Part shown: one piece after another, positions 1-64,000 of the stretch
How positions within the stretch are numbered: the first letter of the stretch is position 1
How the letters are laid out: each line of letters opens with the position of its first letter
NCBI RefSeq assembly: GCF_024055725.1
Contig: NZ_JAMXMX010000004.1
Coordinates: 310,001 to 374,000 of the forward strand
Length of the DNA stretch: 64,000 nucleotides
DNA from: Actinoallomurus spadix
Lineage (GTDB): Bacteria; Actinomycetota; Actinomycetes; Streptosporangiales; Streptosporangiaceae
Reading direction: 5' to 3'
The notes under the pieces: model-generated
What the model was told of the DNA's origin: nothing
What the model saw: only the letters and a program-made list of their open reading frames with translations
Database searches by the model: none
Made by a program: the position numbers and the translations under genes

Positions 1-61
1 GGACCTGCGGCTCGGCCGGTCGATCGACCTGTCGGTGTTCGGCCTGCCCGCCACCCGCTGA
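1..61 (+). CDS. C-terminal end of an unidentified protein (partial)
   Basis: Only the last 19 codons lie in the window. Reading from base 2 gives an open frame ending in SVFGLPATR and a TGA at 59-61, with G or C at nearly every third position, as in the real genes nearby. It points at the MarR gene, so the two would be convergent. The family cannot be recognised from so short a piece. Confidence 0.4.
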   Translation, partial: DLRLGRSIDLSVFGLPATR

Positions 62-92
62 CGACGGCGACGGCGGCGGCCGGCCGCCGCCG

Positions 93-566
93 TCAGCCGC
101 CGGCCTCGGTGGTGGCGTCAAGGCGCGCGAGCACCTGGTCGGACACCTGCCGGAGCATCGCGAGCTGGTCGCGGGTGAGCTCGTCGAGGAACAGGCGTCG
201 TACGGTGTCGACGTGCCCCGGGGCGGCGGCGACGATGGCCCGCCGGCCCGCGTCGGTCAGCGCGACGACGGCGCCGCGGCCGTCCTCGTCGCACTCCTCA
301 CGTGCGACGAGGCCGCGGCGCTGCATCCGGGTGAGGTGGTGGGACAGGCGGCTCTGCTCCCACTGCAGGCCACGCTGCAGTTCGAACGGCCGTAGCCGCC
401 CGTCCGGGGCGTCGGTGAGCTGGACGAGCACCTCATAGTCGGCCAGTGAGAGACCGGAGTCCGCCTGCAGTTGCCGGTTGAGCCGGGCGGACAGCCGCCC
501 GTGCATGCGGATGAACGCACGCCAGGCGCGCTGCTCCTCGTCGTCGAGCCATCGGGTGGCGCTCAT
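93..566 (-). CDS. MarR-family transcriptional regulator
   Basis: A 157-residue winged-helix repressor of the MarR type. The central part (about residues 35-110) has the typical helix-turn-helix and wing, including ...WEQSRLSHHLTRMQRRGLV followed by the charged wing EECDEDGRGAVVALTD. MarR proteins are dimers that usually leave DNA when a phenolic or oxidant signal binds. The ATG at 566 is preferred over the in-frame GTG at 575 because AAGGTGAGG lies just upstream of the ATG. The gene is divergent from the pirin/VOC pair, and the gap between them holds a large palindromic operator, so autoregulation and control of the pirin gene are likely (inference). The effector is unknown. Confidence 0.9.
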   Translation of the reverse strand: MSATRWLDDEEQRAWRAFIRMHGRLSARLNRQLQADSGLSLADYEVLVQLTDAPDGRLRPFELQRGLQWEQSRLSHHLTRMQRRGLVAREECDEDGRGAVVALTDAGRRAIVAAAPGHVDTVRRLFLDELTRDQLAMLRQVSDQVLARLDATTEAGG

Positions 567-588
567 GAGCCTCACCTTAGCGTGATCA

Positions 589-660
589 ATGACACGTCAT
601 TGAACGAGGAAATATATGACGTGTCATAAGGGTTGGGCGGCCTAGATGATGCATCATCTA
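589..660. promoter_or_regulatory. Palindromic operator region, probably for the divergent MarR protein
   Basis: Three symmetric elements are seen between the two start codons. ATGACACGTCAT (589-600) and its exact reverse complement ATGACGTGTCAT (616-627) form a 12-bp inverted repeat around a short AT-rich stretch. At 643-660 there is a perfect 18-bp palindrome, TAGATGATGCATCATCTA. Symmetric sites of this size in a marR intergenic region are the usual binding sites of the regulator. That this MarR protein binds them is inferred. Confidence 0.75.
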
Positions 661-689
661 CCTGGAAGATCGGACTGAGAGGCCCTGTC

Positions 690-1457
690 ATGAGCACCCC
701 GGTGACACCGCGGATCGACATCCGCCACGCGGACGACCGCTACAAGACCGAGATCGGCTGGCTCGACTCGAAGCACTCGTTCTCCTTCGGCCACCACCAC
801 GACCCGCGCAACACCCACCACGGTCTGCTGCTCGTCAACAACGACGACGTGGTCACGCCCGGCATGGGCTTCGAGACCCACCCGCACCGTGACATGGAGA
901 TCGTCACCTGGGTCCTCCGCGGGTCGCTGGTCCACCAGGACTCCACCGGCCACAACGGAGTGATCTACCCCGGTCTCGCCCAGCGGATGAGCGCCGGCAC
1001 CGGCATCCTGCACTCCGAGAAGAACGACTCCTGGCACCTGCGGGGCGAGCGGCACGACGAGCCGGTGCACTTCGTCCAGATGTGGGTGGTGCCCGACGAG
1101 GCCGGCATCACCCCCGGGTACGAACAGCTCGAGATCGACGAGAAGCTGCTGTCCTCCGGCACGCTCGTGCCCGTCGCCTCCGGGATGGAGCGGCACGACG
1201 GCGAGGCCGCGATCCGGATCAAGAACCGGTACGCCGCGCTGTACGCCGCCCGTCTGGCACCCGGCCAGAGCGTCGAACTGCCCGACGCGCCGTACCTGCA
1301 CCTGTTCGTGCCACGCGGCGCCGTGAACCTGGAGGGCGCCGGTCCGCTCGGCACGGGTGACGCCGTGCGCTTCACCGCCGTCGGCGGGCAGCGGGTCACC
1401 GCGACCGAACCCGCGGAGATCCTGGTGTGGGAGATGCACGCCACCATCGCCGCCTGA
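690..1457 (+). CDS. Pirin family protein (quercetinase-like bicupin)
   Basis: 255 residues. The N-terminal cupin has the pirin signature: FGHHHDPRNTHHGLLLVNND, then GFETHPHRDMEIVTWVLRG and the SAGTGILHSE segment, giving the His/His/His/Glu metal set of the first domain. Pirins of the YhhW type are cytoplasmic metal proteins; some have quercetin 2,3-dioxygenase activity, others act as redox-sensitive cofactors. ATG 690 follows GAGAGG; an upstream in-frame TTG at 633 would lie inside the operator and is rejected. The VOC gene follows after about 110 bp. With MarR control this looks like a small response unit to phenolic or oxidative stress (inference). Confidence 0.9.
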   Translation: MSTPVTPRIDIRHADDRYKTEIGWLDSKHSFSFGHHHDPRNTHHGLLLVNNDDVVTPGMGFETHPHRDMEIVTWVLRGSLVHQDSTGHNGVIYPGLAQRMSAGTGILHSEKNDSWHLRGERHDEPVHFVQMWVVPDEAGITPGYEQLEIDEKLLSSGTLVPVASGMERHDGEAAIRIKNRYAALYAARLAPGQSVELPDAPYLHLFVPRGAVNLEGAGPLGTGDAVRFTAVGGQRVTATEPAEILVWEMHATIAA

Positions 1458-1567
1458 TCACCCGGCCGCCTGATCATGGAAGCCGCGCAGGACCGCCCGC
1501 GGGCGGGAGTCCACCGCCCGCCCCCCGGGCAGGGAACCCACACCACCACCCGGATCCGGAGGAGACC

Positions 1568-2071
1568 ATGACCGACACCCCGACCGACCTCGCCGCGCTG
1601 GAGGCCGAACGGCGCCGCATCCGCGCCGCCCATCTCCGCCCCGCCGCCGAGCGTCCCCGGTCCACGGCGCGCGGGCTCCACCACACCGCGCTGATCAGCG
1701 GCGACGTGGAGCGTACCGTCCGCTTCTACCAGGACGTGCTGGGCTTCCCGCTCACCGAGCTGATCGAGAACCGGGACTACCCCGGCTCCTCGCACTTCTT
1801 CTTCGACATCGGCAACGGCAATCTGCTCGCCTTCTTCGACTTCCCCGGGCTCGACCTCGGCCCGTACGCCGAAGTCCTCGGGGGCCTCCACCACTGCGCG
1901 ATCTCGGTGGAGCCCGCGCGCTGGGAGGAGATCGTGCGCCGCCTGGACGACGCCGGCGTCGAGCACGTCGTCCACAGCGAGGTCTCGGTCTACTTCCGGG
2001 ACCCCGACGGCGCCCGCATCGAGCTGATCGCCGACCCGCTCGGCGAGATGTACGGCGACCGGGTGCTGTGA
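1568..2071 (+). CDS. VOC (glyoxalase/dioxygenase fold) family protein
   Basis: 167 residues: a charged N-terminal stretch of about 35 residues, then one VOC domain. Visible are the first metal His in GLHHTALISGDVERTVRFYQ, the VLGF turn, a second His region GGLHHCAISVEP and the closing YFRDPDGARIELIAD with the metal Glu. VOC proteins bind a divalent metal and act as glyoxalases, isomerases, dioxygenases or resistance proteins; which applies here cannot be told. ATG 1568 follows GGAGGAG. It lies downstream of the pirin gene on the same strand and probably shares its MarR-controlled transcript. Confidence 0.85.
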   Translation: MTDTPTDLAALEAERRRIRAAHLRPAAERPRSTARGLHHTALISGDVERTVRFYQDVLGFPLTELIENRDYPGSSHFFFDIGNGNLLAFFDFPGLDLGPYAEVLGGLHHCAISVEPARWEEIVRRLDDAGVEHVVHSEVSVYFRDPDGARIELIADPLGEMYGDRVL

Positions 2072-2088
2072 CACGCCTGAGCGCCCAT

Positions 2089-2135
2089 CCGGTGGGCGGG
2101 ACCGGCGTCATCCGTCCGGCGGTCCCGCCCACCGG
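2089..2135. terminator. Strong hairpin between convergent genes
   Basis: A perfect 16-bp stem (CCGGTGGGCGGGACCG at 2089-2104 pairing with 2120-2135) with a 15-nt loop lies 18 bp after the VOC stop and before the 3-prime end of the CBS gene on the other strand. There is no U tract, as is usual for high-GC actinomycete terminators. It can serve both directions. Confidence 0.75.
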
Positions 2136-2190
2136 GCCGAGGCCGGGACGTCCCGCCCCCGGGCGCGGGCATTCCGCGATGAGGGCGTGG

Positions 2191-2616
2191 TCAGTGCGAC
2201 GTGGTGGAGATGGCGGACACCAGCTCGCCGAGCTTGTCCTCGGGCAGCTTCGCCGCCAGGTCGGCCTGGCTGATGATCCCGATCAGCTGGTCGTTCTCCA
2301 TCACGGGCAGGCGCCGGATCCGGTGCTCCGACATCTCATGCAGGACGATCTCGATGTCGGAGCCGGCGTCGACGTAGAACACCTCGCCCTCGCCGATGAG
2401 GTCTCCGGCACGGACGTCGGCGGGGTTCCTGCCCTGCGCGATGGCCTTCACGACGATGTCGCGGTCGGTGATGATCCCCTTCAGCCGGCCGTCGTTCCCG
2501 CAGACCGGCAGCGCGCCCACGTCCGACTCGGCCATGCGGCGGGCCGCGGTGGTGAGGTCCTCGTCCATCGACAGGCACTCACAACCGTGGTGCATGATCT
2601 CGCGTGCGGTTGTCAT
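2191..2616 (-). CDS. hrp1: CBS-pair protein, Hrp1 (Rv2626c) type
   Basis: 141 residues, almost entirely a CBS pair: first CBS MTTAREIMHHGCECLSMDED to about residue 60 with ITDRDIVVKA, second to the C-terminus with EHRIRRLPVMENDQLIGIIS. Start, length and many blocks (MTTAR.IM, GALP.CG, TDRDIV.K, YVDA, HRIRRLPV) match what is known of M. tuberculosis hypoxic response protein 1, one of the most strongly DosR-induced proteins. CBS pairs usually sense adenine nucleotides; the Hrp1 ligand is not settled. GAGAGGGGA precedes the ATG. It is the last gene of a leftward unit with a universal stress protein and a small coiled-coil protein. Confidence 0.9.
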   Translation of the reverse strand: MTTAREIMHHGCECLSMDEDLTTAARRMAESDVGALPVCGNDGRLKGIITDRDIVVKAIAQGRNPADVRAGDLIGEGEVFYVDAGSDIEIVLHEMSEHRIRRLPVMENDQLIGIISQADLAAKLPEDKLGELVSAISTTSH

Positions 2617-2682
2617 GATCTGTTCCCCTCTCTTCGAGCCCCTCGTCCGGGACTCGCTCTCTCCCCGTCAGTACGGGCTTGC

Positions 2683-3168
2683 TCAGGATTCGGGCGCCGG
2701 CGGCTCGTCGTCCGGCGGCTTGCCGGGGACCATCACCACCGGGCACGACGCGTAGGACAGGCAGTAGTGGCCGACCGACTGGGCGGTCAGGCGCCGCCTG
2801 CCGGGGCGGTCGTGGGTGGCCAGGACGAGCAGCGACGCGTTCCGGGCGAGCTCGACGAGGACCGGGCCCGCGGGTCCTTCGAGGATCTCGATGTCGGCGG
2901 CGACGTCCGGTGCGCATCGGCTGAGCACCTCTTCGATCGAGGCCCGGCAGCCGGCGACCACGGCCTTGCGTCTCTGCTCACGCTCATCGTGGCTGAGCAC
3001 CGCGGCCTCTCCGGGTCCCAGCTCCCACGCGTGGACGACCCGCAACCGGGAGCCCTGCCGGCGCGCCTGGTCGACGGCCCAGCGCAGCGCCGCCGTCCGG
3101 GCCGGTGACTCGTCGATCCCGACGAGGATGGGCGCGGGTTCGCCGTTGGACGGAGCATCACCGGTCAT
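2683..3168 (-). CDS. Universal stress protein, single domain
   Basis: 161 residues with one UspA domain. It opens PAPILVGIDESPARTAALRW, has the helix/strand RVVHAW, and carries an imperfect nucleotide motif near the end (VLATHDRPGRRRLTAQSVGH). The standard ATP-binding signature is G-2x-G-9x-G-S/T; here the glycines are partly replaced, so ATP binding is doubtful. The start at 3168 is chosen because AGAGGTGA lies 9-10 bp upstream; the open frame runs on to 3249 without an RBS. It sits between the coiled-coil gene and hrp1 on the same strand. Confidence 0.85.
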   Translation of the reverse strand: MTGDAPSNGEPAPILVGIDESPARTAALRWAVDQARRQGSRLRVVHAWELGPGEAAVLSHDEREQRRKAVVAGCRASIEEVLSRCAPDVAADIEILEGPAGPVLVELARNASLLVLATHDRPGRRRLTAQSVGHYCLSYASCPVVMVPGKPPDDEPPAPES

Positions 3169-3245
3169 CGCGTGGTTCACCTCTGGGCGGCCACCCGGGG
3201 CACGCCGCCGGCAGGCGCCGGGACCACCCGCCTCGCGCGAACGGC

Positions 3246-3494
3246 TCATCGCCGGGCTTCGTGGTGTTCCTCATCGCGGTGCGGATCGGTGATGAGCAGG
3301 AGTTCGTACGCGCGACGTGCCGCCTCGGCCACCGTCCTCTCCCCGGGCTCGGCCAGCGGGCCCTCCTCGAGCCCGTGCGCCAGCGACCGGATCGCCTCGG
3401 CGACCGCCTCCGTACGGGCCTCCAGTCGGGCGACGCGTTTCTCCAGGTCGGACGGGGTCGTCCCCTGGTCCGTCCGATCACCGTCTCGGATCAT
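3246..3494 (-). CDS. Small charged coiled-coil protein, unknown function
   Basis: 82 residues, no recognised family. Residues 15-65 are a continuous charged helix with heptad-like spacing (LEKRVARLEARTEAVAEAIR), and the C-terminus is rich in His, Glu and Arg (DPHRDEEHHEARR). A good RBS (GAGGGAG) precedes the ATG, and the gene leads the leftward unit with the universal stress and CBS genes, which supports it being real. It begins right at the edge of the intergenic region that carries DosR-like boxes. Confidence 0.65.
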   Translation of the reverse strand: MIRDGDRTDQGTTPSDLEKRVARLEARTEAVAEAIRSLAHGLEEGPLAEPGERTVAEAARRAYELLLITDPHRDEEHHEARR

Positions 3495-3603
3495 CGACTC
3501 CCTCGCTTTCCAGGCCGGTTCGGGTCCGGCGGTGCCGCCGGATCTTCGGAGTCCGTGCGACGGTCCTCATCTCCAGACTTCCCCGCCGGAAGGAGACGCC
3601 CCA

Positions 3604-3684
3604 GGGTCTTTCGTCACCAGCTGCCCGTCCGCCGTCCCCGCACGGCGCGCCGACCGGTCCGCGTTCCCTTCGGGCCCTGGTCCC
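3604..3684. promoter_or_regulatory. Divergent promoter region with two DosR-like boxes
   Basis: The 335-bp gap between the leftward stress unit (start 3494) and the rightward USP gene (start 3830) holds no gene. Seen: GGGTCTTTCGTCAC at 3604-3617 (compare the mycobacterial GGGACTwwAGTCCC core) and, on the minus strand at 3671-3684, GGGACCAGGGCCCG, a weaker match. Together they could serve both directions. Binding by a DosR/DevR response regulator is inferred; the regulator gene is not in the window. Confidence 0.5.
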
Positions 3685-3829
3685 TGGGGAGACCGGCCCC
3701 TGGGACGGCAGCGGTCGTTGGTCACCGTCTCCCGGGACCTTCGCCGCGCTGACCGGCGGCCACGGAGGGAAGAACGATGGTGCCGTCCGGAGCCGGAGCC
3801 TTCGGACGGCCGAAGCGAGAGGGGGGACC

Positions 3830-4714
3830 ATGCGAGAAGCCGTCGTCGTCGGCGTCGATGGATCGACCCAGGCCCTGGCGGCCGTGGATTGGGCCGCGGC
3901 GGAGGCCGGGCGCAGACGGCTGCCGCTGCGAATCGTGCACGTCTCGACCGGCTGGGAGCGCGGTGACATCCCCGCGTATCGCGGCCGCGGGTCGCCGGAG
4001 CCGGAGAGCCCGGGGCTGCGGATCCTGGACGCGGCCGAGGAACGCGCCCGGACCTTCGCCTCGGTTCAGATCGAGCGACGGCTCGGCGTCGGGCCCGTTC
4101 CCCGGACACTCCTGGAGGAGTCGGCGGGGGGCGCGCTGCTGGTCCTGGGGCAGCGGAGTACCGGCGCCGTCACCCGGCTGCTGCTCGGCTCGGTGAGCCG
4201 GCAGGCGGCCGAACACGCCGACTGCCCGATCGTCGTCGTCCCCATGGACCCCGACCCCCGGTCCCGGCGGCCGGAGGTCGCCGTCGGGGTCGACGGCTCC
4301 GACGCGTCCGTCGACGCCGTGGGCTTCGCCCTGGAGGAGGCGGCGACGCGCGGGGTGGGCCTGCGCGCGATCCACGTGTGGAGCCGCCCGGACAGCCCAC
4401 GGGACCTGCGGCCGGTCTGCTACGACGCGCTGACGGCCGAGGAGGAGGGCGCCAGGGTCCTGTCGGAGTCCCTCGCCGGGTGGACGGCCAAGTACCCCGA
4501 CGTACCGGTGATCGAGCAGGTGGTCGAGGACCGTCCGCTCACGGTCCTCGCCGAGGCCTCACGCACGGCCGAACTCCTCGTGGTCGGCGCCAGAGGGCGG
4601 GGCGGGTTCCCCGGCCTGCGCCTCGGGTCGGTGGGCCACGCGGTGCTGCACCACGCCCGGGGACCGGTGGCCGTCGTACGGCGGTCCGGCCGCGGCGCCG
4701 GGGCCGGAGGGTGA
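3830..4714 (+). CDS. Tandem-domain universal stress protein
   Basis: 294 residues made of two UspA domains. Domain 1 starts EAVVVGVDGSTQALAAVDWA, domain 2 at about residue 147 with PEVAVGVDGSDASVDAVGFA. The C-terminal domain keeps the ATP motif VVGARGRGGFPGLRLGSVGH (G-2x-G-9x-G-S); domain 1 has a diverged one (GQRSTGAVTRLLLGSVSRQ). Two-domain USPs of this size (Rv1996, Rv2005c, Rv2623 in M. tuberculosis) bind ATP and are DosR-induced; Rv2623 slows growth. GAGAGGGGGG precedes ATG 3830. The gene is divergent from the hrp1 unit across the box-containing gap. Confidence 0.9.
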   Translation: MREAVVVGVDGSTQALAAVDWAAAEAGRRRLPLRIVHVSTGWERGDIPAYRGRGSPEPESPGLRILDAAEERARTFASVQIERRLGVGPVPRTLLEESAGGALLVLGQRSTGAVTRLLLGSVSRQAAEHADCPIVVVPMDPDPRSRRPEVAVGVDGSDASVDAVGFALEEAATRGVGLRAIHVWSRPDSPRDLRPVCYDALTAEEEGARVLSESLAGWTAKYPDVPVIEQVVEDRPLTVLAEASRTAELLVVGARGRGGFPGLRLGSVGHAVLHHARGPVAVVRRSGRGAGAGG

Positions 4715-4768
4715 CGACCGGCGACCCGGCCGCCGATCAGGGAGGGCCCGGCGTCCCGTCGGCCCGCG

Positions 4769-5365
4769 TCACGGGTAGTGAACGACGCGGACCACGCCCG
4801 GCACGGTCTGAGCGATCACGTCGGCGATCCGCGCCGTCCTCTCGTCGCCGTCACCCCGGAGTTCGACGACGCCCTCGTGCACCGTGACCCGTGTCTCCGC
4901 CGTCTCCGCGGACAGGTCCCGGAGTGCCGCCCGTACGTCGTCGCGGATCCGTTCGTCCCCATGGGCGAGCATCCCCATCAGGTCACGGCGGCTGACGATG
5001 CCCACCACCGTGGTGTCGCGGACGACGGGAACGCTCTTGACCCCGGTGGTGATCATCACCTCGACGAGTCCCAGGACGTCGTCGGTCTCCCGCGCCGTCC
5101 GCACGTTCGGTGTCATGACCTCCTCCACCCCGGCCGGCGGCGGCGCCTCGGGCGGCGCGGCGAGACGCAGGTAGGCCCGCGGGTCCGCCTCGAACTGGCC
5201 GCGCAGCAGGTCCATCTCGCTGACGATCCCGACCATCCGGCCCTCTTCGTCGACGACCGGGGCGGCCGTGATGTTCATCTCGTACAGCAGGCGGATCGCC
5301 TGCCGGACCGTCCAGTCCCGTGGCACGGCCACCACGGGGGCCGTCATCACCTCGTGCACCAGCAT
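4769..5365 (-). CDS. CBS-pair protein with C-terminal BON domain
   Basis: 198 residues. Two CBS motifs (MLVHEVMTAPVVAVPRDWTV; VEEVMTPNVRTARETDDVLG) occupy residues 1-125, followed by a BON domain (about 135-198: IRDDVRAALRD...VTVHEGVVELRGDG...VPGVVRVVHYP). CBS-BON proteins are common in actinobacteria; BON domains are thought to bind lipid or membranes. GGAGGTGA stands just before ATG 5365, so the longer open frame to 5422 is not used. It is convergent with the USP gene and has a DosR-like box 50-63 bp upstream, which places it with the dormancy set. Confidence 0.88.
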   Translation of the reverse strand: MLVHEVMTAPVVAVPRDWTVRQAIRLLYEMNITAAPVVDEEGRMVGIVSEMDLLRGQFEADPRAYLRLAAPPEAPPPAGVEEVMTPNVRTARETDDVLGLVEVMITTGVKSVPVVRDTTVVGIVSRRDLMGMLAHGDERIRDDVRAALRDLSAETAETRVTVHEGVVELRGDGDERTARIADVIAQTVPGVVRVVHYP

Positions 5366-5414
5366 CCCGTTCACCTCCACTCTCCATCCCACCTGCCCGT
5401 TCCCTCTCGGGCGA

Positions 5415-5428
5415 GAGGCCAAGGTCCC
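5415..5428 (-). promoter_or_regulatory. DosR-like box upstream of the CBS-BON gene
   Basis: On the minus strand this reads GGGACCTTGGCCTC, matching the GGGACC...G.C.C pattern seen at other stress promoters in the window. It ends 50 bp before the ATG at 5365, a usual activator distance. Binding is inferred. Confidence 0.5.
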
Positions 5429-5464
5429 GTGGCGGCCTCCGTACGGCCCGGGTCGCCGAGGCGG

Positions 5465-6586
5465 TCAGGTCACCGGGTGCCCGGCGAGGAGGACCTCGCG
5501 GACGTCCAGCGTGGTGTCCCCCGGCCGCCAGGCGAAGGTGATCAGGTCGGCGGGCCGGCCGAGCCGCAGCAGGCCGCGGCCGCCGGTGAAACGCCCGGGA
5601 TTGGCCGTCGCGAGGCGCAGCCCGGTGGCGAGGGTCAGACCGGCCATCGTGATCGCCGTCGCGACCCCGTCGGCGAGAGAGCGGGAGGCGCCGGCCAGCA
5701 GTGGCGTGCCGACGTAGGACAGCCGCCCGTCGGCCGACAGTTCCACGTCCCCGCCCACCGGGGTCCGGTACCGCCCCGGGGACATGCCGGCGAGGGCCGT
5801 CGCGTCGGACACCAGGTGGGAGCGCTCGACGCCCTTGGCGCGCAGCATGACGCGGAACGTGTCGGCGGGCAGGTGGTGCCCGTCCGCGATGAACCCGGCG
5901 TGCAGACGGTCGTCGGCGAGCTGGGTCCACAGGTGGTTCGGATGCCGGGGCAGCACGGTGTAGGTGGCGTTGCCCAGGTGCGTGGCGAGTTCGGCGCCGG
6001 CGTCGACCGCCCGGGTGATCTGCTCGGGCGTGGCGTGGGTGTGCCCGATCGCGCAGCGCACGCCCATGCGGGTGGCGGCGGCGATGAAGTCGATCGCGGC
6101 GTCGTCGTGCGGCGAGACGGTGACCATGCCGACGAGGTCGCCCCAGCGGCGCAGCTCCGCGACGTCGGCGGGCCGCAGGTACCGCGGGTCGTGCACGCCG
6201 CGCGGGCCGTCCTCCGCCGAGAGGAACGGTCCCTCCACGTGGACGTAGGGGATCGCGTGGGCGACGAGCGGGTCGGCCCGGCGGGCCCGCGCGATCGCCG
6301 ACAGCGCCGCGTGAACGCGCTCCTCGGGCGCGGTCACGAGCGTCGGGACGAGCGTGGTCGTCCCGGTACGGCCCACGGCGCGCACGAGCGCGGCCACCGT
6401 GGCCTCGTCGACGTCGGCGGCGTTCACGTCGTGCCCGGCGAACCCGTTGACCTGCAGGTCGACCAGGCCGGGCGCGAGCCACCGGTCCGCGGGCCCGCCG
6501 GCCTCGGTGATCGCGCCGATCCGCCCGTCCTCGACGGTCACACACAGCGTGCGCCCGGTCGCCGGGTCCCGGCCGCTGATCCTCAC
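5465..6586 (-). CDS. nagA: N-acetylglucosamine-6-phosphate deacetylase
   Basis: 373 residues. Removes acetate from GlcNAc-6-P to give GlcN-6-P in the cytoplasm. The amidohydrolase barrel shows the first metal-ligand segment VHVEGPFLS, the His pair in AIGHTHATPEQI and ATHLGNATY, and the catalytic Asp in HLVSDATALAGM; ANPGRF near the end is typical of NagA. The start is GTG 6586, whose last two bases are shared with the TGA of nagB (GTGA), so the two are translationally coupled. The product feeds directly into NagB. The last 10 codons keep the C-terminal beta-sandwich (ADLITFAWRPGD). Confidence 0.93.
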   Translation of the reverse strand: MRISGRDPATGRTLCVTVEDGRIGAITEAGGPADRWLAPGLVDLQVNGFAGHDVNAADVDEATVAALVRAVGRTGTTTLVPTLVTAPEERVHAALSAIARARRADPLVAHAIPYVHVEGPFLSAEDGPRGVHDPRYLRPADVAELRRWGDLVGMVTVSPHDDAAIDFIAAATRMGVRCAIGHTHATPEQITRAVDAGAELATHLGNATYTVLPRHPNHLWTQLADDRLHAGFIADGHHLPADTFRVMLRAKGVERSHLVSDATALAGMSPGRYRTPVGGDVELSADGRLSYVGTPLLAGASRSLADGVATAITMAGLTLATGLRLATANPGRFTGGRGLLRLGRPADLITFAWRPGDTTLDVREVLLAGHPVT

Positions 6587-7344
6587 CGGGGCGCGGATTC
6601 CTCGTCCACGTACACGACGCAGCGCGGGTGGGTGCGCAGCGCGCTCGCGGGCAGGTGCCCGCCGATCGGGCCGCGCAGCGCGGCGGTCACGGCATCGCGC
6701 TTGCGGGCGCCGGGGACCATGCAGAAGACCTCGTCGGCCGCGAGCAGCGCCGGGACGGTCAGGGTGATCGCCCGGCGGGGCACCTGGTCCAGGACCGCGA
6801 AGCAGCCGTCGTCGACCTGCTGCCGGCGGCAGACCTCGTCGAGCTCGACGACCTTGACGGGCACGGGGTCGGCCAGGTCGGCGGGCGGGTCGTTGAACGC
6901 CAGGTGCCCGTTGACGCCGATCCCCAGGCAGGTGATGTCGATCGGCGCGGCCGTCAGCAGCCGGGCGTACGCCTCGGGGGGCGCGTCCGGGTCGATCAGG
7001 TGCACCGCGCCGAGCGGCACCCGGTCGAAGAACGCCCGGCGCAGCCACGCGCCGAAGCGCTGCGGGGCGCCGGTGTCCAGGCTGAGGTACTCGTCCATGT
7101 GGAACGCGGTCACCCGTGTCCAGTCGACGCCCGGATGCTCCGCCAGCGCGCGGAGCGTCGCCTCCTGGCTGGGCGCCGCGGCGAAGATCATCCGGACCTC
7201 GGGCCGGGCCGCCAGCCGCGTGATGATCGCCGCGGCGATGTCCCGCGCGGCGGCGCGCCCCAGCTCCTCGGCGTCGGGGAACCGGCGGAGGACGGGTTCG
7301 TACGTCGCGGCGTCCGGCCGCTCTGCGTCTGTCATCGCGGCCAC
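6583..7344 (-). CDS. nagB: Glucosamine-6-phosphate deaminase
   Basis: 253 residues. Converts GlcN-6-P to fructose-6-P and ammonia. Catalytic parts are visible: TAFHMDEYLSLD (catalytic Asp), GIGVNGHLAFNDPP (His of the active-site lid), and the phosphate-binding FAAAPSQEA segment. GTG 7344 has GGAG 4 bp upstream; an in-frame ATG at 7335 is the alternative. It lies 22 bp after the LysR gene on the same strand and overlaps nagA by 4 bp. No PTS or ABC transporter for GlcNAc and no DasR-type operator were seen nearby. Confidence 0.92.
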   Translation of the reverse strand: MAAMTDAERPDAATYEPVLRRFPDAEELGRAAARDIAAAIITRLAARPEVRMIFAAAPSQEATLRALAEHPGVDWTRVTAFHMDEYLSLDTGAPQRFGAWLRRAFFDRVPLGAVHLIDPDAPPEAYARLLTAAPIDITCLGIGVNGHLAFNDPPADLADPVPVKVVELDEVCRRQQVDDGCFAVLDQVPRRAITLTVPALLAADEVFCMVPGARKRDAVTAALRGPIGGHLPASALRTHPRCVVYVDEESAPR

Positions 7345-7366
7345 GGTACTCCGCGCCCGCGCGACC

Positions 7367-8323
7367 TCACCGTGACGGTGGGACCGTCACGCCGGCGCCG
7401 ACCCGGGCCACGATCTCGCGGAGCCACAAGTGCGCCGCGTCGTGGGTGTGGACCGGATGCCACCACAGGGCCTCGCGGAGGGGGACGGCCTCGTACGGGG
7501 GCGCCAGGACGCGGATCGGGGCCGTTCCGCGCAGCCGGTCGGCGAGGAGCGCCTGGACGAGGGCGATCCTGCGGGTTCCGGCGACGAGGAAGGGCAGCGC
7601 CATGAACGAGTCCGCGGACACCTCGGCCTGCGGCTCGACGCCGAGCATGCTGAGCTGGCGGACGGCGGGGGCGTCGTAGGTCCGCTGGTACGTCGCCCAG
7701 GGCAGCCGTGACAGGTCCTCAATGGTCAGCCGTTCGCCGACCTCCGGGTTGTCCTCGGCGACCACGAAGACCCAGCGGTCGGTGAAGAGCTCGACGGCGG
7801 GGAAGCCGCCGATGACGCCGTGCGGCATGAGCAGGCCGTCGGACGTGCTCAGCACCGCCCCGGTGTGCTCGACGATGTCGGCCGTCGGCCTGCGGAAGTG
7901 GAGCCGGACGCCGGGCGCCTCGGCGTGGACGGCGCGGGTGAGCTCGGCGCCGAAGACGGCGACCGCGTAGTCGCTGGCGAGGAGCGTGAACTCGTGCTCC
8001 TCCTTGGCGGGGTCGAAGCCGGCGCGGCTGCTGAACACCCGTTCGAGCAGGTCGCAGGCGGTGCCGGTCCGGTCCCGCAGGGCCATGCCGAGGGCGGTCA
8101 GCTCGTAGCGGCCGCCGGCCCGCGCGAGCAGGTCGTCGTCGAAGTGGCGGCGCAGCCGGGCGAGCGCCGCGCTCATCGCCGGCTGGCTGAGGCCGATGCG
8201 CTGCCCGGCCCGCGTGACGTTGCGCTCCTCCAGCAGGGCGCGGAGGGCGATGACGAGGTTGAGGTCCAGGCTGGCGAGGTTCACGGCGGTCCCGTACTGG
8301 TCGGTCGATGGTATCCACCGCAT
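7367..8323 (-). CDS. LysR-family transcriptional regulator
   Basis: 318 residues. The N-terminal winged HTH is clear (LDLNLVIALRALLEERNVTRAGQRIGLSQPAMSAALARLR), followed by a type 2 periplasmic-binding-like effector domain. The N-terminus and the HFDDDLLAR block resemble the NodD/NahR/PcpR-type group, which sense aromatic compounds. It is divergent from the ring-cleavage operon starting at 8409 and probably activates it. It is also followed closely by nagB and nagA, but that may only be read-through. The start may be ATG 8323 or the GTG 14 codons later just before NLASLDLNL; neither has a strong RBS. Confidence 0.9.
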   Translation of the reverse strand: MRWIPSTDQYGTAVNLASLDLNLVIALRALLEERNVTRAGQRIGLSQPAMSAALARLRRHFDDDLLARAGGRYELTALGMALRDRTGTACDLLERVFSSRAGFDPAKEEHEFTLLASDYAVAVFGAELTRAVHAEAPGVRLHFRRPTADIVEHTGAVLSTSDGLLMPHGVIGGFPAVELFTDRWVFVVAEDNPEVGERLTIEDLSRLPWATYQRTYDAPAVRQLSMLGVEPQAEVSADSFMALPFLVAGTRRIALVQALLADRLRGTAPIRVLAPPYEAVPLREALWWHPVHTHDAAHLWLREIVARVGAGVTVPPSR

Positions 8324-8408
8324 GGATGATCATAATCCGAACAATCGATTTCCCTTATCCATGTGGGTGGCCTCAGATTAGTCGCACCGTCATCAGGAGG
8401 ACATCCAC
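8324..8408. promoter_or_regulatory. Divergent LysR-type promoter region
   Basis: An 85-bp AT-rich gap between the LysR gene and the catabolic operon. It holds the palindrome ATGATCAT (8326-8333) and an ATAATCCG...CCCTTAT arrangement with T-N11-A spacing options, as expected for LysR boxes. CAGGAGG, the RBS of the first catabolic gene, is at its right end. The exact box was not resolved. Confidence 0.5.
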
Positions 8409-9401
8409 GTGAAACTCACAGCCGCGGCGACGGGGTTCTCCGGTCCGTTCGCCCTCGGAACCCTCTCCGCGCCGGGACGCCCACCGTTCCCCGGTCTGGT
8501 CGTGCCGGACGGCCGGGTGCTCGACCTCGCCGCCGCCCTCGGCCTGCCCGACGTACGGGCGCTGCTTGAGCGCTGGGACAAGGTCCTCCCGCGCCTGGCC
8601 GAACTCGCCGCCGGCACGGGACGGGACTGGCTGCCGCTGGACGGCCTGCGCGTCCACGCGCCGGTCGAGCCGCGGCAGATCTTCCAGTCGGGCGCCAACT
8701 ACCGCACCCACGTGATCGACCTGGCCGTCGCCCACGAGCCGGAGGGCGGGCGGCCGGCCGAGCAGGTGCGGGCCGAGACCGCGGCGATGATGGACCGCCG
8801 GGCGGCCGAGGACCAGCCGTACCTGTTCATCGGCCTGCCGTCGGCGATCACCGGGCCGTACGACGACGTCGTCCTGCCGTACTGGTGCCGCAAGCCCGAC
8901 TGGGAGCTGGAGCTGGCCGCCGTGATCGGCCGCCCGGCCTTCCGCGTCCGGCCCGACGAGGCGCTCGAACACGTCGCGGCGTACACGATCGCCAACGACC
9001 TGACCGCCCGCGAGCTGGTGTTCCGCCGGGACATGCCCGAGATCGGCGCGGACTGGCTGCGCAGCAAGAACGCGCCCGGCTTCACGCCCCTGGGGCCGTG
9101 GCTGGTCCCGGCCGGATTCGCCGGCGACCCGGGCGACCTGCAGGTCACGCTGCGGCTGAACGGCCAGGTCATGCAGGACGAGTCGACCCAGGACATGATC
9201 TTCGACCTCGCCCGGCTGATCTCCTACGCCTCGCAGACGACGACGCTCCTGCCCGGCGACCTCGTGCTCACCGGCAGCCCCGCCGGCAACGGCATGCGCT
9301 GGGGGCGGCTGCTGCGCGACGGCGACGTCATGGAGGGCACGATCACCGGGCTGGGCGCCCAGCGCACCCGCTGCGTCGCGGAGGCCCGCGATGACGCTTG
9401 A
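8409..9401 (+). CDS. Fumarylacetoacetate hydrolase family protein
   Basis: 330 residues. The FAH fold acts on beta-keto or enol acids, as hydrolase, decarboxylase or hydratase. Visible are FQSGANYRTHVID, the metal ligand region KPDWELELAAVIGR (the conserved E.E pair), AYTIANDLTAREL and the C-terminal LPGDLVLTGSPAGNG. Starts at GTG 8409 after CAGGAGG. It is the first gene of a six-gene rightward operon and overlaps the next gene by 11 bp. In meta-cleavage pathways FAH members process the ring-opened product; the exact step is not decided here, and the operon carries a second member at 13489. Confidence 0.85.
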   Translation: MKLTAAATGFSGPFALGTLSAPGRPPFPGLVVPDGRVLDLAAALGLPDVRALLERWDKVLPRLAELAAGTGRDWLPLDGLRVHAPVEPRQIFQSGANYRTHVIDLAVAHEPEGGRPAEQVRAETAAMMDRRAAEDQPYLFIGLPSAITGPYDDVVLPYWCRKPDWELELAAVIGRPAFRVRPDEALEHVAAYTIANDLTARELVFRRDMPEIGADWLRSKNAPGFTPLGPWLVPAGFAGDPGDLQVTLRLNGQVMQDESTQDMIFDLARLISYASQTTTLLPGDLVLTGSPAGNGMRWGRLLRDGDVMEGTITGLGAQRTRCVAEARDDA

Positions 9402-10353
9402 CCGCACCGACCCGGAGACCGCGATCGCCGAGGCGGCCCGGGCGTACTCGAACTGGGGGCGCTGGGGCGAGGACGACCGTCTCGGCACCCTCAACTTCCT
9501 CACCGAGGAGGCGCGGCGGGCGGGCGCCGCGCTCGTGCGCCGGGGCGTGAGCTTCTCGCTGTCCCTGAGGTTCGACATGGACGGGCCGCAGAAGGGCTGG
9601 CGGCGGCGCACGAACCCGGTGCACACGATGCTGGACACGGGCACGGACGCGGCACTGGGCAACCAGGGCTTCCCGCACGGGATCGGCGGCGCCGACGACG
9701 TGATCGCGATGCCGCTGCAGTGCTCCACGCAGTGGGACGGGCTCGGGCACATCTTCGACCACGGCCGGGCGTGGAACGGCCGTCCGGCGGAGAAGGTCGT
9801 CACCTCCGACGGCGACCTCGTCACCGGGATCGAGCACATGGCCCCGCACGTGGCCGGGCGCGGCGTCCTGCTGGACGTCGGGCGGGTCGTCGGCACGGAC
9901 GGCGAACTGCCCGACGGCTTCGCCGTCACCGAGGAGCACCTGACCGCGACGGCCGAGGAGCACGGGGTCACCGTCGGCCGCGGCGACATCGTGTGCGTGC
10001 GGACCGGGCGGCTGGCGCGGGCCCGCCGTGAGGGCTGGGGCGAGTACGCGGGCGGGCCGTCGCCCGGGCTGTCGTTCACCACCGCCGGCTGGCTGCACCG
10101 CACCGAGATCGCCGCGATCGCCACCGACACCTGGGGGTTCGAGGTGCGGCCGAACGAGTTCGACCATGCCTTCCAGCCGCTGCACCAGGTCGCCATCCCC
10201 AACATCGGGCTGCTGATCGGCGAGATGTGGGACCTGGACGCGCTCGCCGCCGACTGCGCCGCCGACGGGACCTACGAGTTCTGGCTCACCGCCGCGCCCC
10301 TGCCCATCACCGGAGCCGTCGGCTCTCCGGTCAACCCCATCGCCGTCAAGTGA
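9391..10353 (+). CDS. Cyclase-family metal hydrolase (kynurenine formamidase/isatin hydrolase fold)
   Basis: 320 residues, PF04199-type. The metal-binding segment is STQWDGLGHIFDHG, the variant seen in the larger cyclase-like subfamily instead of HxGTHxD. Other marks are the N-terminal NWGRWGEDDRLGTLNFLT and VRPNEFDHAFQPLHQVAIPN near the end. Known members open the amide of N-formylkynurenine or isatin with a Mn or Zn ion. The overlap with the gene before indicates translational coupling. In this operon it may open a lactam or lactone (inference). Confidence 0.8.
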   Translation: MTLDRTDPETAIAEAARAYSNWGRWGEDDRLGTLNFLTEEARRAGAALVRRGVSFSLSLRFDMDGPQKGWRRRTNPVHTMLDTGTDAALGNQGFPHGIGGADDVIAMPLQCSTQWDGLGHIFDHGRAWNGRPAEKVVTSDGDLVTGIEHMAPHVAGRGVLLDVGRVVGTDGELPDGFAVTEEHLTATAEEHGVTVGRGDIVCVRTGRLARARREGWGEYAGGPSPGLSFTTAGWLHRTEIAAIATDTWGFEVRPNEFDHAFQPLHQVAIPNIGLLIGEMWDLDALAADCAADGTYEFWLTAAPLPITGAVGSPVNPIAVK

Positions 10354-10394
10354 CCCGTCAAGCGATCAGCCAAGTGATCCGGAGGGAGCCGGCC

Positions 10395-11519
10395 ATGCCC
10401 CGTGTCCGCAAGGTGCTCGTCGTGGGAGGAGGAACGTCCGGCAACGCGGTGACCGTGCTGCTGCGCCGGGCCGGTGTCGAGGTCGACCTCGTGGAGCTCG
10501 AATCCGGCTGGAACGTCCGCGGGTCCGGCATCACGCTGCAGGGCAACGCCCTGCGCGTCCTGCGCGAACTCGGCGTCTGGGACGAGGTCCGCGCGCACGG
10601 CTTCGCGTTCGACACCGTCGGGCTGACCGCGCCGGACGGGACGGTCCTGCACGTCGCCGAGGACCTTCGCACCGGCGGGCCCGACCTGCCCGCCACCGTC
10701 GGCATGCAACGGCCCACGCTGCAGCGGATCCTCACCGACGCGGTCCGCGCGTCCGGCGCACGGGTCCGCCTCGGCACCACGGTCGAGACCCTCGCCCAGG
10801 ACGACGACGGCGTCGACGTGGTCTTCACCGACGGCGCCGCCGGCCGGTACGACCTCGTCGTGGCCGCCGACGGCCGCGCGTCGGCGACCCGCGCCCTGGC
10901 CGGCGTCCCGGACCGGCCCGAGCCCATCGGCATGGCGATCTGGCGGGTCCCCGCCCCGCGCCCCGCGGGCGTCGAGCGCACCGACCTGACCTACGGCGGT
11001 CCCTGCTACATCGCCGGGTACTGCCCCACCGGGCCGGACACCGTCTACGCCTACCTGGTCGAGCCCAACCGGGACCGGGGCGCCGTCGCCCCCGCCGCGT
11101 ACGCCGAAGAGATGCGGCGGCTCGCCGCGGGGTACGGCGGGGCCTGGGCTGAGATCCGCGAGTCCATCACCGACCCCGGCCAGGTCAACTACACCTGGTT
11201 CGACCAGATGCTGGTCGAGGACGCCTGGCACCGCGGCCGGGTCGTGCTCGTCGGCGACGCCGCGCACTGCTGCCCGCCGACGCTGGCCCAGGGCGCCGCG
11301 ATGGCCCTGGAGGACGCCCTGGTCCTCACCCGCCTGCTCGCCGGCGACGACGCGCTGCACGACGCCCTCACGGAGTACCACCGGCGCCGTCTCCCCCGCG
11401 TCCGGATGGTCGTCGAGGGCTCCGTGCAGCTGTGCCGGTGGCTGATGGACGGCGTACGCGACGCCGACGTGCCCGGCCTCATGGGCCGCACCCTGACCGC
11501 GCTGGAGAGGCACCCGTGA
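10395..11519 (+). CDS. FAD-dependent aromatic hydroxylase-type monooxygenase
   Basis: 374 residues, class A flavoprotein monooxygenase. The FAD-binding GxGxxG motif is at the N-terminus (VLVVGGGTSGNAVTVLLRRA), the DG motif at DLVVAADGRASATR, and the GD motif at GRVVLVGDAAHCCPPTLAQG. Such enzymes hydroxylate phenolic rings with NAD(P)H and oxygen before ring cleavage. GGAGGGAG precedes ATG 10395. Its TGA overlaps the GTG of the next gene. Together with the extradiol dioxygenase two genes on it would make and open a catechol-like or hydroquinone-like ring. Confidence 0.9.
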   Translation: MPRVRKVLVVGGGTSGNAVTVLLRRAGVEVDLVELESGWNVRGSGITLQGNALRVLRELGVWDEVRAHGFAFDTVGLTAPDGTVLHVAEDLRTGGPDLPATVGMQRPTLQRILTDAVRASGARVRLGTTVETLAQDDDGVDVVFTDGAAGRYDLVVAADGRASATRALAGVPDRPEPIGMAIWRVPAPRPAGVERTDLTYGGPCYIAGYCPTGPDTVYAYLVEPNRDRGAVAPAAYAEEMRRLAAGYGGAWAEIRESITDPGQVNYTWFDQMLVEDAWHRGRVVLVGDAAHCCPPTLAQGAAMALEDALVLTRLLAGDDALHDALTEYHRRRLPRVRMVVEGSVQLCRWLMDGVRDADVPGLMGRTLTALERHP

Positions 11520-12529
11520 CCGAGACCCCGACGATCGACGTGCACGCGCACGTCCTCCTGCCCCAGGTCGAGGAGGCCGTCGCCGGGCGGTCCGGCCTGG
11601 CCGCCGCCCGTGAACTGGACGCCCGCCGCAACGGCCCCGACGCCCTCGCCGTCAGCGCGGCGATGATCCGCGAGCGGATCCCGAGGCTCACGGACGTCAC
11701 CGCGCGGCTCGCCGCGATGGACGCCGCGGGCGTCGACGTGCAGCTCGTCTCGCCCTCCCCGTCGCACTACCACTACTGGGCGGAACCCGACCTCGCCCGT
11801 ACGGTGTGGCGGCTCGCGAACGCCGGCACCGCCGCGCACTGCGCCCAGGCGCCCGGCCGGCTGTACGGCCTGGGCCTCGTCCCACTGCAGCACCCGGACC
11901 TGGCCGCCGAGGCGCTGGACGACGCCCTGGGCCACGGGCTGCGCGGTGTGGAGATCTCCAGTCACGCGCCGGGCCGGGAGCTGTCCGACCCCGCGTACGA
12001 GCCGTTCTGGGCCCGTGCGGAGGAGACGGAGGCGATCGTGTTCCTGCATCCGTTCGGGTGCACGCTCGACGAGCGCCTGGACCGGTGGTACTTGTCGAAC
12101 ACCGTCGGCCAGCCCACCGAGAACGCCGTCGCCCTGTCGCACCTGATCTTCTCCGGCGTCCTCGACCGCCACCCCGGGCTGAAGATCATCGCCGCGCACG
12201 GCGGCGGCTACCTGCCCACCCACATCGGCCGCTCCGACCACGCCTGGCGGGCCCGCTCCGACGCCCGCGGCTGCGCCCACCCGCCCGGCACGTACCTGCG
12301 GCGGCTCCACTTCGACTCCCTCGTCCACGACCCGCACGTGCTGCGGGAGCTCGTCCGCGTCGCGGGCGCCGACCGGGTGCTGCTCGGCTCGGACTTCCCG
12401 TTCGACATGGGCACCGAGGACCCGCTCGGCGCGCTGCGCGCCGCGGGCCTGCCCGCCCCCGACCACGACGCCGTACGCGGCGGCAACGCCGCCGCGCTCC
12501 TGCGCCTCGACCGAGGAGAACAGCCATGA
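11516..12529 (+). CDS. Amidohydrolase-2 family protein (ACMSD/resorcylate decarboxylase type)
   Basis: 337 residues. Metal ligands of the ACMSD group are visible: IDVHAHVLLP at the N-terminus, VFLHPFGCTL in the middle, IIAAHGGGYLP and the late Asp in VLLGSDFPFDMG. Known relatives decarboxylate aromatic or muconate-type acids without cofactor, or hydrolyse C-C bonds. GTG 11516 overlaps the preceding stop (GTGA) and the stop overlaps the next ATG (ATGA), so this is a tightly coupled operon gene. A decarboxylase role is the likeliest in a ring-degradation set (inference). Confidence 0.87.
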   Translation: MTETPTIDVHAHVLLPQVEEAVAGRSGLAAARELDARRNGPDALAVSAAMIRERIPRLTDVTARLAAMDAAGVDVQLVSPSPSHYHYWAEPDLARTVWRLANAGTAAHCAQAPGRLYGLGLVPLQHPDLAAEALDDALGHGLRGVEISSHAPGRELSDPAYEPFWARAEETEAIVFLHPFGCTLDERLDRWYLSNTVGQPTENAVALSHLIFSGVLDRHPGLKIIAAHGGGYLPTHIGRSDHAWRARSDARGCAHPPGTYLRRLHFDSLVHDPHVLRELVRVAGADRVLLGSDFPFDMGTEDPLGALRAAGLPAPDHDAVRGGNAAALLRLDRGEQP

Positions 12530-13464
12530 TCGACCGTCCCCTCACCCACCTGCGGCACGTCGACCTCGCCGTGCCCGACTACGACCGGCAACTCGACTTC
12601 TACACCGGCGTGTGGGGCCTGACCACGGTCGCCGAGGACTCCGGCATCGCCTTCCTCGCCGCCGAGGGCAGCCCCGAACAGTACGTGATCCGGCTCCGCA
12701 GGGCCGGGGACAAGCGCCTGGACCTCGTCTCGTACGGGGCGGCGTCCCCGGCCGACGTGGACGCCCTCGCCGAGCGCCTGATCGCGGACGGCGTCCGGCC
12801 GATCTCCCGGCCGGGGACCCTGGACACCCCGGGCGGCGGATACGGCTTCCGGTTCTTCGACGTCGACGGCCGGACGATCGAGGTCTCCGCCGACGTCGCC
12901 GCCCGGCGGCACCGGCGCATCGAGGAGCGCGAGTCGATCCCCGTCCGGCTCTCCCACGTGGTCCTCAACTCCCCCGACCTGAACCGCACCCGCGCCTGGT
13001 ACGAACGCCACCTCGGCTTCCGTCTCTCCGACACGCTCGGCCACCCGCGCATGGGCGAGGTCATGCACTTCATGCGGATCAGCTCCCAGCACCACAGCAT
13101 GGCCATCGCGCGGGGCCCGCACACCTCCCTGCACCACGTCTCCTTCGAGATGCGCGGCCTCGACGAGTACATGCGCGGATCCGGCCGGGTCATCCGCGCC
13201 GGGTTCCGCAAGATCTGGGGGCCCGGCCGGCACCTGGCGGGCGACAACACCTTCACCTACTTCCTGGACCCACACGGCAACACGGTCGAGTACACGACCG
13301 AGCTGGAGGAGCTGGACGAGGACACCTGGCACCCGCACGTCTACGACTTCTCCGAGCCGGAGGTCACCGACCAGTGGGGCACCGCGAACGCGATGAACGA
13401 GTTCGTCGCCAAGGAGTCCTTCAACGACCCCGACCACGGCTGCTTCGTCGCCCCGCCGGTCTGA
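12526..13464 (+). CDS. Type I extradiol ring-cleavage dioxygenase (two VOC domains)
   Basis: 312 residues in two VOC modules, the layout of 2,3-dihydroxybiphenyl/catechol 2,3-dioxygenases. Domain 1 starts LRHVDLAVPDYDRQLDFYTG. The catalytic C-terminal module carries the His of LSHVVLNSPDL, the His of SLHHVSFEM and the Glu of PHGNTVEYTTE: the 2-His-1-carboxylate iron set. It cleaves a catechol next to the diol with oxygen. ATG 12526 overlaps the preceding stop. The closing YDFSEPEVTDQWG is typical of the family. The substrate is unknown. Confidence 0.9.
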   Translation: MIDRPLTHLRHVDLAVPDYDRQLDFYTGVWGLTTVAEDSGIAFLAAEGSPEQYVIRLRRAGDKRLDLVSYGAASPADVDALAERLIADGVRPISRPGTLDTPGGGYGFRFFDVDGRTIEVSADVAARRHRRIEERESIPVRLSHVVLNSPDLNRTRAWYERHLGFRLSDTLGHPRMGEVMHFMRISSQHHSMAIARGPHTSLHHVSFEMRGLDEYMRGSGRVIRAGFRKIWGPGRHLAGDNTFTYFLDPHGNTVEYTTELEELDEDTWHPHVYDFSEPEVTDQWGTANAMNEFVAKESFNDPDHGCFVAPPV

Positions 13465-13488
13465 CCGCCCGTCTCCGAAGGAAGACCC

Positions 13489-14433
13489 ATGCGCATCGCC
13501 ACCTACGAGCACCGGGGTTCCCGCCGCTGCGGCGTCGTCGAGGGCGCCGCGGTGCGCCCCTTCCCCGACGGCACCGACCTGCTCGGCCTGCTCGGCTCCG
13601 GTGGGCTCGCCGACCCTCCCCCGGCCGGGGCGGCCGTCCCGCTGAGCGAGGTCCGCCTGCTGCCGCCGCTGCGGCCGCCCACCGTCCGGGACTTCGTCGC
13701 GTTCGAGGAGCACGTCGAGGGGGTGCGCCGCAGCGTCGACGGGGCGGCCGGCGTGCCGGACGCCTGGTACGACGCCCCGACCTTCTACTTCACCAACCCG
13801 TACGCGGTGATCGGCCCCGGCGACGACGTGCCGATGCCGCCCGGCAGCCGGGCGCTGGACTTCGAGCTCGAGGTCGCCGTGGTCATCGGCCGGGAGGGCC
13901 GCGACCTGACCCCCGAGCAGGCCCGCGCCCACATCGCCGGGTACACGCTGTTCAACGACTGGTCGGCGCGCGACCTGCAGTCCCGCGAGATGCAGGTCGG
14001 CCTCGGCCCCTGCAAGGGCAAGGACACCGCCACCACCCTCGGCCCGTACCTCGTGACCCCGGACGAGCTGGAGCCCTACCGCGACGCCGACGGCCTCCTC
14101 CGCCTCGCCCTCACCGCGGAGGTCAACGGCGAGGTCGTCGGAACGGACCTGCTGTCCAACATGAGCTGGACGTTCGAGGAGATGATCGCCTACGCCTCCC
14201 GGGGCACCTGGGTCCGCCCCGGCGACGTGCTCGGCTCGGGGACCTGCGGCAACGGCGGCTGCCTCGCGGAGCTGTGGGGCCTCCGGGGGGAGCGCACTCC
14301 CCCGCCGCTGCGGCCCGGCGACACGGTGACGCTCACCGCCGAGGGCATCGGCGCCATCTCCAACACGGTCGTCCCCGGCACCGCCCCCGTGGCCGTACCG
14401 CGCGGCCGCAGGCGCGACCGGAGCCGCCCGTGA
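13489..14433 (+). CDS. Fumarylacetoacetate hydrolase family protein (second copy in operon)
   Basis: 314 residues. Shows the FAH metal site DFELEVAVVIGREG, TLFNDWSARDLQSREM and the SGTCGNGGC region near the C-terminus. It is clearly a different subfamily from the protein at 8409 (YFTNPYAVIGPGDD, KGKDTATTLGPYL) and closer to FAH/acylpyruvate hydrolases. GAAGGAAG precedes the ATG. As last gene of the operon it is followed by a strong hairpin. A division of labour is likely: one FAH enzyme acts on the ring-cleavage product, the other on a later acylpyruvate (inference). Confidence 0.87.
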   Translation: MRIATYEHRGSRRCGVVEGAAVRPFPDGTDLLGLLGSGGLADPPPAGAAVPLSEVRLLPPLRPPTVRDFVAFEEHVEGVRRSVDGAAGVPDAWYDAPTFYFTNPYAVIGPGDDVPMPPGSRALDFELEVAVVIGREGRDLTPEQARAHIAGYTLFNDWSARDLQSREMQVGLGPCKGKDTATTLGPYLVTPDELEPYRDADGLLRLALTAEVNGEVVGTDLLSNMSWTFEEMIAYASRGTWVRPGDVLGSGTCGNGGCLAELWGLRGERTPPPLRPGDTVTLTAEGIGAISNTVVPGTAPVAVPRGRRRDRSRP

Positions 14434-14473
14434 CCAGGCTGGGAAGGAGCGTCGCGCTCCGGGGATGACTCCA

Positions 14474-14515
14474 GGGTGATCCGGAGCAGCCCCTCCAGAC
14501 TGCTCCGGATCACCC
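14474..14515 (+). terminator. Terminator hairpin of the ring-cleavage operon
   Basis: A perfect 16-bp inverted repeat (GGGTGATCCGGAGCAG at 14474-14489 and its complement at 14500-14515) with a 10-nt loop, 40 bp after the last catabolic gene. No U tract follows. Confidence 0.8.
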
Positions 14516-14713
14516 CGGGCGGTACCGCCCCTACCGAACCGCCCCCGCGTGTCCGGTGATGAGACGGCGCTGATGGAAGATGGCCACGGCGCGCTGAGGC
14601 CCTTACAGGGAACCCTCCGGCGGCCGTTTCCGGCTACCCCCGGATTCGGGGATGGCCGCGCCGGAGAGGCGGGTCCTACACTCGCCGACCATGAGCACTG
14701 GCAGCGTGCCCCG

Positions 14714-15544
14714 ATGACGCCGCGCGCCACGCCTGCCGCCGTCACGCGCGTCACGGCGCCGTCCGGGGCCGTCCGGGACCTCCCCGAGCACGAGCGGCTG
14801 GTGTTCGGCCGCGGGCCGGACGCCGACCTGGTGATCTCCGCGGACCGGGGGCTCTCCCGCCGGGCGGGGGTGATCAGCGCCCTGTGCGGAGGCGCGTGGG
14901 TGGCCAACCTCAGCCGGACGCACGCGCTGTACGCCGAGAGCGACGGGTACCAGATCCGGCTGCCGCCGATGGAGAACGGCGGCGAGCCGTCCGCCGGGTG
15001 GTTCATCCGGTCGGGCACGACGCTGGTGGGGTCACGGGGCATGCTCGACGAGGGCCAGGCCGTACGCGTGACGGTGCTCGCCGCGGTGACCGACGCCCTG
15101 GTGAGCCCGCCGGCGGCCCGGACGGAGGACGACTCGACGCTCCTCCCGCTGTACCTCGATCCGCACACCAAGCTCTTCCTGGTGGCGCTGCTCCTGTGCC
15201 GGCCGTGGCTGCTGGACCCGACCCGCACGACCCCGCTGCCGCGGACGCCGGAGATCGCCCGTGCGGCGCTGGAGGTGACGGACGCGTTCTACGAGATCGA
15301 GCAGTTCGACCACGACCCCGTCTTCCGCGACCGGCTCGCCGCCCGCGTCGGCGAGCACCTCAAGGTGCTTCGCCGCAAGATCAACTCGCGGGGGCTCGCC
15401 CGGGCCGGGACCCGGCTGTCCGACGAGGTGGTCGTCGGCGTGCTGATCGAGCACGCCATCGTCACCCCGGCCGACCTGGACCGCCTCGCCGACCCGTCCT
15501 GGTGCTCACGGCAGGAGGACCTGTGGTGGGACCGTTCGCGTTAG
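14714..15544 (+). CDS. FHA-domain protein
   Basis: 276 residues from ATG 14714. The N-terminal third is a forkhead-associated domain, a phosphothreonine reader: ERLVFGRGPDADLVISADRG with the conserved GR and the R of GLSRRAG, then VANLSRTHALY. The remainder is a helical domain of unknown function with EIEQFDHDPVFRDRL and a C-terminal DEVVVGVLIEHAIVTP that may form a winged helix. The stop overlaps that of the Ser/Thr kinase on the other strand by a few bases. A kinase substrate or partner role is inferred. The start is uncertain because no good RBS is seen; the frame is open to 14549. Confidence 0.75.
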   Translation: MTPRATPAAVTRVTAPSGAVRDLPEHERLVFGRGPDADLVISADRGLSRRAGVISALCGGAWVANLSRTHALYAESDGYQIRLPPMENGGEPSAGWFIRSGTTLVGSRGMLDEGQAVRVTVLAAVTDALVSPPAARTEDDSTLLPLYLDPHTKLFLVALLLCRPWLLDPTRTTPLPRTPEIARAALEVTDAFYEIEQFDHDPVFRDRLAARVGEHLKVLRRKINSRGLARAGTRLSDEVVVGVLIEHAIVTPADLDRLADPSWCSRQEDLWWDRSR

Positions 15545-17043
15545 AGGGCGTTCACGGTGAACGCCGCCTGGAGCGGGGCGTCCGCGCCGGGCACCGTCAC
15601 GGTGACGCGATGTCGCCCGGGTGGGATCTTCCCGGGGAAGAACTCGTGACTCTGGTTGATCACGTAGTTGAACGTGCCCGCGAAGTCGACGACCGGCGTC
15701 ACCGCCGACAGCCGGTTCCGGTCCAGGCGGACCGTGACCGGCCGGCCCGGGGTCAGTCCGGTGCCGTGGACGACGAACCCGGTGCGCCCGTCCCCGAAGT
15801 CCTGATTCAGCATGATCTGCGGGGGGCCCGACGGCCGTGCCGTGCGGGCCACGCCGGGCGCCCCGGGCGGTGGCGGACCCGGCGGCCGTCGCGGCCGGTC
15901 GTCGTCATCGCCCATCCGGCCCAGTACGACTCCGGTGAGCAGGGCCACGGCCGCTCCGAGCACGGCCGCGACGACGCGCCCGCCCCTGCCCGCCCGCCGG
16001 GGCGTGGCCGGGTGCGGCGGATCCGGGACACCGGGACGGTCGGGGCGCCGGCGGTGAGACGGCCCTTCCGGTACCCGGAGGGACGTCGGCGAGTCCAGGG
16101 TGGCCTCGGCGGCGTCGTCGCCGTCGTCCGCCGGTGGCTCCACCGGCGGAGGCTCCCGGCGGTACTCGTCGAGCAGGGCGAGCGCCTCGCCGGGCAGCGA
16201 GGCCGCGCCGCCGCCCTCGAACTCGGCCGCCAGCCGGGCCAGCAGGGAGCCGGCCGTGGGACGGCCCTTCGGGTCTCGGCGGAGACAGTCCAGCAGCAGG
16301 TCCGCCGCCTCGTCCGGCATCCCGCTGAGGTCCGGCGGCTCGCCGGCGAGGCGGAGCAGCACGTCGGTCACGGACTTCCCCGAGTACGGCGGGTGCCCGG
16401 TGGCGGCGAAGAGTAAGGTCGAGCCCAGTGCGAAGACGTCGCTCGCCGGCGTCGTCCGCCTGCTGTCACGCGCCTGCTCGGGCGCCATGTACGCCGGGGT
16501 GCCGACCGCCTGGTGGGTCGCGGTGGCCGTGACGCGCTCGGTCGCCCGCGCCACCCCGAAGTCGATGACCCGTGGCCCCTCGATCGACACCAGCACATTG
16601 GACGGTTTCAGGTCCCGGTGCACCAGGCCCGCCTGGTGGATCGACTCCAGCGCCTCGGCGCACCCGGCCGCCAGCCAGCGCAGGGCGGGGACGGGCAGCG
16701 GCCCGCAGGTCCGTACGAGCTGGTCGAGAGAGGGCGCCGCGATGTACGCCGTGGCCAGCCACGGGATTTCGGCGTCCGGGTCGGCGGCGACCACCGCCGC
16801 CGTGAACACGCCGCTCACCCGGCCCGCGGCGGCGACCTCACGGGCGAAGCGGGAGCGGAAGTCGGCGTCGCCGGCGAACTCGCTCCTGATCGTCTTGACC
16901 GCCACCAGCCGCCCTGACGCCGAACGGCCGAGGTAGACCCGGCCCATCGCGCCGCTCCCCAGCCGTCCCAGCAGGGCGTATCCGCCGATCCGCCGGGGGT
17001 CCTGCCGGGACAGCGGCTCCAGCCTCGTGCGACCCGACGCCAT
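15541..17043 (-). CDS. Membrane-anchored Ser/Thr protein kinase (PASTA-less STPK)
   Basis: 500 residues. Hanks-type kinase domain at about 20-275: glycine loop GRLGSGAMGRVYLG, ATP-anchoring Lys50, catalytic HRDLKPSN (142-149), DFG (161-163) and APE (187-189). Then a Pro-rich linker, one membrane segment at about 356-377 and an extracellular part of about 120 residues ending in an Ig-like region (GTGLTPGRPVTVRLDRN). It phosphorylates proteins in response to an outside signal. It is convergent with the FHA gene with overlapping stop codons, a tail-to-tail kinase/reader pair. Confidence 0.93.
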   Translation of the reverse strand: MASGRTRLEPLSRQDPRRIGGYALLGRLGSGAMGRVYLGRSASGRLVAVKTIRSEFAGDADFRSRFAREVAAAGRVSGVFTAAVVAADPDAEIPWLATAYIAAPSLDQLVRTCGPLPVPALRWLAAGCAEALESIHQAGLVHRDLKPSNVLVSIEGPRVIDFGVARATERVTATATHQAVGTPAYMAPEQARDSRRTTPASDVFALGSTLLFAATGHPPYSGKSVTDVLLRLAGEPPDLSGMPDEAADLLLDCLRRDPKGRPTAGSLLARLAAEFEGGGAASLPGEALALLDEYRREPPPVEPPADDGDDAAEATLDSPTSLRVPEGPSHRRRPDRPGVPDPPHPATPRRAGRGGRVVAAVLGAAVALLTGVVLGRMGDDDDRPRRPPGPPPPGAPGVARTARPSGPPQIMLNQDFGDGRTGFVVHGTGLTPGRPVTVRLDRNRLSAVTPVVDFAGTFNYVINQSHEFFPGKIPPGRHRVTVTVPGADAPLQAAFTVNAL

Positions 17044-17102
17044 CCCGTCTCCTCCGCTCCGCCCGGCAGTCCGGGACCATCTTCCCGGTTCCGAACACGA
17101 AG

Positions 17103-17840
17103 TCAGACGGACTGTACGACTTCGTTACCGCCGTCCCGTGGCGCGGCGGCGAGCTCCGCGGCGGCGCTGGCGAGCATCAGGTCGAGGGCCGCCGGGTAGG
17201 CGCTGGAGTTCATCCGCGCGGCCAGCAGGTCCGCCACCGCGGTGATGTTCGGATGCGTCCGCTCCGGCAGCCGCGCGTACGTCGCGCGCCAGATCGTCCG
17301 GTCGGCGCGGAGGGCGGGCTCCGGGAGGGTCAGGGACGCGGCGTCCAGCGCGGCGAAGGCGAGGGCCTGGTCGATGAACGCGTGGTAGATCCGCACCGCC
17401 GCCGGGTCGGGGAATCCGGCGCCGCGCAGGAGTCCCAGGATCGCCTCGTCGGCGGCGATCTCCTGCGAGCGTCCGCTGACGCGGGCCGCCGTCAGCACGG
17501 CCGCCTGGGGGTGGGCGAGGTAGGTGGCGTGGATGCGCAGGCCCAGATCGCGCAGGTCGCGCCGCCAGTCGCCCGTCGTCTCCCAGCCGGCGACGGCCCG
17601 CCCCATCAGCTCGTCCGCCAGGGCGAGGATCAGGTCGTCCATGCCGTCGAAGTACCGGTAGACGGTGCTGGGGTCGGCACCCAGCGCCAGGCCGAGGCGG
17701 CGCGCGGTGAGGCCTTGGGGGCCGTGTTCGCGCAGCAGGCGCAGCGCGGTCTCGACGATCAGGGCGTGGCTGAGCACCAGTCCCTGCTTGGTCCGCCGGC
17801 GCCGCCGGCGCTCGGCGTCCTGCACCACCTTCTTCGCCAT
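17103..17840 (-). CDS. TetR-family transcriptional regulator
   Basis: 245 residues. The HTH is at about 25-70 (ALIVETALRLLREHGPQGLT... and LALGADPSTVYRYFDGMDDL); the rest is the helical ligand domain with a TetR_C-type arrangement. The N-terminus carries a run of arginines (ERRRRRRTKQ). The gene is divergent from the saccharopine-dehydrogenase-like gene, with a palindrome in the gap, so it probably represses that gene and itself. The ligand is unknown. Confidence 0.9.
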   Translation of the reverse strand: MAKKVVQDAERRRRRRTKQGLVLSHALIVETALRLLREHGPQGLTARRLGLALGADPSTVYRYFDGMDDLILALADELMGRAVAGWETTGDWRRDLRDLGLRIHATYLAHPQAAVLTAARVSGRSQEIAADEAILGLLRGAGFPDPAAVRIYHAFIDQALAFAALDAASLTLPEPALRADRTIWRATYARLPERTHPNITAVADLLAARMNSSAYPAALDLMLASAAAELAAAPRDGGNEVVQSV

Positions 17841-17904
17841 GCCGCCACCTTATGCCAACAGGGTTGACGTTATTCGGGGACCGGCCGTTGGATCGTCTCA
17901 GCGC

Positions 17905-17921
17905 GAGTGAACCGCTCACTC
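17905..17921. promoter_or_regulatory. Probable TetR operator
   Basis: GAGTGAACCGCTCACTC is an inverted repeat of two 6-bp arms around 5 bp, centred 42 bp upstream of the GTG at 17955 and 73 bp upstream of the tetR start. This is the usual form and place for a TetR-family operator. Confidence 0.6.
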
Positions 17922-17954
17922 ACGGATGAACCATGTGAAAGGTGATGATTCACG

Positions 17955-19184
17955 GTGCGGATCCTGCTGGTGGGCGCGGGTGGCGTCGGATCGGCGATCA
18001 CTCGGATCGCCGCCCGCCGTGACTACTTCGAGCACATGGTCGTCGCCGACCACGACCTCGGCCGCGCGGAGGCCGCGGTGGCCGCCGTGGCCTCCGCGGA
18101 AGGGGCCGGGTCTCGCTTCGGCGCCGCCCGGGTCGACGCCGCCGACCGGGCCGCGGTCGCGGGCCTGCTGCGGGAGCACCGCTGTGACGTGCTGCTGAAC
18201 GCGACCGACCCGCGCTTCGTCCTGCCGCTGTTCGGCGCGGCCCGCGACGCCGGCGCGCACTACCTGGACATGGCGATGTCCCTGTCCCACCCGCACCCGG
18301 AACGCCCGTACGAGCTGTGCGGGGTCAAGCTCGGCGACGACCAGTTCGCCCGCGCCGGGGACTACCGCGAGGCCGGGCTCCTCGCCCTCGTCGGGATGGG
18401 CGTCGAGCCCGGCCTGTCCGACGTCTTCGCCCGGTACGCCGCGGACGAGCTCTTCGACGAGATCGAGGAGATCGGCATCCGCGACGGCGCGAACCTGACC
18501 GTCGACGGCTACGACTTCGCGCCCTCGTTCAGCATCTGGACCACCATCGAGGAGTGCCTGAACCCGCCCGTGATCTACGAGAGGGGGCGTGGCTGGTTCA
18601 CCACGGAGCCCTTCAGCGAGCCGGAGGTCTTCGACTTCCCCGAGGGCATCGGCCCGGTCGAGTGCGTCAACGTCGAGCACGAGGAGGTGCTCCTGGTCCC
18701 CCGCTGGGTCGACGCCGGGCGCGTCACCTTCAAGTACGGGCTCGGCGACGACTTCATCGCCAAGCTCAAGACCCTTCACGAGCTAGGTCTGGACCGCACC
18801 GCCCCGCTCACCGTGCCCACCGACCACGGCCCCGCGGGGGTCTCCCCGCGCGACGTCGTCGCCGCCGCCCTGCCCGACCCGGCCGGCCTCGGCGACCGGA
18901 TGCACGGCAAGACCTGCGCCGGGACCTGGGTGAAGGGTGTCAAGGACGGCGAGCCGCGCGAGGTGTACCTCTACCACGTCGTCGACAACCAGTGGTCGAT
19001 GCGGGAGTACGGATCCCAGGCCGTGGTGTGGCAGACCGCCGTCAACCCGGTGATCGCCTTGGAGCTCCTCGCCACGGGTGCGTGGACGGGCACCGGCGTG
19101 CTCGGCCCCGAGGCGTTCCCGGCCCGCCCCTTCCTCGACCTGCTGACCGCGTACGGGTCCCCGTGGGGGATGCGCGAGCAGTGA
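17955..19184 (+). CDS. Saccharopine dehydrogenase-like oxidoreductase
   Basis: 409 residues. N-terminal Rossmann motif MRILLVGAGGVGSAITRIAA binds NAD(P); D..RAAVAGLLREHRCDVLLNA and HYLDMAMS follow the family pattern, and the C-terminal half is the saccharopine dehydrogenase catalytic domain (GMGVEPGLSDVFARYAADEL; GKTCAGTWVKGVKDG). Members include saccharopine and carboxyspermidine dehydrogenases; the substrate here is not decided. GTG 17955 has AAAGGTGA upstream. Controlled by the divergent TetR gene (inference). Confidence 0.87.
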   Translation: MRILLVGAGGVGSAITRIAARRDYFEHMVVADHDLGRAEAAVAAVASAEGAGSRFGAARVDAADRAAVAGLLREHRCDVLLNATDPRFVLPLFGAARDAGAHYLDMAMSLSHPHPERPYELCGVKLGDDQFARAGDYREAGLLALVGMGVEPGLSDVFARYAADELFDEIEEIGIRDGANLTVDGYDFAPSFSIWTTIEECLNPPVIYERGRGWFTTEPFSEPEVFDFPEGIGPVECVNVEHEEVLLVPRWVDAGRVTFKYGLGDDFIAKLKTLHELGLDRTAPLTVPTDHGPAGVSPRDVVAAALPDPAGLGDRMHGKTCAGTWVKGVKDGEPREVYLYHVVDNQWSMREYGSQAVVWQTAVNPVIALELLATGAWTGTGVLGPEAFPARPFLDLLTAYGSPWGMREQ

Positions 19185-19190
19185 CGGCGG

Positions 19191-19394
19191 TCACCGGCGG
19201 AGCCGGGCCAGGAAGCCGCCCAGCAGCAACCCGACGGCCAGGCCGAGGACGAGGCCGATGAGCAGGCCGGCGATCAGCCCGGCCAGGAGTCCGGCCGTCA
19301 GGAACACGACGAGCCCGGCCACCAGGCCCACGATCACACCGGCGACCAGCCCCGCCACGAGGCCAAGGAGAAGTCCGGCGATCAGCGTGGGCAT
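19191..19394 (-). CDS. 67-residue repetitive membrane peptide (Gly/Leu/Ala/Val repeats)
   Basis: The peptide is almost wholly hydrophobic: MPTLIAGLLLGLVAGLVAGV at the start and ending GGFLARLRR. It is built from imperfect GLVAGL/GLLAGL/GLLIGL units with glycine every third to fifth residue, so two helices packed through glycine zippers are likely, with the Arg-rich tail on the cytoplasmic side. No family recognised. The DNA is also a run of related short repeats, so a chance ORF cannot be excluded. A weak RBS and independent position after a terminator are the only context. Confidence 0.5.
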   Translation of the reverse strand: MPTLIAGLLLGLVAGLVAGVIVGLVAGLVVFLTAGLLAGLIAGLLIGLVLGLAVGLLLGGFLARLRR

Positions 19395-19618
19395 CGCCGT
19401 TTCCGAGGACCTGGGTCGTGGGCGGGCATCATCCGCGGTAAATCCGGTCGGTGAACGAGGCGGGCGCCTCACCTCCGACGTTACGCCCCGGTCCACCGCG
19501 TCGCGAGGACGACGCCCCCGGGAACCACTGCCATGGCATGCCCGGGCGGTCGCATCACGGCCGGCGCCGATCACCTGCCGAGAAGCCCGCGTGTGAGGTA
19601 ACCCGTACCGCGGCGCGT

Positions 19619-19690
19619 TCACAGTTCGGGCAGGTCGGCCTGGGCCTGCTCCACCGCGACGCGCAGCTCGGCGGCGAGCGGGACGATCCG
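19619..19690 (-). pseudogene. Possible coding remnant (C-terminal fragment)
   Basis: On the minus strand the frame ending at the TGA 19619-19621 reads DRIVPLAAELRVAVEQAQAD followed by LPEL, with clean high-GC third positions and helix-like composition. Immediately upstream the frame is stopped by a TAG inside the hairpin at 19688-19722. It looks like the tail of a lost gene. No family can be named. Confidence 0.3.
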
Positions 19691-19722
19691 GTCCTATTCG
19701 GCGGATCGCCGAATAGGACCGG
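19688..19722 (-). terminator. Perfect 16-bp hairpin after the FGGY kinase gene
   Basis: CCGGTCCTATTCGGCG (19688-19703) pairs fully with 19707-19722, leaving a 3-nt loop. It lies 37 bp beyond the kinase stop and is its likely terminator. The tight loop and exact symmetry are also compatible with a protein-binding site. The rest of the 364-bp gap (19395-19758) shows no gene apart from the remnant noted. Confidence 0.7.
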
Positions 19723-19758
19723 CCCGATCGGAGCGGCCGGTGGGAGCGGTCCGGCTGC

Positions 19759-21237
19759 TCAGGCCGGGTCGCGGGACAGCGCGGCCAGAGCGTGGGCCGC
19801 GTCGCGGGTCGCCGGGTACAGGCCGCGGTACAACTCGTACAACGCGTCATAGGTCCGGCCGGCGGCCGGGTCGGGCTCGACCGTGCCCGCCGGAGGATTC
19901 CAGCCCGCGCCGTCCGACAGGCCGACCGCGCGCGCGGCGAGGAGCGCGTCGCCGTAGCAGGCGCCGATCGTGACCGAGGGCAGTTCCTGAGGGCGGCCGA
20001 GCACGTCCGAGACGATCTGGGTCCACAGCCCGCCCTTGGTGCCGCCGCCCACGGCGACCAGGCGTGCGGCCGTGCCGCCCGCCGCCCGCATCGCCTCCAG
20101 GTTGTGCCGGACGCCGAACGCCGTGCCCTCCAGAGCCGCCCGGTAGAGGTGCCCGCGGCCGTGGTCGAGGGTCAGGCCGAGGACGAGGCCCCGCGCGTCC
20201 GGGTCGAACAGCGGGGTCCGCTCGCCCGCGAAGTACGGCAGCATGATCAGCCCGCCCGCCCCATGCCCGGCCGCGCGCGCCTCCTCGGTGAGCTCCTCGT
20301 ACGCCGCGCCGGTCAGCTGCCGCAGCCAGTCGGTGACCGCGCCGGAGGTGGCCATGCCCGCCGCCAGGTCGTACGTGCCGGGCGTCACGCCGACCGTGCC
20401 CCACAGGCCCGGCCAGGTACGGCGGGACGCGAGGACCTCGATGAGGAACATCGTCGTGCCGTACATCACCATGACGTCGCCGGGCTCGGTGACGCCGACG
20501 CTCACCGCCTCGGCCCAGGCGTCGATGGTGCCCGCGATGACCGGGGTCCCCGCGGCGAGACCCGTCCGCTTCGCCGCCGTCTCGGTGACCGCGCCGGCGA
20601 CCTCGCCGGGCCAGGCGAGCGGCGGCAGGTCCAGGCCCGGGGCGATCTCCGCCGCCCAGTCGGCGATCCAGGCGTGCTCGCGGCTGTCGTACAGCGGTGA
20701 GCTCTGGCTGGCCGAGTGGTGGTCGAGGACGTACTCGCCCGTGAGTTCGTGGACGAGGTAGGAGCTCGCCATGAACAGCCGCCGGGTGCGCTCCCACACC
20801 CGGGGCTCGTGGCGGCGCAGCCAGGCGAGCTTGGGCCCGACCGCTTGGGTGGTCAGCGGCGAGCCGCCGCGTTCGATGATCGCCTCTGCGCCGTACCGCG
20901 CGGTGAGCTCCTCGATCTCGGCGACCGCGCGGGTGTCGACGCCGTAGAGGATGGCCGGCCGCAGCGGTTCGCCGTCGGCGGCCGCGGGCAGCGCGCACGG
21001 CCCGATGCCGCTGACGCCGACGCCCGCGATCGGGGCGTCCGCCCGCGCGAGCAGCTCGCGGGTGACGGCGGCGAAGCCGTCCCACCAGACCGTACGGGCG
21101 TCGTGCTCGGCCCATCCGGGGCGCGGCCGCGACACCGCGTGCTCACGCACCGCCGTCGCGACGACCTCGCCACCTGGAGTGGTCAGCACCCCCTTGGTGC
21201 TGGACGTGCCGATGTCGACTCCGAGCAGCAGGCTCAT
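19759..21237 (-). CDS. FGGY-family carbohydrate kinase
   Basis: 492 residues. Phosphorylates a sugar or polyol with ATP in the cytoplasm. N-terminal phosphate-1 loop LLLGVDIGTSSTKGVLTTPG, FGGY domain 1 to about residue 245, domain 2 with MYGTTMFLIEV, PYFAGERTPLFDPDARGLVL and the adenosine-site VAVGGGTKGGLWTQIVSDVL. Closest in layout to xylulose/gluconate-type kinases, but the specificity residues cannot be judged. Start ATG 21237 has AGGAAGGGG upstream; the frame continues to 21291. Being next to a xylanase operon makes a pentulose substrate attractive (inference). Confidence 0.87.
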   Translation of the reverse strand: MSLLLGVDIGTSSTKGVLTTPGGEVVATAVREHAVSRPRPGWAEHDARTVWWDGFAAVTRELLARADAPIAGVGVSGIGPCALPAAADGEPLRPAILYGVDTRAVAEIEELTARYGAEAIIERGGSPLTTQAVGPKLAWLRRHEPRVWERTRRLFMASSYLVHELTGEYVLDHHSASQSSPLYDSREHAWIADWAAEIAPGLDLPPLAWPGEVAGAVTETAAKRTGLAAGTPVIAGTIDAWAEAVSVGVTEPGDVMVMYGTTMFLIEVLASRRTWPGLWGTVGVTPGTYDLAAGMATSGAVTDWLRQLTGAAYEELTEEARAAGHGAGGLIMLPYFAGERTPLFDPDARGLVLGLTLDHGRGHLYRAALEGTAFGVRHNLEAMRAAGGTAARLVAVGGGTKGGLWTQIVSDVLGRPQELPSVTIGACYGDALLAARAVGLSDGAGWNPPAGTVEPDPAAGRTYDALYELYRGLYPATRDAAHALAALSRDPA

Positions 21238-21459
21238 CCGGGCACCCCTTCCTCCCGGGAACGCTGCCGTGCGACGGCGTTCCCGCCTCACCCTTGCGCC
21301 GTCGATTCTCTCCGACCGGCGGCGGGCGGCGACGCTCCCCCGTTACGCGGAGAACCTTCCCGAGTCGGGCGGGTGGGCGGACCGGGTCCAGCGGGTCTGC
21401 CCGCGCTGCGACGCCGCTGTGCGGAGGCATCCGCGGGCGCACCGCTGGAGGCAGAAGTT

Positions 21460-21500
21460 GCGGCCGCCACCCGGCCCCTCCATGTCCGGGTGGCGGCCGC
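21460..21500 (-). terminator. Terminator hairpin of the secreted glycosidase operon
   Basis: GCGGCCGCCACCCGG (21460-21474) pairs perfectly with 21486-21500 around an 11-nt loop, 17 bp beyond the stop of the xylanase gene. The remaining gap to the kinase gene (21238-21459) shows no gene. Confidence 0.75.
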
Positions 21501-21516
21501 CGCGCCGCGGGGAACG

Positions 21517-24563
<3,047 letters not shown>

Positions 24564-24575
24564 CGAGTCCTCCGG

Positions 24576-25649
24576 TCAGGTCGCCGTGCAGGTGAGCGTG
24601 GGCACCTCGTTGACGCCGGTCGAGGTGCCGAGGAAGCCGAACTCCGCGCTCGCTCCCGCGGCGAGCGCGCCGTTGTAGCCGGCGTTGCGGGCGGTGACGG
24701 CGGAGCCGGAGCTCGTGACCGTCGCGTTCCACGCCTGGGTGACGGTCTGGCCGCCGGCGTAGCGCCAGGTGACGGTCCAGCCGGTGATGGCGGTGCTCCC
24801 GGCGGTCACCGTGACCGAGGCTTGGAACCCGCCGGACCACTGCCCGGTCAGGGTGTAGGCGGCGGTGCAGGTCCGGTCGCCGGGCGGTGGCGTGGGCGTC
24901 GGGCCGCCCCCGCCGGTGTCGCCGATGCTGCCGGGTACCGAGCGCAGCGCGGCGAACCAGGCCGCGGCCATCTTGTCGAATCCGGTGGCGTTGGGATGGA
25001 CGCCGTCGGACAGCAGGTCGGCGGTGGTGAGCGCCGCGTGCAGGTCGACCAGGTGCACGTGTCTCCCCGCGTTCGCCTTGCTCTGCACGATCCCGGGAAT
25101 GGCGCTGTTGTAGGTGCGGGCGTTCGCCTCCAGGCCGGAGGACGCCAGCGGGATGATCGTGGCGACGAACACCTCGGCGGTGGGCACCGTGGCGGTGATG
25201 TGGTCGATGAGCGCCGACAGCCGCGCGGGCGCGCCGGACAGGTCGTGGGTCTGGATGACGTCGTTGGTGCCGATGTGCAGCAGGACGGTGTGCGGCGTGT
25301 AGGCGCGCAGCCAGCCGACGATGTTCGCGTCGATCTGGTCGATGCGCCAGCCCGAGTGGCCTTCGTGATCGTGGTCGCCGAGCGCGGAGGGCCCGTTGGA
25401 CAGCGATCCGACGAAGTCCACCCGGTACCCGCCGCCGGTGAAGCGCTGCCACAGGCCGGTCCGGTACGCGCCGGGGATCGTCACGCCGTCGGTGATCGAG
25501 TCACCGAGGGGCATGACCCGTACCCCGCCGTTGGACTCGGCGCGAGCGGTGCCGACGCCGATGAGGGCGCCGGCCGCCAGGAGCACCGCGGCCAGGGCGA
25601 CGGCCCACCGGAGAGGGGTACCCGGGAGGGGGAATTGACGCGGCGGCAT
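24576..25649 (-). CDS. Secreted SGNH/GDSL esterase with CBM2
   Basis: 357 residues. Signal peptide ending near ...GTARA, then the SGNH blocks: GDSITDG (Ser), the Gly region, GTNDV (Asn) and DGVHPNATG (Asp/His). This is the acetylxylan/carbohydrate esterase-like type. The linker GGGGPTPTPPPGDRTC leads to a C-terminal CBM2 (AAYTLTGQWSGGFQASVTVT). It probably removes acetyl or similar esters from hemicellulose so the GH10 enzyme can work (inference). First gene of the operon; ATG 25649 is chosen from the start of the signal peptide, with a TTG at 25682 as alternative. Confidence 0.9.
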   Translation of the reverse strand: MPPRQFPLPGTPLRWAVALAAVLLAAGALIGVGTARAESNGGVRVMPLGDSITDGVTIPGAYRTGLWQRFTGGGYRVDFVGSLSNGPSALGDHDHEGHSGWRIDQIDANIVGWLRAYTPHTVLLHIGTNDVIQTHDLSGAPARLSALIDHITATVPTAEVFVATIIPLASSGLEANARTYNSAIPGIVQSKANAGRHVHLVDLHAALTTADLLSDGVHPNATGFDKMAAAWFAALRSVPGSIGDTGGGGPTPTPPPGDRTCTAAYTLTGQWSGGFQASVTVTAGSTAITGWTVTWRYAGGQTVTQAWNATVTSSGSAVTARNAGYNGALAAGASAEFGFLGTSTGVNEVPTLTCTAT

Positions 25650-25664
25650 TGCGGGGAGCCTTTC

Positions 25665-25680
25665 GTTCGATATTCCGAAC
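25665..25680. promoter_or_regulatory. Inverted repeat upstream of the glycosidase operon
   Basis: GTTCGATATTCCGAAC: 5-bp arms around a 6-bp AT-rich centre, 16 bp upstream of the SGNH start. A repressor site controlling the xylan operon is possible. It does not match the CebR palindrome. Confidence 0.4.
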
Positions 25681-25824
25681 AAGGTCCGACATAATGTGCA
25701 CCGCGACGTTAAGAGGGGTGAGGAATCCGGTCAATGCGGCTTTCATCGGCTTTCACGCCGGTCCCCGCCCACAGCCCCTCCCCGCCGACCGCATAGCGGG
25801 CCGGGTTCGGGAAAGGCAGCGGGT

Positions 25825-27570
25825 ATGACCGGTTCGGACATCACTCGGCCGCACGTGCTCCGTGAGTACTCCCTCGTCGCCGACGGAGAGCGCGGCGCGG
25901 TGATCGGCCCGCAGGGCAACATCGCGTGGATGTGCTTCCCGGCCTGGGAGTCACCGGCCGTCTTCGGCGGCCTGGTCGGGGCCCGGGGCCTCTACAGCGT
26001 CCAGCCCGTCGACGAGTGGCGGGTGTGGGGCGGCTACTACGAGGACCGGAGCCTGATCTGGCGCAGCCGCTGGGTCACGGGCGACGGCGTGGTGGAGTGC
26101 CGGGAGGCGCTCGCCGTCCCGGCCCGCCACGACCGCGCCGTCCTCCTCCGCCGGATCGAGGCCGTCCGCGGGCCGGCTCGCGTGCGCGTCCGCCTGGACC
26201 CGCATGCCGGATTCGGAGGCGGCAGGATGACGGGCCTGCGCGCCGAGGACGGCGTCTGGACCGCGCGCAGCGGCCCGGTGCACCTGCGCTGGAGCGGCGC
26301 CGCGCGGGCCGTCGAGGACGGCGGCCTCGTCCTGGAGCTCGAACTCGCCGAAGGACAGGCCCACGACCTGGTGCTCGAGCTGACGACCGGCCGATCCGAC
26401 GAGCCGCTCGACGCGGGGGACCTGTGGGCGGCGACCGAGGCCGGCTGGCGGAGGCACGTGCCACGGTGCGACGACACGCTCGCGCCCCGGGACGCCCAGC
26501 TCGCCTATGCGGTGCTGGCCGGGCTCACGAGCCGCCGTGGCGGGATGGTGGCCGCCGCGACCACCTCCCTGCCCGAGCGGATGGGAGACGACCGCAACTA
26601 CGACTACCGCTACGCCTGGATCCGGGACCAGTGCTATGCCGGACTCGCGGTGGCCGCCCACGGCGCACGGCCGGCCCTCCTGGACACGTCGGTGCGCTTC
26701 GTCGCCGAACGGCTCCTGGCCGACGGGGACCGCCTCCGCCCGGCCTACACCGTCGCCGGAGACCCGGTCCCGGCGGAGGAACACCACGACCTCCCGGGCT
26801 ATCCCGGTTCCCGGCTCGTCACGGGCAACCGCGTCCAGCGCCAGTTCCAGCTCGACGCCTTCGGCGAGGCGCTGCACCTGTTCGCCGCCGCGGCCCGCGC
26901 GGACCGCCTGCCCGTGGACGCGGCCCGCGCCGCCCGCGTCGCGGTGAACGCCATCGCCGCGCACTGGCGCCGGCCCGACGCCGGGATCTGGGAGACGTGC
27001 GACGAGTGCTGGACGCACTCGCGCCTGACCTGCGTCGGCGGGCTGCGCGCCGCCGCGGCCGCCGTCGCCGGGCCCCGGGAGGTCCGCGAGTGGCTCGCGC
27101 TGGCCGAGTCCATCCTCGCGGACACCACGCGCACGAGCCTCAGCCCCGCCGGCCACTGGCGCCGCGCGCCCGGTGACGACCGGATCGACGCGTCGCTGCT
27201 CATCCCCCCGGTCAGGGGCGCGGTGCCCGCCGGCGACCCGCGCACGGTCGCCACCCTGGAGGCCGTCCGCGACCGTCTGGTCGACGACGGATTCGTCTAC
27301 CGCTACCAGATCGACGAACGCCCGCTCGGCGACGCCGAGGGCGCCTTCATGCTCTGCGGGTTCTTCCTCGCGCTGGCCGAACACCAGCAGGGGCACACGG
27401 CCCAGGCCGTACGGCGCTTCGAGCGGCTCCGGTCCGGCTGCAGCACCACCGGCCTGTTCACCGAGGAGTACGACATCCGGCAACGCCAGCTCCGCGCCAA
27501 CCTGCCCCAGGCGTTCGTGCACGCGCTGTTCCTGGAGACCGCCACGCGCCTGGCCACCGACCCGCAGTGA
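25825..27570 (+). CDS. Glycoside hydrolase family 15 protein (glucoamylase/trehalase type)
   Basis: 581 residues. No signal peptide, so cytoplasmic. An N-terminal beta-sandwich (EYSLVADGERGAVIGPQGNI; MCFPAWESPAVFGGLV) precedes the (alpha/alpha)6 barrel with DYRYAWIRDQCYAGLAVAAH, ETCDECWTHSRLTCVGGLRA and the catalytic-base region GLFTEEYDIRQRQLRANLPQ. Actinobacterial members of this layout hydrolyse trehalose or alpha-glucans. ATG 25825 follows GAAAGGCAG. Its stop codon is caught up in a tandem repeat (27562-27636). Confidence 0.9.
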   Translation: MTGSDITRPHVLREYSLVADGERGAVIGPQGNIAWMCFPAWESPAVFGGLVGARGLYSVQPVDEWRVWGGYYEDRSLIWRSRWVTGDGVVECREALAVPARHDRAVLLRRIEAVRGPARVRVRLDPHAGFGGGRMTGLRAEDGVWTARSGPVHLRWSGAARAVEDGGLVLELELAEGQAHDLVLELTTGRSDEPLDAGDLWAATEAGWRRHVPRCDDTLAPRDAQLAYAVLAGLTSRRGGMVAAATTSLPERMGDDRNYDYRYAWIRDQCYAGLAVAAHGARPALLDTSVRFVAERLLADGDRLRPAYTVAGDPVPAEEHHDLPGYPGSRLVTGNRVQRQFQLDAFGEALHLFAAAARADRLPVDAARAARVAVNAIAAHWRRPDAGIWETCDECWTHSRLTCVGGLRAAAAAVAGPREVREWLALAESILADTTRTSLSPAGHWRRAPGDDRIDASLLIPPVRGAVPAGDPRTVATLEAVRDRLVDDGFVYRYQIDERPLGDAEGAFMLCGFFLALAEHQQGHTAQAVRRFERLRSGCSTTGLFTEEYDIRQRQLRANLPQAFVHALFLETATRLATDPQ

Positions 27571-27636
27571 ACCGACGCGCAGTGAGCCGGCACGCAGTGA
27601 GCCGGCACGCAGTGAGCCGGCACGCAGTGAGCCGGC
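27562..27636 (+). repeat. 15-bp tandem repeat carrying the GH15 stop codon
   Basis: Five copies with a period of exactly 15 bp; the last three are identical (cgcagtgagccggca). The CAGTGA core starts at 27565, 27580, 27595, 27610 and 27625. Copy 1 contains the TGA that ends the GH15 gene. Because 15 is a multiple of three, every copy repeats the stop in the same frame. The remaining gap to 27753 is GC-rich and has no gene. Confidence 0.85.
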
Positions 27637-27753
27637 ACGCCCGGCCCGGGCCGGAGACCTCCACGCCCCCGGGCCACCGGCCCGCGCGAGCCGCCACGCG
27701 CCCGCCCCTCGGCCCGTGGCGAGCAGGTGCGCCCGGCCGGGGCCGGCGGCCGG

Positions 27754-28257
27754 TCAGTCCCAGGCGCGGGTCTCGGTCACGAGCGGCTCGCCGCCGGCGT
27801 CGGTGAACGCCTTGAGCGCTCCGACCAGCCCCGCCCGCTGCTCGGCGGGCATCGCGGCGACGATGGCCGCGATCTCCTCCCTGCGGCGCGCGGTGACCTC
27901 GTCCACGACGCGGCTGCCGTCCCCGGTCAGCCGCAGCAGGACCTCACGGCGGCTCGCCGGATTGACGCGCCGGTCGATCAGCCCCGCGGCCACCAGGCGC
28001 TCCACCATCCGCATCGCGGTCGAGGGGTTGACCCCCAGGTGATCGGCGAGGGTCACCAGCTTGGTCTCCTCATGGGTGGCCAGCACCACGAGCAGGCGGA
28101 ACTGCGGCAAGGTCACCTGCTCCCGCACGGCGGTGAGCGACCGCAGCGAGATCCCCACCAGCAGGCGCGACGCGGTGAGGACCGCGGAGGTCACCGCATC
28201 GATGTCGTCGTCCGGCACCTGTCCCGGCTCCAGGGGTTCGATCGCGCGTTCCACCAT
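27754..28257 (-). CDS. MarR-family transcriptional regulator
   Basis: 167 residues. Winged HTH at about 60-125: LADHLGVNPSTAMRMVERLVAAGLIDRRVN with the wing SRREVLLRLTGDG. It lies 40 bp downstream of the polysaccharide deacetylase gene on the same strand and may be cotranscribed with it. No palindromic operator was recognised around it. Ligand unknown. Confidence 0.88.
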   Translation of the reverse strand: MVERAIEPLEPGQVPDDDIDAVTSAVLTASRLLVGISLRSLTAVREQVTLPQFRLLVVLATHEETKLVTLADHLGVNPSTAMRMVERLVAAGLIDRRVNPASRREVLLRLTGDGSRVVDEVTARRREEIAAIVAAMPAEQRAGLVGALKAFTDAGGEPLVTETRAWD

Positions 28258-28297
28258 GTCTCTGTTCTACCCGGCGCGTCGGCCGGCCCGCATGGGC

Positions 28298-29008
28298 TCA
28301 CCGGAGACCATGATCACGTAGCGGGCCGACGCGCAGGCCGGCCGCGCGGCAGCGGGCCACCAGCTCGGGCAGCGCGCCCAGGGCCGAGCGCCACGCGCCC
28401 GGAGCCGAGGTGTGGTCGCAGTCGTGCAGCAGGATCGTCGCCCCGCCGCGCAGGTCCGGGGACAGGGTGGTCAGGACCGAGGCCGGGCTCGCCGAGTGGG
28501 TCCAGTCCCTCCCCCACGCCGTCCACAGCACCGGCCGCAGCCGGCGCCGGCGGGCCGCCGCCAGCGCCTCCGCGCTGAGCACGCCGTACGGCGGCCGGTA
28601 CCAGATCGGGTCGGCGCCGGTGACGGCGGCGACGAGGTCGGCGGCCCGGCGGATCTCCGCGGTGACCCGGCCGGGGCGGGCCAGCAGGGCGTACCGGTGC
28701 CGCCAGCCGTGTACGGCGATCTCGTGACCGTCCGCGACGATGCGGCGGCCCACGTCCGGGTGCCGCATGAGGGTCTCCCCGACGACGAAGAAGGTGGCAC
28801 GGCAGTCCAGCCTCCGCAGCTCGTCGAGGAAAAGGGGCGTCGAGCCGGGGTCGGGGCCGTCGTCGAACGTCAGCGCGACGTGATCTCGGCGGCCCTCCCC
28901 CGCCAGGCCCGGCAGGCGGCGGCGCACGGCCCGCAGCCGGCTCGCCGCCGGCCCGGCGTGTGCCAGGGCCAGGCCCGCCATGCCCAGCGTCAGCGCGGTC
29001 CGTGCCAT
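28298..29008 (-). CDS. Polysaccharide deacetylase (NodB domain)
   Basis: 236 residues from ATG 29008. A short hydrophobic N-terminus (signal or anchor), then the NodB domain: motif 1 VALTFDDGPDPG, motif 2 AVHGWRHRYAL, motif 3 WYRPPYGVLS, and a late DCDHTSAPG. Removes N- or O-acetyl groups from cell-wall or exported polysaccharide with a metal ion. A GTG at 29038 is an alternative start. Flanked by manA upstream (45 bp) and marR downstream, all leftward. Confidence 0.87.
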   Translation of the reverse strand: MARTALTLGMAGLALAHAGPAASRLRAVRRRLPGLAGEGRRDHVALTFDDGPDPGSTPLFLDELRRLDCRATFFVVGETLMRHPDVGRRIVADGHEIAVHGWRHRYALLARPGRVTAEIRRAADLVAAVTGADPIWYRPPYGVLSAEALAAARRRRLRPVLWTAWGRDWTHSASPASVLTTLSPDLRGGATILLHDCDHTSAPGAWRSALGALPELVARCRAAGLRVGPLRDHGLR

Positions 29009-29053
29009 CGCTCCCAGCGTACGCTCCGAGCCCGTCACCGCAGGTGAACCCGC

Positions 29054-30097
29054 TTAGACCTCCGTGCCGGGCGTGTCGTACGGCGGACGACAGCGGATCG
29101 CCCGAAGGTCGCCCCGGAGAGTGCAGGGACCCGCGGCGTACGGGACGAGGAGCGTCTGACCGGAGCGGACCTCGAGCGTGCCGCCGTGCTCGGCCTCCAG
29201 CACGCCGGACCCGTCCGTGACCACGACCACCGAGAAGGCCGGGTCGAGCACACCGACCGGGTCCGGGCGGACGCGCTCGGCGGCGAAGAACGGGTCGGCC
29301 GCCGCGGGGAACAGCCGGTCGATCCCGGGGCGGATGCCGCGCCCGGCGCGGTTCGCGCCGCGCAGCTCCTCGATCCGGCGGTCGTCCCAGGCGGAACGGT
29401 CCACGCACGCGAGCGCCGCGTCGTATCCGAGACCCAGATGGCCGGTCTCGGCGTCGACGTCGTAGCCCTCCCACTCCAGCAGGACCGAGAAGTCGGTCGG
29501 CTCCTGCACCTCCACCAGCAGGATGTCCGCGCCGATGGCGTGCGGAAGGCCGGCCGGGCAGACGATGGCGTCGCCCGGGCGGACGGGGATCCGGTTGGTG
29601 GCGGCCAGCAGGTCCCCGGTCCGCTGCCCGGCGACCCACCCGCGCAGTTCCTCGGTGCCGACGTCCCGCCGGAAGCCCAGGTGCACGGCCGCGTCCGGCG
29701 CCGCGTCGACGATCACCCACGCCTCGGTCTTGCCGTACGGCGAGGCCAGGTGGCCGGTGGCGAAGCCACGGCTCGGATGCACGTGGACGGGGAGTCGCTC
29801 CCCCGCGTCGAGGAGTTTGACGAGGATGGCGGGGTCCGCGCCGTGGCGGGCGAGGTGATCCGGGCCGAGCCAGGTCTCCGGGTCCTCGGCGACGGCCGTG
29901 GCCAGCAGGCGCCCGTCCGGCAGCGTCGTGAGCCCGGCCGGCGCCGCGCCGTGCCGCGCGGTGACCGACCCCACCCAGTCCTCCGGGAAGTACGGGTCCG
30001 TGGCGGCCGGCGTCGGCGCGTCGCGGAACCGGCCGATGCGGCCGGCGCCCCGGTAGAACGAACGCGGCATATTGGGCGGCAGCACGACGGGGCGCAC
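29054..30097 (-). CDS. manA: Class I mannose-6-phosphate isomerase-like protein
   Basis: 347 residues. Interconverts mannose-6-P and fructose-6-P using Zn. Ligands are visible in LPVHVHPSRGFA (two His), KTEAWVIVD (Glu) and CPAGLPHAIG (His). The length fits the short bacterial ManA type, with a C-terminal cupin-like domain (TLEVRSGQTLLVPYAAGP). It may supply mannose-derived precursors for glycans in this carbohydrate-rich section. The ATG at 30097 has GGAGGGA upstream. Confidence 0.87.
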   Translation of the reverse strand: MRPVVLPPNMPRSFYRGAGRIGRFRDAPTPAATDPYFPEDWVGSVTARHGAAPAGLTTLPDGRLLATAVAEDPETWLGPDHLARHGADPAILVKLLDAGERLPVHVHPSRGFATGHLASPYGKTEAWVIVDAAPDAAVHLGFRRDVGTEELRGWVAGQRTGDLLAATNRIPVRPGDAIVCPAGLPHAIGADILLVEVQEPTDFSVLLEWEGYDVDAETGHLGLGYDAALACVDRSAWDDRRIEELRGANRAGRGIRPGIDRLFPAAADPFFAAERVRPDPVGVLDPAFSVVVVTDGSGVLEAEHGGTLEVRSGQTLLVPYAAGPCTLRGDLRAIRCRPPYDTPGTEV

Positions 30098-30235
30098 GGG
30101 TCCCTCCTACGGTCGGTCCGCGGCCGCCGGAGCCGGCTCCGGCGGCCGCGGTGGAACACTCGTTCGCCAGCGTGCCATGGACGCGTCCGGTGCGGCACGG
30201 CGGGTCTCCCCAGGCCGGAGGGGTCGGCGTCCGTG

Positions 30236-31180
30236 TCAGGAGGCGACGGAGCGCGCGACGTACTCGCGCTGGCGGGCCAGCTCGCGCTCGGCGACCGTCA
30301 GCGGGAAGCCGACGAAGCCGTGGGGGGCCTCCGCGACGACCTCCAGCTCGGTCTCGTTCCCGGCGGCCCGCCAGCGGGCCTCCATGAACAGCGTGTCGTC
30401 CAGCAGCGGGTCCTGGGTCCCGACGACGAACCGGGCGGGCGGCAGTCCGGACAGGTCGGCGTACAGCGGGGACACGTCCGGGGCGCGGCGCTCCTCGGGG
30501 CTCATGCCGGGCAGGAATTTCGCGATGAACCACTGAAGGACGGGGGTCGACAGCGCCAGGTTCCGTTCGCCCCAGCGGCGCTGGCTCGGCGTCATGGACA
30601 GGTCGTAGGCGCCGAAGGTCAGCTGCGCCGCGCGGAACGCGCGCGCCGCCGTGCCCAGCCGCAGCAGGGTGACGGCGGCGAGATGCGCGCCGGCCGACTC
30701 GCCGCCGATGACGAGCCGCTCGGCGCCGAACTCCGGGCCTGCGGCCGCGAGAAGCCACCGCGCGGCGTCCTCGCAGTCGTCCGGGCCGCTCGGATACGGG
30801 TGCTCGGGGGCGAGCCGGTAGTCGACGCTGACCACCGCGACGCGGGCCTCGGTGGCGAGCCGCCAGAGCATGGGGTCCTGGGAGTCGGCCGTGCCGAGGG
30901 TCCAGCCGCCTCCGTGGAGGTGCAGGTAGACGCCGCGTACCTCGGCGGGCGTGAAGATCCGGACCGGGATCGGGCCGGCGCGCCCGGGGATGGTGCGATC
31001 GCGGCCCTCGGCGAGCCGCCCGGGTGGGGCCAGCGGTCCTTCTCCGCGAGCGCGGGCCGCCCGGGACGCCGGCGGATCGTCGACCTCGTGCAGTTGCGGT
31101 CCGGCGGCGTACAGGGCGGCGAGCTCGTCGTTGAACGCGCGGGTCTCCTCCGCGACGTCTGTTCCCGTGGTGACCAGCAT
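30236..31180 (-). CDS. Alpha/beta hydrolase, hormone-sensitive-lipase-type esterase
   Basis: 314 residues. Oxyanion-hole motif YLHLHGGGWTLG, nucleophile elbow IGGESAGAHLA, Asp in GTQDPLLDD and His in APHGFVGFP: a complete family IV (HSL) esterase. Cytoplasmic, no signal peptide. ATG 31180 is chosen over the longer frame to 31294 because similarity starts only after it; RBS weak. A 15-bp palindrome stands 32 bp upstream. Substrate unknown. Confidence 0.87.
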   Translation of the reverse strand: MLVTTGTDVAEETRAFNDELAALYAAGPQLHEVDDPPASRAARARGEGPLAPPGRLAEGRDRTIPGRAGPIPVRIFTPAEVRGVYLHLHGGGWTLGTADSQDPMLWRLATEARVAVVSVDYRLAPEHPYPSGPDDCEDAARWLLAAAGPEFGAERLVIGGESAGAHLAAVTLLRLGTAARAFRAAQLTFGAYDLSMTPSQRRWGERNLALSTPVLQWFIAKFLPGMSPEERRAPDVSPLYADLSGLPPARFVVGTQDPLLDDTLFMEARWRAAGNETELEVVAEAPHGFVGFPLTVAERELARQREYVARSVAS

Positions 31181-31211
31181 GCGGCCATCGTGCCGCAGGC
31201 GGGCCGCGCGC

Positions 31212-31226
31212 GGGACCGCCGGTCCC
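31212..31226. promoter_or_regulatory. 15-bp palindrome GGGACCGCCGGTCCC
   Basis: Perfect dyad symmetry around a central C, between the divergent esterase and double-rubrerythrin genes. It resembles the DosR-like boxes (GGGACC half-site) but is one base longer, so it may be a variant or an unrelated site. The rest of the 243-bp gap shows no gene. Confidence 0.4.
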
Positions 31227-31423
31227 CTCAAGCGGCGGCAAACGGGGAAACGGGGTACGCCCCCGCGAAAGGCATGGCGCGGGAGAGCGCTCACGCGAAC
31301 GGCAAAGTCTGCTTCATCCGTTATGACTGATTAGAGGTTGATGTTCAGTGAGTGACGCTTCACCCGGGTAGCCACTTCCTATCGGCCATGGACGTTCCAC
31401 GTCCGGCGAGGAGGTCCTTGATC

Positions 31424-32394
31424 ATGAACCCTTTTCGACGCGCGCGCTGATCGTCGGCGCCTTCGCGATCGCACTCGGAAGCCCCGCGAGCGGGGCGTTC
31501 GCCGCCTCGGCGATCTCATCCGGGAGTCCGTCGGCGCCCCTGGCGGCAGACCCGCCCGCTCCGCAGACGCGAACCGACCTGACACAGTCGATGCGCGGTG
31601 AGGCGTTCGCCAACGCCTCGTACCGGCTGTACGCCGAGCAGGCCCGGCGGGAGGGGCTGCCGTCCGTGGCGCGGATCTTCGAACGCGCCGCCGACGTCGA
31701 GCTGAACGAGCATTTCCCGACCGAGGCCAAGCTGAGCGGCCAGGTGAAGGGCGACGCGGCCAACCTGCGCGACGCGATCACCGGTGAGCGGTACGAGTCC
31801 CGGCACATGTACCCCGGCTTCGCCCGTGAGGCTCAGAGCACCGGCGACGCCAACGCGGCGAATCGCTTCACGGAGATCGCCGGCGACGAGGCGAAACACG
31901 CCCGCGCCTTCGACACGGCCCTCAGAGCCGTCAAGTCCCGGTCCCGCAGCGGAAGCGTCCCCGCGGCGCCGGTCGTCCACCCGGTCGAGGTCCCGGCCGG
32001 CCCGCCCATGGTCCGCGCGCAACAGACGAGGGAGAATCTGGACACCGCCCTGCACGGGGAGGCACTGGCGTACGCCAAGTACCGGCTGTACGGGCAGCAC
32101 GCCGCCCGCCCCGACGTCGCGCGGCTGTTCCGGGGCACGGGCGAGGTCGAGTTGCGCGAGCATCTGCCCGAGACGGCGCGTCTGGCCGGGCTCGTCGGCA
32201 CGACGCACGAGAACCTGACCAAGGCGATCGCCGGCGAACGGTACGAGTCCCAGACCATGTACCCGACCTTCGCCAAGCGCGCCGAGGCCGCGGGTGACAC
32301 GGAGGCGGCCCGGACCTTCCGGCACAACGCCCGGGACGAGGCCCGGCACGCCCGTTCCTTCGAGAAGGCCCGCGACCGGCTGTCGGGTTCCTGA
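31424..32394 (+). pseudogene. Double rubrerythrin/ferritin-like diiron protein with frameshift in signal peptide
   Basis: AGGAGG precedes ATG 31424, which reads MNPFRRAR and then meets a TGA at 31446-31448. In the other frame, from about 31441, the sequence goes on as RALIVGAFAIALGSPASGAF, a complete signal-peptide core, and stays open to 32394. One indel in the GCGCGCGC run thus splits start from body. The mature part is two tandem ferritin-like domains of about 110 residues with diiron ligands in each (GEAFANASYRLY, VELNEHF, GERYES, DEAKHARAF; and GEALAYAKYRLY, VELREHL, GERYES, DEARHARSF). Probably exported peroxide or iron scavenger. If no slippage or sequencing error is involved, it is a recent pseudogene; ATG 31591 could still give a leaderless protein. 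Confidence 0.8.
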
Positions 32395-32419
32395 TCCGGC
32401 GCCGTCCCCGTGACGGGGA

Positions 32420-35158
32420 TCACGACCGTACGGTGTCCTCCTCCGGGCCGGGTTCCGGTGACCGCGCGGACACGGCAGGCCGTCCCGCGCGGTCGCCGGC
32501 GGCCCGGCCCGGATGCAGCAGCCGGTCGAGGCGCACGGCGGCGTAGCCGAGTCCGGAGAGCGCGATGACGACCGCCAGCTCCAGGCCGGTCAGCGGCCGG
32601 GTGCCGAGCAGGTCGCGGAGCGCCGGGAGATAGAGTCCCGCCACCTGCAGGGCCAGCGCCGACGCGATGGCCACCGGCAGCAGCGGGTTCGCCCGGGTGC
32701 GGAGCCGGGAGCGGGAGCCGAGGGCGACGCCGAGCTGGGTGGCGCCGAGGGTGAAGAACGCCATGCTCTGCCAGGGACGGCCCGCGTGGTGCGCCCAGAC
32801 GGCGACGCCCAGGGTGACGGCGCCGACGACCACGGCGATCCTGATGACGCGTAGCCAGAGTCCCGCGCCGAGGATGCTCTGGCCCGGGGGCCGGGGCGGG
32901 CTGCTCATGTCGCCGGGTCGCGCGGGCTCGCCGCCGAGGGCGACTCCCGGCAGTCCGTGGGTGAGCAGGTTGATCCACAGGATCTGGGCCGGCAGCAGCG
33001 GGAGCGGCAGGCCGAGGAACGGGCCGACGAGCATGACGGCGATCTCGGCCGCGCCGCCGGACAGCGCGTAGATGAGGAACCGCCGGATGTTGGCGTACAC
33101 GCGCCGGCCCTCCTCGACGGCGGCGACCACGGTGCCGAGCGCGTCGTCGGCCAGGACGAGGTCGGCGGCCTGGCGGGCGACCTCGGTGCCGCGCCGTCCC
33201 ATGGCGACGCCGATGTCGGCGCGGCGCAGCGCCGGGCCGTCGTTGACGCCGTCACCGGTCATCGCCACGATCTGCCCCTCCTCGCGCAGCGCCTGGACGA
33301 TCCGGAGCTTGTGCTCCGGGGTGGCCCGCGCGAACACCGCGACGCGTCCCACCTCCCCGTCGTCCAGGTCGGCTCCGTCGAGGGCCCGGCACTCGGACCG
33401 GCCGTCCCCGGCGTCGAGGATGCCCAGTTCGGCGGCGACGGCGGCCGCGGTGCCGGGGTGGTCGCCGGTGATGAGGATCGGCCTGATCCCGGCGCGGCGG
33501 CACGCGGCGATGGTCCCGGCGGCGGCCGTACGCGGTGGATCCAGGATGGCGACGAGTCCGAGCAGGTGCAGGTCCTGTTCGGGTTCATCGCCCGGCCGCT
33601 CGCGGTCGGCCCACGCCACGGCCAGCACCCGGAATCCCTCTCGCGCGAGTTCGCCGGCCCGGGTCGCGGCCTCGGCGAGCAGCCCCGGGTCGTCGGCCAG
33701 GACCGACGGGCACAGCAGCGATTCGGGCGCCCCCTTGCAGATCACGCGGACCCGGCCGCCGGGCAGGCGGTGGACGGTGCTCATCCGCTTGCGCTCACTG
33801 TCGAAGGGCCGCTCGGCGACGCGGGGCAGCCGGGCGTTCAGCTCCTCCCGGTCCAGTCCCCGTTTGGCCGCCGCGGCCAGCAGCGCGGCCTCCGTCGGAT
33901 CGCCCAGGGCCTCCCACTCTCCGTCCGGGTCCTGCGGGGGGACGAGCCGGGCGTCATTGCAGAGCACCGCCGCCGACAGCAGGTCGGTCATCGAGTCACC
34001 GGGCACCTGGGATCCGGATGCCGGCCCACCGGACACGGAGGAGCGGGGCACCGGGCGACCGGACGCGGCGGGGTCGGGTACCGGCCGGCCGGCATCCGAA
34101 TCGGGCCGTCTCAGGGCCTGCCGGACCTCCCCCAGGGGGGCGTATCCGGAGCCGGTGACCGTCGCTTCGGCCGCGGGGGTCCACAGCCGGCGGGCGACCA
34201 TCCGGCCCTCGGTCAGCGTGCCGGTCTTGTCCGTGGCGAGCACGGTCACCGATCCGAGGGTCTCCACGGCCGGTAGCCTGCGCACGAGGGCGTGCCGCGC
34301 GGCCATCCGGCGGGCGCCCAGGGCCAGGCTCAGGGTCACCACCGCGGGCAGCGACTCGGGCACCGCCGCGACGACGAGGCTGATCGCGGTCACGACCATG
34401 AGCTCCACCGGTTGCCCGCGGACGAGCCCGAACGCCAGGACCACGGCGCACAGCACGACCGTGACACCGGCGAGCATCCGGCCGATGCCGACGAGGCGCC
34501 GCTGGAGCGGGGTCAGGCCACCGCCCCGGTCCATCATCCCCGCGATCCGCCCGGTCGCACTGGCCGCGCCGACCGCGGTGACATGGGCCCGGCCACGGCC
34601 CTTGACCACGACGGTGCCCGCCCACAGCGACTCGTCGGCCCCCGTCTCCTTGCCCACCGGTACGGACTCACCGGTGAGCGAGGACTCGTCGAGGAGCAGC
34701 GTCGCCGCTTCGACCACCCGCGCGTCCGCGGGGACGATGTCGCCCTCCGCGAGCACCAGGAGGTCGCCGACGACGACGTCGGCGGCGGGGATCAGCCCCT
34801 GCTCCCCGTCCCGGATGACCCGGGCCGCCGGCGCGGTGAGCTCGGACAGGGCGGTGATCGCCCGGTCGGCGCGGATCTCCTGCCACACGCCCACCGACGT
34901 GTTCACGACGATGACGAGGAGGATGACCGCCGTGTCGGTCCAGTCGCCGGTGGCGATCGTCAGCGCGGCGGCCGCCAGCAGGACGACGATCAGTGGGTCG
35001 CGCAGCTGGGACAGGACCCGCCGCCACAGCGGCGTCGGCGGCCGTCCCGGCAGGACGTTCGGGCCGTCGCGGCCGAGTCTCACGGCCGCCTCGTCCGACG
35101 ACAACCCGCGCTGGTCGGACTCGATCATCTCTTCTCCGGCACCGGCCTCGACGGTCAC
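32420..35158 (-). CDS. P-type cation ATPase, Ca2+/CtpF type
   Basis: 912 residues from GTG 35158, chosen because AGGAGG lies 8 bp upstream; ATG 35128 is also possible, and the open frame to 35308 would run into DosR-like boxes. All P-type parts are present: N-terminal cation ATPase domain (GLSSDEAAVRLG), TGES, PESLP in membrane helix 4, phosphorylated Asp in LATDKTGTLTEG (about 310), KGAPES, and MTGDGVNDGPAL, with C-terminal helices. PESLP and the C-terminal domain fit the type II (Ca2+/CtpF) group. M. tuberculosis CtpF is DosR-induced. A Pro/Ser/Gly-rich insert of about 40 residues in the nucleotide-binding part is unusual. Confidence 0.92.
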   Translation of the reverse strand: MTVEAGAGEEMIESDQRGLSSDEAAVRLGRDGPNVLPGRPPTPLWRRVLSQLRDPLIVVLLAAAALTIATGDWTDTAVILLVIVVNTSVGVWQEIRADRAITALSELTAPAARVIRDGEQGLIPAADVVVGDLLVLAEGDIVPADARVVEAATLLLDESSLTGESVPVGKETGADESLWAGTVVVKGRGRAHVTAVGAASATGRIAGMMDRGGGLTPLQRRLVGIGRMLAGVTVVLCAVVLAFGLVRGQPVELMVVTAISLVVAAVPESLPAVVTLSLALGARRMAARHALVRRLPAVETLGSVTVLATDKTGTLTEGRMVARRLWTPAAEATVTGSGYAPLGEVRQALRRPDSDAGRPVPDPAASGRPVPRSSVSGGPASGSQVPGDSMTDLLSAAVLCNDARLVPPQDPDGEWEALGDPTEAALLAAAAKRGLDREELNARLPRVAERPFDSERKRMSTVHRLPGGRVRVICKGAPESLLCPSVLADDPGLLAEAATRAGELAREGFRVLAVAWADRERPGDEPEQDLHLLGLVAILDPPRTAAAGTIAACRRAGIRPILITGDHPGTAAAVAAELGILDAGDGRSECRALDGADLDDGEVGRVAVFARATPEHKLRIVQALREEGQIVAMTGDGVNDGPALRRADIGVAMGRRGTEVARQAADLVLADDALGTVVAAVEEGRRVYANIRRFLIYALSGGAAEIAVMLVGPFLGLPLPLLPAQILWINLLTHGLPGVALGGEPARPGDMSSPPRPPGQSILGAGLWLRVIRIAVVVGAVTLGVAVWAHHAGRPWQSMAFFTLGATQLGVALGSRSRLRTRANPLLPVAIASALALQVAGLYLPALRDLLGTRPLTGLELAVVIALSGLGYAAVRLDRLLHPGRAAGDRAGRPAVSARSPEPGPEEDTVRS

Positions 35159-35289
35159 CGCGTTCGCCTCCTCGGTCGACGCCGCGACGCGGCCACCGGC
35201 GTGGCCGAGCGACCGACGCGGCTCGGGCTGTGATCTCAAACTCTCACCGGCGGGCGTCCGCACCTCAGGGGCGTTGTCCCATGTGGGAC

Positions 35290-35388
35290 GGGACCTTCGG
35301 CCCGACACGACCCGGGGCAGCGCCCGATCCGGCTTTCGGCGCCGTTACCGGCAAAGGGACCTTTACTCCGGCAAGGGACAGAAGTCCC
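35290..35388. promoter_or_regulatory. Cluster of three DosR-like boxes in a divergent promoter
   Basis: Seen on the plus strand: GGGACCTTCGGCCC (35290-35303), GGGACCTTTACTCC (35356-35369) and GGGACAGAAGTCCC (35375-35388). The first and last are near-perfect dyads matching the mycobacterial DosR core. An additional GTCCCATGTGGGAC (35276-35289) touches the first. They lie in the 329-bp gap between the P-type ATPase (leftward) and the HAD gene (rightward). No gene is seen in this gap. Binding is inferred. Confidence 0.65.
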
Positions 35389-35487
35389 CGGACGCAGGGG
35401 AATTCCGCCCCTACGACCCGGCCGGGGAATCGCCTGAAGTGAAAGTGCGAGCCGAAGTTCGGGTGCGAGCCGAGAGGGGTGAGGCGG

Positions 35488-36240
35488 GTGCCGACCGATC
35501 AGTGCGTTCTCGGTGGCGACATCGCGGCGATCATCTTCGGGGTCGACGGAGTCATCCTCGACACCGCCCAGGCCGCGGCGGCCGCCTGGAAGTCGGCGCT
35601 GGACCCGTTCCTGCGCTCCCACGCCGGCGATCGGGAGGGGGGTTTCCGGCCGTTCGAGGTCCGCGCGGACTACCTGCGGTACTTCCACGGCAGGCCGCGG
35701 GCCGCCGGGGTTCGCGAGTTCCTCGCGTCCCAGGGGCCGGTGCCGAGGCCGGAGGTCGTCTCCGAGCTGGCCGGGCGCCAGGAGCGGCTCTTCCTCGCCG
35801 AGGTCCGCCGCCACGGGATCGCGCCCTTCGCCTCGACCGTCGACCTCGTCCGCGCGGCGCGCCGTCACCGGCTGCGCACGGCCGCGATCTCCGCCGACCG
35901 GTACGCCGCCGAACTGCTCACCCGGGCCGGCGTCACGGACATGTTCGACGTGCGGCTGGACGGCCTGGACGCGCCCGGCACCGGGCTGCCCGGACACCTC
36001 GAACCCTGCCTGCTCCTGGAGGCGGCGCTGCTGATGCGGACGCCGCCGGCGCGGACCGCCGTCGTCGAGCAGTCACCGGACGGCGTGGCCGCCGGACGGC
36101 ACGGCGGGTTCGGGCTCGTGGTCGGGGTCGACCGCGTCGGCCGGGCCGCCGTGCTGCGCGCCCACGGCGCGGACGCGGTGATCGAGGACCTCTCCCGGCT
36201 GCGGTTGCGCAAGGCTCCCGCGCTGACCGGCCGCCCCTGA
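35488..36240 (+). CDS. HAD-like protein (beta-phosphoglucomutase type) lacking the nucleophile Asp
   Basis: 250 residues. The fold follows the beta-PGM/HAD pattern, but motif I reads AIIFGVDGVILDT where DxD is expected: Gly18 replaces the phosphorylated Asp (codon GGG, clear in the DNA). Motif II Ser is present (TAAISADRY), the motif III Lys segment reads GLPGHLEPC without Lys, and motif IV is VVEQSPDGVAAG. Classical phosphotransfer is therefore unlikely. In M. tuberculosis Rv2006 a HAD unit is joined to a GH65 domain and is DosR-regulated; here HAD and GH65 are separate neighbours. Start GTG 35488 (or 35479) follows GAGAGGGG. Confidence 0.8.
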   Translation: MPTDQCVLGGDIAAIIFGVDGVILDTAQAAAAAWKSALDPFLRSHAGDREGGFRPFEVRADYLRYFHGRPRAAGVREFLASQGPVPRPEVVSELAGRQERLFLAEVRRHGIAPFASTVDLVRAARRHRLRTAAISADRYAAELLTRAGVTDMFDVRLDGLDAPGTGLPGHLEPCLLLEAALLMRTPPARTAVVEQSPDGVAAGRHGGFGLVVGVDRVGRAAVLRAHGADAVIEDLSRLRLRKAPALTGRP

Positions 36241-36259
36241 CGCCCGCACGCGGTACGGC

Positions 36260-37126
36260 TCAGCGGGTGGCGGGTACGACGGCCAGGGGGCACTGGGCGT
36301 GGTGCAGCAACCCGTGGCTCACCGACCCCAGGAGCAGTCCGGTGAAGCCGCCCCTGCCCCGGCTGCCGACCACGAGGAGGTCGGCACGTGCCGACGCGCC
36401 GCCGAGGATCCGCACCGGCCGGCCGTGCTCGACGTCGAAGACCACCTCGACCTCGGGGAACCTGTCCCGCCAGGCGGCCAGCGACTTCTCCACCAGGCGC
36501 AGCTCCTCCTCCGCGACGATCTTCGGGTCGTACACCAGCGGACGCATGTCGCCCGGGCCGCTCGACGCGGGGTACGTCCAGACGTGGACGGCCCGCAGCC
36601 GGGCCTTGCGCAGCGCGGCCTCCTCGAACGCGAACCCGATGGCCGGCTCGCTGACCGCCGACCCGTCCACGCCGACCACGATCTCCCGCCGCAGCGCGGG
36701 CTCCAGGTCGCGTACGACGACGGTGGGCACCGTCGCGTGCGTGACGACCTGCAGCGTGCTGGAGCCCAGCAGCAGGCCGGTCGCGGCTCCCATGCCGTGG
36801 CCGCCCAGCACGATCATCGCGGCGTCTCCGGCCTTCTCCAGGAGGACGCGCGCGACCTGACCGGGCGCGCTCTCCGCGCGGACGTCGACGCCGGGGGCGC
36901 GCTCGCGCGCGGCGGCCTCCGCCTGTGCCAGGAGCTCCTTGTCACCGGCCAGCAGCCACTGCCGCACCGCGACGAGCCGCGGGTCGACCGGGGTGTCGTA
37001 CATCCACTCGGCCTCCGCGTGCACGATCCGCAGGGGCAGGGCTCTGCGCTCCGCCTCCTCGGCCGCCCACTCGACCGCCCGGAGGCTCTGGTCCGACCCA
37101 TCGGTGCCGACGATGATCTCGCGCAT
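36260..37126 (-). CDS. Tandem-domain universal stress protein
   Basis: 288 residues, two UspA domains. Domain 1 MREIIVGTDGSDQSLRAVEW has GGHGMGAATGLLLGSSTLQV; domain 2 REIVVGVDGSAVSEPAIGFA has VVGSRGRGGFTGLLLGSVSH, both fitting the G-2x-G-9x-G-S ATP motif, so both halves may bind ATP. Similar in length and motif to Rv2623 and Rv1996. Good RBS (GGAGAGGA) before ATG 37126. Convergent with the HAD gene and divergent from GH65 across a DosR-like box. Confidence 0.92.
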   Translation of the reverse strand: MREIIVGTDGSDQSLRAVEWAAEEAERRALPLRIVHAEAEWMYDTPVDPRLVAVRQWLLAGDKELLAQAEAAARERAPGVDVRAESAPGQVARVLLEKAGDAAMIVLGGHGMGAATGLLLGSSTLQVVTHATVPTVVVRDLEPALRREIVVGVDGSAVSEPAIGFAFEEAALRKARLRAVHVWTYPASSGPGDMRPLVYDPKIVAEEELRLVEKSLAAWRDRFPEVEVVFDVEHGRPVRILGGASARADLLVVGSRGRGGFTGLLLGSVSHGLLHHAQCPLAVVPATR

Positions 37127-37207
37127 GACCCGTCCTCTCCTCGGCCGCGGGAAGGGCTCCCGGCGGTGCCCGCTCCCATCGCATCCGCCGCCGGCGCCGG
37201 CCGCCAG

Positions 37208-37221
37208 AGGCCGAAGGTCCT
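37208..37221 (-). promoter_or_regulatory. DosR-like box between USP and GH65 genes
   Basis: Minus strand AGGACCTTCGGCCT; the inner 12 bases GGACCTTCGGCC are identical to those of the box at 35290-35303. It lies 81 bp before the GH65 start and 82 bp before the USP start, so it could serve both. Confidence 0.6.
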
Positions 37222-37301
37222 CGATCGGCGGGCGGTCCGCCTCTCGTACGCGGGACTCCGGGCGGCTGGGATGGACGCAGGCACCGGGGAGGAGGCGGGC
37301 C

Positions 37302-39719
37302 ATGGGGGCATGGCTGCTCCGCTACGACGGCGTCGACCCCGACGGCGAACGGCTGCGCGAGTCGCTCTGCACGCTCGGCAACGGCTACTTCGCGACGCGG
37401 GGCGCGGCACCCGAGGCGTCCGCCGACGCCGTGCATCACCCGGGGACCTACATCGCCGGCTGCTACGACCGGCTGACGTCGACGGTCGCGGGCCGGACGA
37501 CGACCAACGAGGACCTGGTCAACGCGCCGAACTGGCTGCCGCTCACGTTCCGCGCCGCGGACGGCGAGTGGTTCGGTTCCCGCCCCGGGGACCTGCTCGG
37601 TCACCGGCAGGTCCTCGATCTGCGCCGCGGGCTGCTCATCCGGCGCCTGCGCCACCGTGACGCCGCGGGCCGCGACACCACGGTGGAGCAGCAGCGCCTG
37701 GTCTCCATGGACGATCCGCACGTGGCGGCGCTGCGGACCGTGATCCGGCCGGAGAACTGGAGCGGGACGCTGGAGATCCGGTCGGGCCTGGACGGGCGGG
37801 TCCGCAACGACGGCGTGGCCCGCTACCGCGGGCTGGCCGACGCCCACCTGTCGATCCGCTCGGCCGGCGCCGACCGGGAAGTGATCTGGCTGGAGGCCGA
37901 GACCGTCACCTCGGCGGTGCGGATCGCCGAGGCCGCCCGTACCACCGTGACGGGCGCGGCCGTGGCCCGCCGGGAGACGCGGGACGAGCCGGGATGGATC
38001 GCGCACCACCTGACCCTGCCCCTGCGGCAGGGGGAGGCGGTGGCCGTGGAGAAGGTCGTCGCGCTGCACACCTCGCGGGACCGCGCCACGGACGGCACCC
38101 TGGCGGCGGCCCGGTCGCGCGCCGAGCGGGCGCCCGCCTTCGCGGAGCTGTGCGACCGGCACGTCATGGCCTGGGACCACCTGTGGCGCCGGGGCCGCCT
38201 CGACGTCGGGCGGAGCGCGGCGCAGCGGACCATCAACCTGCACATGTTCCACCTGCTGCAGACCGTCTCCCCGCACACGGTAGGCCTCGACGTCGGCGTG
38301 CCCGCCCGCGGGCTGCACGGCGAGGCCTACCGCGGGCACGTCTTCTGGGACGAGTTGTTCGTGCTGCCCTTCCTCGGCCTCCGCTTCCCGGACGTCGTCC
38401 GGGCCCTGCTCCTGTACCGCTGGCACCGGTTGCCGGCGGCGCGCGCGGCGGCCCGCGAGGCGGGGTACGCCGGGGCGATGTACCCGTGGCAGAGCGGCGG
38501 TGACGGCCGCGACGAGACGCCGCGCACGCATTTCAACCCCCGCTCCGGCCGGTGGCTGCCGGACAACTCCCGGCTGCAGCGGCACGTCGGGCTGGCCGTC
38601 GCGTTCAACGTCTGGCAGTACTACGAGGCGACGGGCGACCTGGAGTTCCTGTCGTCCTACGGCGCGGAGATGCTGCTGGAGATCGCCCGTTTCTGGGCGG
38701 ACCTGGCGACGTTCGACGCGCCGTCCGGCCGCTACGACATCCGGGGCGTCATGGGGCCGGACGAGTACCACGACGCCCTTCCCGGCGCCGCCGCGCCCGG
38801 GCTGGCCAACAACGCCTACACCAACGTCATGGCGGTCTGGGCGCTGTGCCGCGCGCTCGACGTGCTCGCCCTGCTGCCGTCCGAGCGCCGGGCCGAACTG
38901 CTCGAACGCCTCGGTCTCGGCCCCGCGGAGATCACCCGCCTGGAGGACGTGAGCCGGCGGCTGCGCGTGCCGTTCCACGCCGACGGCGTCATCAGCCAGT
39001 TCGAGGGGTACGAGGACCTGGCGGAGTTCGACTGGGCGGGATACCGGGCGAGGTACGGCGACATCCGGCGTCTCGACCGCATCCTCGAGGCGGAGGGCGA
39101 CACTCCCAACCGGTACAAGGCGTCCAAGCAGGCGGACGTGCTGATGCTGTTCTACCTGCTGTCCGCCGACGAGCTGACCGCCCTGCTCGCCCGGCTCGGC
39201 TACCGCCTGGACCGCGCGGCGATCCCGAGGACGGTCCGGTACTACCTCGCGCGCACCTCGCACGGCTCGACGCTCAGCGCGGTCGTGCACGCCTGGGTCC
39301 TGGCCCGGTCCGACCGGGCCGCGTCCTGGCGGTTCTTCCTCGAGGCCCTCGACGGCGACGTGCACGACGTCCAGGGCGGTACGACGGGCGAGGGGGTGCA
39401 CCTGGGCGCGATGGCCGGCACGCTGGACCTGGCGCAGCGCTGCTACACCGGCCTGGAGCCGCGCGGCGACGTGCTGCGCCTCAACCCGCACCTGCCGCCG
39501 GGCCTGCCCGGGCTCGGGATGGAGCTGCGCTACCGCGGCCACTGGGGCATCCGCCTCCACGCCGATCATCGGGGCGTCCGGGTCGGGTTGCGCCGATCGG
39601 CGCAACCGCCGATCCGGATGATCGTGGACGGCGGCCCGGTCACCACGATCCCGGCGGGACGCACCGTCTGGTTCGCCACCTCCGCCGCGGCCGGCGAGCG
39701 GACCGCCGGGACCGGATGA
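37302..39719 (+). CDS. GH65 glycoside phosphorylase/hydrolase (maltose/trehalose/kojibiose phosphorylase family)
   Basis: 805 residues. N-terminal beta-sandwich (to about 260), (alpha/alpha)6 barrel and small C-terminal domain. Catalytic Glu488 in GVMGPDEYHD; the phosphate-loop segment ARTSHGSTLSAVVHA and GTTGEGVHLGAMAGTL are typical of phosphorolytic members, which split an alpha-glucoside with phosphate to beta-glucose-1-P. The usual partner is a beta-phosphoglucomutase, and the HAD protein at 35488 sits in that place but seems inactive. GGGAGGAGG precedes ATG 37302. The DosR-like box suggests use of stored disaccharide under low oxygen (inference). Confidence 0.92.
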   Translation: MGAWLLRYDGVDPDGERLRESLCTLGNGYFATRGAAPEASADAVHHPGTYIAGCYDRLTSTVAGRTTTNEDLVNAPNWLPLTFRAADGEWFGSRPGDLLGHRQVLDLRRGLLIRRLRHRDAAGRDTTVEQQRLVSMDDPHVAALRTVIRPENWSGTLEIRSGLDGRVRNDGVARYRGLADAHLSIRSAGADREVIWLEAETVTSAVRIAEAARTTVTGAAVARRETRDEPGWIAHHLTLPLRQGEAVAVEKVVALHTSRDRATDGTLAAARSRAERAPAFAELCDRHVMAWDHLWRRGRLDVGRSAAQRTINLHMFHLLQTVSPHTVGLDVGVPARGLHGEAYRGHVFWDELFVLPFLGLRFPDVVRALLLYRWHRLPAARAAAREAGYAGAMYPWQSGGDGRDETPRTHFNPRSGRWLPDNSRLQRHVGLAVAFNVWQYYEATGDLEFLSSYGAEMLLEIARFWADLATFDAPSGRYDIRGVMGPDEYHDALPGAAAPGLANNAYTNVMAVWALCRALDVLALLPSERRAELLERLGLGPAEITRLEDVSRRLRVPFHADGVISQFEGYEDLAEFDWAGYRARYGDIRRLDRILEAEGDTPNRYKASKQADVLMLFYLLSADELTALLARLGYRLDRAAIPRTVRYYLARTSHGSTLSAVVHAWVLARSDRAASWRFFLEALDGDVHDVQGGTTGEGVHLGAMAGTLDLAQRCYTGLEPRGDVLRLNPHLPPGLPGLGMELRYRGHWGIRLHADHRGVRVGLRRSAQPPIRMIVDGGPVTTIPAGRTVWFATSAAAGERTAGTG

Positions 39720-39737
39720 CGCCGGGACGAAGCGCCG

Positions 39738-40181
39738 TCACGACCGCCGGTCGCAGGCGAGCGCGGTGATCCGGTCGGCCACCTCCGTGACCGCGCGGCG
39801 CACCGGCGGGCTCAGGCCGGAGCCGAAGCCGAACTCCACGCCCTCGATGCCGTAGACGCGGAGGTCACCGGGCATCCGGCCGAGGATCCGCCCCAGCTCC
39901 GCGGCCAGGTCGACGCTGAGACCGTGACAGCTCGTGTCGGCGTGCGTTCCGGTCGGGAGCTCGGCGGCCTCGTGCACGTGGCCCGGACCGCTGGCGGGCG
40001 AGACCGCATCGACGACCACGGCGAGGTCCGCGCCGTTCCACAGCTCCATGAGCTGGACGGGTTCGCCGTCGCACGTCGCGAGCCGGACGTCCGGCGGGCA
40101 GCGGCCGCGCAGCTCGCGGACCACCGCCAGGCCGGCTCCGTCGTCCCGGCGCAGATCGTTGCCCACTCCGATGACGATCAT
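39738..40181 (-). CDS. Hydrogenase maturation protease (HycI/HyaD type)
   Basis: 147 residues. Cuts the C-terminal tail off the large hydrogenase subunit after Ni insertion. Starts [20 protein letters not shown] with the conserved GNxxRxDDG and Ni-sensing Asp; VVVDAVSP holds the second Asp and ADTSCHGLSVDLA the His. ATG 40181 overlaps the TGA of the large-subunit gene (ATGA). Last gene of the hydrogenase operon. Having its own protease is expected, because the large subunit keeps a C-terminal extension. Confidence 0.92.
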   Translation of the reverse strand: MIVIGVGNDLRRDDGAGLAVVRELRGRCPPDVRLATCDGEPVQLMELWNGADLAVVVDAVSPASGPGHVHEAAELPTGTHADTSCHGLSVDLAAELGRILGRMPGDLRVYGIEGVEFGFGSGLSPPVRRAVTEVADRITALACDRRS

Positions 40182-41470
40182 GATCGGACCACCTTCAGGT
40201 CGAGAAAGTGCGCCGCGCAGGAGATGCACGGGTCGTAGCTGCGGATCGTCCGTTCGCACGCCGAGGTGAGCGCGGCGTCGTCCAGGTCGAGGCGATCCTG
40301 CACCAGGCGGCGCAGGTCCTCCTCGATCGCCGCCTGGTTCTGGGAGGTCGGCGGGACGATCCGGGCCGAGGTCAGCAGGCCCTCGCCGTCGAGGTCGTAC
40401 CGGTGGTACAGCAGTCCGCGCGGCGCCTCGGTCGCGCCGTGCCCGCGGCCTGCCCGTGCCCGCACCGGGACGTACGGCGGCGGAGGCTCATAGGAGGCGA
40501 TGACGCGCAGGGCCTCCTCGACCGCGTGAACGATCTCGACGGCGCGTACGACGATGCTCTGGAACGGGTTCCGGCACTCGTGGCCGAGACCGGCGTCGGC
40601 GGCGGCCTCGTGGGCCAGCGGAGACAGGCGGTCGCGGTTCAGCGCGAACCGCGCCAGCGGCCCGGTGAGGTACCGGCCGCCGTGCACCAGCCGGGAGTGC
40701 AGGGCGGTCGAGTGCGGCACCTGGTACTCGGCGACCTCGTCCTCGAAGTCCGCGACCTCGAACGCGGCGCCCGTCGTGGTCCGGGGCGTGCCACGCTCCA
40801 GGGGGTACTCCTCGCCGGTCAGGGCCAGGAACTCGTGGTCGAACGTCAGGTCGGGGAAGTCGAAGCCGGCCACCCAGCGCACCGTGGCCAGCGCGTCCTC
40901 CAGGGCCCTGCGGAGGCCCGGCACGAGCCCGCGCAGCTCCCGGGGCGTGGGGACCCGGTGGAAACCGCCGACCCGTACGTTGACCGGGTGGATCGCGCGG
41001 CCGCCGAGCAGCTCGATGATCGCGTTGCCGGTCTTCTTCAGCTCGAGGCCGCGTTCGACCAGCGGCCGGTAGGCGCGGGCCATCTCGACCGCGCTCGGAT
41101 AGCCGAGGAAGTCCGGGGCGTGCAGCAGGTAGATGTGCAGGGCGTGACTCGAGATCCACTCCCCGCAGTACATCAGGCGCCGCAGGTCCCCCAGCGGCCC
41201 GTCGACCGCGACGCCGCACGCCGACTCCACGGCCCGGCAGGCGCTCATCTGGTAGGCGACGGGGCAGATGCCGCAGATCCGCGAGGTGATGTCCGGTGGT
41301 TCGGTGTACGCCCGGCCGCGGAGGAACGCCTCGAAGAACCGCGGCGGCTCGTAGATGTTCAGCAGGATCTCCTCGACACGGTCCCCGGCGACCCGCACCT
41401 GCATCGCCCCCTCGCCCTCCACCCGCGCCAGGGCGCCGATGTTCAGGGTCCGCTCATGCCGGTGGGTCAT
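40178..41470 (-). CDS. hyhL: [NiFe] hydrogenase large subunit, group 3b (alpha)
   Basis: 430 residues. Carries the Ni-Fe centre: proximal Cys66 and Cys69 in [12 protein letters not shown], and Cys415 and Cys418 in [11 protein letters not shown] near the C-terminus. The 8-9 residues after His421 (LDLKVVRS) form the tail removed on maturation. The length and [18 protein letters not shown] blocks fit the cytoplasmic bidirectional NADP-linked group. It makes or uses H2 with the FAD and Fe-S subunits encoded upstream. Its start overlaps the small-subunit gene by 17 bp. Hyp maturation genes are not in the window. Confidence 0.95.
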
Positions 41471-42215
41471 CGGGCACCTCCGTGAAGGCCGTGACGTTGA
41501 ACGTGGCGAACATCCGGTCCATCTCGGGCCGCGCCAGGCCGATGTCGCCGAGCCAGGTCTTCAGCGAGCCGGTGTTGGGCCGGGCGGAGGGGCCGAAGCA
41601 GCCGTAGCAGCCGCGCCCGTAGGCGGGGCAGATCGCTCCGCAGCCGGTGTGCGTGACCGGCCCCAGGCAGGGCGTGCCGTGGGCGACCATGACGCAGACG
41701 TTCCCGCGCATCTTGCACTCGAAGCAGACCGGGTGGTTCGGGATGCCGGGCCGGCGCCCGGCCAGGTAGGCGGACAGCACCTCCAGGAGCTGGCCCCGGT
41801 CGATCGGGCAGCCGCGCAGCTCGAAGTCGACCGGCACGTGCGCCGAGATCGGCGTCGACTCGGCCAGCGTGGCGACGTACTCGGGCCGGGCGTACACCAC
41901 CGACCGGTACTCCTCCACGTCGGCGAAGTTGCGGAGCGCCTGGATGCCGCCGGCGGTGGCGCAGGCCCCGATCGTGACGAGCCGCCGCGAGATCCGCCGG
42001 ACCTCCTTGATCCGTTCCGCGTCGGCCGGGGTCGAGATCGACCCCTCGACGAGCGACACGTCGTACGGGCCCTCCGTCACGGCGCTGGACGCCTCGAGGA
42101 AGTGCGCGATCTCGACCTCGCCCGCCAGGGTCAGGAGCTCGTCCTCGCAGTCCAGGAGGGTGAGCTGGCAGCCGTCGCAGGAGGCGAACTTCCACACGGC
42201 GAGTTTCGGGGCCAT
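41454..42215 (-). CDS. hyhS: [NiFe] hydrogenase small subunit, group 3b (delta)
   Basis: 253 residues. Holds the electron-transfer Fe-S clusters. Proximal-cluster Cys in [18 protein letters not shown], then [17 protein letters not shown] and [14 protein letters not shown]. The medial/distal cluster Cys are in [20 protein letters not shown] and [22 protein letters not shown]. No Tat signal, consistent with a cytoplasmic enzyme. ATG 42215 shares one base with the stop of the FAD subunit (TGATG), so synthesis is coupled. Confidence 0.95.
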
Positions 42216-43018
42216 CACCGCTCCTTGACGCGAAGCTCCGAGGCGACGTCCCGGTAGGGCACGACCGGGCCGTCGCGGCAGACCAGCCGGAGGCCGAGCT
42301 GGCAGTGGCCGCACCATCCGACGCCGCAGCGCATGTTCCGTTCGAGGGAGATCCGCACGTCGGTCAGCCCCTTGGCCTCCAGGGCCTCCGCGGTGAACCG
42401 CATCATGATCTCCGGGCCGCAGACGAAGGCCGTGGCGTTCGGCGGGTCGGCGCAGACGAGGTTTACGAGCGAGGTGATCAGCCCGACGTGCCCGCGCCAG
42501 CCGTCGTCGGCGTGGTCGACCGTCACCTCGACCCGCGCGCCCCGCTCGCGCCATTCGTCGAGTTCGGCCCGGTAGACCAGGTCGGCGGGGGTACGGGCGC
42601 CGATGAGCACGGTGATCGCGCCGTAGGACGCGCGCCGCCGCAGCGCGTACAGCAGGGCGGGGCGCAGCGGCGCGAGCCCGATCCCTCCTCCGGCGAAGAC
42701 CAGGTCCCGGCCGACCGCGTCCTCGACGCCCCACCCGGCACCGTACGGCCCCCGGAGGCCGATCATCCGGCCGGGCGCGCTCCCGGCCAGCGCGCGGCTG
42801 ACCGCGCCGACGTCGCGGACCGTCTGCTCCATGACCGTGCCGGTCCGGCTGACGGAGATGGGCGCCTCCCCGACGCCGAACGCGTACATCATCGTGAACT
42901 GGCCGGGTCGTACGGGCGGGATCGGCGCGCCGCACGGCCGCAGGACGAGCGTCGCGGTGTCGCGAGTCTCCTCCCGGCGTTCGGTCACCCGGTACGGGAC
43001 CGGGGTCATGGCCGTCAT
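42215..43018 (-). CDS. hyhG: Group 3b hydrogenase FAD/NAD(P)-binding subunit (gamma)
   Basis: 267 residues, ferredoxin-NADP reductase/DHODH-B-like. FAD segment [23 protein letters not shown](P) segment [31 protein letters not shown], and four C-terminal Cys for a [2Fe-2S] cluster ([15 protein letters not shown]...LVCRDG). It links hydrogen turnover to the nicotinamide pool. Start ATG 43018 overlaps the stop of the cNMP-domain gene (ATGA); a second ATG three codons on is possible. Confidence 0.93.
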
Positions 43019-43495
43019 CCGTCCCGTCCCCAGGGCGCGCCGTACAGGTCGAGGAGCCGCATGCGGGTGTTCTGCAGCCGGTCGAGCATGACGGCGGCGA
43101 ACCGGCGCGTCAGCTCGTATCCCAGGGCGGGGTCCTCGGCGCACATCACGCGCACCGCCCTGGCGTCCAGGGCGATCGCCCGGACCGGCTCGGCCGCGAG
43201 CGCCCCGAACCGCCAGGCGTACGGCGGGAAGAGCCACGACCAGCCGAGCACGGTGCCCCGCCCGAGCGTCTCGACGATCACGGGGCCGCGGCCCGGGATG
43301 TGCAGGTCGAGGGTGACCCGGCCGGCCTGGATCAGCCAGAACCGGTCCGCGCTGCGGCCCTCCTCGAACAGGCGGTGCCCGGCGGGGACCTGGACGTACC
43401 GCGCGACCTCCGCCAGCCGGTCGACCTGGTCTTCCGGCAGTCCCCGGGCGAAGGCGTGCGCGGCCAGTGCGGAGCGCGGCACCGCGGTCGTTCGT

Positions 43496-43503
<8 letters not shown>
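43015..43503 (-). CDS. Cyclic-nucleotide-binding (Crp-like) protein without DNA-binding domain
   Basis: 162 residues: one cNMP-binding beta-roll (about 15-135: [40 protein letters not shown]) and a C-terminal helix ([20 protein letters not shown]), then it stops. The winged HTH of Crp/Fnr proteins is absent. It lies inside the hydrogenase operon, overlapping both neighbours by 4-8 bp, so it is made with the enzyme. A stand-alone sensor that binds the hydrogenase is one reading; similar genes accompany other actinobacterial group 3b operons. The phosphate-binding loop (usually GE...RxA) is diverged, so cyclic nucleotide binding is doubtful. Confidence 0.85.
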
Positions 43504-44602
<1,099 letters not shown>

Positions 44603-44667
44603 GCGCACGCCTCCTCACCGACGAGCCCCCTCCTTTCCAGCCTCGGCCCGGGGTCCGGCCGGGACTA

Positions 44668-44711
44668 GGGCCCGAAGTCCCTCCCGCCCGGGCCGCTCGG
44701 TCCGAAGGCCC
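44668..44711 (-). promoter_or_regulatory. Pair of DosR-like boxes upstream of the hydrogenase operon
   Basis: Minus strand: GGGACTTCGGGCCC (44668-44681) and GGGCCTTCGGACCG (44698-44711), 16 bp apart, so both face the same side of the helix roughly three turns apart (30 bp start to start). They end 66 bp before the first hydrogenase start codon, a typical activator layout. M. smegmatis group 3b hydrogenase is known to be DosR-dependent; direct control here is inferred. Confidence 0.65.
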
Positions 44712-44748
44712 AATCCAGGGAGCCCGGTTCGTGGTCGATCGGGCCGGG

Positions 44749-47352
44749 TCAGCGAAGCCGGCGGAGGTGGGGATCCCAGTGCCGGGCCGGGACGACCCGG
44801 ACCCGCGCGCCGGCGACCACGACGCCCGCGGGCCGGGCGATGACGGGGTCCAGGTCGACCTCGGCGATGTCCGGGTGGTCGTCGGCGAGCCGGGACAGGC
44901 GCAGCAGGACGTCCTCGACCGCGGCGGTGTCCACCACGGGCGCGCCGTGGTGGCCGAACAGCAGGGGCGCGCCGCGTACCGAGCGGATCAGCTCGGCGGC
45001 GTCCACGTCGGTGAGCGGGGTGAGCCGGGCGGCCCGGTCGCCGAGCACCTCCGTGGCCGCCCCGCCCAGGCCGAAGACGACCAGGGGCCCGAAGACCGGC
45101 TCCTGCACGATCCCGCACCGGAGCTCCACCTCCCCGGTGGCCGTCCGCCGCGCGCCGGCGGAGGGTTCCGGGCCGGGACCCGCCGGGGGCAGCCCGTAGG
45201 CAGCCAGGAGCTCCGGCACGTCGGCGGGCGGGAGCGGGCCGCCCTCCGGGGACTCGTCGAGGAAGCGGCGGATGATCCGGGTGACCGTGTCCTCCCGGAC
45301 GTCGGGAAGAACGGGTTCGCTCCCGGCCGGGCGTTCGAGCCACCGGCCGTGGGAGCGGGCGTGGCCGAGTGCGCGGGCCGCGTCCTCGGGGAAGGCGTAC
45401 GAGGGGACGCGGCGTCCGCCGGGCCCGTACCGTACGCGCACCGACTCGGGCTGGCCGAGGACGACCGCCGTGAACGGCTTGGCGGCTCCTCCGGCCGCGA
45501 CGGCGGCGGTCAGGTCGGAGAGGGCCGTGGGGACGACCAGGGCGAGGACGGCGTCCACCCCGTCGTCGGCGGCGACCAGGTCCAGGCAGCGCGTGAACCG
45601 TTCGGGGTCGATCGCCGCGGTCGTGTCGACCGGGCCGGCGCAGGCGGCCCCGCGCGGCAGCAGCCGCGTCAGCCTGCGGACGGTCTCCTCGCTCAGCGCC
45701 GCGGTGGTCAGGCCGACGTCGGCGCAGGCGTCGGCGGCCAGCACGCCCGCCCCTCCGGCGTTCGCGACGATCGCGACCCGGTCCCCGGCCGGTACCGGCT
45801 GGTGGGCGAGCAGGGCGGCGGTGTCGAGCAGTTCGCCGAGGCCGTGCGTCGCGGTGATTCCCGCCTGCCGGAACAGCGCCTCCTGGGTCACCGCCGAGGT
45901 CGGTCCGGCCGCGTGGGAGGTTGCCGCCCGCCGCCCGGCCGCCGACCGTCCCGCGACGACGGTGAGCAGCGGCACGCGGCGGCCGACGCGCCGGGCGGTC
46001 CGCGCGAACTTGCGCGGGTTGCCGTACGACTCGACGTGCAGGACGCCCAGCCGCGTCGCCGGGTCGGCCTCCCACCACAGCAGGAGATCGTTGCTGCTGA
46101 CGTCGTACTTGTCGCCGACCGAGGCGAAGGACGACACGCCGACGTCCAGCCGGGACAGGTGGTCCCGCAGCGCGATGCCGACGCCGCCGGACTGCGCGAC
46201 GATCCCGGCCGCGCCGGGCCGCACCGGGAGCGCGGCGAACGTCGCGTCGAGCCGTACGGCGCTGTTGGCGACGCCGTGGCTGCCGGGCCCCACCAGCCGC
46301 ATGCCGTACCGTCGGCAGGTCGCGAGCAGGGCGGGACCGTCCCCGCCCGGCGTGATCACCACGAGGGCCCGCACGCCCCGCCGCCCGCACTCCTCCGCGA
46401 CCTCGGCCAGGGACTCCGGCGGCACCGCGAGCACGGCGAGTTCCGGGGCCTCCGGCAGGGCGGCCACCGAGGGCGCGCACGGCACGCCCGCGAGCCGGGT
46501 CCCCGCCCGGGGGTCCACCACGGACACCGCGCCCGGGAAACGCCCGGAGACCAGGGTGCGCAGGATCGCCCCGCCGGCCGGTCCGGCGCCGACGACCGCG
46601 ATGGACGCCGGGCAGAGCAGGTGGCGCAGGCTGGCGACGTCCGCGGAACGCTCCCGCTCGGCGACCGCGTCGAGGTACCGCCCGTCCAGCGTCAGCGGCA
46701 TCCGCACGTCGACCACGCCGCCCGCGACGCCGCGCTCGACGGTGAGCCCCGCGGAGGCGAAGACGCGCAGCATCACGGCGTTCTGCAGCAGGGTGTCGGC
46801 GCGGAACTCACGGACGCCGCGCGCGCGGGCCAGCGACACCAGGTGTTCCAGCAGCAGCGTGCCGACGCCGCGGTGGTGCATCGCGTCCGCGACGGCGAGC
46901 GCGATCTCCGCGGCGCCGGGAACGCCGGCGGGCTCGTAGTTCGCGACGCCGATGAGGTCCTCGCCCAGCCAGGCGCCGAGGACGGCGTGGTCCGGGCCGG
47001 GCGCGCGGCACAGGCGCTCGGAGGTCTCGTCGGCGAGGCGCGGGCTGAGGCCGAAGAAGCGCAGGTAAAGGTTGTCCGGTGACATGCCGCGGTGCAGGTC
47101 CCGGACGGCGGCGAGGTCTCCGGGGCCGATCTGCCGGATCCGGACCGCCGTGCCGTCGATGAGCAGCGCGAACGCCGGCTCGTCGGGCGGTCGCCCGGGG
47201 ACGGGGACCGGTGCGGCCGCGGCGGCGTGCTCCACCGGGTGTCCGGGGACGGGGACCGGTGCGGCCGCGGCGGCGTCCTCCGGCGGGTGTCCGGGGACGC
47301 GGTCCGGTGCGGCGGCGGGGGCGTGCTCCGGCAGGCGCGCTGGTTCGACCAT
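44749..47352 (-). CDS. GNAT acetyltransferase / ADP-forming acyl-CoA ligase fusion
   Basis: 867 residues. Low-complexity N-terminus of three 16-residue repeats (8-55), GNAT domain at about 65-215 (AEIALAVADAMHHRGVGTLL is the acetyl-CoA loop), CoA-binding Rossmann domain (ASIAVVGAGPAGGAILRTLV), succinyl-CoA ligase-like flavodoxin part (GIVAQSGGVGIALRDHLSRL) and C-terminal ATP-grasp (VFGPLVVFGLGGAATEVLGD; DLDPVIARP). Proteins of this layout are Pat-type lysine acetylases or acyl-CoA synthetases; enzymatic proof is needed to choose. It follows the hydrogenase boxes in the stress island. The ATG at 47352 has only a weak RBS. Confidence 0.85.
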   Translation of the reverse strand: MVEPARLPEHAPAAAPDRVPGHPPEDAAAAAPVPVPGHPVEHAAAAAPVPVPGRPPDEPAFALLIDGTAVRIRQIGPGDLAAVRDLHRGMSPDNLYLRFFGLSPRLADETSERLCRAPGPDHAVLGAWLGEDLIGVANYEPAGVPGAAEIALAVADAMHHRGVGTLLLEHLVSLARARGVREFRADTLLQNAVMLRVFASAGLTVERGVAGGVVDVRMPLTLDGRYLDAVAERERSADVASLRHLLCPASIAVVGAGPAGGAILRTLVSGRFPGAVSVVDPRAGTRLAGVPCAPSVAALPEAPELAVLAVPPESLAEVAEECGRRGVRALVVITPGGDGPALLATCRRYGMRLVGPGSHGVANSAVRLDATFAALPVRPGAAGIVAQSGGVGIALRDHLSRLDVGVSSFASVGDKYDVSSNDLLLWWEADPATRLGVLHVESYGNPRKFARTARRVGRRVPLLTVVAGRSAAGRRAATSHAAGPTSAVTQEALFRQAGITATHGLGELLDTAALLAHQPVPAGDRVAIVANAGGAGVLAADACADVGLTTAALSEETVRRLTRLLPRGAACAGPVDTTAAIDPERFTRCLDLVAADDGVDAVLALVVPTALSDLTAAVAAGGAAKPFTAVVLGQPESVRVRYGPGGRRVPSYAFPEDAARALGHARSHGRWLERPAGSEPVLPDVREDTVTRIIRRFLDESPEGGPLPPADVPELLAAYGLPPAGPGPEPSAGARRTATGEVELRCGIVQEPVFGPLVVFGLGGAATEVLGDRAARLTPLTDVDAAELIRSVRGAPLLFGHHGAPVVDTAAVEDVLLRLSRLADDHPDIAEVDLDPVIARPAGVVVAGARVRVVPARHWDPHLRRLR
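47188..47331 (-). repeat. Three 48-bp tandem repeats inside the GNAT/ligase gene
   Basis: The repeats encode PEHAPAAAPDRVPGHP, PEDAAAAAPVPVPGHP and VEHAAAAAPVPVPGRP. Units two and three are nearly identical at DNA level. They form a flexible Pro/Ala arm before the GNAT domain and probably vary in number among strains. Confidence 0.8.
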
Positions 47353-47389
47353 GTCTCACAGCCTCGACCGGCCGGAACCTCCCCGGAAA

Positions 47390-47425
47390 GGGCTCAAGGC
47401 CATCTCTCCGGGGGACCGACGCCCC
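47390..47425 (+). promoter_or_regulatory. DosR-like boxes before the APH/AAA gene
   Basis: GGGACCGACGCCCC (47412-47425) fits the GGGACC....CCC pattern; GGGCTCAAGGCCAT (47390-47403) is a weaker second site 8 bp away. They end 36 bp before ATG 47462 and also lie upstream of the leftward GNAT/ligase gene. Confidence 0.5.
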
Positions 47426-47461
47426 TGTTCGGCCCGCGTCCTCCCGCGCGAGGCTGCGACC

Positions 47462-48949
47462 ATGGGGACCTGGGGTACGGACGTCGCCGAGACGCATTCG
47501 GGCGTCGTGTTCTTCTTCGGAGACCGCGCCTACAAACTCAAGAAGCCGGTCGACCTCGGCTTCCTGGACTTCTCCACCCGCGAGCTGCGCGAACGCGCGT
47601 GTCACCGCGAGGTCGACCTGAACCGCCGGTTCGCGCCCGACGTGTACCTGGGCGTCGCCGACGTGAGCATGCCGCCGGGGACGCCGCGCGACCACCTCGT
47701 CGTCATGCGCCGGATGCCCGCCGACCGCCGCCTGTCCGATCTCGTCCGGGCGCACGCCCCGGTCGACGACGCCCTGCGGGCGGTCGCGCGCCTGCTCGCC
47801 CGCGCCCACGCCGCCTCCCCGCACACGGCCGCGATCTCCGCCGAGGGGAGCCGGGACGCCCTGTGCGCCCGGTGGACCGCGAGCTTCGACCAGGTTCGCC
47901 CGTTTCACGGGCGCGCCATCGACGCCGACGACGCCGCGGAGGTGGAGCGCCTGACGCTGCGCTTCCTGGAGTTCCGGGAGCCGCTGTTCGACGCCCGGAT
48001 CCGCGAGGGGCGCGTGGTCGACGGGCACGGCGACCTGATGGCCGACGACATCTTCTGCCTCGACGACGGTCCCCGCGTGCTGGACTGCCTTGACTTCGAC
48101 GACCGCCTGCGGTGGCTCGACGGCCTCGACGACGCCGCGTTCCTCGCCATGGACCTGGAACGCCTCGGCTCGCCGGATCTCGCCCGGCGCTTCGTCTCCT
48201 GGTACGCCGAGTACGCCGACGACCCGGCCCCGCCGTCGCTGCGGCACCACTACGTGGCCTACCGCGCGTTCGTCCGCGCCAAGGTCGCGTGCCTCCGCTG
48301 GGACCAGGGCGACACCCGCGCGGCCGGGGACGCCGGCCGGTACACCGAGATCGCGCTGCGGCACCTGAACGCCGGCTCGGTCGGCCTGATCCTGGTCGGC
48401 GGTCTGCCCGGAACCGGCAAGAGCGCCCTCAGCGAGGCCCTCGGCGACCGCCTCGGCCACACCGTCCTGAACAGCGATCGCGTCCGTAAGGAACTCGCCG
48501 AGCTGTCCCCCGAGACGCCTGCCCGGGCCCCGTACGGCACGGGCCTCTACGACGCCTCCTGGACCCGCCGCACGTACACCGAGCTCCTCGACCGCGCCGC
48601 GCGGCTGCTCTCCTACGGCGAGTCCGTCATCGTCGACGCCTCCTGGACCTCCGCGGAGCACCGGGCCGACGCCGCCCGCCTCGCCGACCGGGCGCGCGCG
48701 GACCTGGTCCAGCTGCGCTGTGACAGCCCGCTGGCCGGCGAGCGCCTGCTCACCCGCCCGCGCGGCGTGTCCGACGCCGACCCGGAGATCGCCGCGTTCA
48801 TGGCCGAAGCGGCCGCCCCGTGGCCGGAGGCCGCCACCATCGACACGTCCGGGCCGGTCGGGGACGCCGTCGAACGCGCCCTGGCCGTGATCCGGCCGCA
48901 CGGACCCGAGCCCGCCTGGCACCGCCTCCCGCGCCTGTCCCCGGGCTGA
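47462..48949 (+). CDS. Fused APH-like kinase and AAA ATPase, Rv2004c type
   Basis: 495 residues. N-terminal aminoglycoside-phosphotransferase-like domain: FGDRAYKLKKPVDLGFLDFS (Lys of the ATP site) and catalytic loop VDGHGDLMADDIFCLDDG with His189-Gly-Asp191, then CLDFDD as metal site. C-terminal P-loop kinase (Walker A GGLPGTGKSAL at about 313-322; LNSDRVRKEL; IVDASWTS). Length and order match M. tuberculosis Rv2004c (498 residues), a DosR-regulated protein of unknown substrate. ATG 47462 is used because similarity begins there. The loop Asn is replaced by Asp (DD in place of xN). The tail of the gene is part of an 18-bp tandem repeat. Confidence 0.88.
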   Translation: MGTWGTDVAETHSGVVFFFGDRAYKLKKPVDLGFLDFSTRELRERACHREVDLNRRFAPDVYLGVADVSMPPGTPRDHLVVMRRMPADRRLSDLVRAHAPVDDALRAVARLLARAHAASPHTAAISAEGSRDALCARWTASFDQVRPFHGRAIDADDAAEVERLTLRFLEFREPLFDARIREGRVVDGHGDLMADDIFCLDDGPRVLDCLDFDDRLRWLDGLDDAAFLAMDLERLGSPDLARRFVSWYAEYADDPAPPSLRHHYVAYRAFVRAKVACLRWDQGDTRAAGDAGRYTEIALRHLNAGSVGLILVGGLPGTGKSALSEALGDRLGHTVLNSDRVRKELAELSPETPARAPYGTGLYDASWTRRTYTELLDRAARLLSYGESVIVDASWTSAEHRADAARLADRARADLVQLRCDSPLAGERLLTRPRGVSDADPEIAAFMAEAAAPWPEAATIDTSGPVGDAVERALAVIRPHGPEPAWHRLPRLSPG

Positions 48950-48978
48950 CCCGGGCCGCCGGGCTGACCCGGGCCGCC
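48943..48978 (+). repeat. 18-bp tandem repeat carrying the stop codon of the APH/AAA gene
   Basis: GGGCTGACCCGGGCCGCC occurs twice without gap (48943-48960, 48961-48978), followed by GGGCCGCC fragments. The first copy holds the TGA of the gene; the second repeats it in frame six codons later. Same pattern as at the GH15 gene. Confidence 0.8.
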
Positions 48979-49012
48979 GGGCCGCCGGGCCTGCGACGCG
49001 TCGCGGATCGCC

Positions 49013-49534
49013 TCAGTCGTCCCCGGAGCCGAAGGCCACGGCGGAGATCTGCAGGTAGACGCCCTCGGGCTCGGGAACGAACGTGACCTTGGACAGCGCC
49101 TGCTCCTGGCCCGCGGACTCCAGGACGACGGTGCCGTATCCCAGCATCCGGCCGAGGATCGACCGGTCGACCGTGAGGTCGGTGACCTTCGACAGCGGCA
49201 TCATGTCGACCCGGCGGGTGACGATCCCGTGCACGAGCATGACCCGGACCCCGGTCACCGCGAAGAACTCGTCCGACCACTCGTACACCTTGAACAGCAG
49301 GCGGCCGAGGAAGGCGAGCCACAGGCACCAGATCACCGTCAGCACGGTGCCCTGCGAGACGAGGCCGCTCAGCACCCCGGCCAGGATCAGGCCGGCGATC
49401 GCCTCCAGGACGTACCGCAGCAGCACCGCGGGATGACGCCGGATGATGACCGCGTCCTCCTCCTGAGGCAGCAGGTACCGCTGCAGGTGATGCGGTTCGA
49501 TGTTGCGCACCATGAGGAACGTGGGGAGTCGCAC
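49013..49534 (-). CDS. PH-domain (bPH2/DUF304-type) membrane protein
   Basis: 173 residues. N-terminal soluble stretch, two close membrane helices (about 38-80: LRYVLEAIAGLILAGVLSGL and TVLTVIWCLWLAFLG), then a bacterial PH-like domain (EWSDEFFAVTGVRVMLVHGI; MPLSKVTDLTVDRSILGRML; GYGTVVLESAG). Such proteins are common in actinobacteria and of unknown role, perhaps in membrane stress. GTG 49534 or ATG 49513 may start it. It lies downstream of the DUF5685 gene on the same strand (39 bp gap). Confidence 0.82.
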   Translation of the reverse strand: MRLPTFLMVRNIEPHHLQRYLLPQEEDAVIIRRHPAVLLRYVLEAIAGLILAGVLSGLVSQGTVLTVIWCLWLAFLGRLLFKVYEWSDEFFAVTGVRVMLVHGIVTRRVDMMPLSKVTDLTVDRSILGRMLGYGTVVLESAGQEQALSKVTFVPEPEGVYLQISAVAFGSGDD

Positions 49535-49573
49535 GAGCGGGACTCTACGCGGACAGGCCCCGAATGTCCCCCG

Positions 49574-50815
49574 TCAACCGCAGTCGCAGCAGCAGTCGCA
49601 GTCACAGCCGTCGCAGTCGCAGCACTCGCAACAGTTGCAGCAGTCACAGCAATCGCACCCGCCGTCGCAGGCCCGGCTGCACCAGCACCGGTCGCCACAG
49701 CCACTGTCGCGGTGGACGCTCCACGGGGGCTGCCACAGCCCGCAGGTGCAGCCGACCAGCGAACCGGCGAGGCACGCCAGGCCCCACCCGGGGCGGACGG
49801 GCGGCCGCTGCCCGGGGTGGTGCGGCCCGCCCGGCCATCCCGGAGGCGGGGGCTGCGGCCCCGGGCCGTAGGGGTGCTGCGGGCCGTACGGGTCCGGCGG
49901 GCCGTACGGGTCCGGCGGGCCGTACGGGTCCGGCGGGCCGCTGGGCCCGTACGCGGCGGGGCCGTGCGCGGCGAACGCGCGGTCGACCGAGCGGCGCACC
50001 TCACGGCCCAGCAGGGCCTTCACCAGCCGTGGGCGCTCCAGCTCCAGGTCGCCGAGGGCCAGGTGGAGGCCACGGACGGCGTCGTCGCAGTGGCGGCGCG
50101 CCTCGGCCAGGGACGTGCCGGTCGCGCGCAGCGGGTTGAACGCGCCCGAGGCCCGGTCGGCCTCGTAGTCCTCGACGGCGTCGAGGAGGTGTGCGAGGCG
50201 GCCGAAGAAGCGTCCCGCCTCGGCGAGCGTCTCCGCGTTCCGCGGCGTGCCCGCCACCACGGCGGTGTGCGCGAAGGCGGCCGCGACCGCCGTCTCCGTC
50301 GGCTCGGTCAGCTGCAGCAGGCCGAGCCCGGAGGTCGTCTCCAGGGCCGTCTGGCGGGCCACCGTGTCCCGCAGCACGCCCGGATCCAGTCCCACGGCCG
50401 TGCCGGTCCGGGCGCCCGCGGCGTCCCAGCGGCCGGCCATCCAGCCCGCGGTCGCGGCGACGAGCCGCCGGGCGTGGGCGCCGTCGCGGTCGGCGACATG
50501 GTCACGGGTCTTGCCGGCCGCGAGCAGCAACGACGTCGCGGCCGCCAGGCGGGCCCCCTCCGCGTGGGATGCGACGACGTCGGCGGTGCGCATGCCTCGC
50601 AGCGCGCACGGCCCGGCCTTGCGGTGCGGGGACCGCTCGGGGTTCTGCGCCTCCACCAGCACGGAGATCAGCAAGCCGTCGTAGTTGGTGACCAGCCGGG
50701 CCGCCTGCCCGTGCTCGTCGCGCAGCGCCAGGCACAGCCCGCACAGGTGCGCCATCCAGTCCTTGAACAGCGGCGCGCACAAGACATGACGGCAGGGCCG
50801 CACGATCCCGAACAT
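49574..50815 (-). CDS. DUF5685-like protein with extreme Cys-rich tail
   Basis: 413 residues, probably cytoplasmic. The N-terminal 300 residues (MFGIVRPCRHVLCAPLFKDW; HLCGLCLALRDEHGQAARLV; FGRLAHLLDAVEDYEADRAS) are helical, with an isoprenoid-synthase-like DxxxD pair, and fit the DUF5685 pattern, including CR/CGLC cysteines near the start. Then come PYGPPD repeats, a Pro/Gly region, and a tail with 22 Cys in about 60 residues, mainly as CC pairs spaced by Asp, Asn or Glu (CDCCDCCNCCECCDCDGC). This suggests metal binding. RBS GGGGGAG before ATG 50815. Function unknown; known relatives have shorter Cys tails, as far as recalled. Confidence 0.75.
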   Translation of the reverse strand: MFGIVRPCRHVLCAPLFKDWMAHLCGLCLALRDEHGQAARLVTNYDGLLISVLVEAQNPERSPHRKAGPCALRGMRTADVVASHAEGARLAAATSLLLAAGKTRDHVADRDGAHARRLVAATAGWMAGRWDAAGARTGTAVGLDPGVLRDTVARQTALETTSGLGLLQLTEPTETAVAAAFAHTAVVAGTPRNAETLAEAGRFFGRLAHLLDAVEDYEADRASGAFNPLRATGTSLAEARRHCDDAVRGLHLALGDLELERPRLVKALLGREVRRSVDRAFAAHGPAAYGPSGPPDPYGPPDPYGPPDPYGPQHPYGPGPQPPPPGWPGGPHHPGQRPPVRPGWGLACLAGSLVGCTCGLWQPPWSVHRDSGCGDRCWCSRACDGGCDCCDCCNCCECCDCDGCDCDCCCDCG

Positions 50816-50875
50816 CCCCGGCTCCCCCTGAGGTGATTCACGTACGGACCGGATCATCTCGCACAAACAGGCGAA

Positions 50876-51829
50876 ATGCGGGAAGAACCGCCCAGGAACG
50901 AAGATGTGTCCAACGGGCAGGTCACGGCCCTGCCCGGCGCGCTCACACACGGGGGGTGGGCGATGGGCGGCGAAGCGGAACCGGACGGGCAGGACCGGGC
51001 GGAGGAGGCGTCGCGGCCGGTCGCCCTCGAGGAGACCTTCACCCGGGTCGTCGACGAGGGGCGCCGCCGCCTGTCACGGCCCTGGCTGCCGCTGGTCGCC
51101 ACCGGACTGGTCGGCGGCGTCGACATCGTGACCGGGGTACTCGCCCTCCTGCTGGTCCAACACGCCATGGCGGCGTCCCCGCTGAGCGAACTGGTCGCCG
51201 GGCTGGCCTTCTCCGTCGGCTTCATCGCCCTCACGATGGCCGGCAGCGAGCTGTTCACCGAGGACTTCCTGATCCCCGTGATGACCATCATCGCACGCCA
51301 GGCCACCTACCGCGAGCTGGTCCGGCTCTGGTCGGTCACGCTGGCCGCCAACCTCGCCGCCGGATGGATCCTGACCTACATCGTCATCGTCGGCTACCCC
51401 CGGCTGCGCCCCACCGCGATCGAGGCGGGTTCGAGCTTCATCGAGCTCGGCACCACGTGGCGCGCCCTGGCCCTGGCCGTCCTCGCCGGGGTGGTCATGA
51501 CGCTGCTGACCTGGACGCAGCACTCCAGCACGTCACCCGGCGTGAAGCTCGTACCCGCGGTGACCACGGCCTTCCTGCTCGGCGGAGGCGGCCTGAACCA
51601 CGTGGTGGTCGGCTCTCTGCTGATCTTCGCCGGCCTGCAGACGGGTCACGCGCCGTACGGCTACGCCGACTGGGCCGGCACCGCCGCCCTGGCAGCCGCC
51701 GGCAACATGCTGGGCGGGATCCTGCTGGTCACGACCCTGCGCCTGGCCCAGGTTCCCCGCAAGCTGGCCGACCACCGCGCCGCCTCCGCCGCCGACCGCA
51801 CCGTCCGGCCAGAAGAACCCGACACCTGA
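50876..51829 (+). CDS. Formate/nitrite transporter (FNT) family protein
   Basis: 317 residues from ATG 50876; ATG 50963 with GGGGGTGGG before it is an equally good start. After a polar N-terminus of 60-70 residues come six membrane helices (VATGLVGGVDIVTGVLALLL; ALTMAGSELFTEDFLIPVMT; LWSVTLAANLAAGWILTYIV; ALAVLAGVVMTLLTW; FLLGGGGLNHVVVGSLLIFA; TAALAAAGNMLGGILLVTTL). The family moves formate, nitrite or other small anions as a pentamer. GSELFTEDFL and the N.AG/GN.LGG repeats are typical. The last codons are partly duplicated at 56971-56994 (see findings). Confidence 0.88.
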   Translation: MREEPPRNEDVSNGQVTALPGALTHGGWAMGGEAEPDGQDRAEEASRPVALEETFTRVVDEGRRRLSRPWLPLVATGLVGGVDIVTGVLALLLVQHAMAASPLSELVAGLAFSVGFIALTMAGSELFTEDFLIPVMTIIARQATYRELVRLWSVTLAANLAAGWILTYIVIVGYPRLRPTAIEAGSSFIELGTTWRALALAVLAGVVMTLLTWTQHSSTSPGVKLVPAVTTAFLLGGGGLNHVVVGSLLIFAGLQTGHAPYGYADWAGTAALAAAGNMLGGILLVTTLRLAQVPRKLADHRAASAADRTVRPEEPDT

Positions 51830-52202
51830 CCGCAGCCCGCGGCCGTCACCGACGACTCCGCCGGCGAACTCACCGGAAGCGTACGACGATCCGCCCAAGG
51901 TTCTCCGGATCGGGCTCGACGTTCTTGTCCAGCTTCCTGAGGTGCGGCTGCCGCAAGAGGGCGAGCACGCGGCTCTTCAGCTTCTGGGACCCCTTGCCCG
52001 GGATGATGATCACACGCTCGGCATTCGTCTGCGCCGCCCTGAACATCATCGAGCGCACGGCCTGATCGACGTCCCGCTGACTCTTGAAGATCGGATGCAG
52101 GTCGAGCGTGAGCGTCATGACTCTCCTTGTCCCCCGTGCCCTGGCTGTGGCCGTAACCGTCACCCATACCTACGGTCGGAGACCCGATCGGGTTCACGCC
52201 GG
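51767..52202. repeat. Direct repeat flanking the tryptophan-type cassette, left copy
   Basis: Begins in the 3-prime end of the FNT gene (GCCGACCACCGCGCCGCCTC at 51767-51786), includes a CGCAGCCCGCGGCCGTCAC block, the whole Smr gene and its upstream region through CCGATCGGGTTCACGCCGG. The right copy (56971-57404) has all of these in the same order with small changes and one insertion. Confidence 0.75.
51870..52118 (-). CDS. Small Smr-domain protein, copy 1
   Basis: 82 residues, mostly one Smr-like domain: MTLTLDLHPIFKSQRDVDQA (the DLH start typical of Smr), AERVIIIPGKGSQKLKSRVL (HGKG loop here PGKG) and ending GRIVVRFR. Smr domains bind or nick nucleic acids; the loop His is replaced by Pro, so activity is open. 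AAGGAGAG before ATG 52118. A second copy at 57076 differs in only a few residues (LDKN/LYKN, IVVRFR/IIIRFR). The two genes face the same way. Confidence 0.8.
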   Translation of the reverse strand: MTLTLDLHPIFKSQRDVDQAVRSMMFRAAQTNAERVIIIPGKGSQKLKSRVLALLRQPHLRKLDKNVEPDPENLGRIVVRFR

Positions 52203-52600
52203 GGAGGTTGCTTCACGCCGGCCGCCCTGTCGTCCGTGATTCAAGGGGATGGACCCTCCCCGCAGCCGCGGCGGTTCACCGTCGCCTCAACCTGAATGTT
52301 CATCCGATTCGGATTATCCATTCAATCGAACGTCGCCGCAAAGGAACCGGCCGATCTCGACGGCCGCCGTCCGCTGTTCACAGCTCGTCGTTCCTGGTCG
52401 CCGCCCCCTCCCAGCGAGGCCGCCGGCCTGCACCCGACCTTCATCCCGTCGGAAGCCGTACTGGTCTACGAGCCTTCCCCCCCTTTTTGGACAGGCCATT
52501 GATTTCGCTCGGCCCGACCTTTACCGTGATCCATCGTGACAGCCGCCCCAGGAGGACTATCCCGGGCGCGACCATCGCAGTGGAGTCACACGAAGGATCA
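52203..52600 (+). other. Gene-free region upstream of the TDO-like gene
   Basis: About 400 bp with lower GC than the surroundings. It includes the short dyad ATCCGATTCGGAT (52304-52316) and an AT-richer part near 52295-52340 that may hold the promoter. No convincing gene or terminator is seen. Confidence 0.5.
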
Positions 52601-53290
52601 ATGAGGAAAGCAGCCATGGCAAGGAACGCTTATTCTGACTACTTGAATCTCAGCGAGTTGCTGACCTTGCAACAGCCCCGGACGGGGATACAGGACGGCG
52701 CGGTTCGCGCGTCTGAGCACTTCTTCATTGTGGTGCACCAGTCAGCGGAATTGCTGCTCACGCAGGTCATCGACGATCTTCGGACCGTGCTCCGGGACTG
52801 TGACGCGCATCAGCCCGACCTGGCCGACGCGGAGACACGACTGCGCCGTGCCTGCGGCGTGGTGGACCTCATCTGTCGGCACGTCCAGGTACTGGAGCAT
52901 CTGCCGCGCGAGCACTTCTTGGCCTTCAGGGATCGGCTTGGCAGGGCCCGCGCGGGAGGGTCGGAGCAGTTTGCGGAGCTGTTCGCGCTGGCCGGGGCAG
53001 GTGGCGAGCGCAGTCTGCTGGCCGTGGCCATCGATCGGGCCGTACCGTGGGGTGGAGCTCAGGCGGAGCAGGTCCGGGAAGCGCTCGAATCCTTGGGGCG
53101 GGAGTTGCGGCGATGGCAACTCACCCACGTCGCGCTGGTAGAAAGAATGATCGGGGATGAGCCGGGCACGGCCGGTTCGGCCGGGGCGGCGTGGCTGCGC
53201 TCACGCATCGGGCCGCCATCCGCACATAGCTCGAATCCTTCCGCCACGCCGTCGCTGGGGGTCGCCGCCTCTCCGGAGACGGCAGCGTGA
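52601..53290 (+). CDS. Tryptophan 2,3-dioxygenase-like haem enzyme
   Basis: 229 residues (ATG 52601 after GAAGGA, or ATG 52616 after GAGGAAA), shorter than classical TDO (about 280). TDO marks are clear: DYLNLSELLTLQQPRTG, FFIVVHQSAELL with the distal His46 (His55 of Xanthomonas TDO), axial haem His176 in RRWQLTHVALVERMIG, and the substrate loop GTAGSAGAAWL. The segment that carries the carboxylate-binding Arg in TDO (QYR) reads SEQFAELF, so the Arg is replaced by Ala125. Free tryptophan is thus an unlikely substrate. Relatives such as MarE oxidise modified tryptophans. It is followed after 120 bp by an aminotransferase. Confidence 0.85.
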   Translation: MRKAAMARNAYSDYLNLSELLTLQQPRTGIQDGAVRASEHFFIVVHQSAELLLTQVIDDLRTVLRDCDAHQPDLADAETRLRRACGVVDLICRHVQVLEHLPREHFLAFRDRLGRARAGGSEQFAELFALAGAGGERSLLAVAIDRAVPWGGAQAEQVREALESLGRELRRWQLTHVALVERMIGDEPGTAGSAGAAWLRSRIGPPSAHSSNPSATPSLGVAASPETAA

Positions 53291-53410
53291 TGGACGTCGG
53301 CGTGCGATTCCGCTCAGAGAACGACGATGCGCTTCTTGCGGCCGCCGGCGCATGTGAGGACGCGTGGCATGAGCCGCCGAGCAACGGCGAATGAGCGAAG
53401 GAAGCCGATC

Positions 53411-54766
53411 ATGCAGAGACTCACGGACATCATCGCGGACAGTGGCCTTCCGACCCCGTACGACGACGCGACGCTCCTCACCGAGTATCAGAACGCCGGC
53501 CACGACCCCGCCGACGTGATCTATCTCAGTCTCGGCGAGACCTGGAGCGAGGTCGCCCCAGGTCTGCGGAAGACGCTCAGCGGCGGCATTCCCCTCCATA
53601 GCCATGGGTACATCCTCAGCCCCTACGGCCTGCCCGCACTTCATCGTGCCCTGCGCTCGTACATCACGGACACGCACGACCTGGCCGGGGTCGCCGACCT
53701 CGGCGTCGACTATGAGGTGGCGGTCTCTCAGAGCAGCACCCGCACCGCGATGTTCCACTTCGGACGGCTGCTGGCCGAGGAGAACGCAGCATCCGCTGAA
53801 CACCGCCCCATCGCCATCACCTCCTCACCGGGCTGGGATCACGCCGGCGTCTACACGGCTCTCGGCTTTGACATGCGGTACTTCCCTCTATCCCCACGAT
53901 CTGGCTACCAACCGGATGCCGAAGAGATCGAAGCCCTCTTGAGCCAGGCGCGCAAGGACACCCAGGGACCCGTCCTGTTGATCATCAACGCCCAGCACAA
54001 TCCAAGTGGTGTCAACTGGGCGCGGGAAACGGTGCATGCGATGGTTCGCGCGGCACTCGATACCGGCAGTTGCCTGCTCATCGACGACGCCTTCTACGGC
54101 GTGCACGATCCCGACGTCAGGCCGACCAACGCCTTGCGCATTCTCCTGGACGAGGTCAGGGATCTGCCACTGGGTCGGCGTCCGCGCTGGCTGGCAGTGC
54201 GTTCACTAGGGAAGCAATTCAACAGCAACGGGTGGGGCATCGGTGCGATGACCGGCCCAGTCGACACACTCACACCTTTGCTCACTCGGCTTCTGCCGCA
54301 GCACACCTACGTGTCCGCCGTCCCCCTCCAGGCTGCGATGGCCGAGTGGCTTCGGGACCCGTCCTGCAACAGCTACCTCGCCGAACAGCGTGCGCTGTAC
54401 GCGGCGAAACGCAAGGAGATCACTCGGCGTCTCACCCACGAGTTCGGATATCCGGACGAGGCTTTCTCCGCCGGGAACTGTACCAGCTACATGTTGATGC
54501 GCATTCCTCCTTGGTATCACGACTCTCCGGACTCGGAGACGGACTACCGCACCTACTGTCTGTGGCGGACCGGAGTTCTTCTCGGGGAGGCCCATATGAC
54601 CACGCCCGGCCGACCCCTCAACGATTCGAACGGCTACATTCGGTTCTACCTCGGCCCGCCCCAAGAAACGCTCACCGATGCTCTGGACAGGATGAAAGCC
54701 GCCGAACTCACTTGGAAAGGAACAGAGGCCACTGAGCGTCTCACTTCCTCAACCAGGATTGCATGA
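53411..54766 (+). CDS. PLP-dependent aminotransferase, fold type I
   Basis: 451 residues. Aminotransferase class I/II layout: HGYILSPYGLPALHRALRSY (cofactor Tyr), NAQHNPSGVNW, the Asp/Tyr of LLIDDAFYGVHD, and Lys268 in VRSLGKQFNSNGWGIG that binds PLP. GYIRFYLG near the end holds the carboxylate Arg. GAAGGAAG stands 6 bp before ATG 53411. Codon use is less GC-biased than in the flanking genes (CAT, TAT, GAT, TCT are present), a sign of transfer. Next to a TDO-like gene, an aromatic amino acid such as tryptophan is the likeliest substrate (inference). Its end overlaps the short ORF on the other strand by 18 bp. Confidence 0.85.
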   Translation: MQRLTDIIADSGLPTPYDDATLLTEYQNAGHDPADVIYLSLGETWSEVAPGLRKTLSGGIPLHSHGYILSPYGLPALHRALRSYITDTHDLAGVADLGVDYEVAVSQSSTRTAMFHFGRLLAEENAASAEHRPIAITSSPGWDHAGVYTALGFDMRYFPLSPRSGYQPDAEEIEALLSQARKDTQGPVLLIINAQHNPSGVNWARETVHAMVRAALDTGSCLLIDDAFYGVHDPDVRPTNALRILLDEVRDLPLGRRPRWLAVRSLGKQFNSNGWGIGAMTGPVDTLTPLLTRLLPQHTYVSAVPLQAAMAEWLRDPSCNSYLAEQRALYAAKRKEITRRLTHEFGYPDEAFSAGNCTSYMLMRIPPWYHDSPDSETDYRTYCLWRTGVLLGEAHMTTPGRPLNDSNGYIRFYLGPPQETLTDALDRMKAAELTWKGTEATERLTSSTRIA

Positions 54767-54946
54767 CGTGGCACTCATGGACCACCCGCGGACGTACGCG
54801 TCTTCGAAGTGCGACAGGTTGGCCCGCTCGAGCTCGGCGGCGGAGAACACGTCGGTCACGTCACCGGAGGATCTGACGTCAATCGGGTAGCCGCTGCGAA
54901 CGCCTCGTGTCCCGGCCAGGCAATCGGGGCGTTCGCGGCCGCCCAT
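54749..54946 (-). CDS. Short ORF (65 codons) directly behind the methyltransferase gene
   Basis: The methyltransferase stop TAG is followed at once by ATG (TAGATG), so reinitiation is possible. The first 30 codons look noncoding, but from a GTG at 54859 the frame VTDVFSAAELERANLSHFED then AYVRGWSMSATSCNPG has strong third-position GC and an amphipathic, acidic helix followed by a short polar end with one Trp, one Cys and several Ser/Thr. That shape resembles a RiPP leader and core, but no RBS is seen and it overlaps the aminotransferase 3-prime end. No family recognised. Confidence 0.35.
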   Translation of the reverse strand: MGGRERPDCLAGTRGVRSGYPIDVRSSGDVTDVFSAAELERANLSHFEDAYVRGWSMSATSCNPG

Positions 54947-56710
54947 CTACGATCCGCCGGTCGGAACGGCGGTCAGGGCCGCCATGTCCAGAGCGAGCGG
55001 CGCGATGCCGACCAGGTCGAAGCCGGCCGCGCGCAGCAGTCGGCGGTATTCCTCGTCGGTGCGTTCACGGCCGCCGATGTTGTTGACGGCCATGTGCACG
55101 TCCCAGGCGATGGCCAGGGACGGTGTGCCGTCCGTCGGGATGGGGCGTTCGATGATGACCAGCCGGGCGCTCTCCGTCATGGCGCGCCGGCAGTTCGCCA
55201 GGATCTTGAGGCACTGCTCGTCGTCCCAGTCGTGGAGTATGCGGGAGAGCAGGTAGATGTCGCCGCCCCGCGGTACCTGCTCGGTGAAGTCGCCGCCGAC
55301 GACCTCGCACCGGTCGAGCAGGCCGTCCTTCTCGAACACCTCGCGGGCCGCGTCGGCGGTCGCCGGCTGGTCGAACAGCACGCCACGAGTGGCGGGAGCC
55401 GCCTTCAGGACGTGGCGGAGCAGGTCGCCGTGGCCGCCGGCGACGTCGACGACGGTTCCCACGTCGGCGAAGTCGATCACCTCGGGAACTCGGCTGAACC
55501 ATGACGACCCGGCCGCCATGGCACCGTGGAAGACGCGGGCCTGCTCGGGATGCTCGTTCAGATAGTCGAAGGGCGGCAGGCCCAGCGCGTGCTCGAAGGC
55601 GTTCTCACCCGTGCGGACCGAATGCGTGAGGGAGCCGAAGCTGCGGTAGAAGATCCCCCCGTACAGCCGGGCGACGTCGCGGAGCGCTCCGGTCCGCAAC
55701 GTCATGCCGAGCCGGGTCAGCTCCCATCGCTCACCGTCTCGGCGCACGACGCCGAGCGACGCGAGGTAGCGCAGTACCCGGTGCAGCAGGTCGGCGTCCG
55801 CGTTCGTCAGCAGGGCGAGCTCGGCGCTGGTCGCCGGCTGTGAACCCAGGTGGTCGGGGAGCCCGAGTTCCGCGGCCGCGCACAGGGCCTGGGTGGTCCA
55901 CGCGCCGGTCAACATCTCGAACATCCGCCGCGTCGCGTCTTCGTCGGCGGACGGCTCCGGCACGGTGTGAGCGAGACGAGACGACTCCGCCGACCGCAGG
56001 TGAGTGGTCAGCAGCTCATGGCGGCCGTCGACGAGCAGTTCCAGTCTGCGCGGCCACCCCTGGGGTCGGATCAGGCCCTCGGCACGGAAGTACAGCACGG
56101 TGCACCCGGCCGGCCCTTCGTGGGGGTTGAACCCGCCGCCGTCGGGCGTCATTCCGGCGGGGCCGGTGAGCAGCCCCCATAGCCGTTCCGTAAGGTGAGG
56201 CTCGGACACGTGGAGCGCGAAATGGGTCTCGTGGCCGGCCCGGCGTTCGTCGTCCATCAGCCGTTCGAATCGTTCACCGGATCTCGGGGGACAAACGAAG
56301 ATCTCGACTTCACCGCCGTGATCGGGATCGCCGCCGGTGATCGTGGCGTGCACGATCTGGACCGGCAGATCCTCCTCGGGTATGCCATATCCGCGGGCCA
56401 CCCTGCCGCGTACGACGGTGCTCGGCTGGGGCGACGCGGCGGTCAGTCCCATCGCTGCCAGCCGGGCGAAGAACGCATCCGGCCGGCCGGACGGGAAGAC
56501 CATGACCGAGCCGTGCACGAAACGGCAGTGTCGTGCGATCTCCGCGACGACATGCGCAGGCGTGCCATCGGGCAGTATTTCGGCGAGCAGTCGGCCGGTG
56601 CTCAACGAGCGGGTGAACTCCATGACTCGGCGTATGCGCCGCACGTCGACATCGTAAAGCGGTGATTCACCGGCGTTCTCGGCCTCGCCGGAAAAATGCG
56701 CGGTCGTCAT
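54947..56710 (-). CDS. SAM-dependent methyltransferase with extra N-terminal domain
   Basis: 587 residues from ATG 56710. The C-terminal 330 residues are a plant-COMT/actinomycete type O- or C-methyltransferase: dimerisation HTH (GAWTTQALCAAAELGLPDHL), SAM motif VVDVAGGHGDLLRHVL, RILHDWDDEQCLKIL with the His often used as base, and IIERPIPTDG. The N-terminal 240 residues are not known to me; blocks such as HATITGG...GEVEIFVC and THFALHVSEPHLTERLWGLL could form a VOC-like fold. A fusion of this kind is unusual. Convergent with the aminotransferase; probably acts on the same small molecule (inference). Confidence 0.85.
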   Translation of the reverse strand: MTTAHFSGEAENAGESPLYDVDVRRIRRVMEFTRSLSTGRLLAEILPDGTPAHVVAEIARHCRFVHGSVMVFPSGRPDAFFARLAAMGLTAASPQPSTVVRGRVARGYGIPEEDLPVQIVHATITGGDPDHGGEVEIFVCPPRSGERFERLMDDERRAGHETHFALHVSEPHLTERLWGLLTGPAGMTPDGGGFNPHEGPAGCTVLYFRAEGLIRPQGWPRRLELLVDGRHELLTTHLRSAESSRLAHTVPEPSADEDATRRMFEMLTGAWTTQALCAAAELGLPDHLGSQPATSAELALLTNADADLLHRVLRYLASLGVVRRDGERWELTRLGMTLRTGALRDVARLYGGIFYRSFGSLTHSVRTGENAFEHALGLPPFDYLNEHPEQARVFHGAMAAGSSWFSRVPEVIDFADVGTVVDVAGGHGDLLRHVLKAAPATRGVLFDQPATADAAREVFEKDGLLDRCEVVGGDFTEQVPRGGDIYLLSRILHDWDDEQCLKILANCRRAMTESARLVIIERPIPTDGTPSLAIAWDVHMAVNNIGGRERTDEEYRRLLRAAGFDLVGIAPLALDMAALTAVPTGGS

Positions 56711-56970
56711 CCTGGCCCCGAATCCACTTGGGAACAACGTTGATCATCGTTACACACAGCCCCAGGAGTTTCCAGCGATCACAGCAGACGAACGTCGACA
56801 CAGCAGTTTTGTTCGATTCATCAAATAATCTGTCAAACCCCTGAGCCGCCGACGGATGGTCGACTGGAATCACCACCGAGAAGCGATAATTCAGCGCCTC
56901 GTCGTTCACCGGTGCGCAATCGGCGTACGGGTGCCGGGGGCCGGCCGATCCCTGTGATGACCGTCATTCA
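56711..56970 (-). other. AT-richer promoter region of the methyltransferase gene
   Basis: Contains the lowest-GC stretch of the window (about 56735-56835), fitting acquired DNA and a promoter. An 80-codon frame on the minus strand overlaps the methyltransferase start but has no coding character. Nothing else is seen. Confidence 0.5.
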
Positions 56971-57404
56971 GCCGACGACCGCGCCGCCTCGGCCGCAGCC
57001 CGCAGCCGTCACTCCTCACCGGAGGCGAATCGGTGCTCAGAGTCACCGGCCGCCGACGGCGTTGCGCCGGGGAACTCATCGGAAGCGGATGATGATCCGC
57101 CCAAGGTTCTCCGGATCGGGCTCGACATTCTTGTACAGCTTCCTGAGGTGCGGCTGCCGCAAGAGGGCGAGCACGCGGCTCTTCAGCTTCTGCGACCCCT
57201 TGCCCGGGATGATGATCACACGCTCGGCATTCGTCTGCGCCGCCCTGAACATCATCGAGCGCACGGCCTGATCGACGTCGCGCTGACTCTTGAAGATCGG
57301 ATGCAGGTCGAGCGTGAGCGTCATGAACTCTCCTTGTCACCGTGACCTGACCTCGTAGCCATCATCCATGCCTACGGCCGAAGATCCGATCGGGTTCAGG
57401 CCGG
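56971..57404. repeat. Direct repeat flanking the tryptophan-type cassette, right copy
   Basis: Repeats, in order, the end of the FNT gene (GCCGACGACCGCGCCGCCTC at 56971-56990, 1 mismatch in 20), a CGCAGCCCGCAGCCGTCAC block, the full Smr gene and its upstream region to CCGATCGGGTTCAGGCCGG. Compared with the left copy there is an insertion between the CGCAGCC block and the Smr gene. No gene for the transporter itself is present here, so this copy is the derived one. Confidence 0.75.
57076..57324 (-). CDS. Small Smr-domain protein, copy 2
   Basis: 82 residues, nearly identical to the protein at 51870 (Tyr for Asp at LYKNVEPD, Ile for Val at the end). The same start and a very similar RBS (AAGGAGAG) are kept, and substitutions are few and mostly conservative, so both copies are probably still functional or the duplication is recent. 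Part of the right-hand repeat copy. Confidence 0.8.
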   Translation of the reverse strand: MTLTLDLHPIFKSQRDVDQAVRSMMFRAAQTNAERVIIIPGKGSQKLKSRVLALLRQPHLRKLYKNVEPDPENLGRIIIRFR

Positions 57405-57462
57405 TCTCGTCGCCACTTCACGGTGGGATGCGACGCCGGTAGCCACGGGCACGCGTTAGCCA

Positions 57463-57474
57463 GCGCTATAGCGC
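57463..57474. promoter_or_regulatory. 12-bp palindrome upstream of the DUF3073-arsR-sulP operon
   Basis: GCGCTATAGCGC is fully symmetric and 108 bp before the DUF3073 start. Downstream at about 57513-57536 an imperfect dyad TCAATTGC...GACTTGA in an AT-rich patch has the 12-2-12 size of ArsR/SmtB operators. Either may bind the operon's own regulator. Confidence 0.4.
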
Positions 57475-57581
57475 GGCGTATGCGGCCGCCGGCAGCGACA
57501 TGAAGGTTTTTTCAATTGCTAATATGGTGACTTGATGAAGGATGCGGGCCGTGCGCGGTCCCGATCGAGGAGGTCGAGCGG

Positions 57582-57761
57582 GTGGGGCGTGGGAGAGCGA
57601 AGGCGAAGCAGACGAAGGTCGCGCGCCGGCTGAAGTACGGCGGCGCGGGCACCGACCTCGATCGCCTGCGGAAGGAACTGGGCGCCGACGCGTCCGCCGC
57701 CGAGGAGAGCGAGCGTGCCGAGGCCGGGCGGGTCGACGCGGACGACACGGAGGCCGAGTGA
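57582..57761 (+). CDS. DUF3073 family protein
   Basis: 59 residues, starting GTG (VGRGRAKAKQTKVARRLKYG, then TDLDRLRKELG) with an acidic tail (DADDTEAE). The basic N-terminus and LKY..TDL.RL pattern are those of DUF3073, a small actinobacterial protein of unknown function. GAGGAGG lies 10 bp upstream, and the TGA shares its A with the ATG of the arsR gene (TGATG), so they are coupled. Confidence 0.85.
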   Translation: MGRGRAKAKQTKVARRLKYGGAGTDLDRLRKELGADASAAEESERAEAGRVDADDTEAE

Positions 57762-58108
57762 TGCCGGTCCCGCTCTACCAGGCCAAGGCCGAGCTGTTCA
57801 AGACGCTGGGTCATCCGGTGCGCATCCGGGTTCTGGAGCTGTTGTGCGAGGGGCCCACACCGGTCCGGGACCTGCTGGCCGCGATCGAGGTGGAGGCGTC
57901 CAACCTGTCCCAGCAGCTCGCGGTGCTGCGCCGGGCCGGGATCGTGACCGCCCACCGGGAGGGCTCGACCGTCGTGTACGAGCTGGCCGGCGGTGACGTG
58001 TCGGACCTGATGCGCGCGGCCCGGCGCATCCTCACCGACCTGCTCGCCGACCAGGGTGAGCTGCTCGCCGAGCTGAAGGGCGAACCGGCCGCGAGGACGA
58101 CCGCGTGA
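57761..58108 (+). CDS. ArsR-family transcriptional regulator
   Basis: 115 residues, a winged HTH: LFKTLGHPVRIRVLELLCEG, recognition helix EVEASNLSQQLAVLRRAGIV and wing REGSTVVYELAG. The metal-binding CxC motif (ELCVCDL) of metal sensors is absent, so the signal is not an arsenic/cadmium-type metal at that site. Stop overlaps the GTG of the sulP gene (GTGA). Likely represses its operon. Confidence 0.9.
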   Translation: MPVPLYQAKAELFKTLGHPVRIRVLELLCEGPTPVRDLLAAIEVEASNLSQQLAVLRRAGIVTAHREGSTVVYELAGGDVSDLMRAARRILTDLLADQGELLAELKGEPAARTTA

Positions 58109-59796
58109 GCATGCCCCTGCCCCTGCGCCGCCTCGGCGGCCTACTCCCCGGCCGGCTCGACTGGGCGCCCGCCCGGCGCTCGCCCGGCCGTGACCTGCTG
58201 GCCGGGCTGATCGTGGCGGTGGTCGCGCTGCCGCTCGCCCTGGCGTTCGGCGTCAGCTCCGGGCTGGGCGCCCAGGCCGGGCTGGTCACCGCGATCGTCG
58301 CCGGCACCCTGGCCGCCGTGTTCGGCGGCAGCAACCTGCAGGTCTCCGGCCCGACCGGGGCGATGACGGTCGTACTGGTGCCGATCGTCGGCCGGTACGG
58401 CGCCGACGGTGTGCTCATGGTCGGGCTGATGGCCGGGTTCGTGCTGGTGCTTCTCGCGGCGCTGCGGGCGGGCCGGTTCGCCGGGTTGCTGCCCATGCCG
58501 GTCATCGAGGGCTTCACCGCCGGGATCGCGGTGGTCATCGCGCTTCAGCAGGTGCCCGCCGCGCTCGGGGTGACCGGTGTGCACGCCGACAAGGTCTGGC
58601 GGGCGGCGGCCGTGGCCGCCGCGCGGTACGGCGAGCATCCCACGGTCGCCGCCCCCGTGATGGCCGTGGCCGTCGCCGCGCTCATGCTGGCCGGGGCCCG
58701 GATCCGGCCCGGCGTGCCGTTCTCGCTGGCCGGCATCGTGCTGGCGACGCTCGTCGCGCAGGTCGCCCCACTCCACGTGGCCCGCATCGGGGCGCTACCG
58801 GCCGGTCTGCCCGCACCCTCGCTCGGCTTCCTGGACCCCGGCATGGCCGCGGCGCTGCTGCCGTCCGCGCTGGCCGTTGCGGCGCTGGCCGCGCTGGAGA
58901 GCCTGCTGTGCGCGACCGTCGCCGACGCGATGAGCGTCGGCGAGAAACACGACCCGGACCGCGAGCTGTTCGGCCAGGGCATCGCGAACCTGGCCGCTCC
59001 CCTGCTCGGCGGCGTCCCGGCCACCGCCGCGATCGCCCGGACGGCCGTCAACGTACGCGCCGGGGCCCGGTCCCGGCTGGCGGCGCTGACGCACGCGGCG
59101 GTGCTCGCCGCCATCGTGTTCACGGCCGGTGGTCTGGTCGGCCGGATCCCGCTGGCCGCGCTGGCCGGCGTCCTGCTGGCCACCACCGTCCGCATGGTCG
59201 AGGTCGGCTCGCTGCGCGCGATCACCCGGGCCACGCGCGGCGACGGGGTCGTGCTGATCCTGACGTTCCTCGTCACCGTCGTGTTCGACCTGGTCACGGC
59301 GGTCGCCGTCGGTGTCGCGCTGGCCATCGTCCTGGCGCTGCGCGCGGTCGCCCGCACGGCCCGGCTCGACCAGGTGCCGCTGGAGGCCGGCGACCACACC
59401 GACGAGGAGCGGCGGTTGCTGGCCGAGCACATCATCGCGTACCGCTTCGACGGCCCGCTGTTCTTCGCCGCCGCGCACCGCTTCCTCCTCGAACTGTCCG
59501 AGGCCACCGACGTCCGGGTCGTCATCCTGCGGATGTCGCGGATCTCCACCCTGGACGCCACCGGCGCGGGAGTGCTCCGCGACGCCATCACGCGTCTGGA
59601 ACAGCACGGCGTCACCGTGCTCATCTCGGGGATCAAGCCGGGGCACGACCAGATCCTGGCCGCCCTCGGCGTCGCGGACCATCTGCGCCGCGACGGCCTG
59701 ATCTTCCCGGACACCCCGGCGGCGATCGCGCACGCCCGTACGCTCCTCCGCCGGGAGGTGCCCGGCGCGGCCGCCGGGAACGTCAGGAGCGCGTGA
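58105..59796 (+). CDS. SulP-family anion transporter with STAS domain
   Basis: 563 residues. About 12-14 membrane segments (DLLAGLIVAVVALPLALAFG is the SulP signature start; GLVTAIVAGTLAAVFGGSNL; VSGPTGAMTVVLVPIVGRYG), then a cytoplasmic STAS domain at about 440-550 (YRFDGPLFFAAAHRFLLELS; LRMSRISTLDATGAGVLRDA). The family carries sulfate, bicarbonate or other anions with Na+ or H+. The ArsR-SulP pairing is frequent in actinobacteria and cyanobacterial relatives carry bicarbonate; substrate not fixed here. Confidence 0.92.
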   Translation: MSMPLPLRRLGGLLPGRLDWAPARRSPGRDLLAGLIVAVVALPLALAFGVSSGLGAQAGLVTAIVAGTLAAVFGGSNLQVSGPTGAMTVVLVPIVGRYGADGVLMVGLMAGFVLVLLAALRAGRFAGLLPMPVIEGFTAGIAVVIALQQVPAALGVTGVHADKVWRAAAVAAARYGEHPTVAAPVMAVAVAALMLAGARIRPGVPFSLAGIVLATLVAQVAPLHVARIGALPAGLPAPSLGFLDPGMAAALLPSALAVAALAALESLLCATVADAMSVGEKHDPDRELFGQGIANLAAPLLGGVPATAAIARTAVNVRAGARSRLAALTHAAVLAAIVFTAGGLVGRIPLAALAGVLLATTVRMVEVGSLRAITRATRGDGVVLILTFLVTVVFDLVTAVAVGVALAIVLALRAVARTARLDQVPLEAGDHTDEERRLLAEHIIAYRFDGPLFFAAAHRFLLELSEATDVRVVILRMSRISTLDATGAGVLRDAITRLEQHGVTVLISGIKPGHDQILAALGVADHLRRDGLIFPDTPAAIAHARTLLRREVPGAAAGNVRSA

Positions 59797-59820
59797 GGGC
59801 CGAGCGCCGGACCCGCGGCC

Positions 59821-60513
59821 TCACCAGGGGAGCACACCGGCGCGGTCGGTCACCGTGCCGGTGGGCGTGTCGGGCCCGAGGGTGGCGATGCGCACCGCGG
59901 CCTCGGCGCCCTCCTCGACGCTGTGCCCGGTGTGGCCGGTGAACTCGGTCGCGGTCTGGCCGGGGTCGACCGCGTTGAAGCGGACGTCGGGGGTCGCTTT
60001 GGCGTACTGCATGGTCAGCATGGTGACCGCGCTCTTGGACGAGCCGTACGCGGCGAGCGGATACCGCGACTCGACGCGCTCCGGGTCGTGGGTCAGCGTA
60101 AACGACCCGAGTCCGCTGGTGACGTTGATGACGGACGGAACGGTCGCCGCTCGCAGGAGCGGCAGGAACGCATGGGTGACCCGTACGAGGCCGAAGACGT
60201 TGGTCTCGTAGACGTGGCGGATCTGGTCCACCGTCATGTCCTCGGGCGCGGTGACCTCACCGAGGATTCCGGCGTTGTTGATGAGGACGTCCAGGTGGCC
60301 GGCCTGCGCGCGCAGCGTCTCGACCGCCGCGTTCACCGACGCGTCGTCGGTCACGTCCAGCTGGATGAACTTGGCGCCGAGCCGGTCGGCGGCCTCGCGA
60401 CCGTTCTCCGGGTCGCGGGCTCCGATCCAGACGGTCTGGCCTGCCTCGATGAGCCGGCGCGCGGTCTCGTGGCCGAGGCCCCGGTTGCCGCCAGTGATCA
60501 ATGTGGTCGTCAT
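59821..60513 (-). CDS. Short-chain dehydrogenase/reductase
   Basis: 230 residues. Classical SDR: cofactor loop LITGGNRGLGHETARRLIEA, NNAG (VLINNAGILGEV), catalytic Ser in NVTSGLGSF and YGSSKSA (Tyr and Lys of YxxxK as Y..SK). The Arg in WIGARDPENG suggests NADP. Near-terminal GQTATEFTGHTGHSVEEGA is typical of a large actinobacterial subgroup. It follows the ABM gene on the same strand (47 bp) and may be cotranscribed. Confidence 0.9.
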   Translation of the reverse strand: MTTTLITGGNRGLGHETARRLIEAGQTVWIGARDPENGREAADRLGAKFIQLDVTDDASVNAAVETLRAQAGHLDVLINNAGILGEVTAPEDMTVDQIRHVYETNVFGLVRVTHAFLPLLRAATVPSVINVTSGLGSFTLTHDPERVESRYPLAAYGSSKSAVTMLTMQYAKATPDVRFNAVDPGQTATEFTGHTGHSVEEGAEAAVRIATLGPDTPTGTVTDRAGVLPW

Positions 60514-60560
60514 TCGCCGTTCCTTATATGCCGTCGGTGTGGATGTGAGGGCGTGTCGTA

Positions 60561-60884
60561 CTAGTGGGCGGGGCGGAACGGGCGCAGCAGGCGGATGCCG
60601 TCCTCGATGGAGCCTTCGATCAGCTCGAGCATCTGCGGGACGAGTTCCTGCATCCGGGGCGCGGCGAGGTGGGCCTCGAGTTGGGCGCGGGTCTCCCAGC
60701 GTTCGTAGATGACGAACGAGCCGGGCCGGCCCTCGACCTCGTGGGCCTCGTAGTCGATGTTGCCCGGGTCGTTGCGCGAGGGGGTGACGGCCGCGGTGAT
60801 GAACGCCTCGAGGTCGGCCTCCCTCCCCGCCTTCGCCTTGGCGTCCCAGATGACGGTCACGTAGCCGTTGGGGGTCGCGGTCAT
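60561..60884 (-). CDS. Antibiotic-biosynthesis monooxygenase (ABM)-fold protein
   Basis: 107 residues with a dimeric ferredoxin-like ABM fold: YVTVIWDAKAKAGREADLEA, SRNDPGNIDYEAHEVEGRPG, FVIYERWETRAQLEAHLAAP. Such cofactor-free proteins oxidise quinol-type compounds or degrade haem, others only bind. Next to an SDR gene and a large LuxR-type regulator it may belong to a small quinone or methylglyoxal detoxification pair (inference). Confidence 0.87.
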   Translation of the reverse strand: MTATPNGYVTVIWDAKAKAGREADLEAFITAAVTPSRNDPGNIDYEAHEVEGRPGSFVIYERWETRAQLEAHLAAPRMQELVPQMLELIEGSIEDGIRLLRPFRPAH

Positions 60885-61030
60885 GTTGATCCCTTTCCGA
60901 GCCGGCAGGTTGATGTGCCTACGAGGGTGGCTCAGCGGCCGTGCCGGCAGCCTCCGTCAGCTGACTGACATCTGAGGGCCGGCATGCTCACATCAGGGCC
61001 GGGGCGGTACTGCGGCCCGGAGGGCGGATC

Positions 61031-63808
61031 TCACGGCCGGGCGGCCGGCGGCTCGGGGGGCCGCGCCTCGAGGGCGTCGCGGAGCGCGGCACGGGACGTG
61101 ATCCCCAGCTTCGGGAACACCCGGTACAGGTGCGACGAGACGGTTCGCGGCGAAAGGAACAGCCGCGACGCGATCTGTGGGTTCGACAGCCCTGTCGCCG
61201 CGAGCCTGGCGACCTCCAGCTCCTGAGGGGTGAGGGGCGCGCCGGCCTTGCCCGGGGCGGTCCGCGTCATTCCGGTGGCGCGGAGCTCTGCCGCCGCCCG
61301 GGCCTCCCACGAGCGTGCCTCGAGCTGCTCGAAGCGGTCGCGGGCGGCAGCCAGCTGTACGCGGGCGTCGCGGTTGAGTCCCTGACGGCGCAACGTCTCG
61401 CCGTACGCCAGATGAGCACGGCCGACCTCGAATGGCCACTGCTCGATGCCCGGCACCGCGAGCGCCTCCTCGAAGCGCCGGGGCATGTCCTCGGAAGCCG
61501 AGGTCATCGCCGTGATCGTGGCCGAGGTCAGCGCGAACCGCGACGAGAGGCGGGCGACGTCGGCGTCGCGCACCGCGTCCGCGTGCCGTCGCGCCTCGTC
61601 GAGGCGCCCGGTACGCACGGCCGCCTCGACGAGGTCCGGCGCGGACCACACGGCCTCGGGGTTGAAGAGCGGCAGCGTCCCGGGTGTGCAGATCGCCGTG
61701 GCGTGCCGGAAAGCCGTCTCGAAGTCGCCGGCGCCCGAGGCTGCCCGGGCCGCCGCCTGGTGAGCGCAGTTCTCCATCCGCCGCAGCCCCCTGGGCCCTG
61801 ACCAGCCCCAGATGGCCTCGCAGTGGTCACGGCAGGCGTCGAGGTCGCCGCGCTGGGCCGCGACCATCGCGGCGACGTAGTGCCCCACCTGAGCGAACAG
61901 ATGGTAGCCCGTCTCCTCGCACAGCGCGATCAGCTCGGCCGCGGCGTCCGCCGACGCCCGCCACCGGCCGGCGTACAGGTCGTCGAGGGCAACGAAGATC
62001 AGACCCGGCATACTCGCCCCGACCGCGCCGCCGTCGCGGCCGTCGCGGATGACCTGGGACACGGCCTCGCGGCAGGCCGGGAGGCGGTCGAGGTACGAGG
62101 CGGCCAGGGCGGTGCGGATGACCACGTCGGCGTCGGTCTCGCCCTTCAGCTGCGCGATCTCGTCGTCCAGGCGGCGCAGCAGGTCGTCGGTGACGCCGCC
62201 GGGGTCGTGGTGGATCCGCGCCAACGACACGGCGGCGGCGGGAGGCGCGTCGGGAAACCGGGCGAGCATGCCGGCCAGAGGCTCCCAGTGCTCCGGCCGG
62301 CCCGAGTATTCGCCGGCGAGCGTGAGGGTGAAGAGCGCGGTCTCCAGCTCGCCGTGGGGCAGGCCGGAGGGGAACGGAACCTGCTCGATCGTCTTCAGCA
62401 GGAGCGCGAGGGCCGTGTCCGCGTCACCCTCCGTTACGAGCACGAGGAAGCCGGCGGCGGCGGCCGCCGCAAGTGACCGGGCCGCCGGGTCGCCCCGCAC
62501 CTCGCGCATGATCTCGTGCGAAATCTCCAGATGACCGGCGACCCAGGCGGCGACGTAGGCGGCCTGCGACCTGCGGCGCCTCCGGTCGATCTGGCCGGGG
62601 CTCAGCTCGGCCGCACGCCGCAGCCGCATGATCGCGCCGGCGGCGTCGCCGCGCCGCAGGCTGATCTGGGCCGCCGACTCGATGACGGCGGCGACCACCT
62701 CGTCGGGCGCCGTCGTGGCCCTCGCGAGGTGATCACCGCGACGTTCGGGCTGGTCGGCCAGGGCGTCGGCCAGCCGGCGGTGGGCGCCGCGTCGCTGCTC
62801 GCCGGTGGAACCGTCGACCACCGCACACCTGACCAGCGGATGCCGGAAGCGCACGGCGCGGCCGCTCGCCGCGACCTTGACCAGGTGGTCGCGCTCCGCG
62901 GGAGCGAGCCCGTCGAGCAGACCCGGCCCGCCGGCCGCCTCGAGAACGCCGATGTCGCCGGAGCCTTCGAGAGCCGCGAGAAGCAGCAGGTCGCGCGTCT
63001 CCTGTGGTAGTCGTTCGACGCGGGCGGCGTACAGGGTACGGACTTCTCGCCCCTGGCCGCTCACCCACCCCACCCGTCCGCCGTACGGAGCGCCGGACGC
63101 ACTGGTGGACCCGGCGAACTCGAGCAGAGCGAGGGGATTGCCCTGCGCTTCGCCCGCCACCGTCAGGAGGATCCGGCGAGGGAGGTGAGCGAAGCGCCGG
63201 GACAACAGTCGCAGTGCGTCCGCGTCGTCGAGCGGCGCGATCTCGAGCTCTGCCAGGCCGGTGGGCCGGAACGACCCGCTGGACTCCGCTCGCCGGGTCC
63301 CGAGCAGCCCGATGCGGTGACCGCCCAGTCTTCTGGCGACGAAGGCCACCGCGGACCGGCTCGCGTGGTCGATGACGTGGAGGTCGTCGACCACGAGGAG
63401 CAGCGGCTGTTCCTTCGCAACCTCGCCGAACAGCGACAGGGCCGCGTTCAGGACGGCGATCGGGCGCGGCGCGGGGCCGACGCCGAGACCGAGCGCGACC
63501 TCGAGGGTCTCTTTCAGGGAACGCGGCAGACGGCCGAGCTCGCGCGACAGCGAGACGACGAGCTGGTGCAGGCCCGCGAAGCTGATGTCCGTCTCGTACT
63601 CGACGCCGCTCCCGCGGATGACGCGCATCCCCTTCGCGACCGCCAGCTCGGCGGTCGCGTCCAGGAGCGCCGTCTTTCCCACACCTGGATCACCGGTGAG
63701 CAGGAGGGCGGCTCCGTCCGTCCCGGCCTCGTCCAGGAACGCCGCGAGCTCGGCGAGCTCGCGGTCTCGCCCGACCAGTCCGGTCGGGTCGGCGCCCACG
63801 CCTGCCAC
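61031..63808 (-). CDS. Large ATP-binding LuxR-family (LAL) transcriptional regulator
   Basis: 925 residues. N-terminal AAA/STAND ATPase (LVGRDRELAELAAFLDEAGT; Walker A LTGDPGVGKTALLDA at about 37-51; Walker B LLLVVDDLHVID), a long helical, TPR-like middle, and a C-terminal LuxR HTH (LTPQELEVARLAATGLSNPQ; IASRLFLSPRTVSSHLYRVF). LALs activate sugar, antibiotic or stress genes after ligand and ATP binding. Located 146 bp upstream of the ABM-SDR pair on the same strand, so that pair is the nearest target. Start may be ATG 63808 or a little downstream. Confidence 0.92.
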   Translation of the reverse strand: MAGVGADPTGLVGRDRELAELAAFLDEAGTDGAALLLTGDPGVGKTALLDATAELAVAKGMRVIRGSGVEYETDISFAGLHQLVVSLSRELGRLPRSLKETLEVALGLGVGPAPRPIAVLNAALSLFGEVAKEQPLLLVVDDLHVIDHASRSAVAFVARRLGGHRIGLLGTRRAESSGSFRPTGLAELEIAPLDDADALRLLSRRFAHLPRRILLTVAGEAQGNPLALLEFAGSTSASGAPYGGRVGWVSGQGREVRTLYAARVERLPQETRDLLLLAALEGSGDIGVLEAAGGPGLLDGLAPAERDHLVKVAASGRAVRFRHPLVRCAVVDGSTGEQRRGAHRRLADALADQPERRGDHLARATTAPDEVVAAVIESAAQISLRRGDAAGAIMRLRRAAELSPGQIDRRRRRSQAAYVAAWVAGHLEISHEIMREVRGDPAARSLAAAAAAGFLVLVTEGDADTALALLLKTIEQVPFPSGLPHGELETALFTLTLAGEYSGRPEHWEPLAGMLARFPDAPPAAAVSLARIHHDPGGVTDDLLRRLDDEIAQLKGETDADVVIRTALAASYLDRLPACREAVSQVIRDGRDGGAVGASMPGLIFVALDDLYAGRWRASADAAAELIALCEETGYHLFAQVGHYVAAMVAAQRGDLDACRDHCEAIWGWSGPRGLRRMENCAHQAAARAASGAGDFETAFRHATAICTPGTLPLFNPEAVWSAPDLVEAAVRTGRLDEARRHADAVRDADVARLSSRFALTSATITAMTSASEDMPRRFEEALAVPGIEQWPFEVGRAHLAYGETLRRQGLNRDARVQLAAARDRFEQLEARSWEARAAAELRATGMTRTAPGKAGAPLTPQELEVARLAATGLSNPQIASRLFLSPRTVSSHLYRVFPKLGITSRAALRDALEARPPEPPAARP

Positions 63809-63956
63809 TACCTTCGCCCGCCTCGCATTCGCCGCGTCCCTCGTCCTGCCGCGCCGAGCAGTCGAACGACCGGCCGCGCACGTGAGCAGGCATTATCTCA
63901 CCGGCAGAACGCGCGTGCGAAGGGCCCGTGTCCGCGCGGGCGGCCACCACGACGCA

Positions 63957-64000
63957 TCAGCGGCCGCCCGGGAGCCGGCGCAGCCGGCGGGCCTCCTCGG
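63957..64000 (-). CDS. C-terminal end of an unidentified protein (partial)
   Basis: Minus-strand frame reads EEARRLRRLPGGR and stops with TGA at 63957-63959; third positions are all G or C. The gene would run in from beyond the window's right edge. Too short to name. Confidence 0.4.
   Translation of the reverse strand, partial: EEARRLRRLPGGR

Follow-up and report, generated by a model that had tools for sequence, protein, structure and literature searches.

In Mycobacterium tuberculosis, several close-packed Dev boxes per promoter are bound cooperatively by DosR/DevR, according to the passages of PMC3029386 considered here, and the box pairs spaced 21-23 bp apart that we describe below resemble this arrangement. 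The OsdR and OsdK proteins of Streptomyces coelicolor are DevR/DevS orthologues, and the portions of PMC5069765 considered here give the consensus AGGGCCGATCGGCCCT, list sites that include the exact core GGGACCTTCGGCCC found here, and place a site upstream of osdR itself, as is also the case for devR in our material. A study of Rhodococcus equi used the motif NNNGGGHCNWWNGNCCCBNN to compile putative DosR units beyond the mycobacteria, as predictions only, and notes an unexpected phosphoketolase, with no tie to DosR seen in the passages considered (PMC2947987). We analysed a window, the whole stretch of 64,000 nucleotides from Actinoallomurus spadix, that a sequence-only reading had described as an ancient, collinear DosR/DevR-type dormancy regulon assembled in one chromosomal stretch; among the literature matches listed (titles and the starts of abstracts), we saw no DevR regulon described for this group. 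Membership of the window genes in a DevR (DosR/OsdR) regulon is highly likely. The proposed age is supported in part, as the parts of the papers considered report DevR-like regulation in S. coelicolor (PMC5069765) and predict DosR boxes in R. equi (PMC2947987). Collinearity is not supported, since gene order differs in the nearest relative, G001, where the ATPase and HAD genes lie ~8 kb apart, and in G003, where the locus is rearranged. Nor is a single stretch supported: exact boxes beside dormancy-type genes occur on six contigs, devR and devS lie outside the window, and 18 of the 23 genes called between 5.5 and 31.2 kb were family-searched, none appearing to be of dormancy type.

The boxes are real, yet not by the consensus as first written. 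The sites and their flanking genes had been placed correctly, but the consensus GGGACyttcGGCCC is too loose: with up to three mismatches it matches the window 41 times against 36.7 (sd 6.0) expected, a chance level that 28 of 100 shuffles reach. A matrix made from published OsdR sites alone scored many G+C-rich positions on contig C44 level with the likely sites, and for that reason we chose a strict A/T-centred core, GGGACYWWNGKCCC, with the reversed pattern as control. This core is identical to the published OsdR sites SCO0216, SCO0167 and SCO5979 and falls within the published DosR consensus GGGHCNWWNGNCCC. Across the 8.0-Mb genome it yields 21 strand hits, or 14 places, against 2 strand hits (one or two distinct places) for the reversed pattern. 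Nine of the 14 places border dormancy-type genes, devR itself among them, on contigs C23, C28, C41, C42, C44 and C50, and C44, which makes up 5% of the genome, carries four of the 14 (p 0.004). At the other five places, which fall into four loci (one each on C22 and C69, two on C66), no dormancy-type neighbour was seen. Relaxing the core to one mismatch gives 128 strand hits genome-wide, below the 159 of the control, and near-matches alone were thus rejected as a mark of the regulon. On the 399-kb contig that holds the window, 39 of 329 upstream regions have a box within two mismatches, a background rate, and two-mismatch sites taken alone are not significant. Ten upstream sites of this contig lie within one mismatch; nine, in five gaps, border dormancy-type genes, and the tenth, at window position 17073, lies upstream of a Ser/Thr kinase gene, making the claim that boxes occur only in gaps bordering stress genes largely but not strictly true. 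Measured against the strict core, site 35290 has no mismatch, 35375 and 44668 have one, 3604, 5415, 37208 and 47412 have two, and 44698/44699 has three.

These counts invite the explanation that the sites are chance matches in a G+C-rich genome rich in near-matches, selected because they lay beside stress genes, and indeed both the original consensus in the window and the one-mismatch core in the genome run at chance. We consider this very improbable in light of the exact-core enrichment, of the retention of boxes on both sides of the ATPase/HAD breakpoint, and of conservation and pairing, which are what distinguishes the window sites. Across the eight main sites, 105 of 112 bases are kept in G001; with 44698 left out, the other seven keep 94 of 98 bases, versus 690 of 1080 outside (96% versus 64%). 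Among the sites first described as weaker, 47390 (13/14 kept, 22 bp from 47412) holds up, whereas 3671 and 35356 (9/14 each) do not. Box pairs at related loci peak at 21-23 bp, with 67 partners at these three offsets against about 2 expected, and the window holds five candidate tandem pairs: 3712/3734, 35268/35290, 35375/35398, 44668/44690 and 47390/47412. The separated ATPase and HAD genes of G001 each retain their own box. Because of the core enrichment, the encoded regulators, the conservation in G001, the separate boxes at the ATPase and HAD genes and the 21-23 bp pairing, we regard the set as very probably a regulon of the DevR/OsdR type.

The prediction of a DosR/DevR-type regulon is supported by the regulators encoded in the genome, all outside the window, which were located as had been proposed. 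DevR, on C50, matches M. tuberculosis DevR (3c3w) over residues 3-211 at 1e-78, and a paralogue on C41 (82%) lies near nitrate reductase and pyruvate-formate lyase genes. DevS, at C44:254413-256140, has a first GAF domain that matches 2y8h at 1.8e-53 and keeps the HPPM histidine, the predicted heme ligand, and a second, DevS-like kinase is without the HPPM heme-site segment. As DevS and the two DevR genes sit on three contigs, the DevS-DevR pairing is an assumption. An exact box lies at C50:3056, between DevR and universal stress protein (USP) genes, and a box within one mismatch precedes devR at 25 of the 30 loci examined (in 24 of 29 relatives, versus 11 of 329 contig promoters). Conceivably another LuxR-type response regulator reads the boxes, so that the genes would share the box and not the DevR signal. 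There are many such two-component systems here, given 52 HisKA_3 matches in the genome, and the C41 paralogue could claim part of the sites. Still, this is improbable in view of the match between the boxes and published OsdR sites and of their clustering around DevR genes: 20 DevR-holding stretches of 20 kb, hand-chosen by us, contain 22 exact boxes versus 0 reversed, with an exact box in 14 and a box within one mismatch in all 20. Across 25 stretches, 61 of 128 genes from 27 query families that we picked have a box at most 460 bp upstream, versus 32 of 306 other genes, and 51 DevR-positive genomes give 378 box hits versus 228 for the control, while nine genomes without DevR give 24 versus 43.

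Returning to the DevR regulon and its members, the domain identities first proposed for the Hrp1-like CBS, USP, CBS-BON, P-type ATPase, HAD, two-domain USP, GH65, [NiFe]-hydrogenase and GNAT/CoA-ligase proteins were all found. Support is strong for the predicted Dev boxes that precede the ATPase, HAD, hydrogenase and AAA-protein genes. The P-type II cation ATPase (32420-35158, reverse strand; E1-E2 ATPase and Cation_ATPase_C; TIGR01522 at 2.3e-158, under cut-off), which the sequence-only reading took to be CtpF-like, faces tandem boxes 35268/35290 (35268-35303, forward strand, 22 bp), with four mismatches and a perfect core, kept at 12/14 and 13/14 beside the ATPase in G001. On the HAD side, boxes 35375/35398 (35375-35411, 23 bp; one and three mismatches) are kept at 13/14 and 11/14 beside the HAD gene of G001, and the HAD hydrolase itself (PF00702, 7.2e-10) follows at 35488-36240 on the forward strand. 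HAD and GH65 matches are adjacent in G003, G005 and G039 and ~0.8 kb apart in G043. Here a two-domain USP (36260-37126, reverse strand; Usp 8.2e-59; TB31.7, E 1.4e-36) stands between them, followed by the GH65 family enzyme (37302-39719, forward strand; Glyco_hydro_65m 1.3e-130).

At the other end of the window, an 82-aa protein without a Pfam hit (3246-3494), a USP (2683-3180; Usp 2e-23) and a Hrp1-like two-CBS-domain protein (2191-2616; best PDB match Rv2626c, E 2.6e-31) form a run in that order on the reverse strand, and G001 has the identical three-gene order. The weak DevR-type box kept with this run (3604-3617, forward strand, two mismatches) is 14/14 identical in G001, where the divergent USP gene does not adjoin it, and the predicted Dev box upstream of the run has good support. 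Homologues of the 82-aa protein, a putative coiled-coil protein in the sequence-only reading, occur in 4 of 59 relatives, with best upstream boxes at 2, 3, 1 and 1 mismatches, and it is a plausible new regulon member, as had been suggested. The predicted boxes of CBS-BON and GH65 are weak. Membership may accordingly be partial, with 35290/35375, 44668 and 47412 as real DevR promoters and 5415, 37208 and 3712/3734 not, which would leave CBS-BON, GH65 and the USP at 3830 outside the regulon; we give this version appreciable weight, although we do not favor it. The box upstream of CBS-BON (4769-5380, reverse strand; CBS and BON domains) lies at 5415-5428 on the reverse strand with two mismatches, and in G001, where 13/14 bases are kept, one arm is shifted by one base. 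Of eight relatives with CBS-BON, four have a box within two mismatches and three none better than four, leaving it a weak candidate for the new member it was proposed to be; a CBS-BON-like gene in G039 and a second CBS-BON gene on C44 (box at 267431) do, however, have one-mismatch boxes, which speaks for membership. The box between the USP and GH65 genes (37208-37221, reverse strand; two mismatches, one in G001) is kept at 13/14, which says little, as the remainder of the gap is 78% identical to G001. Across relatives, 4 of 22 GH65 upstream regions have a box within two mismatches (p 0.28, no enrichment), and we rejected the box as a general GH65 feature; the two one-mismatch boxes at GH65 in G035 point the other way. 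Candidate boxes 3712/3734 (3712-3747, forward strand, 22 bp; three and two mismatches in register), before the two-domain USP at 3830-4714 (forward strand; Usp 1.9e-48, two stretches), are backed by spacing alone: in G001 they are kept at 6/14 and 11/14, and the USP gene is not next door.

The hydrogenase run (39738-44602, reverse strand) encodes beta, cNMP-binding, gamma, delta and alpha proteins and a HycI-type protease. Sulfhydrogenases belong to group 3b, and the best NCBIfam models for the alpha, beta and delta subunits are sulfhydrogenase models, every score below the equivalog cut-off; for gamma, AsrB and cytochrome-c3 hydrogenase gamma rank top and HydG fourth, again below cut-offs, so the enzyme is perhaps of group 3b type. 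Before the run lie boxes 44668/44690 (44668-44703, 22 bp; one and four mismatches), kept at 14/14 and 12/14 in G001; a box before the hydrogenase occurs patchily among named actinobacteria, of which 11 of 42 reach p<=0.05 with the OsdR matrix. The GNAT acyltransferase fused to an ADP-forming CoA ligase (44749-47352, reverse strand; domain matches) has no match in the 60 kb of G001 covered, and in G003 its counterpart (884 aa as called) has one- and two-mismatch boxes ~100 and ~55 bp upstream. As a proposed new member it is plausible. Between GNAT/ligase and the AAA protein are boxes 47390/47412 (47390-47425, forward strand; four and two mismatches), the second kept 14/14 in G001, and in G003 a perfect core precedes the AAA gene. 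The P-loop protein at 47462-48949 (forward strand), assumed to be Rv2004c-like, had been read as APH/AAA: its AAA_33 domain was found (1.3e-17), but a domain search of this interval found no APH domain.

To the regulators, boxes, box conservation, spacing and gene context established here, we add a signal, phosphorylation, binding and activation modelled on M. tuberculosis and S. coelicolor. In response to low oxygen or NO, the DevS-type heme-GAF kinase on C44 would phosphorylate DevR, and perhaps also its C41 paralogue; phospho-DevR would bind tandem palindromic boxes 21-23 bp apart (about two helical turns) and jointly activate the ATPase, HAD, USP/GH65, hydrogenase, AAA-protein and 82-aa/USP/Hrp1 units. 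DevR-type control seems to extend to additional anaerobic genes, a hydrogenase among them, and to be distributed across many regions of the chromosome, and the phosphoketolase/acetate-kinase run also encodes the DevS-like kinase without a heme site. It could well be, though we lean slightly against it, that DevR governs a whole anaerobic programme beyond dormancy, taking in an NAD(P)-linked hydrogenase, nitrate reductase, pyruvate-formate lyase, the phosphoketolase/acetate-kinase run and a DoxX-like family through paired boxes with the 21-23 bp rule. If so, DevR would command fermentation and the movement of H2 in a soil actinomycete whose group is generally regarded as aerobic. The box-plus-spacing rule may aid the reading of DevR regulons in other actinomycete genomes.

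To our knowledge, the M. tuberculosis DosR regulon is without a hydrogenase, GNAT/ligase, pyruvate-formate lyase or phosphoketolase, and the regulon described here is perhaps widened by the putative 3b-type hydrogenase, the acyltransferase/ligase, the small 82-aa protein and fermentation genes. In the window HAD and GH65 are encoded by two genes; according to the sequence-only reading, they are fused in M. tuberculosis Rv2006. Hrp1, TB31.7-type proteins and a heme-GAF kinase are shared with M. tuberculosis, as far as the passages of PMC3029386 go. With S. coelicolor, the shared genes are those for USPs, PPDK, pyridoxamine-phosphate-oxidase-like proteins, nitroreductases and nitrate reductase; unlike here, GH65, phosphoketolase and pyruvate-formate lyase are all missing from Table 1 of the OsdR study, and the word 'hydrogenase' is absent from its main text (PMC5069765). 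The M. smegmatis dos regulon does include hydrogenases, Hyh and Hhy, in another genus and another gene order, with the link here drawn from sequence alone (PMC8125079, in part). The boxes tie hydrogenase and fermentation genes to DevR regulons, and the regulon is very probably a further example, from another lineage, of a kind already known. Beyond mycobacteria and Streptomyces, DosR boxes had been predicted before (PMC2947987, in part). DevR regulons have been tested experimentally in mycobacteria and in Streptomyces, and Rhodococcus equi has predicted ones; the present case would carry them to another actinomycete lineage.

The sequence-only reading had claimed that sites resembling GGGACyttcGGCCC lie beside stress genes. 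In this loose form the consensus has 41 matches in the window with up to three mismatches versus 36.7 (sd 6.0) in shuffles; 28 of 100 shuffles reach 41, so the consensus as written proves nothing. A stricter, A/T-centred 14-bp core, GGGACYWWNGKCCC, which we call the box, falls inside the DosR consensus GGGHCNWWNGNCCC quoted in PMC2947987. On the 399,327-bp contig C44, which carries the window, the exact box occurs at 4 places, 3 of them in gaps upstream of genes, including window 35290. Allowing one mismatch gives 17 places, 12 of them in gaps, although by our own gene caller gaps account for 14.4% of C44 (binomial p 2e-7). Ten of the 17 are upstream of a gene, and dormancy-type genes border nine of these, in 5 gaps; the tenth (window 17073-17086; one mismatch, one arm damaged) precedes a Ser/Thr kinase gene, 15541-17043, that is not a known dormancy gene. 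Genome-wide, the exact box gives 21 strand hits in 14 places, and the reversed pattern used as control gives 2. With up to one mismatch there is no genome-wide enrichment (128 versus 159 in the control), so a weak site on its own calls for further evidence.

The proposed gathering of a DosR/DevR dormancy regulon in one stretch is not supported, since exact boxes also lie by dormancy-type genes on C50, C41, C42, C23 and C28. Such neighbours are seen at 9 of the 14 exact places. On C44 these are C44:345290 (window 35290); C44:256918, near DevS, with a DoxX-like gene on one side and a Zn-alcohol dehydrogenase on the other; C44:152604, which separates a phosphoketolase/acetate-kinase/DevS-like/USP run from PNPOx/CBS genes; and C44:147343, within that run. 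Elsewhere, C50:3056 has DevR on one side and a USP gene on the other, C41:3250 is flanked by a USP gene and an MFS transporter/nitrate reductase run, C23:81198 has HAD and USP genes nearby, and C28:8667 precedes PNPOx. C42:1287 precedes a second DoxX-like gene and a gene that we read as putatively Acg-like, for which Pfam gives a marginal Nitroreductase hit only. No dormancy-type neighbour was seen within about 3 kb of the C66:60931/60952 pair, C66:286363, C22:186326 or C69:24311.

The devR/devS homologues, which the sequence-only reading had suggested locating, are present: DevR on C50 (1e-78 to M. tuberculosis DevR 3c3w, residues 3-211), a second, 82% identical copy at C41:15429, and a DevS-type kinase with GAF and HisKA_3 domains at C44:254413. 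The first GAF domain of this kinase, a 1.8e-53 match to DevS, retains the HPPM histidine, which we take to be the heme ligand. A second kinase, at C44:147317, is a weaker DosT/DevS match and lacks the segment with this histidine. The run around it, C44:146377-152474, combines this DevS-like kinase with genes for phosphoketolase, acetate kinase and a USP, with boxes at 152604, 152657 and 152709. The C41 DevR copy has a box, a DoxX-like gene and pyruvate-formate lyase as neighbours and nitrate reductase on its other side; the box, C41:15365 (one mismatch), precedes the DoxX-like gene of the pyruvate-formate lyase run. In this locus (L107, 11613-16070; box 15365) the second DevR-like gene is followed by those for the DoxX-like protein, pyruvate-formate lyase and a 264-aa protein. 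On C50 (L106, about 2170-2240), a short sequence directly 3' of devR recurs every 15 bp.

A DevR match at 1e-60 is found in 51 of 60 genomes, our own included, and a box within one mismatch lies in the 350 bp before devR at 25 of 30 fetched loci. Excluding our own genome, this is 24 of 29 devR promoters versus 11 of 329 C44 promoters, a background that includes dormancy genes. Twenty 20-kb stretches with a DevR gene, which we picked among the DevR matches, contain 22 exact boxes versus 0 reversed, and 65 versus 8 within one mismatch; in eleven 20-kb C44 control stretches there are 0 exact boxes, and 4 versus 1 reversed within one mismatch. Box strand hits number 378 versus 228 control in DevR genomes and 24 versus 43 in the nine DevR-less genomes, a contrast whose p values with our own genome left out (Fisher 1e-4, Mann-Whitney 0.013) are rough because the genomes are related and some incomplete.

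Across 25 stretches, a box (up to one mismatch, 460 bp upstream) precedes 61 of the 128 genes best matching 27 query proteins, drawn from our own genome's box neighbours and the window, versus 32 of 306 others; DevR accounts for 17 of the 61. Counted by box, 58 of 86 precede a query-family gene, 18 other genes only, and 10 no gene. In these stretches a box accompanies 4 of 8 phosphoketolase genes (phosphoketolase being found in 7 of the 20 DevR stretches), the one pyruvate-formate lyase (1/1), and 6 of 7 genes of the DoxX-like family. Three copies of a small DoxX-like protein (L007 6256-6822, L107 14703-15269, L111 1505-2071) each have a box beside them; of two copies scanned, Pfam scores one at 4.4e-4 (below cut-off) and has no match for the other.

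The nearest relative used, G001, shares 97% identity in DevR and 94% in both GH65 and hydrogenase beta. In seven upstream regions with one box each, trimmed by us at orthologous starts, 94 of the 98 bases within boxes are conserved versus 690 of 1080 outside. All 14 bases are kept at the 82-aa gene (rest of region 53%), hydrogenase (60%) and AAA protein (62%), and 13 at CBS-BON (71%), ATPase (66%), HAD (71%) and USP/GH65 (78%, which says little). The previously proposed site at 44698, left out here, keeps 11 of 14; adding it brings the eight main sites to 105 of 112 bases kept. The ATPase and HAD genes of G001 lie about 8 kb apart, each with its own box. The hydrogenase and AAA-protein boxes are still present there despite no GNAT/ligase match in the 60 kb fetched, and another relative, G003, has a perfect box at the AAA gene and a 1-mismatch box at the GNAT/ligase gene. 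A rubrerythrin-family gene (window 31591-32394) adjoins the ATPase gene and has no box within two mismatches; its G003 counterpart lies near the hydrogenase, with a 2-mismatch box upstream. Beside the cluster, the gap preceding a formate/nitrite transporter gene (window 50963-51829) likewise has no box within two mismatches.

Boxes also tend to be paired. We took 183 boxes (up to one mismatch) from C44, the relatives fetched and hydrogenase loci of actinobacteria. A partner box (up to three mismatches) lies 21, 22 and 23 bp away 16, 26 and 25 times, versus about 0.7 expected per offset and 0 to 5 at each remaining offset from 9 to 60 bp; a pair counts twice when both boxes qualify. On C44 there are 12 such hits at 9 places versus 1, 2, 3, 4 and 8 in five control sets. 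Candidate window pairs are 3712/3734, 35268/35290, 35375/35398, 44668/44690 and 47390/47412, with weak partners of 3 to 4 mismatches. Cooperative binding to a high-affinity site and a neighbouring low-affinity one is described for M. tuberculosis promoters in part of PMC3029386.

The hydrogenase run (39738-44602) encodes beta, cNMP-binding, gamma, delta and alpha proteins and a HycI-type protease; its best named match is from Actinomadura litoris (74%, among the matches listed, where near records may be missing). Of the 11 regions upstream of the beta-subunit gene in our own genome and in 10 relatives, 5 carry a box within one mismatch and 9 carry one within two; without our own genome the latter is 8 of 10 versus 39 of 329 in the background. 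We also surveyed the best 80 of 567 named hydrogenase loci, of which 42 are actinobacterial judging by their titles and 38 are not, two of the latter being too short for site searches. OsdR matrix sites occur at 11/42 versus 2/36 loci (p<=0.05) and 7/42 versus 0/36 (p<=0.01), devR-promoter matrix sites at 9/42 versus 2/36 and 5 versus 1, and the strict core at 6/42 versus 0/36 (up to one mismatch) and 11/42 versus 5/36 (up to two), a rough control because most of the non-actinobacterial loci have a lower G+C content and the flanks of some are short. USP matches flank 20 of the 42 actinobacterial loci versus 0 of the 38 others.

The kind of regulon described here is already known: in S. coelicolor, OsdR governs a regulon that overlaps with this one and whose sites include the same core (PMC5069765), and DosR boxes are predicted in R. 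equi (PMC2947987). Hyh is likewise given as a member of the M. smegmatis dos regulon in part of PMC8125079. What seems new relative to these systems is the lineage and, in the window, the units of the hydrogenase, the GNAT/ligase and the 82-aa gene, as well as phosphoketolase, pyruvate-formate lyase and the DoxX-like family beyond it.
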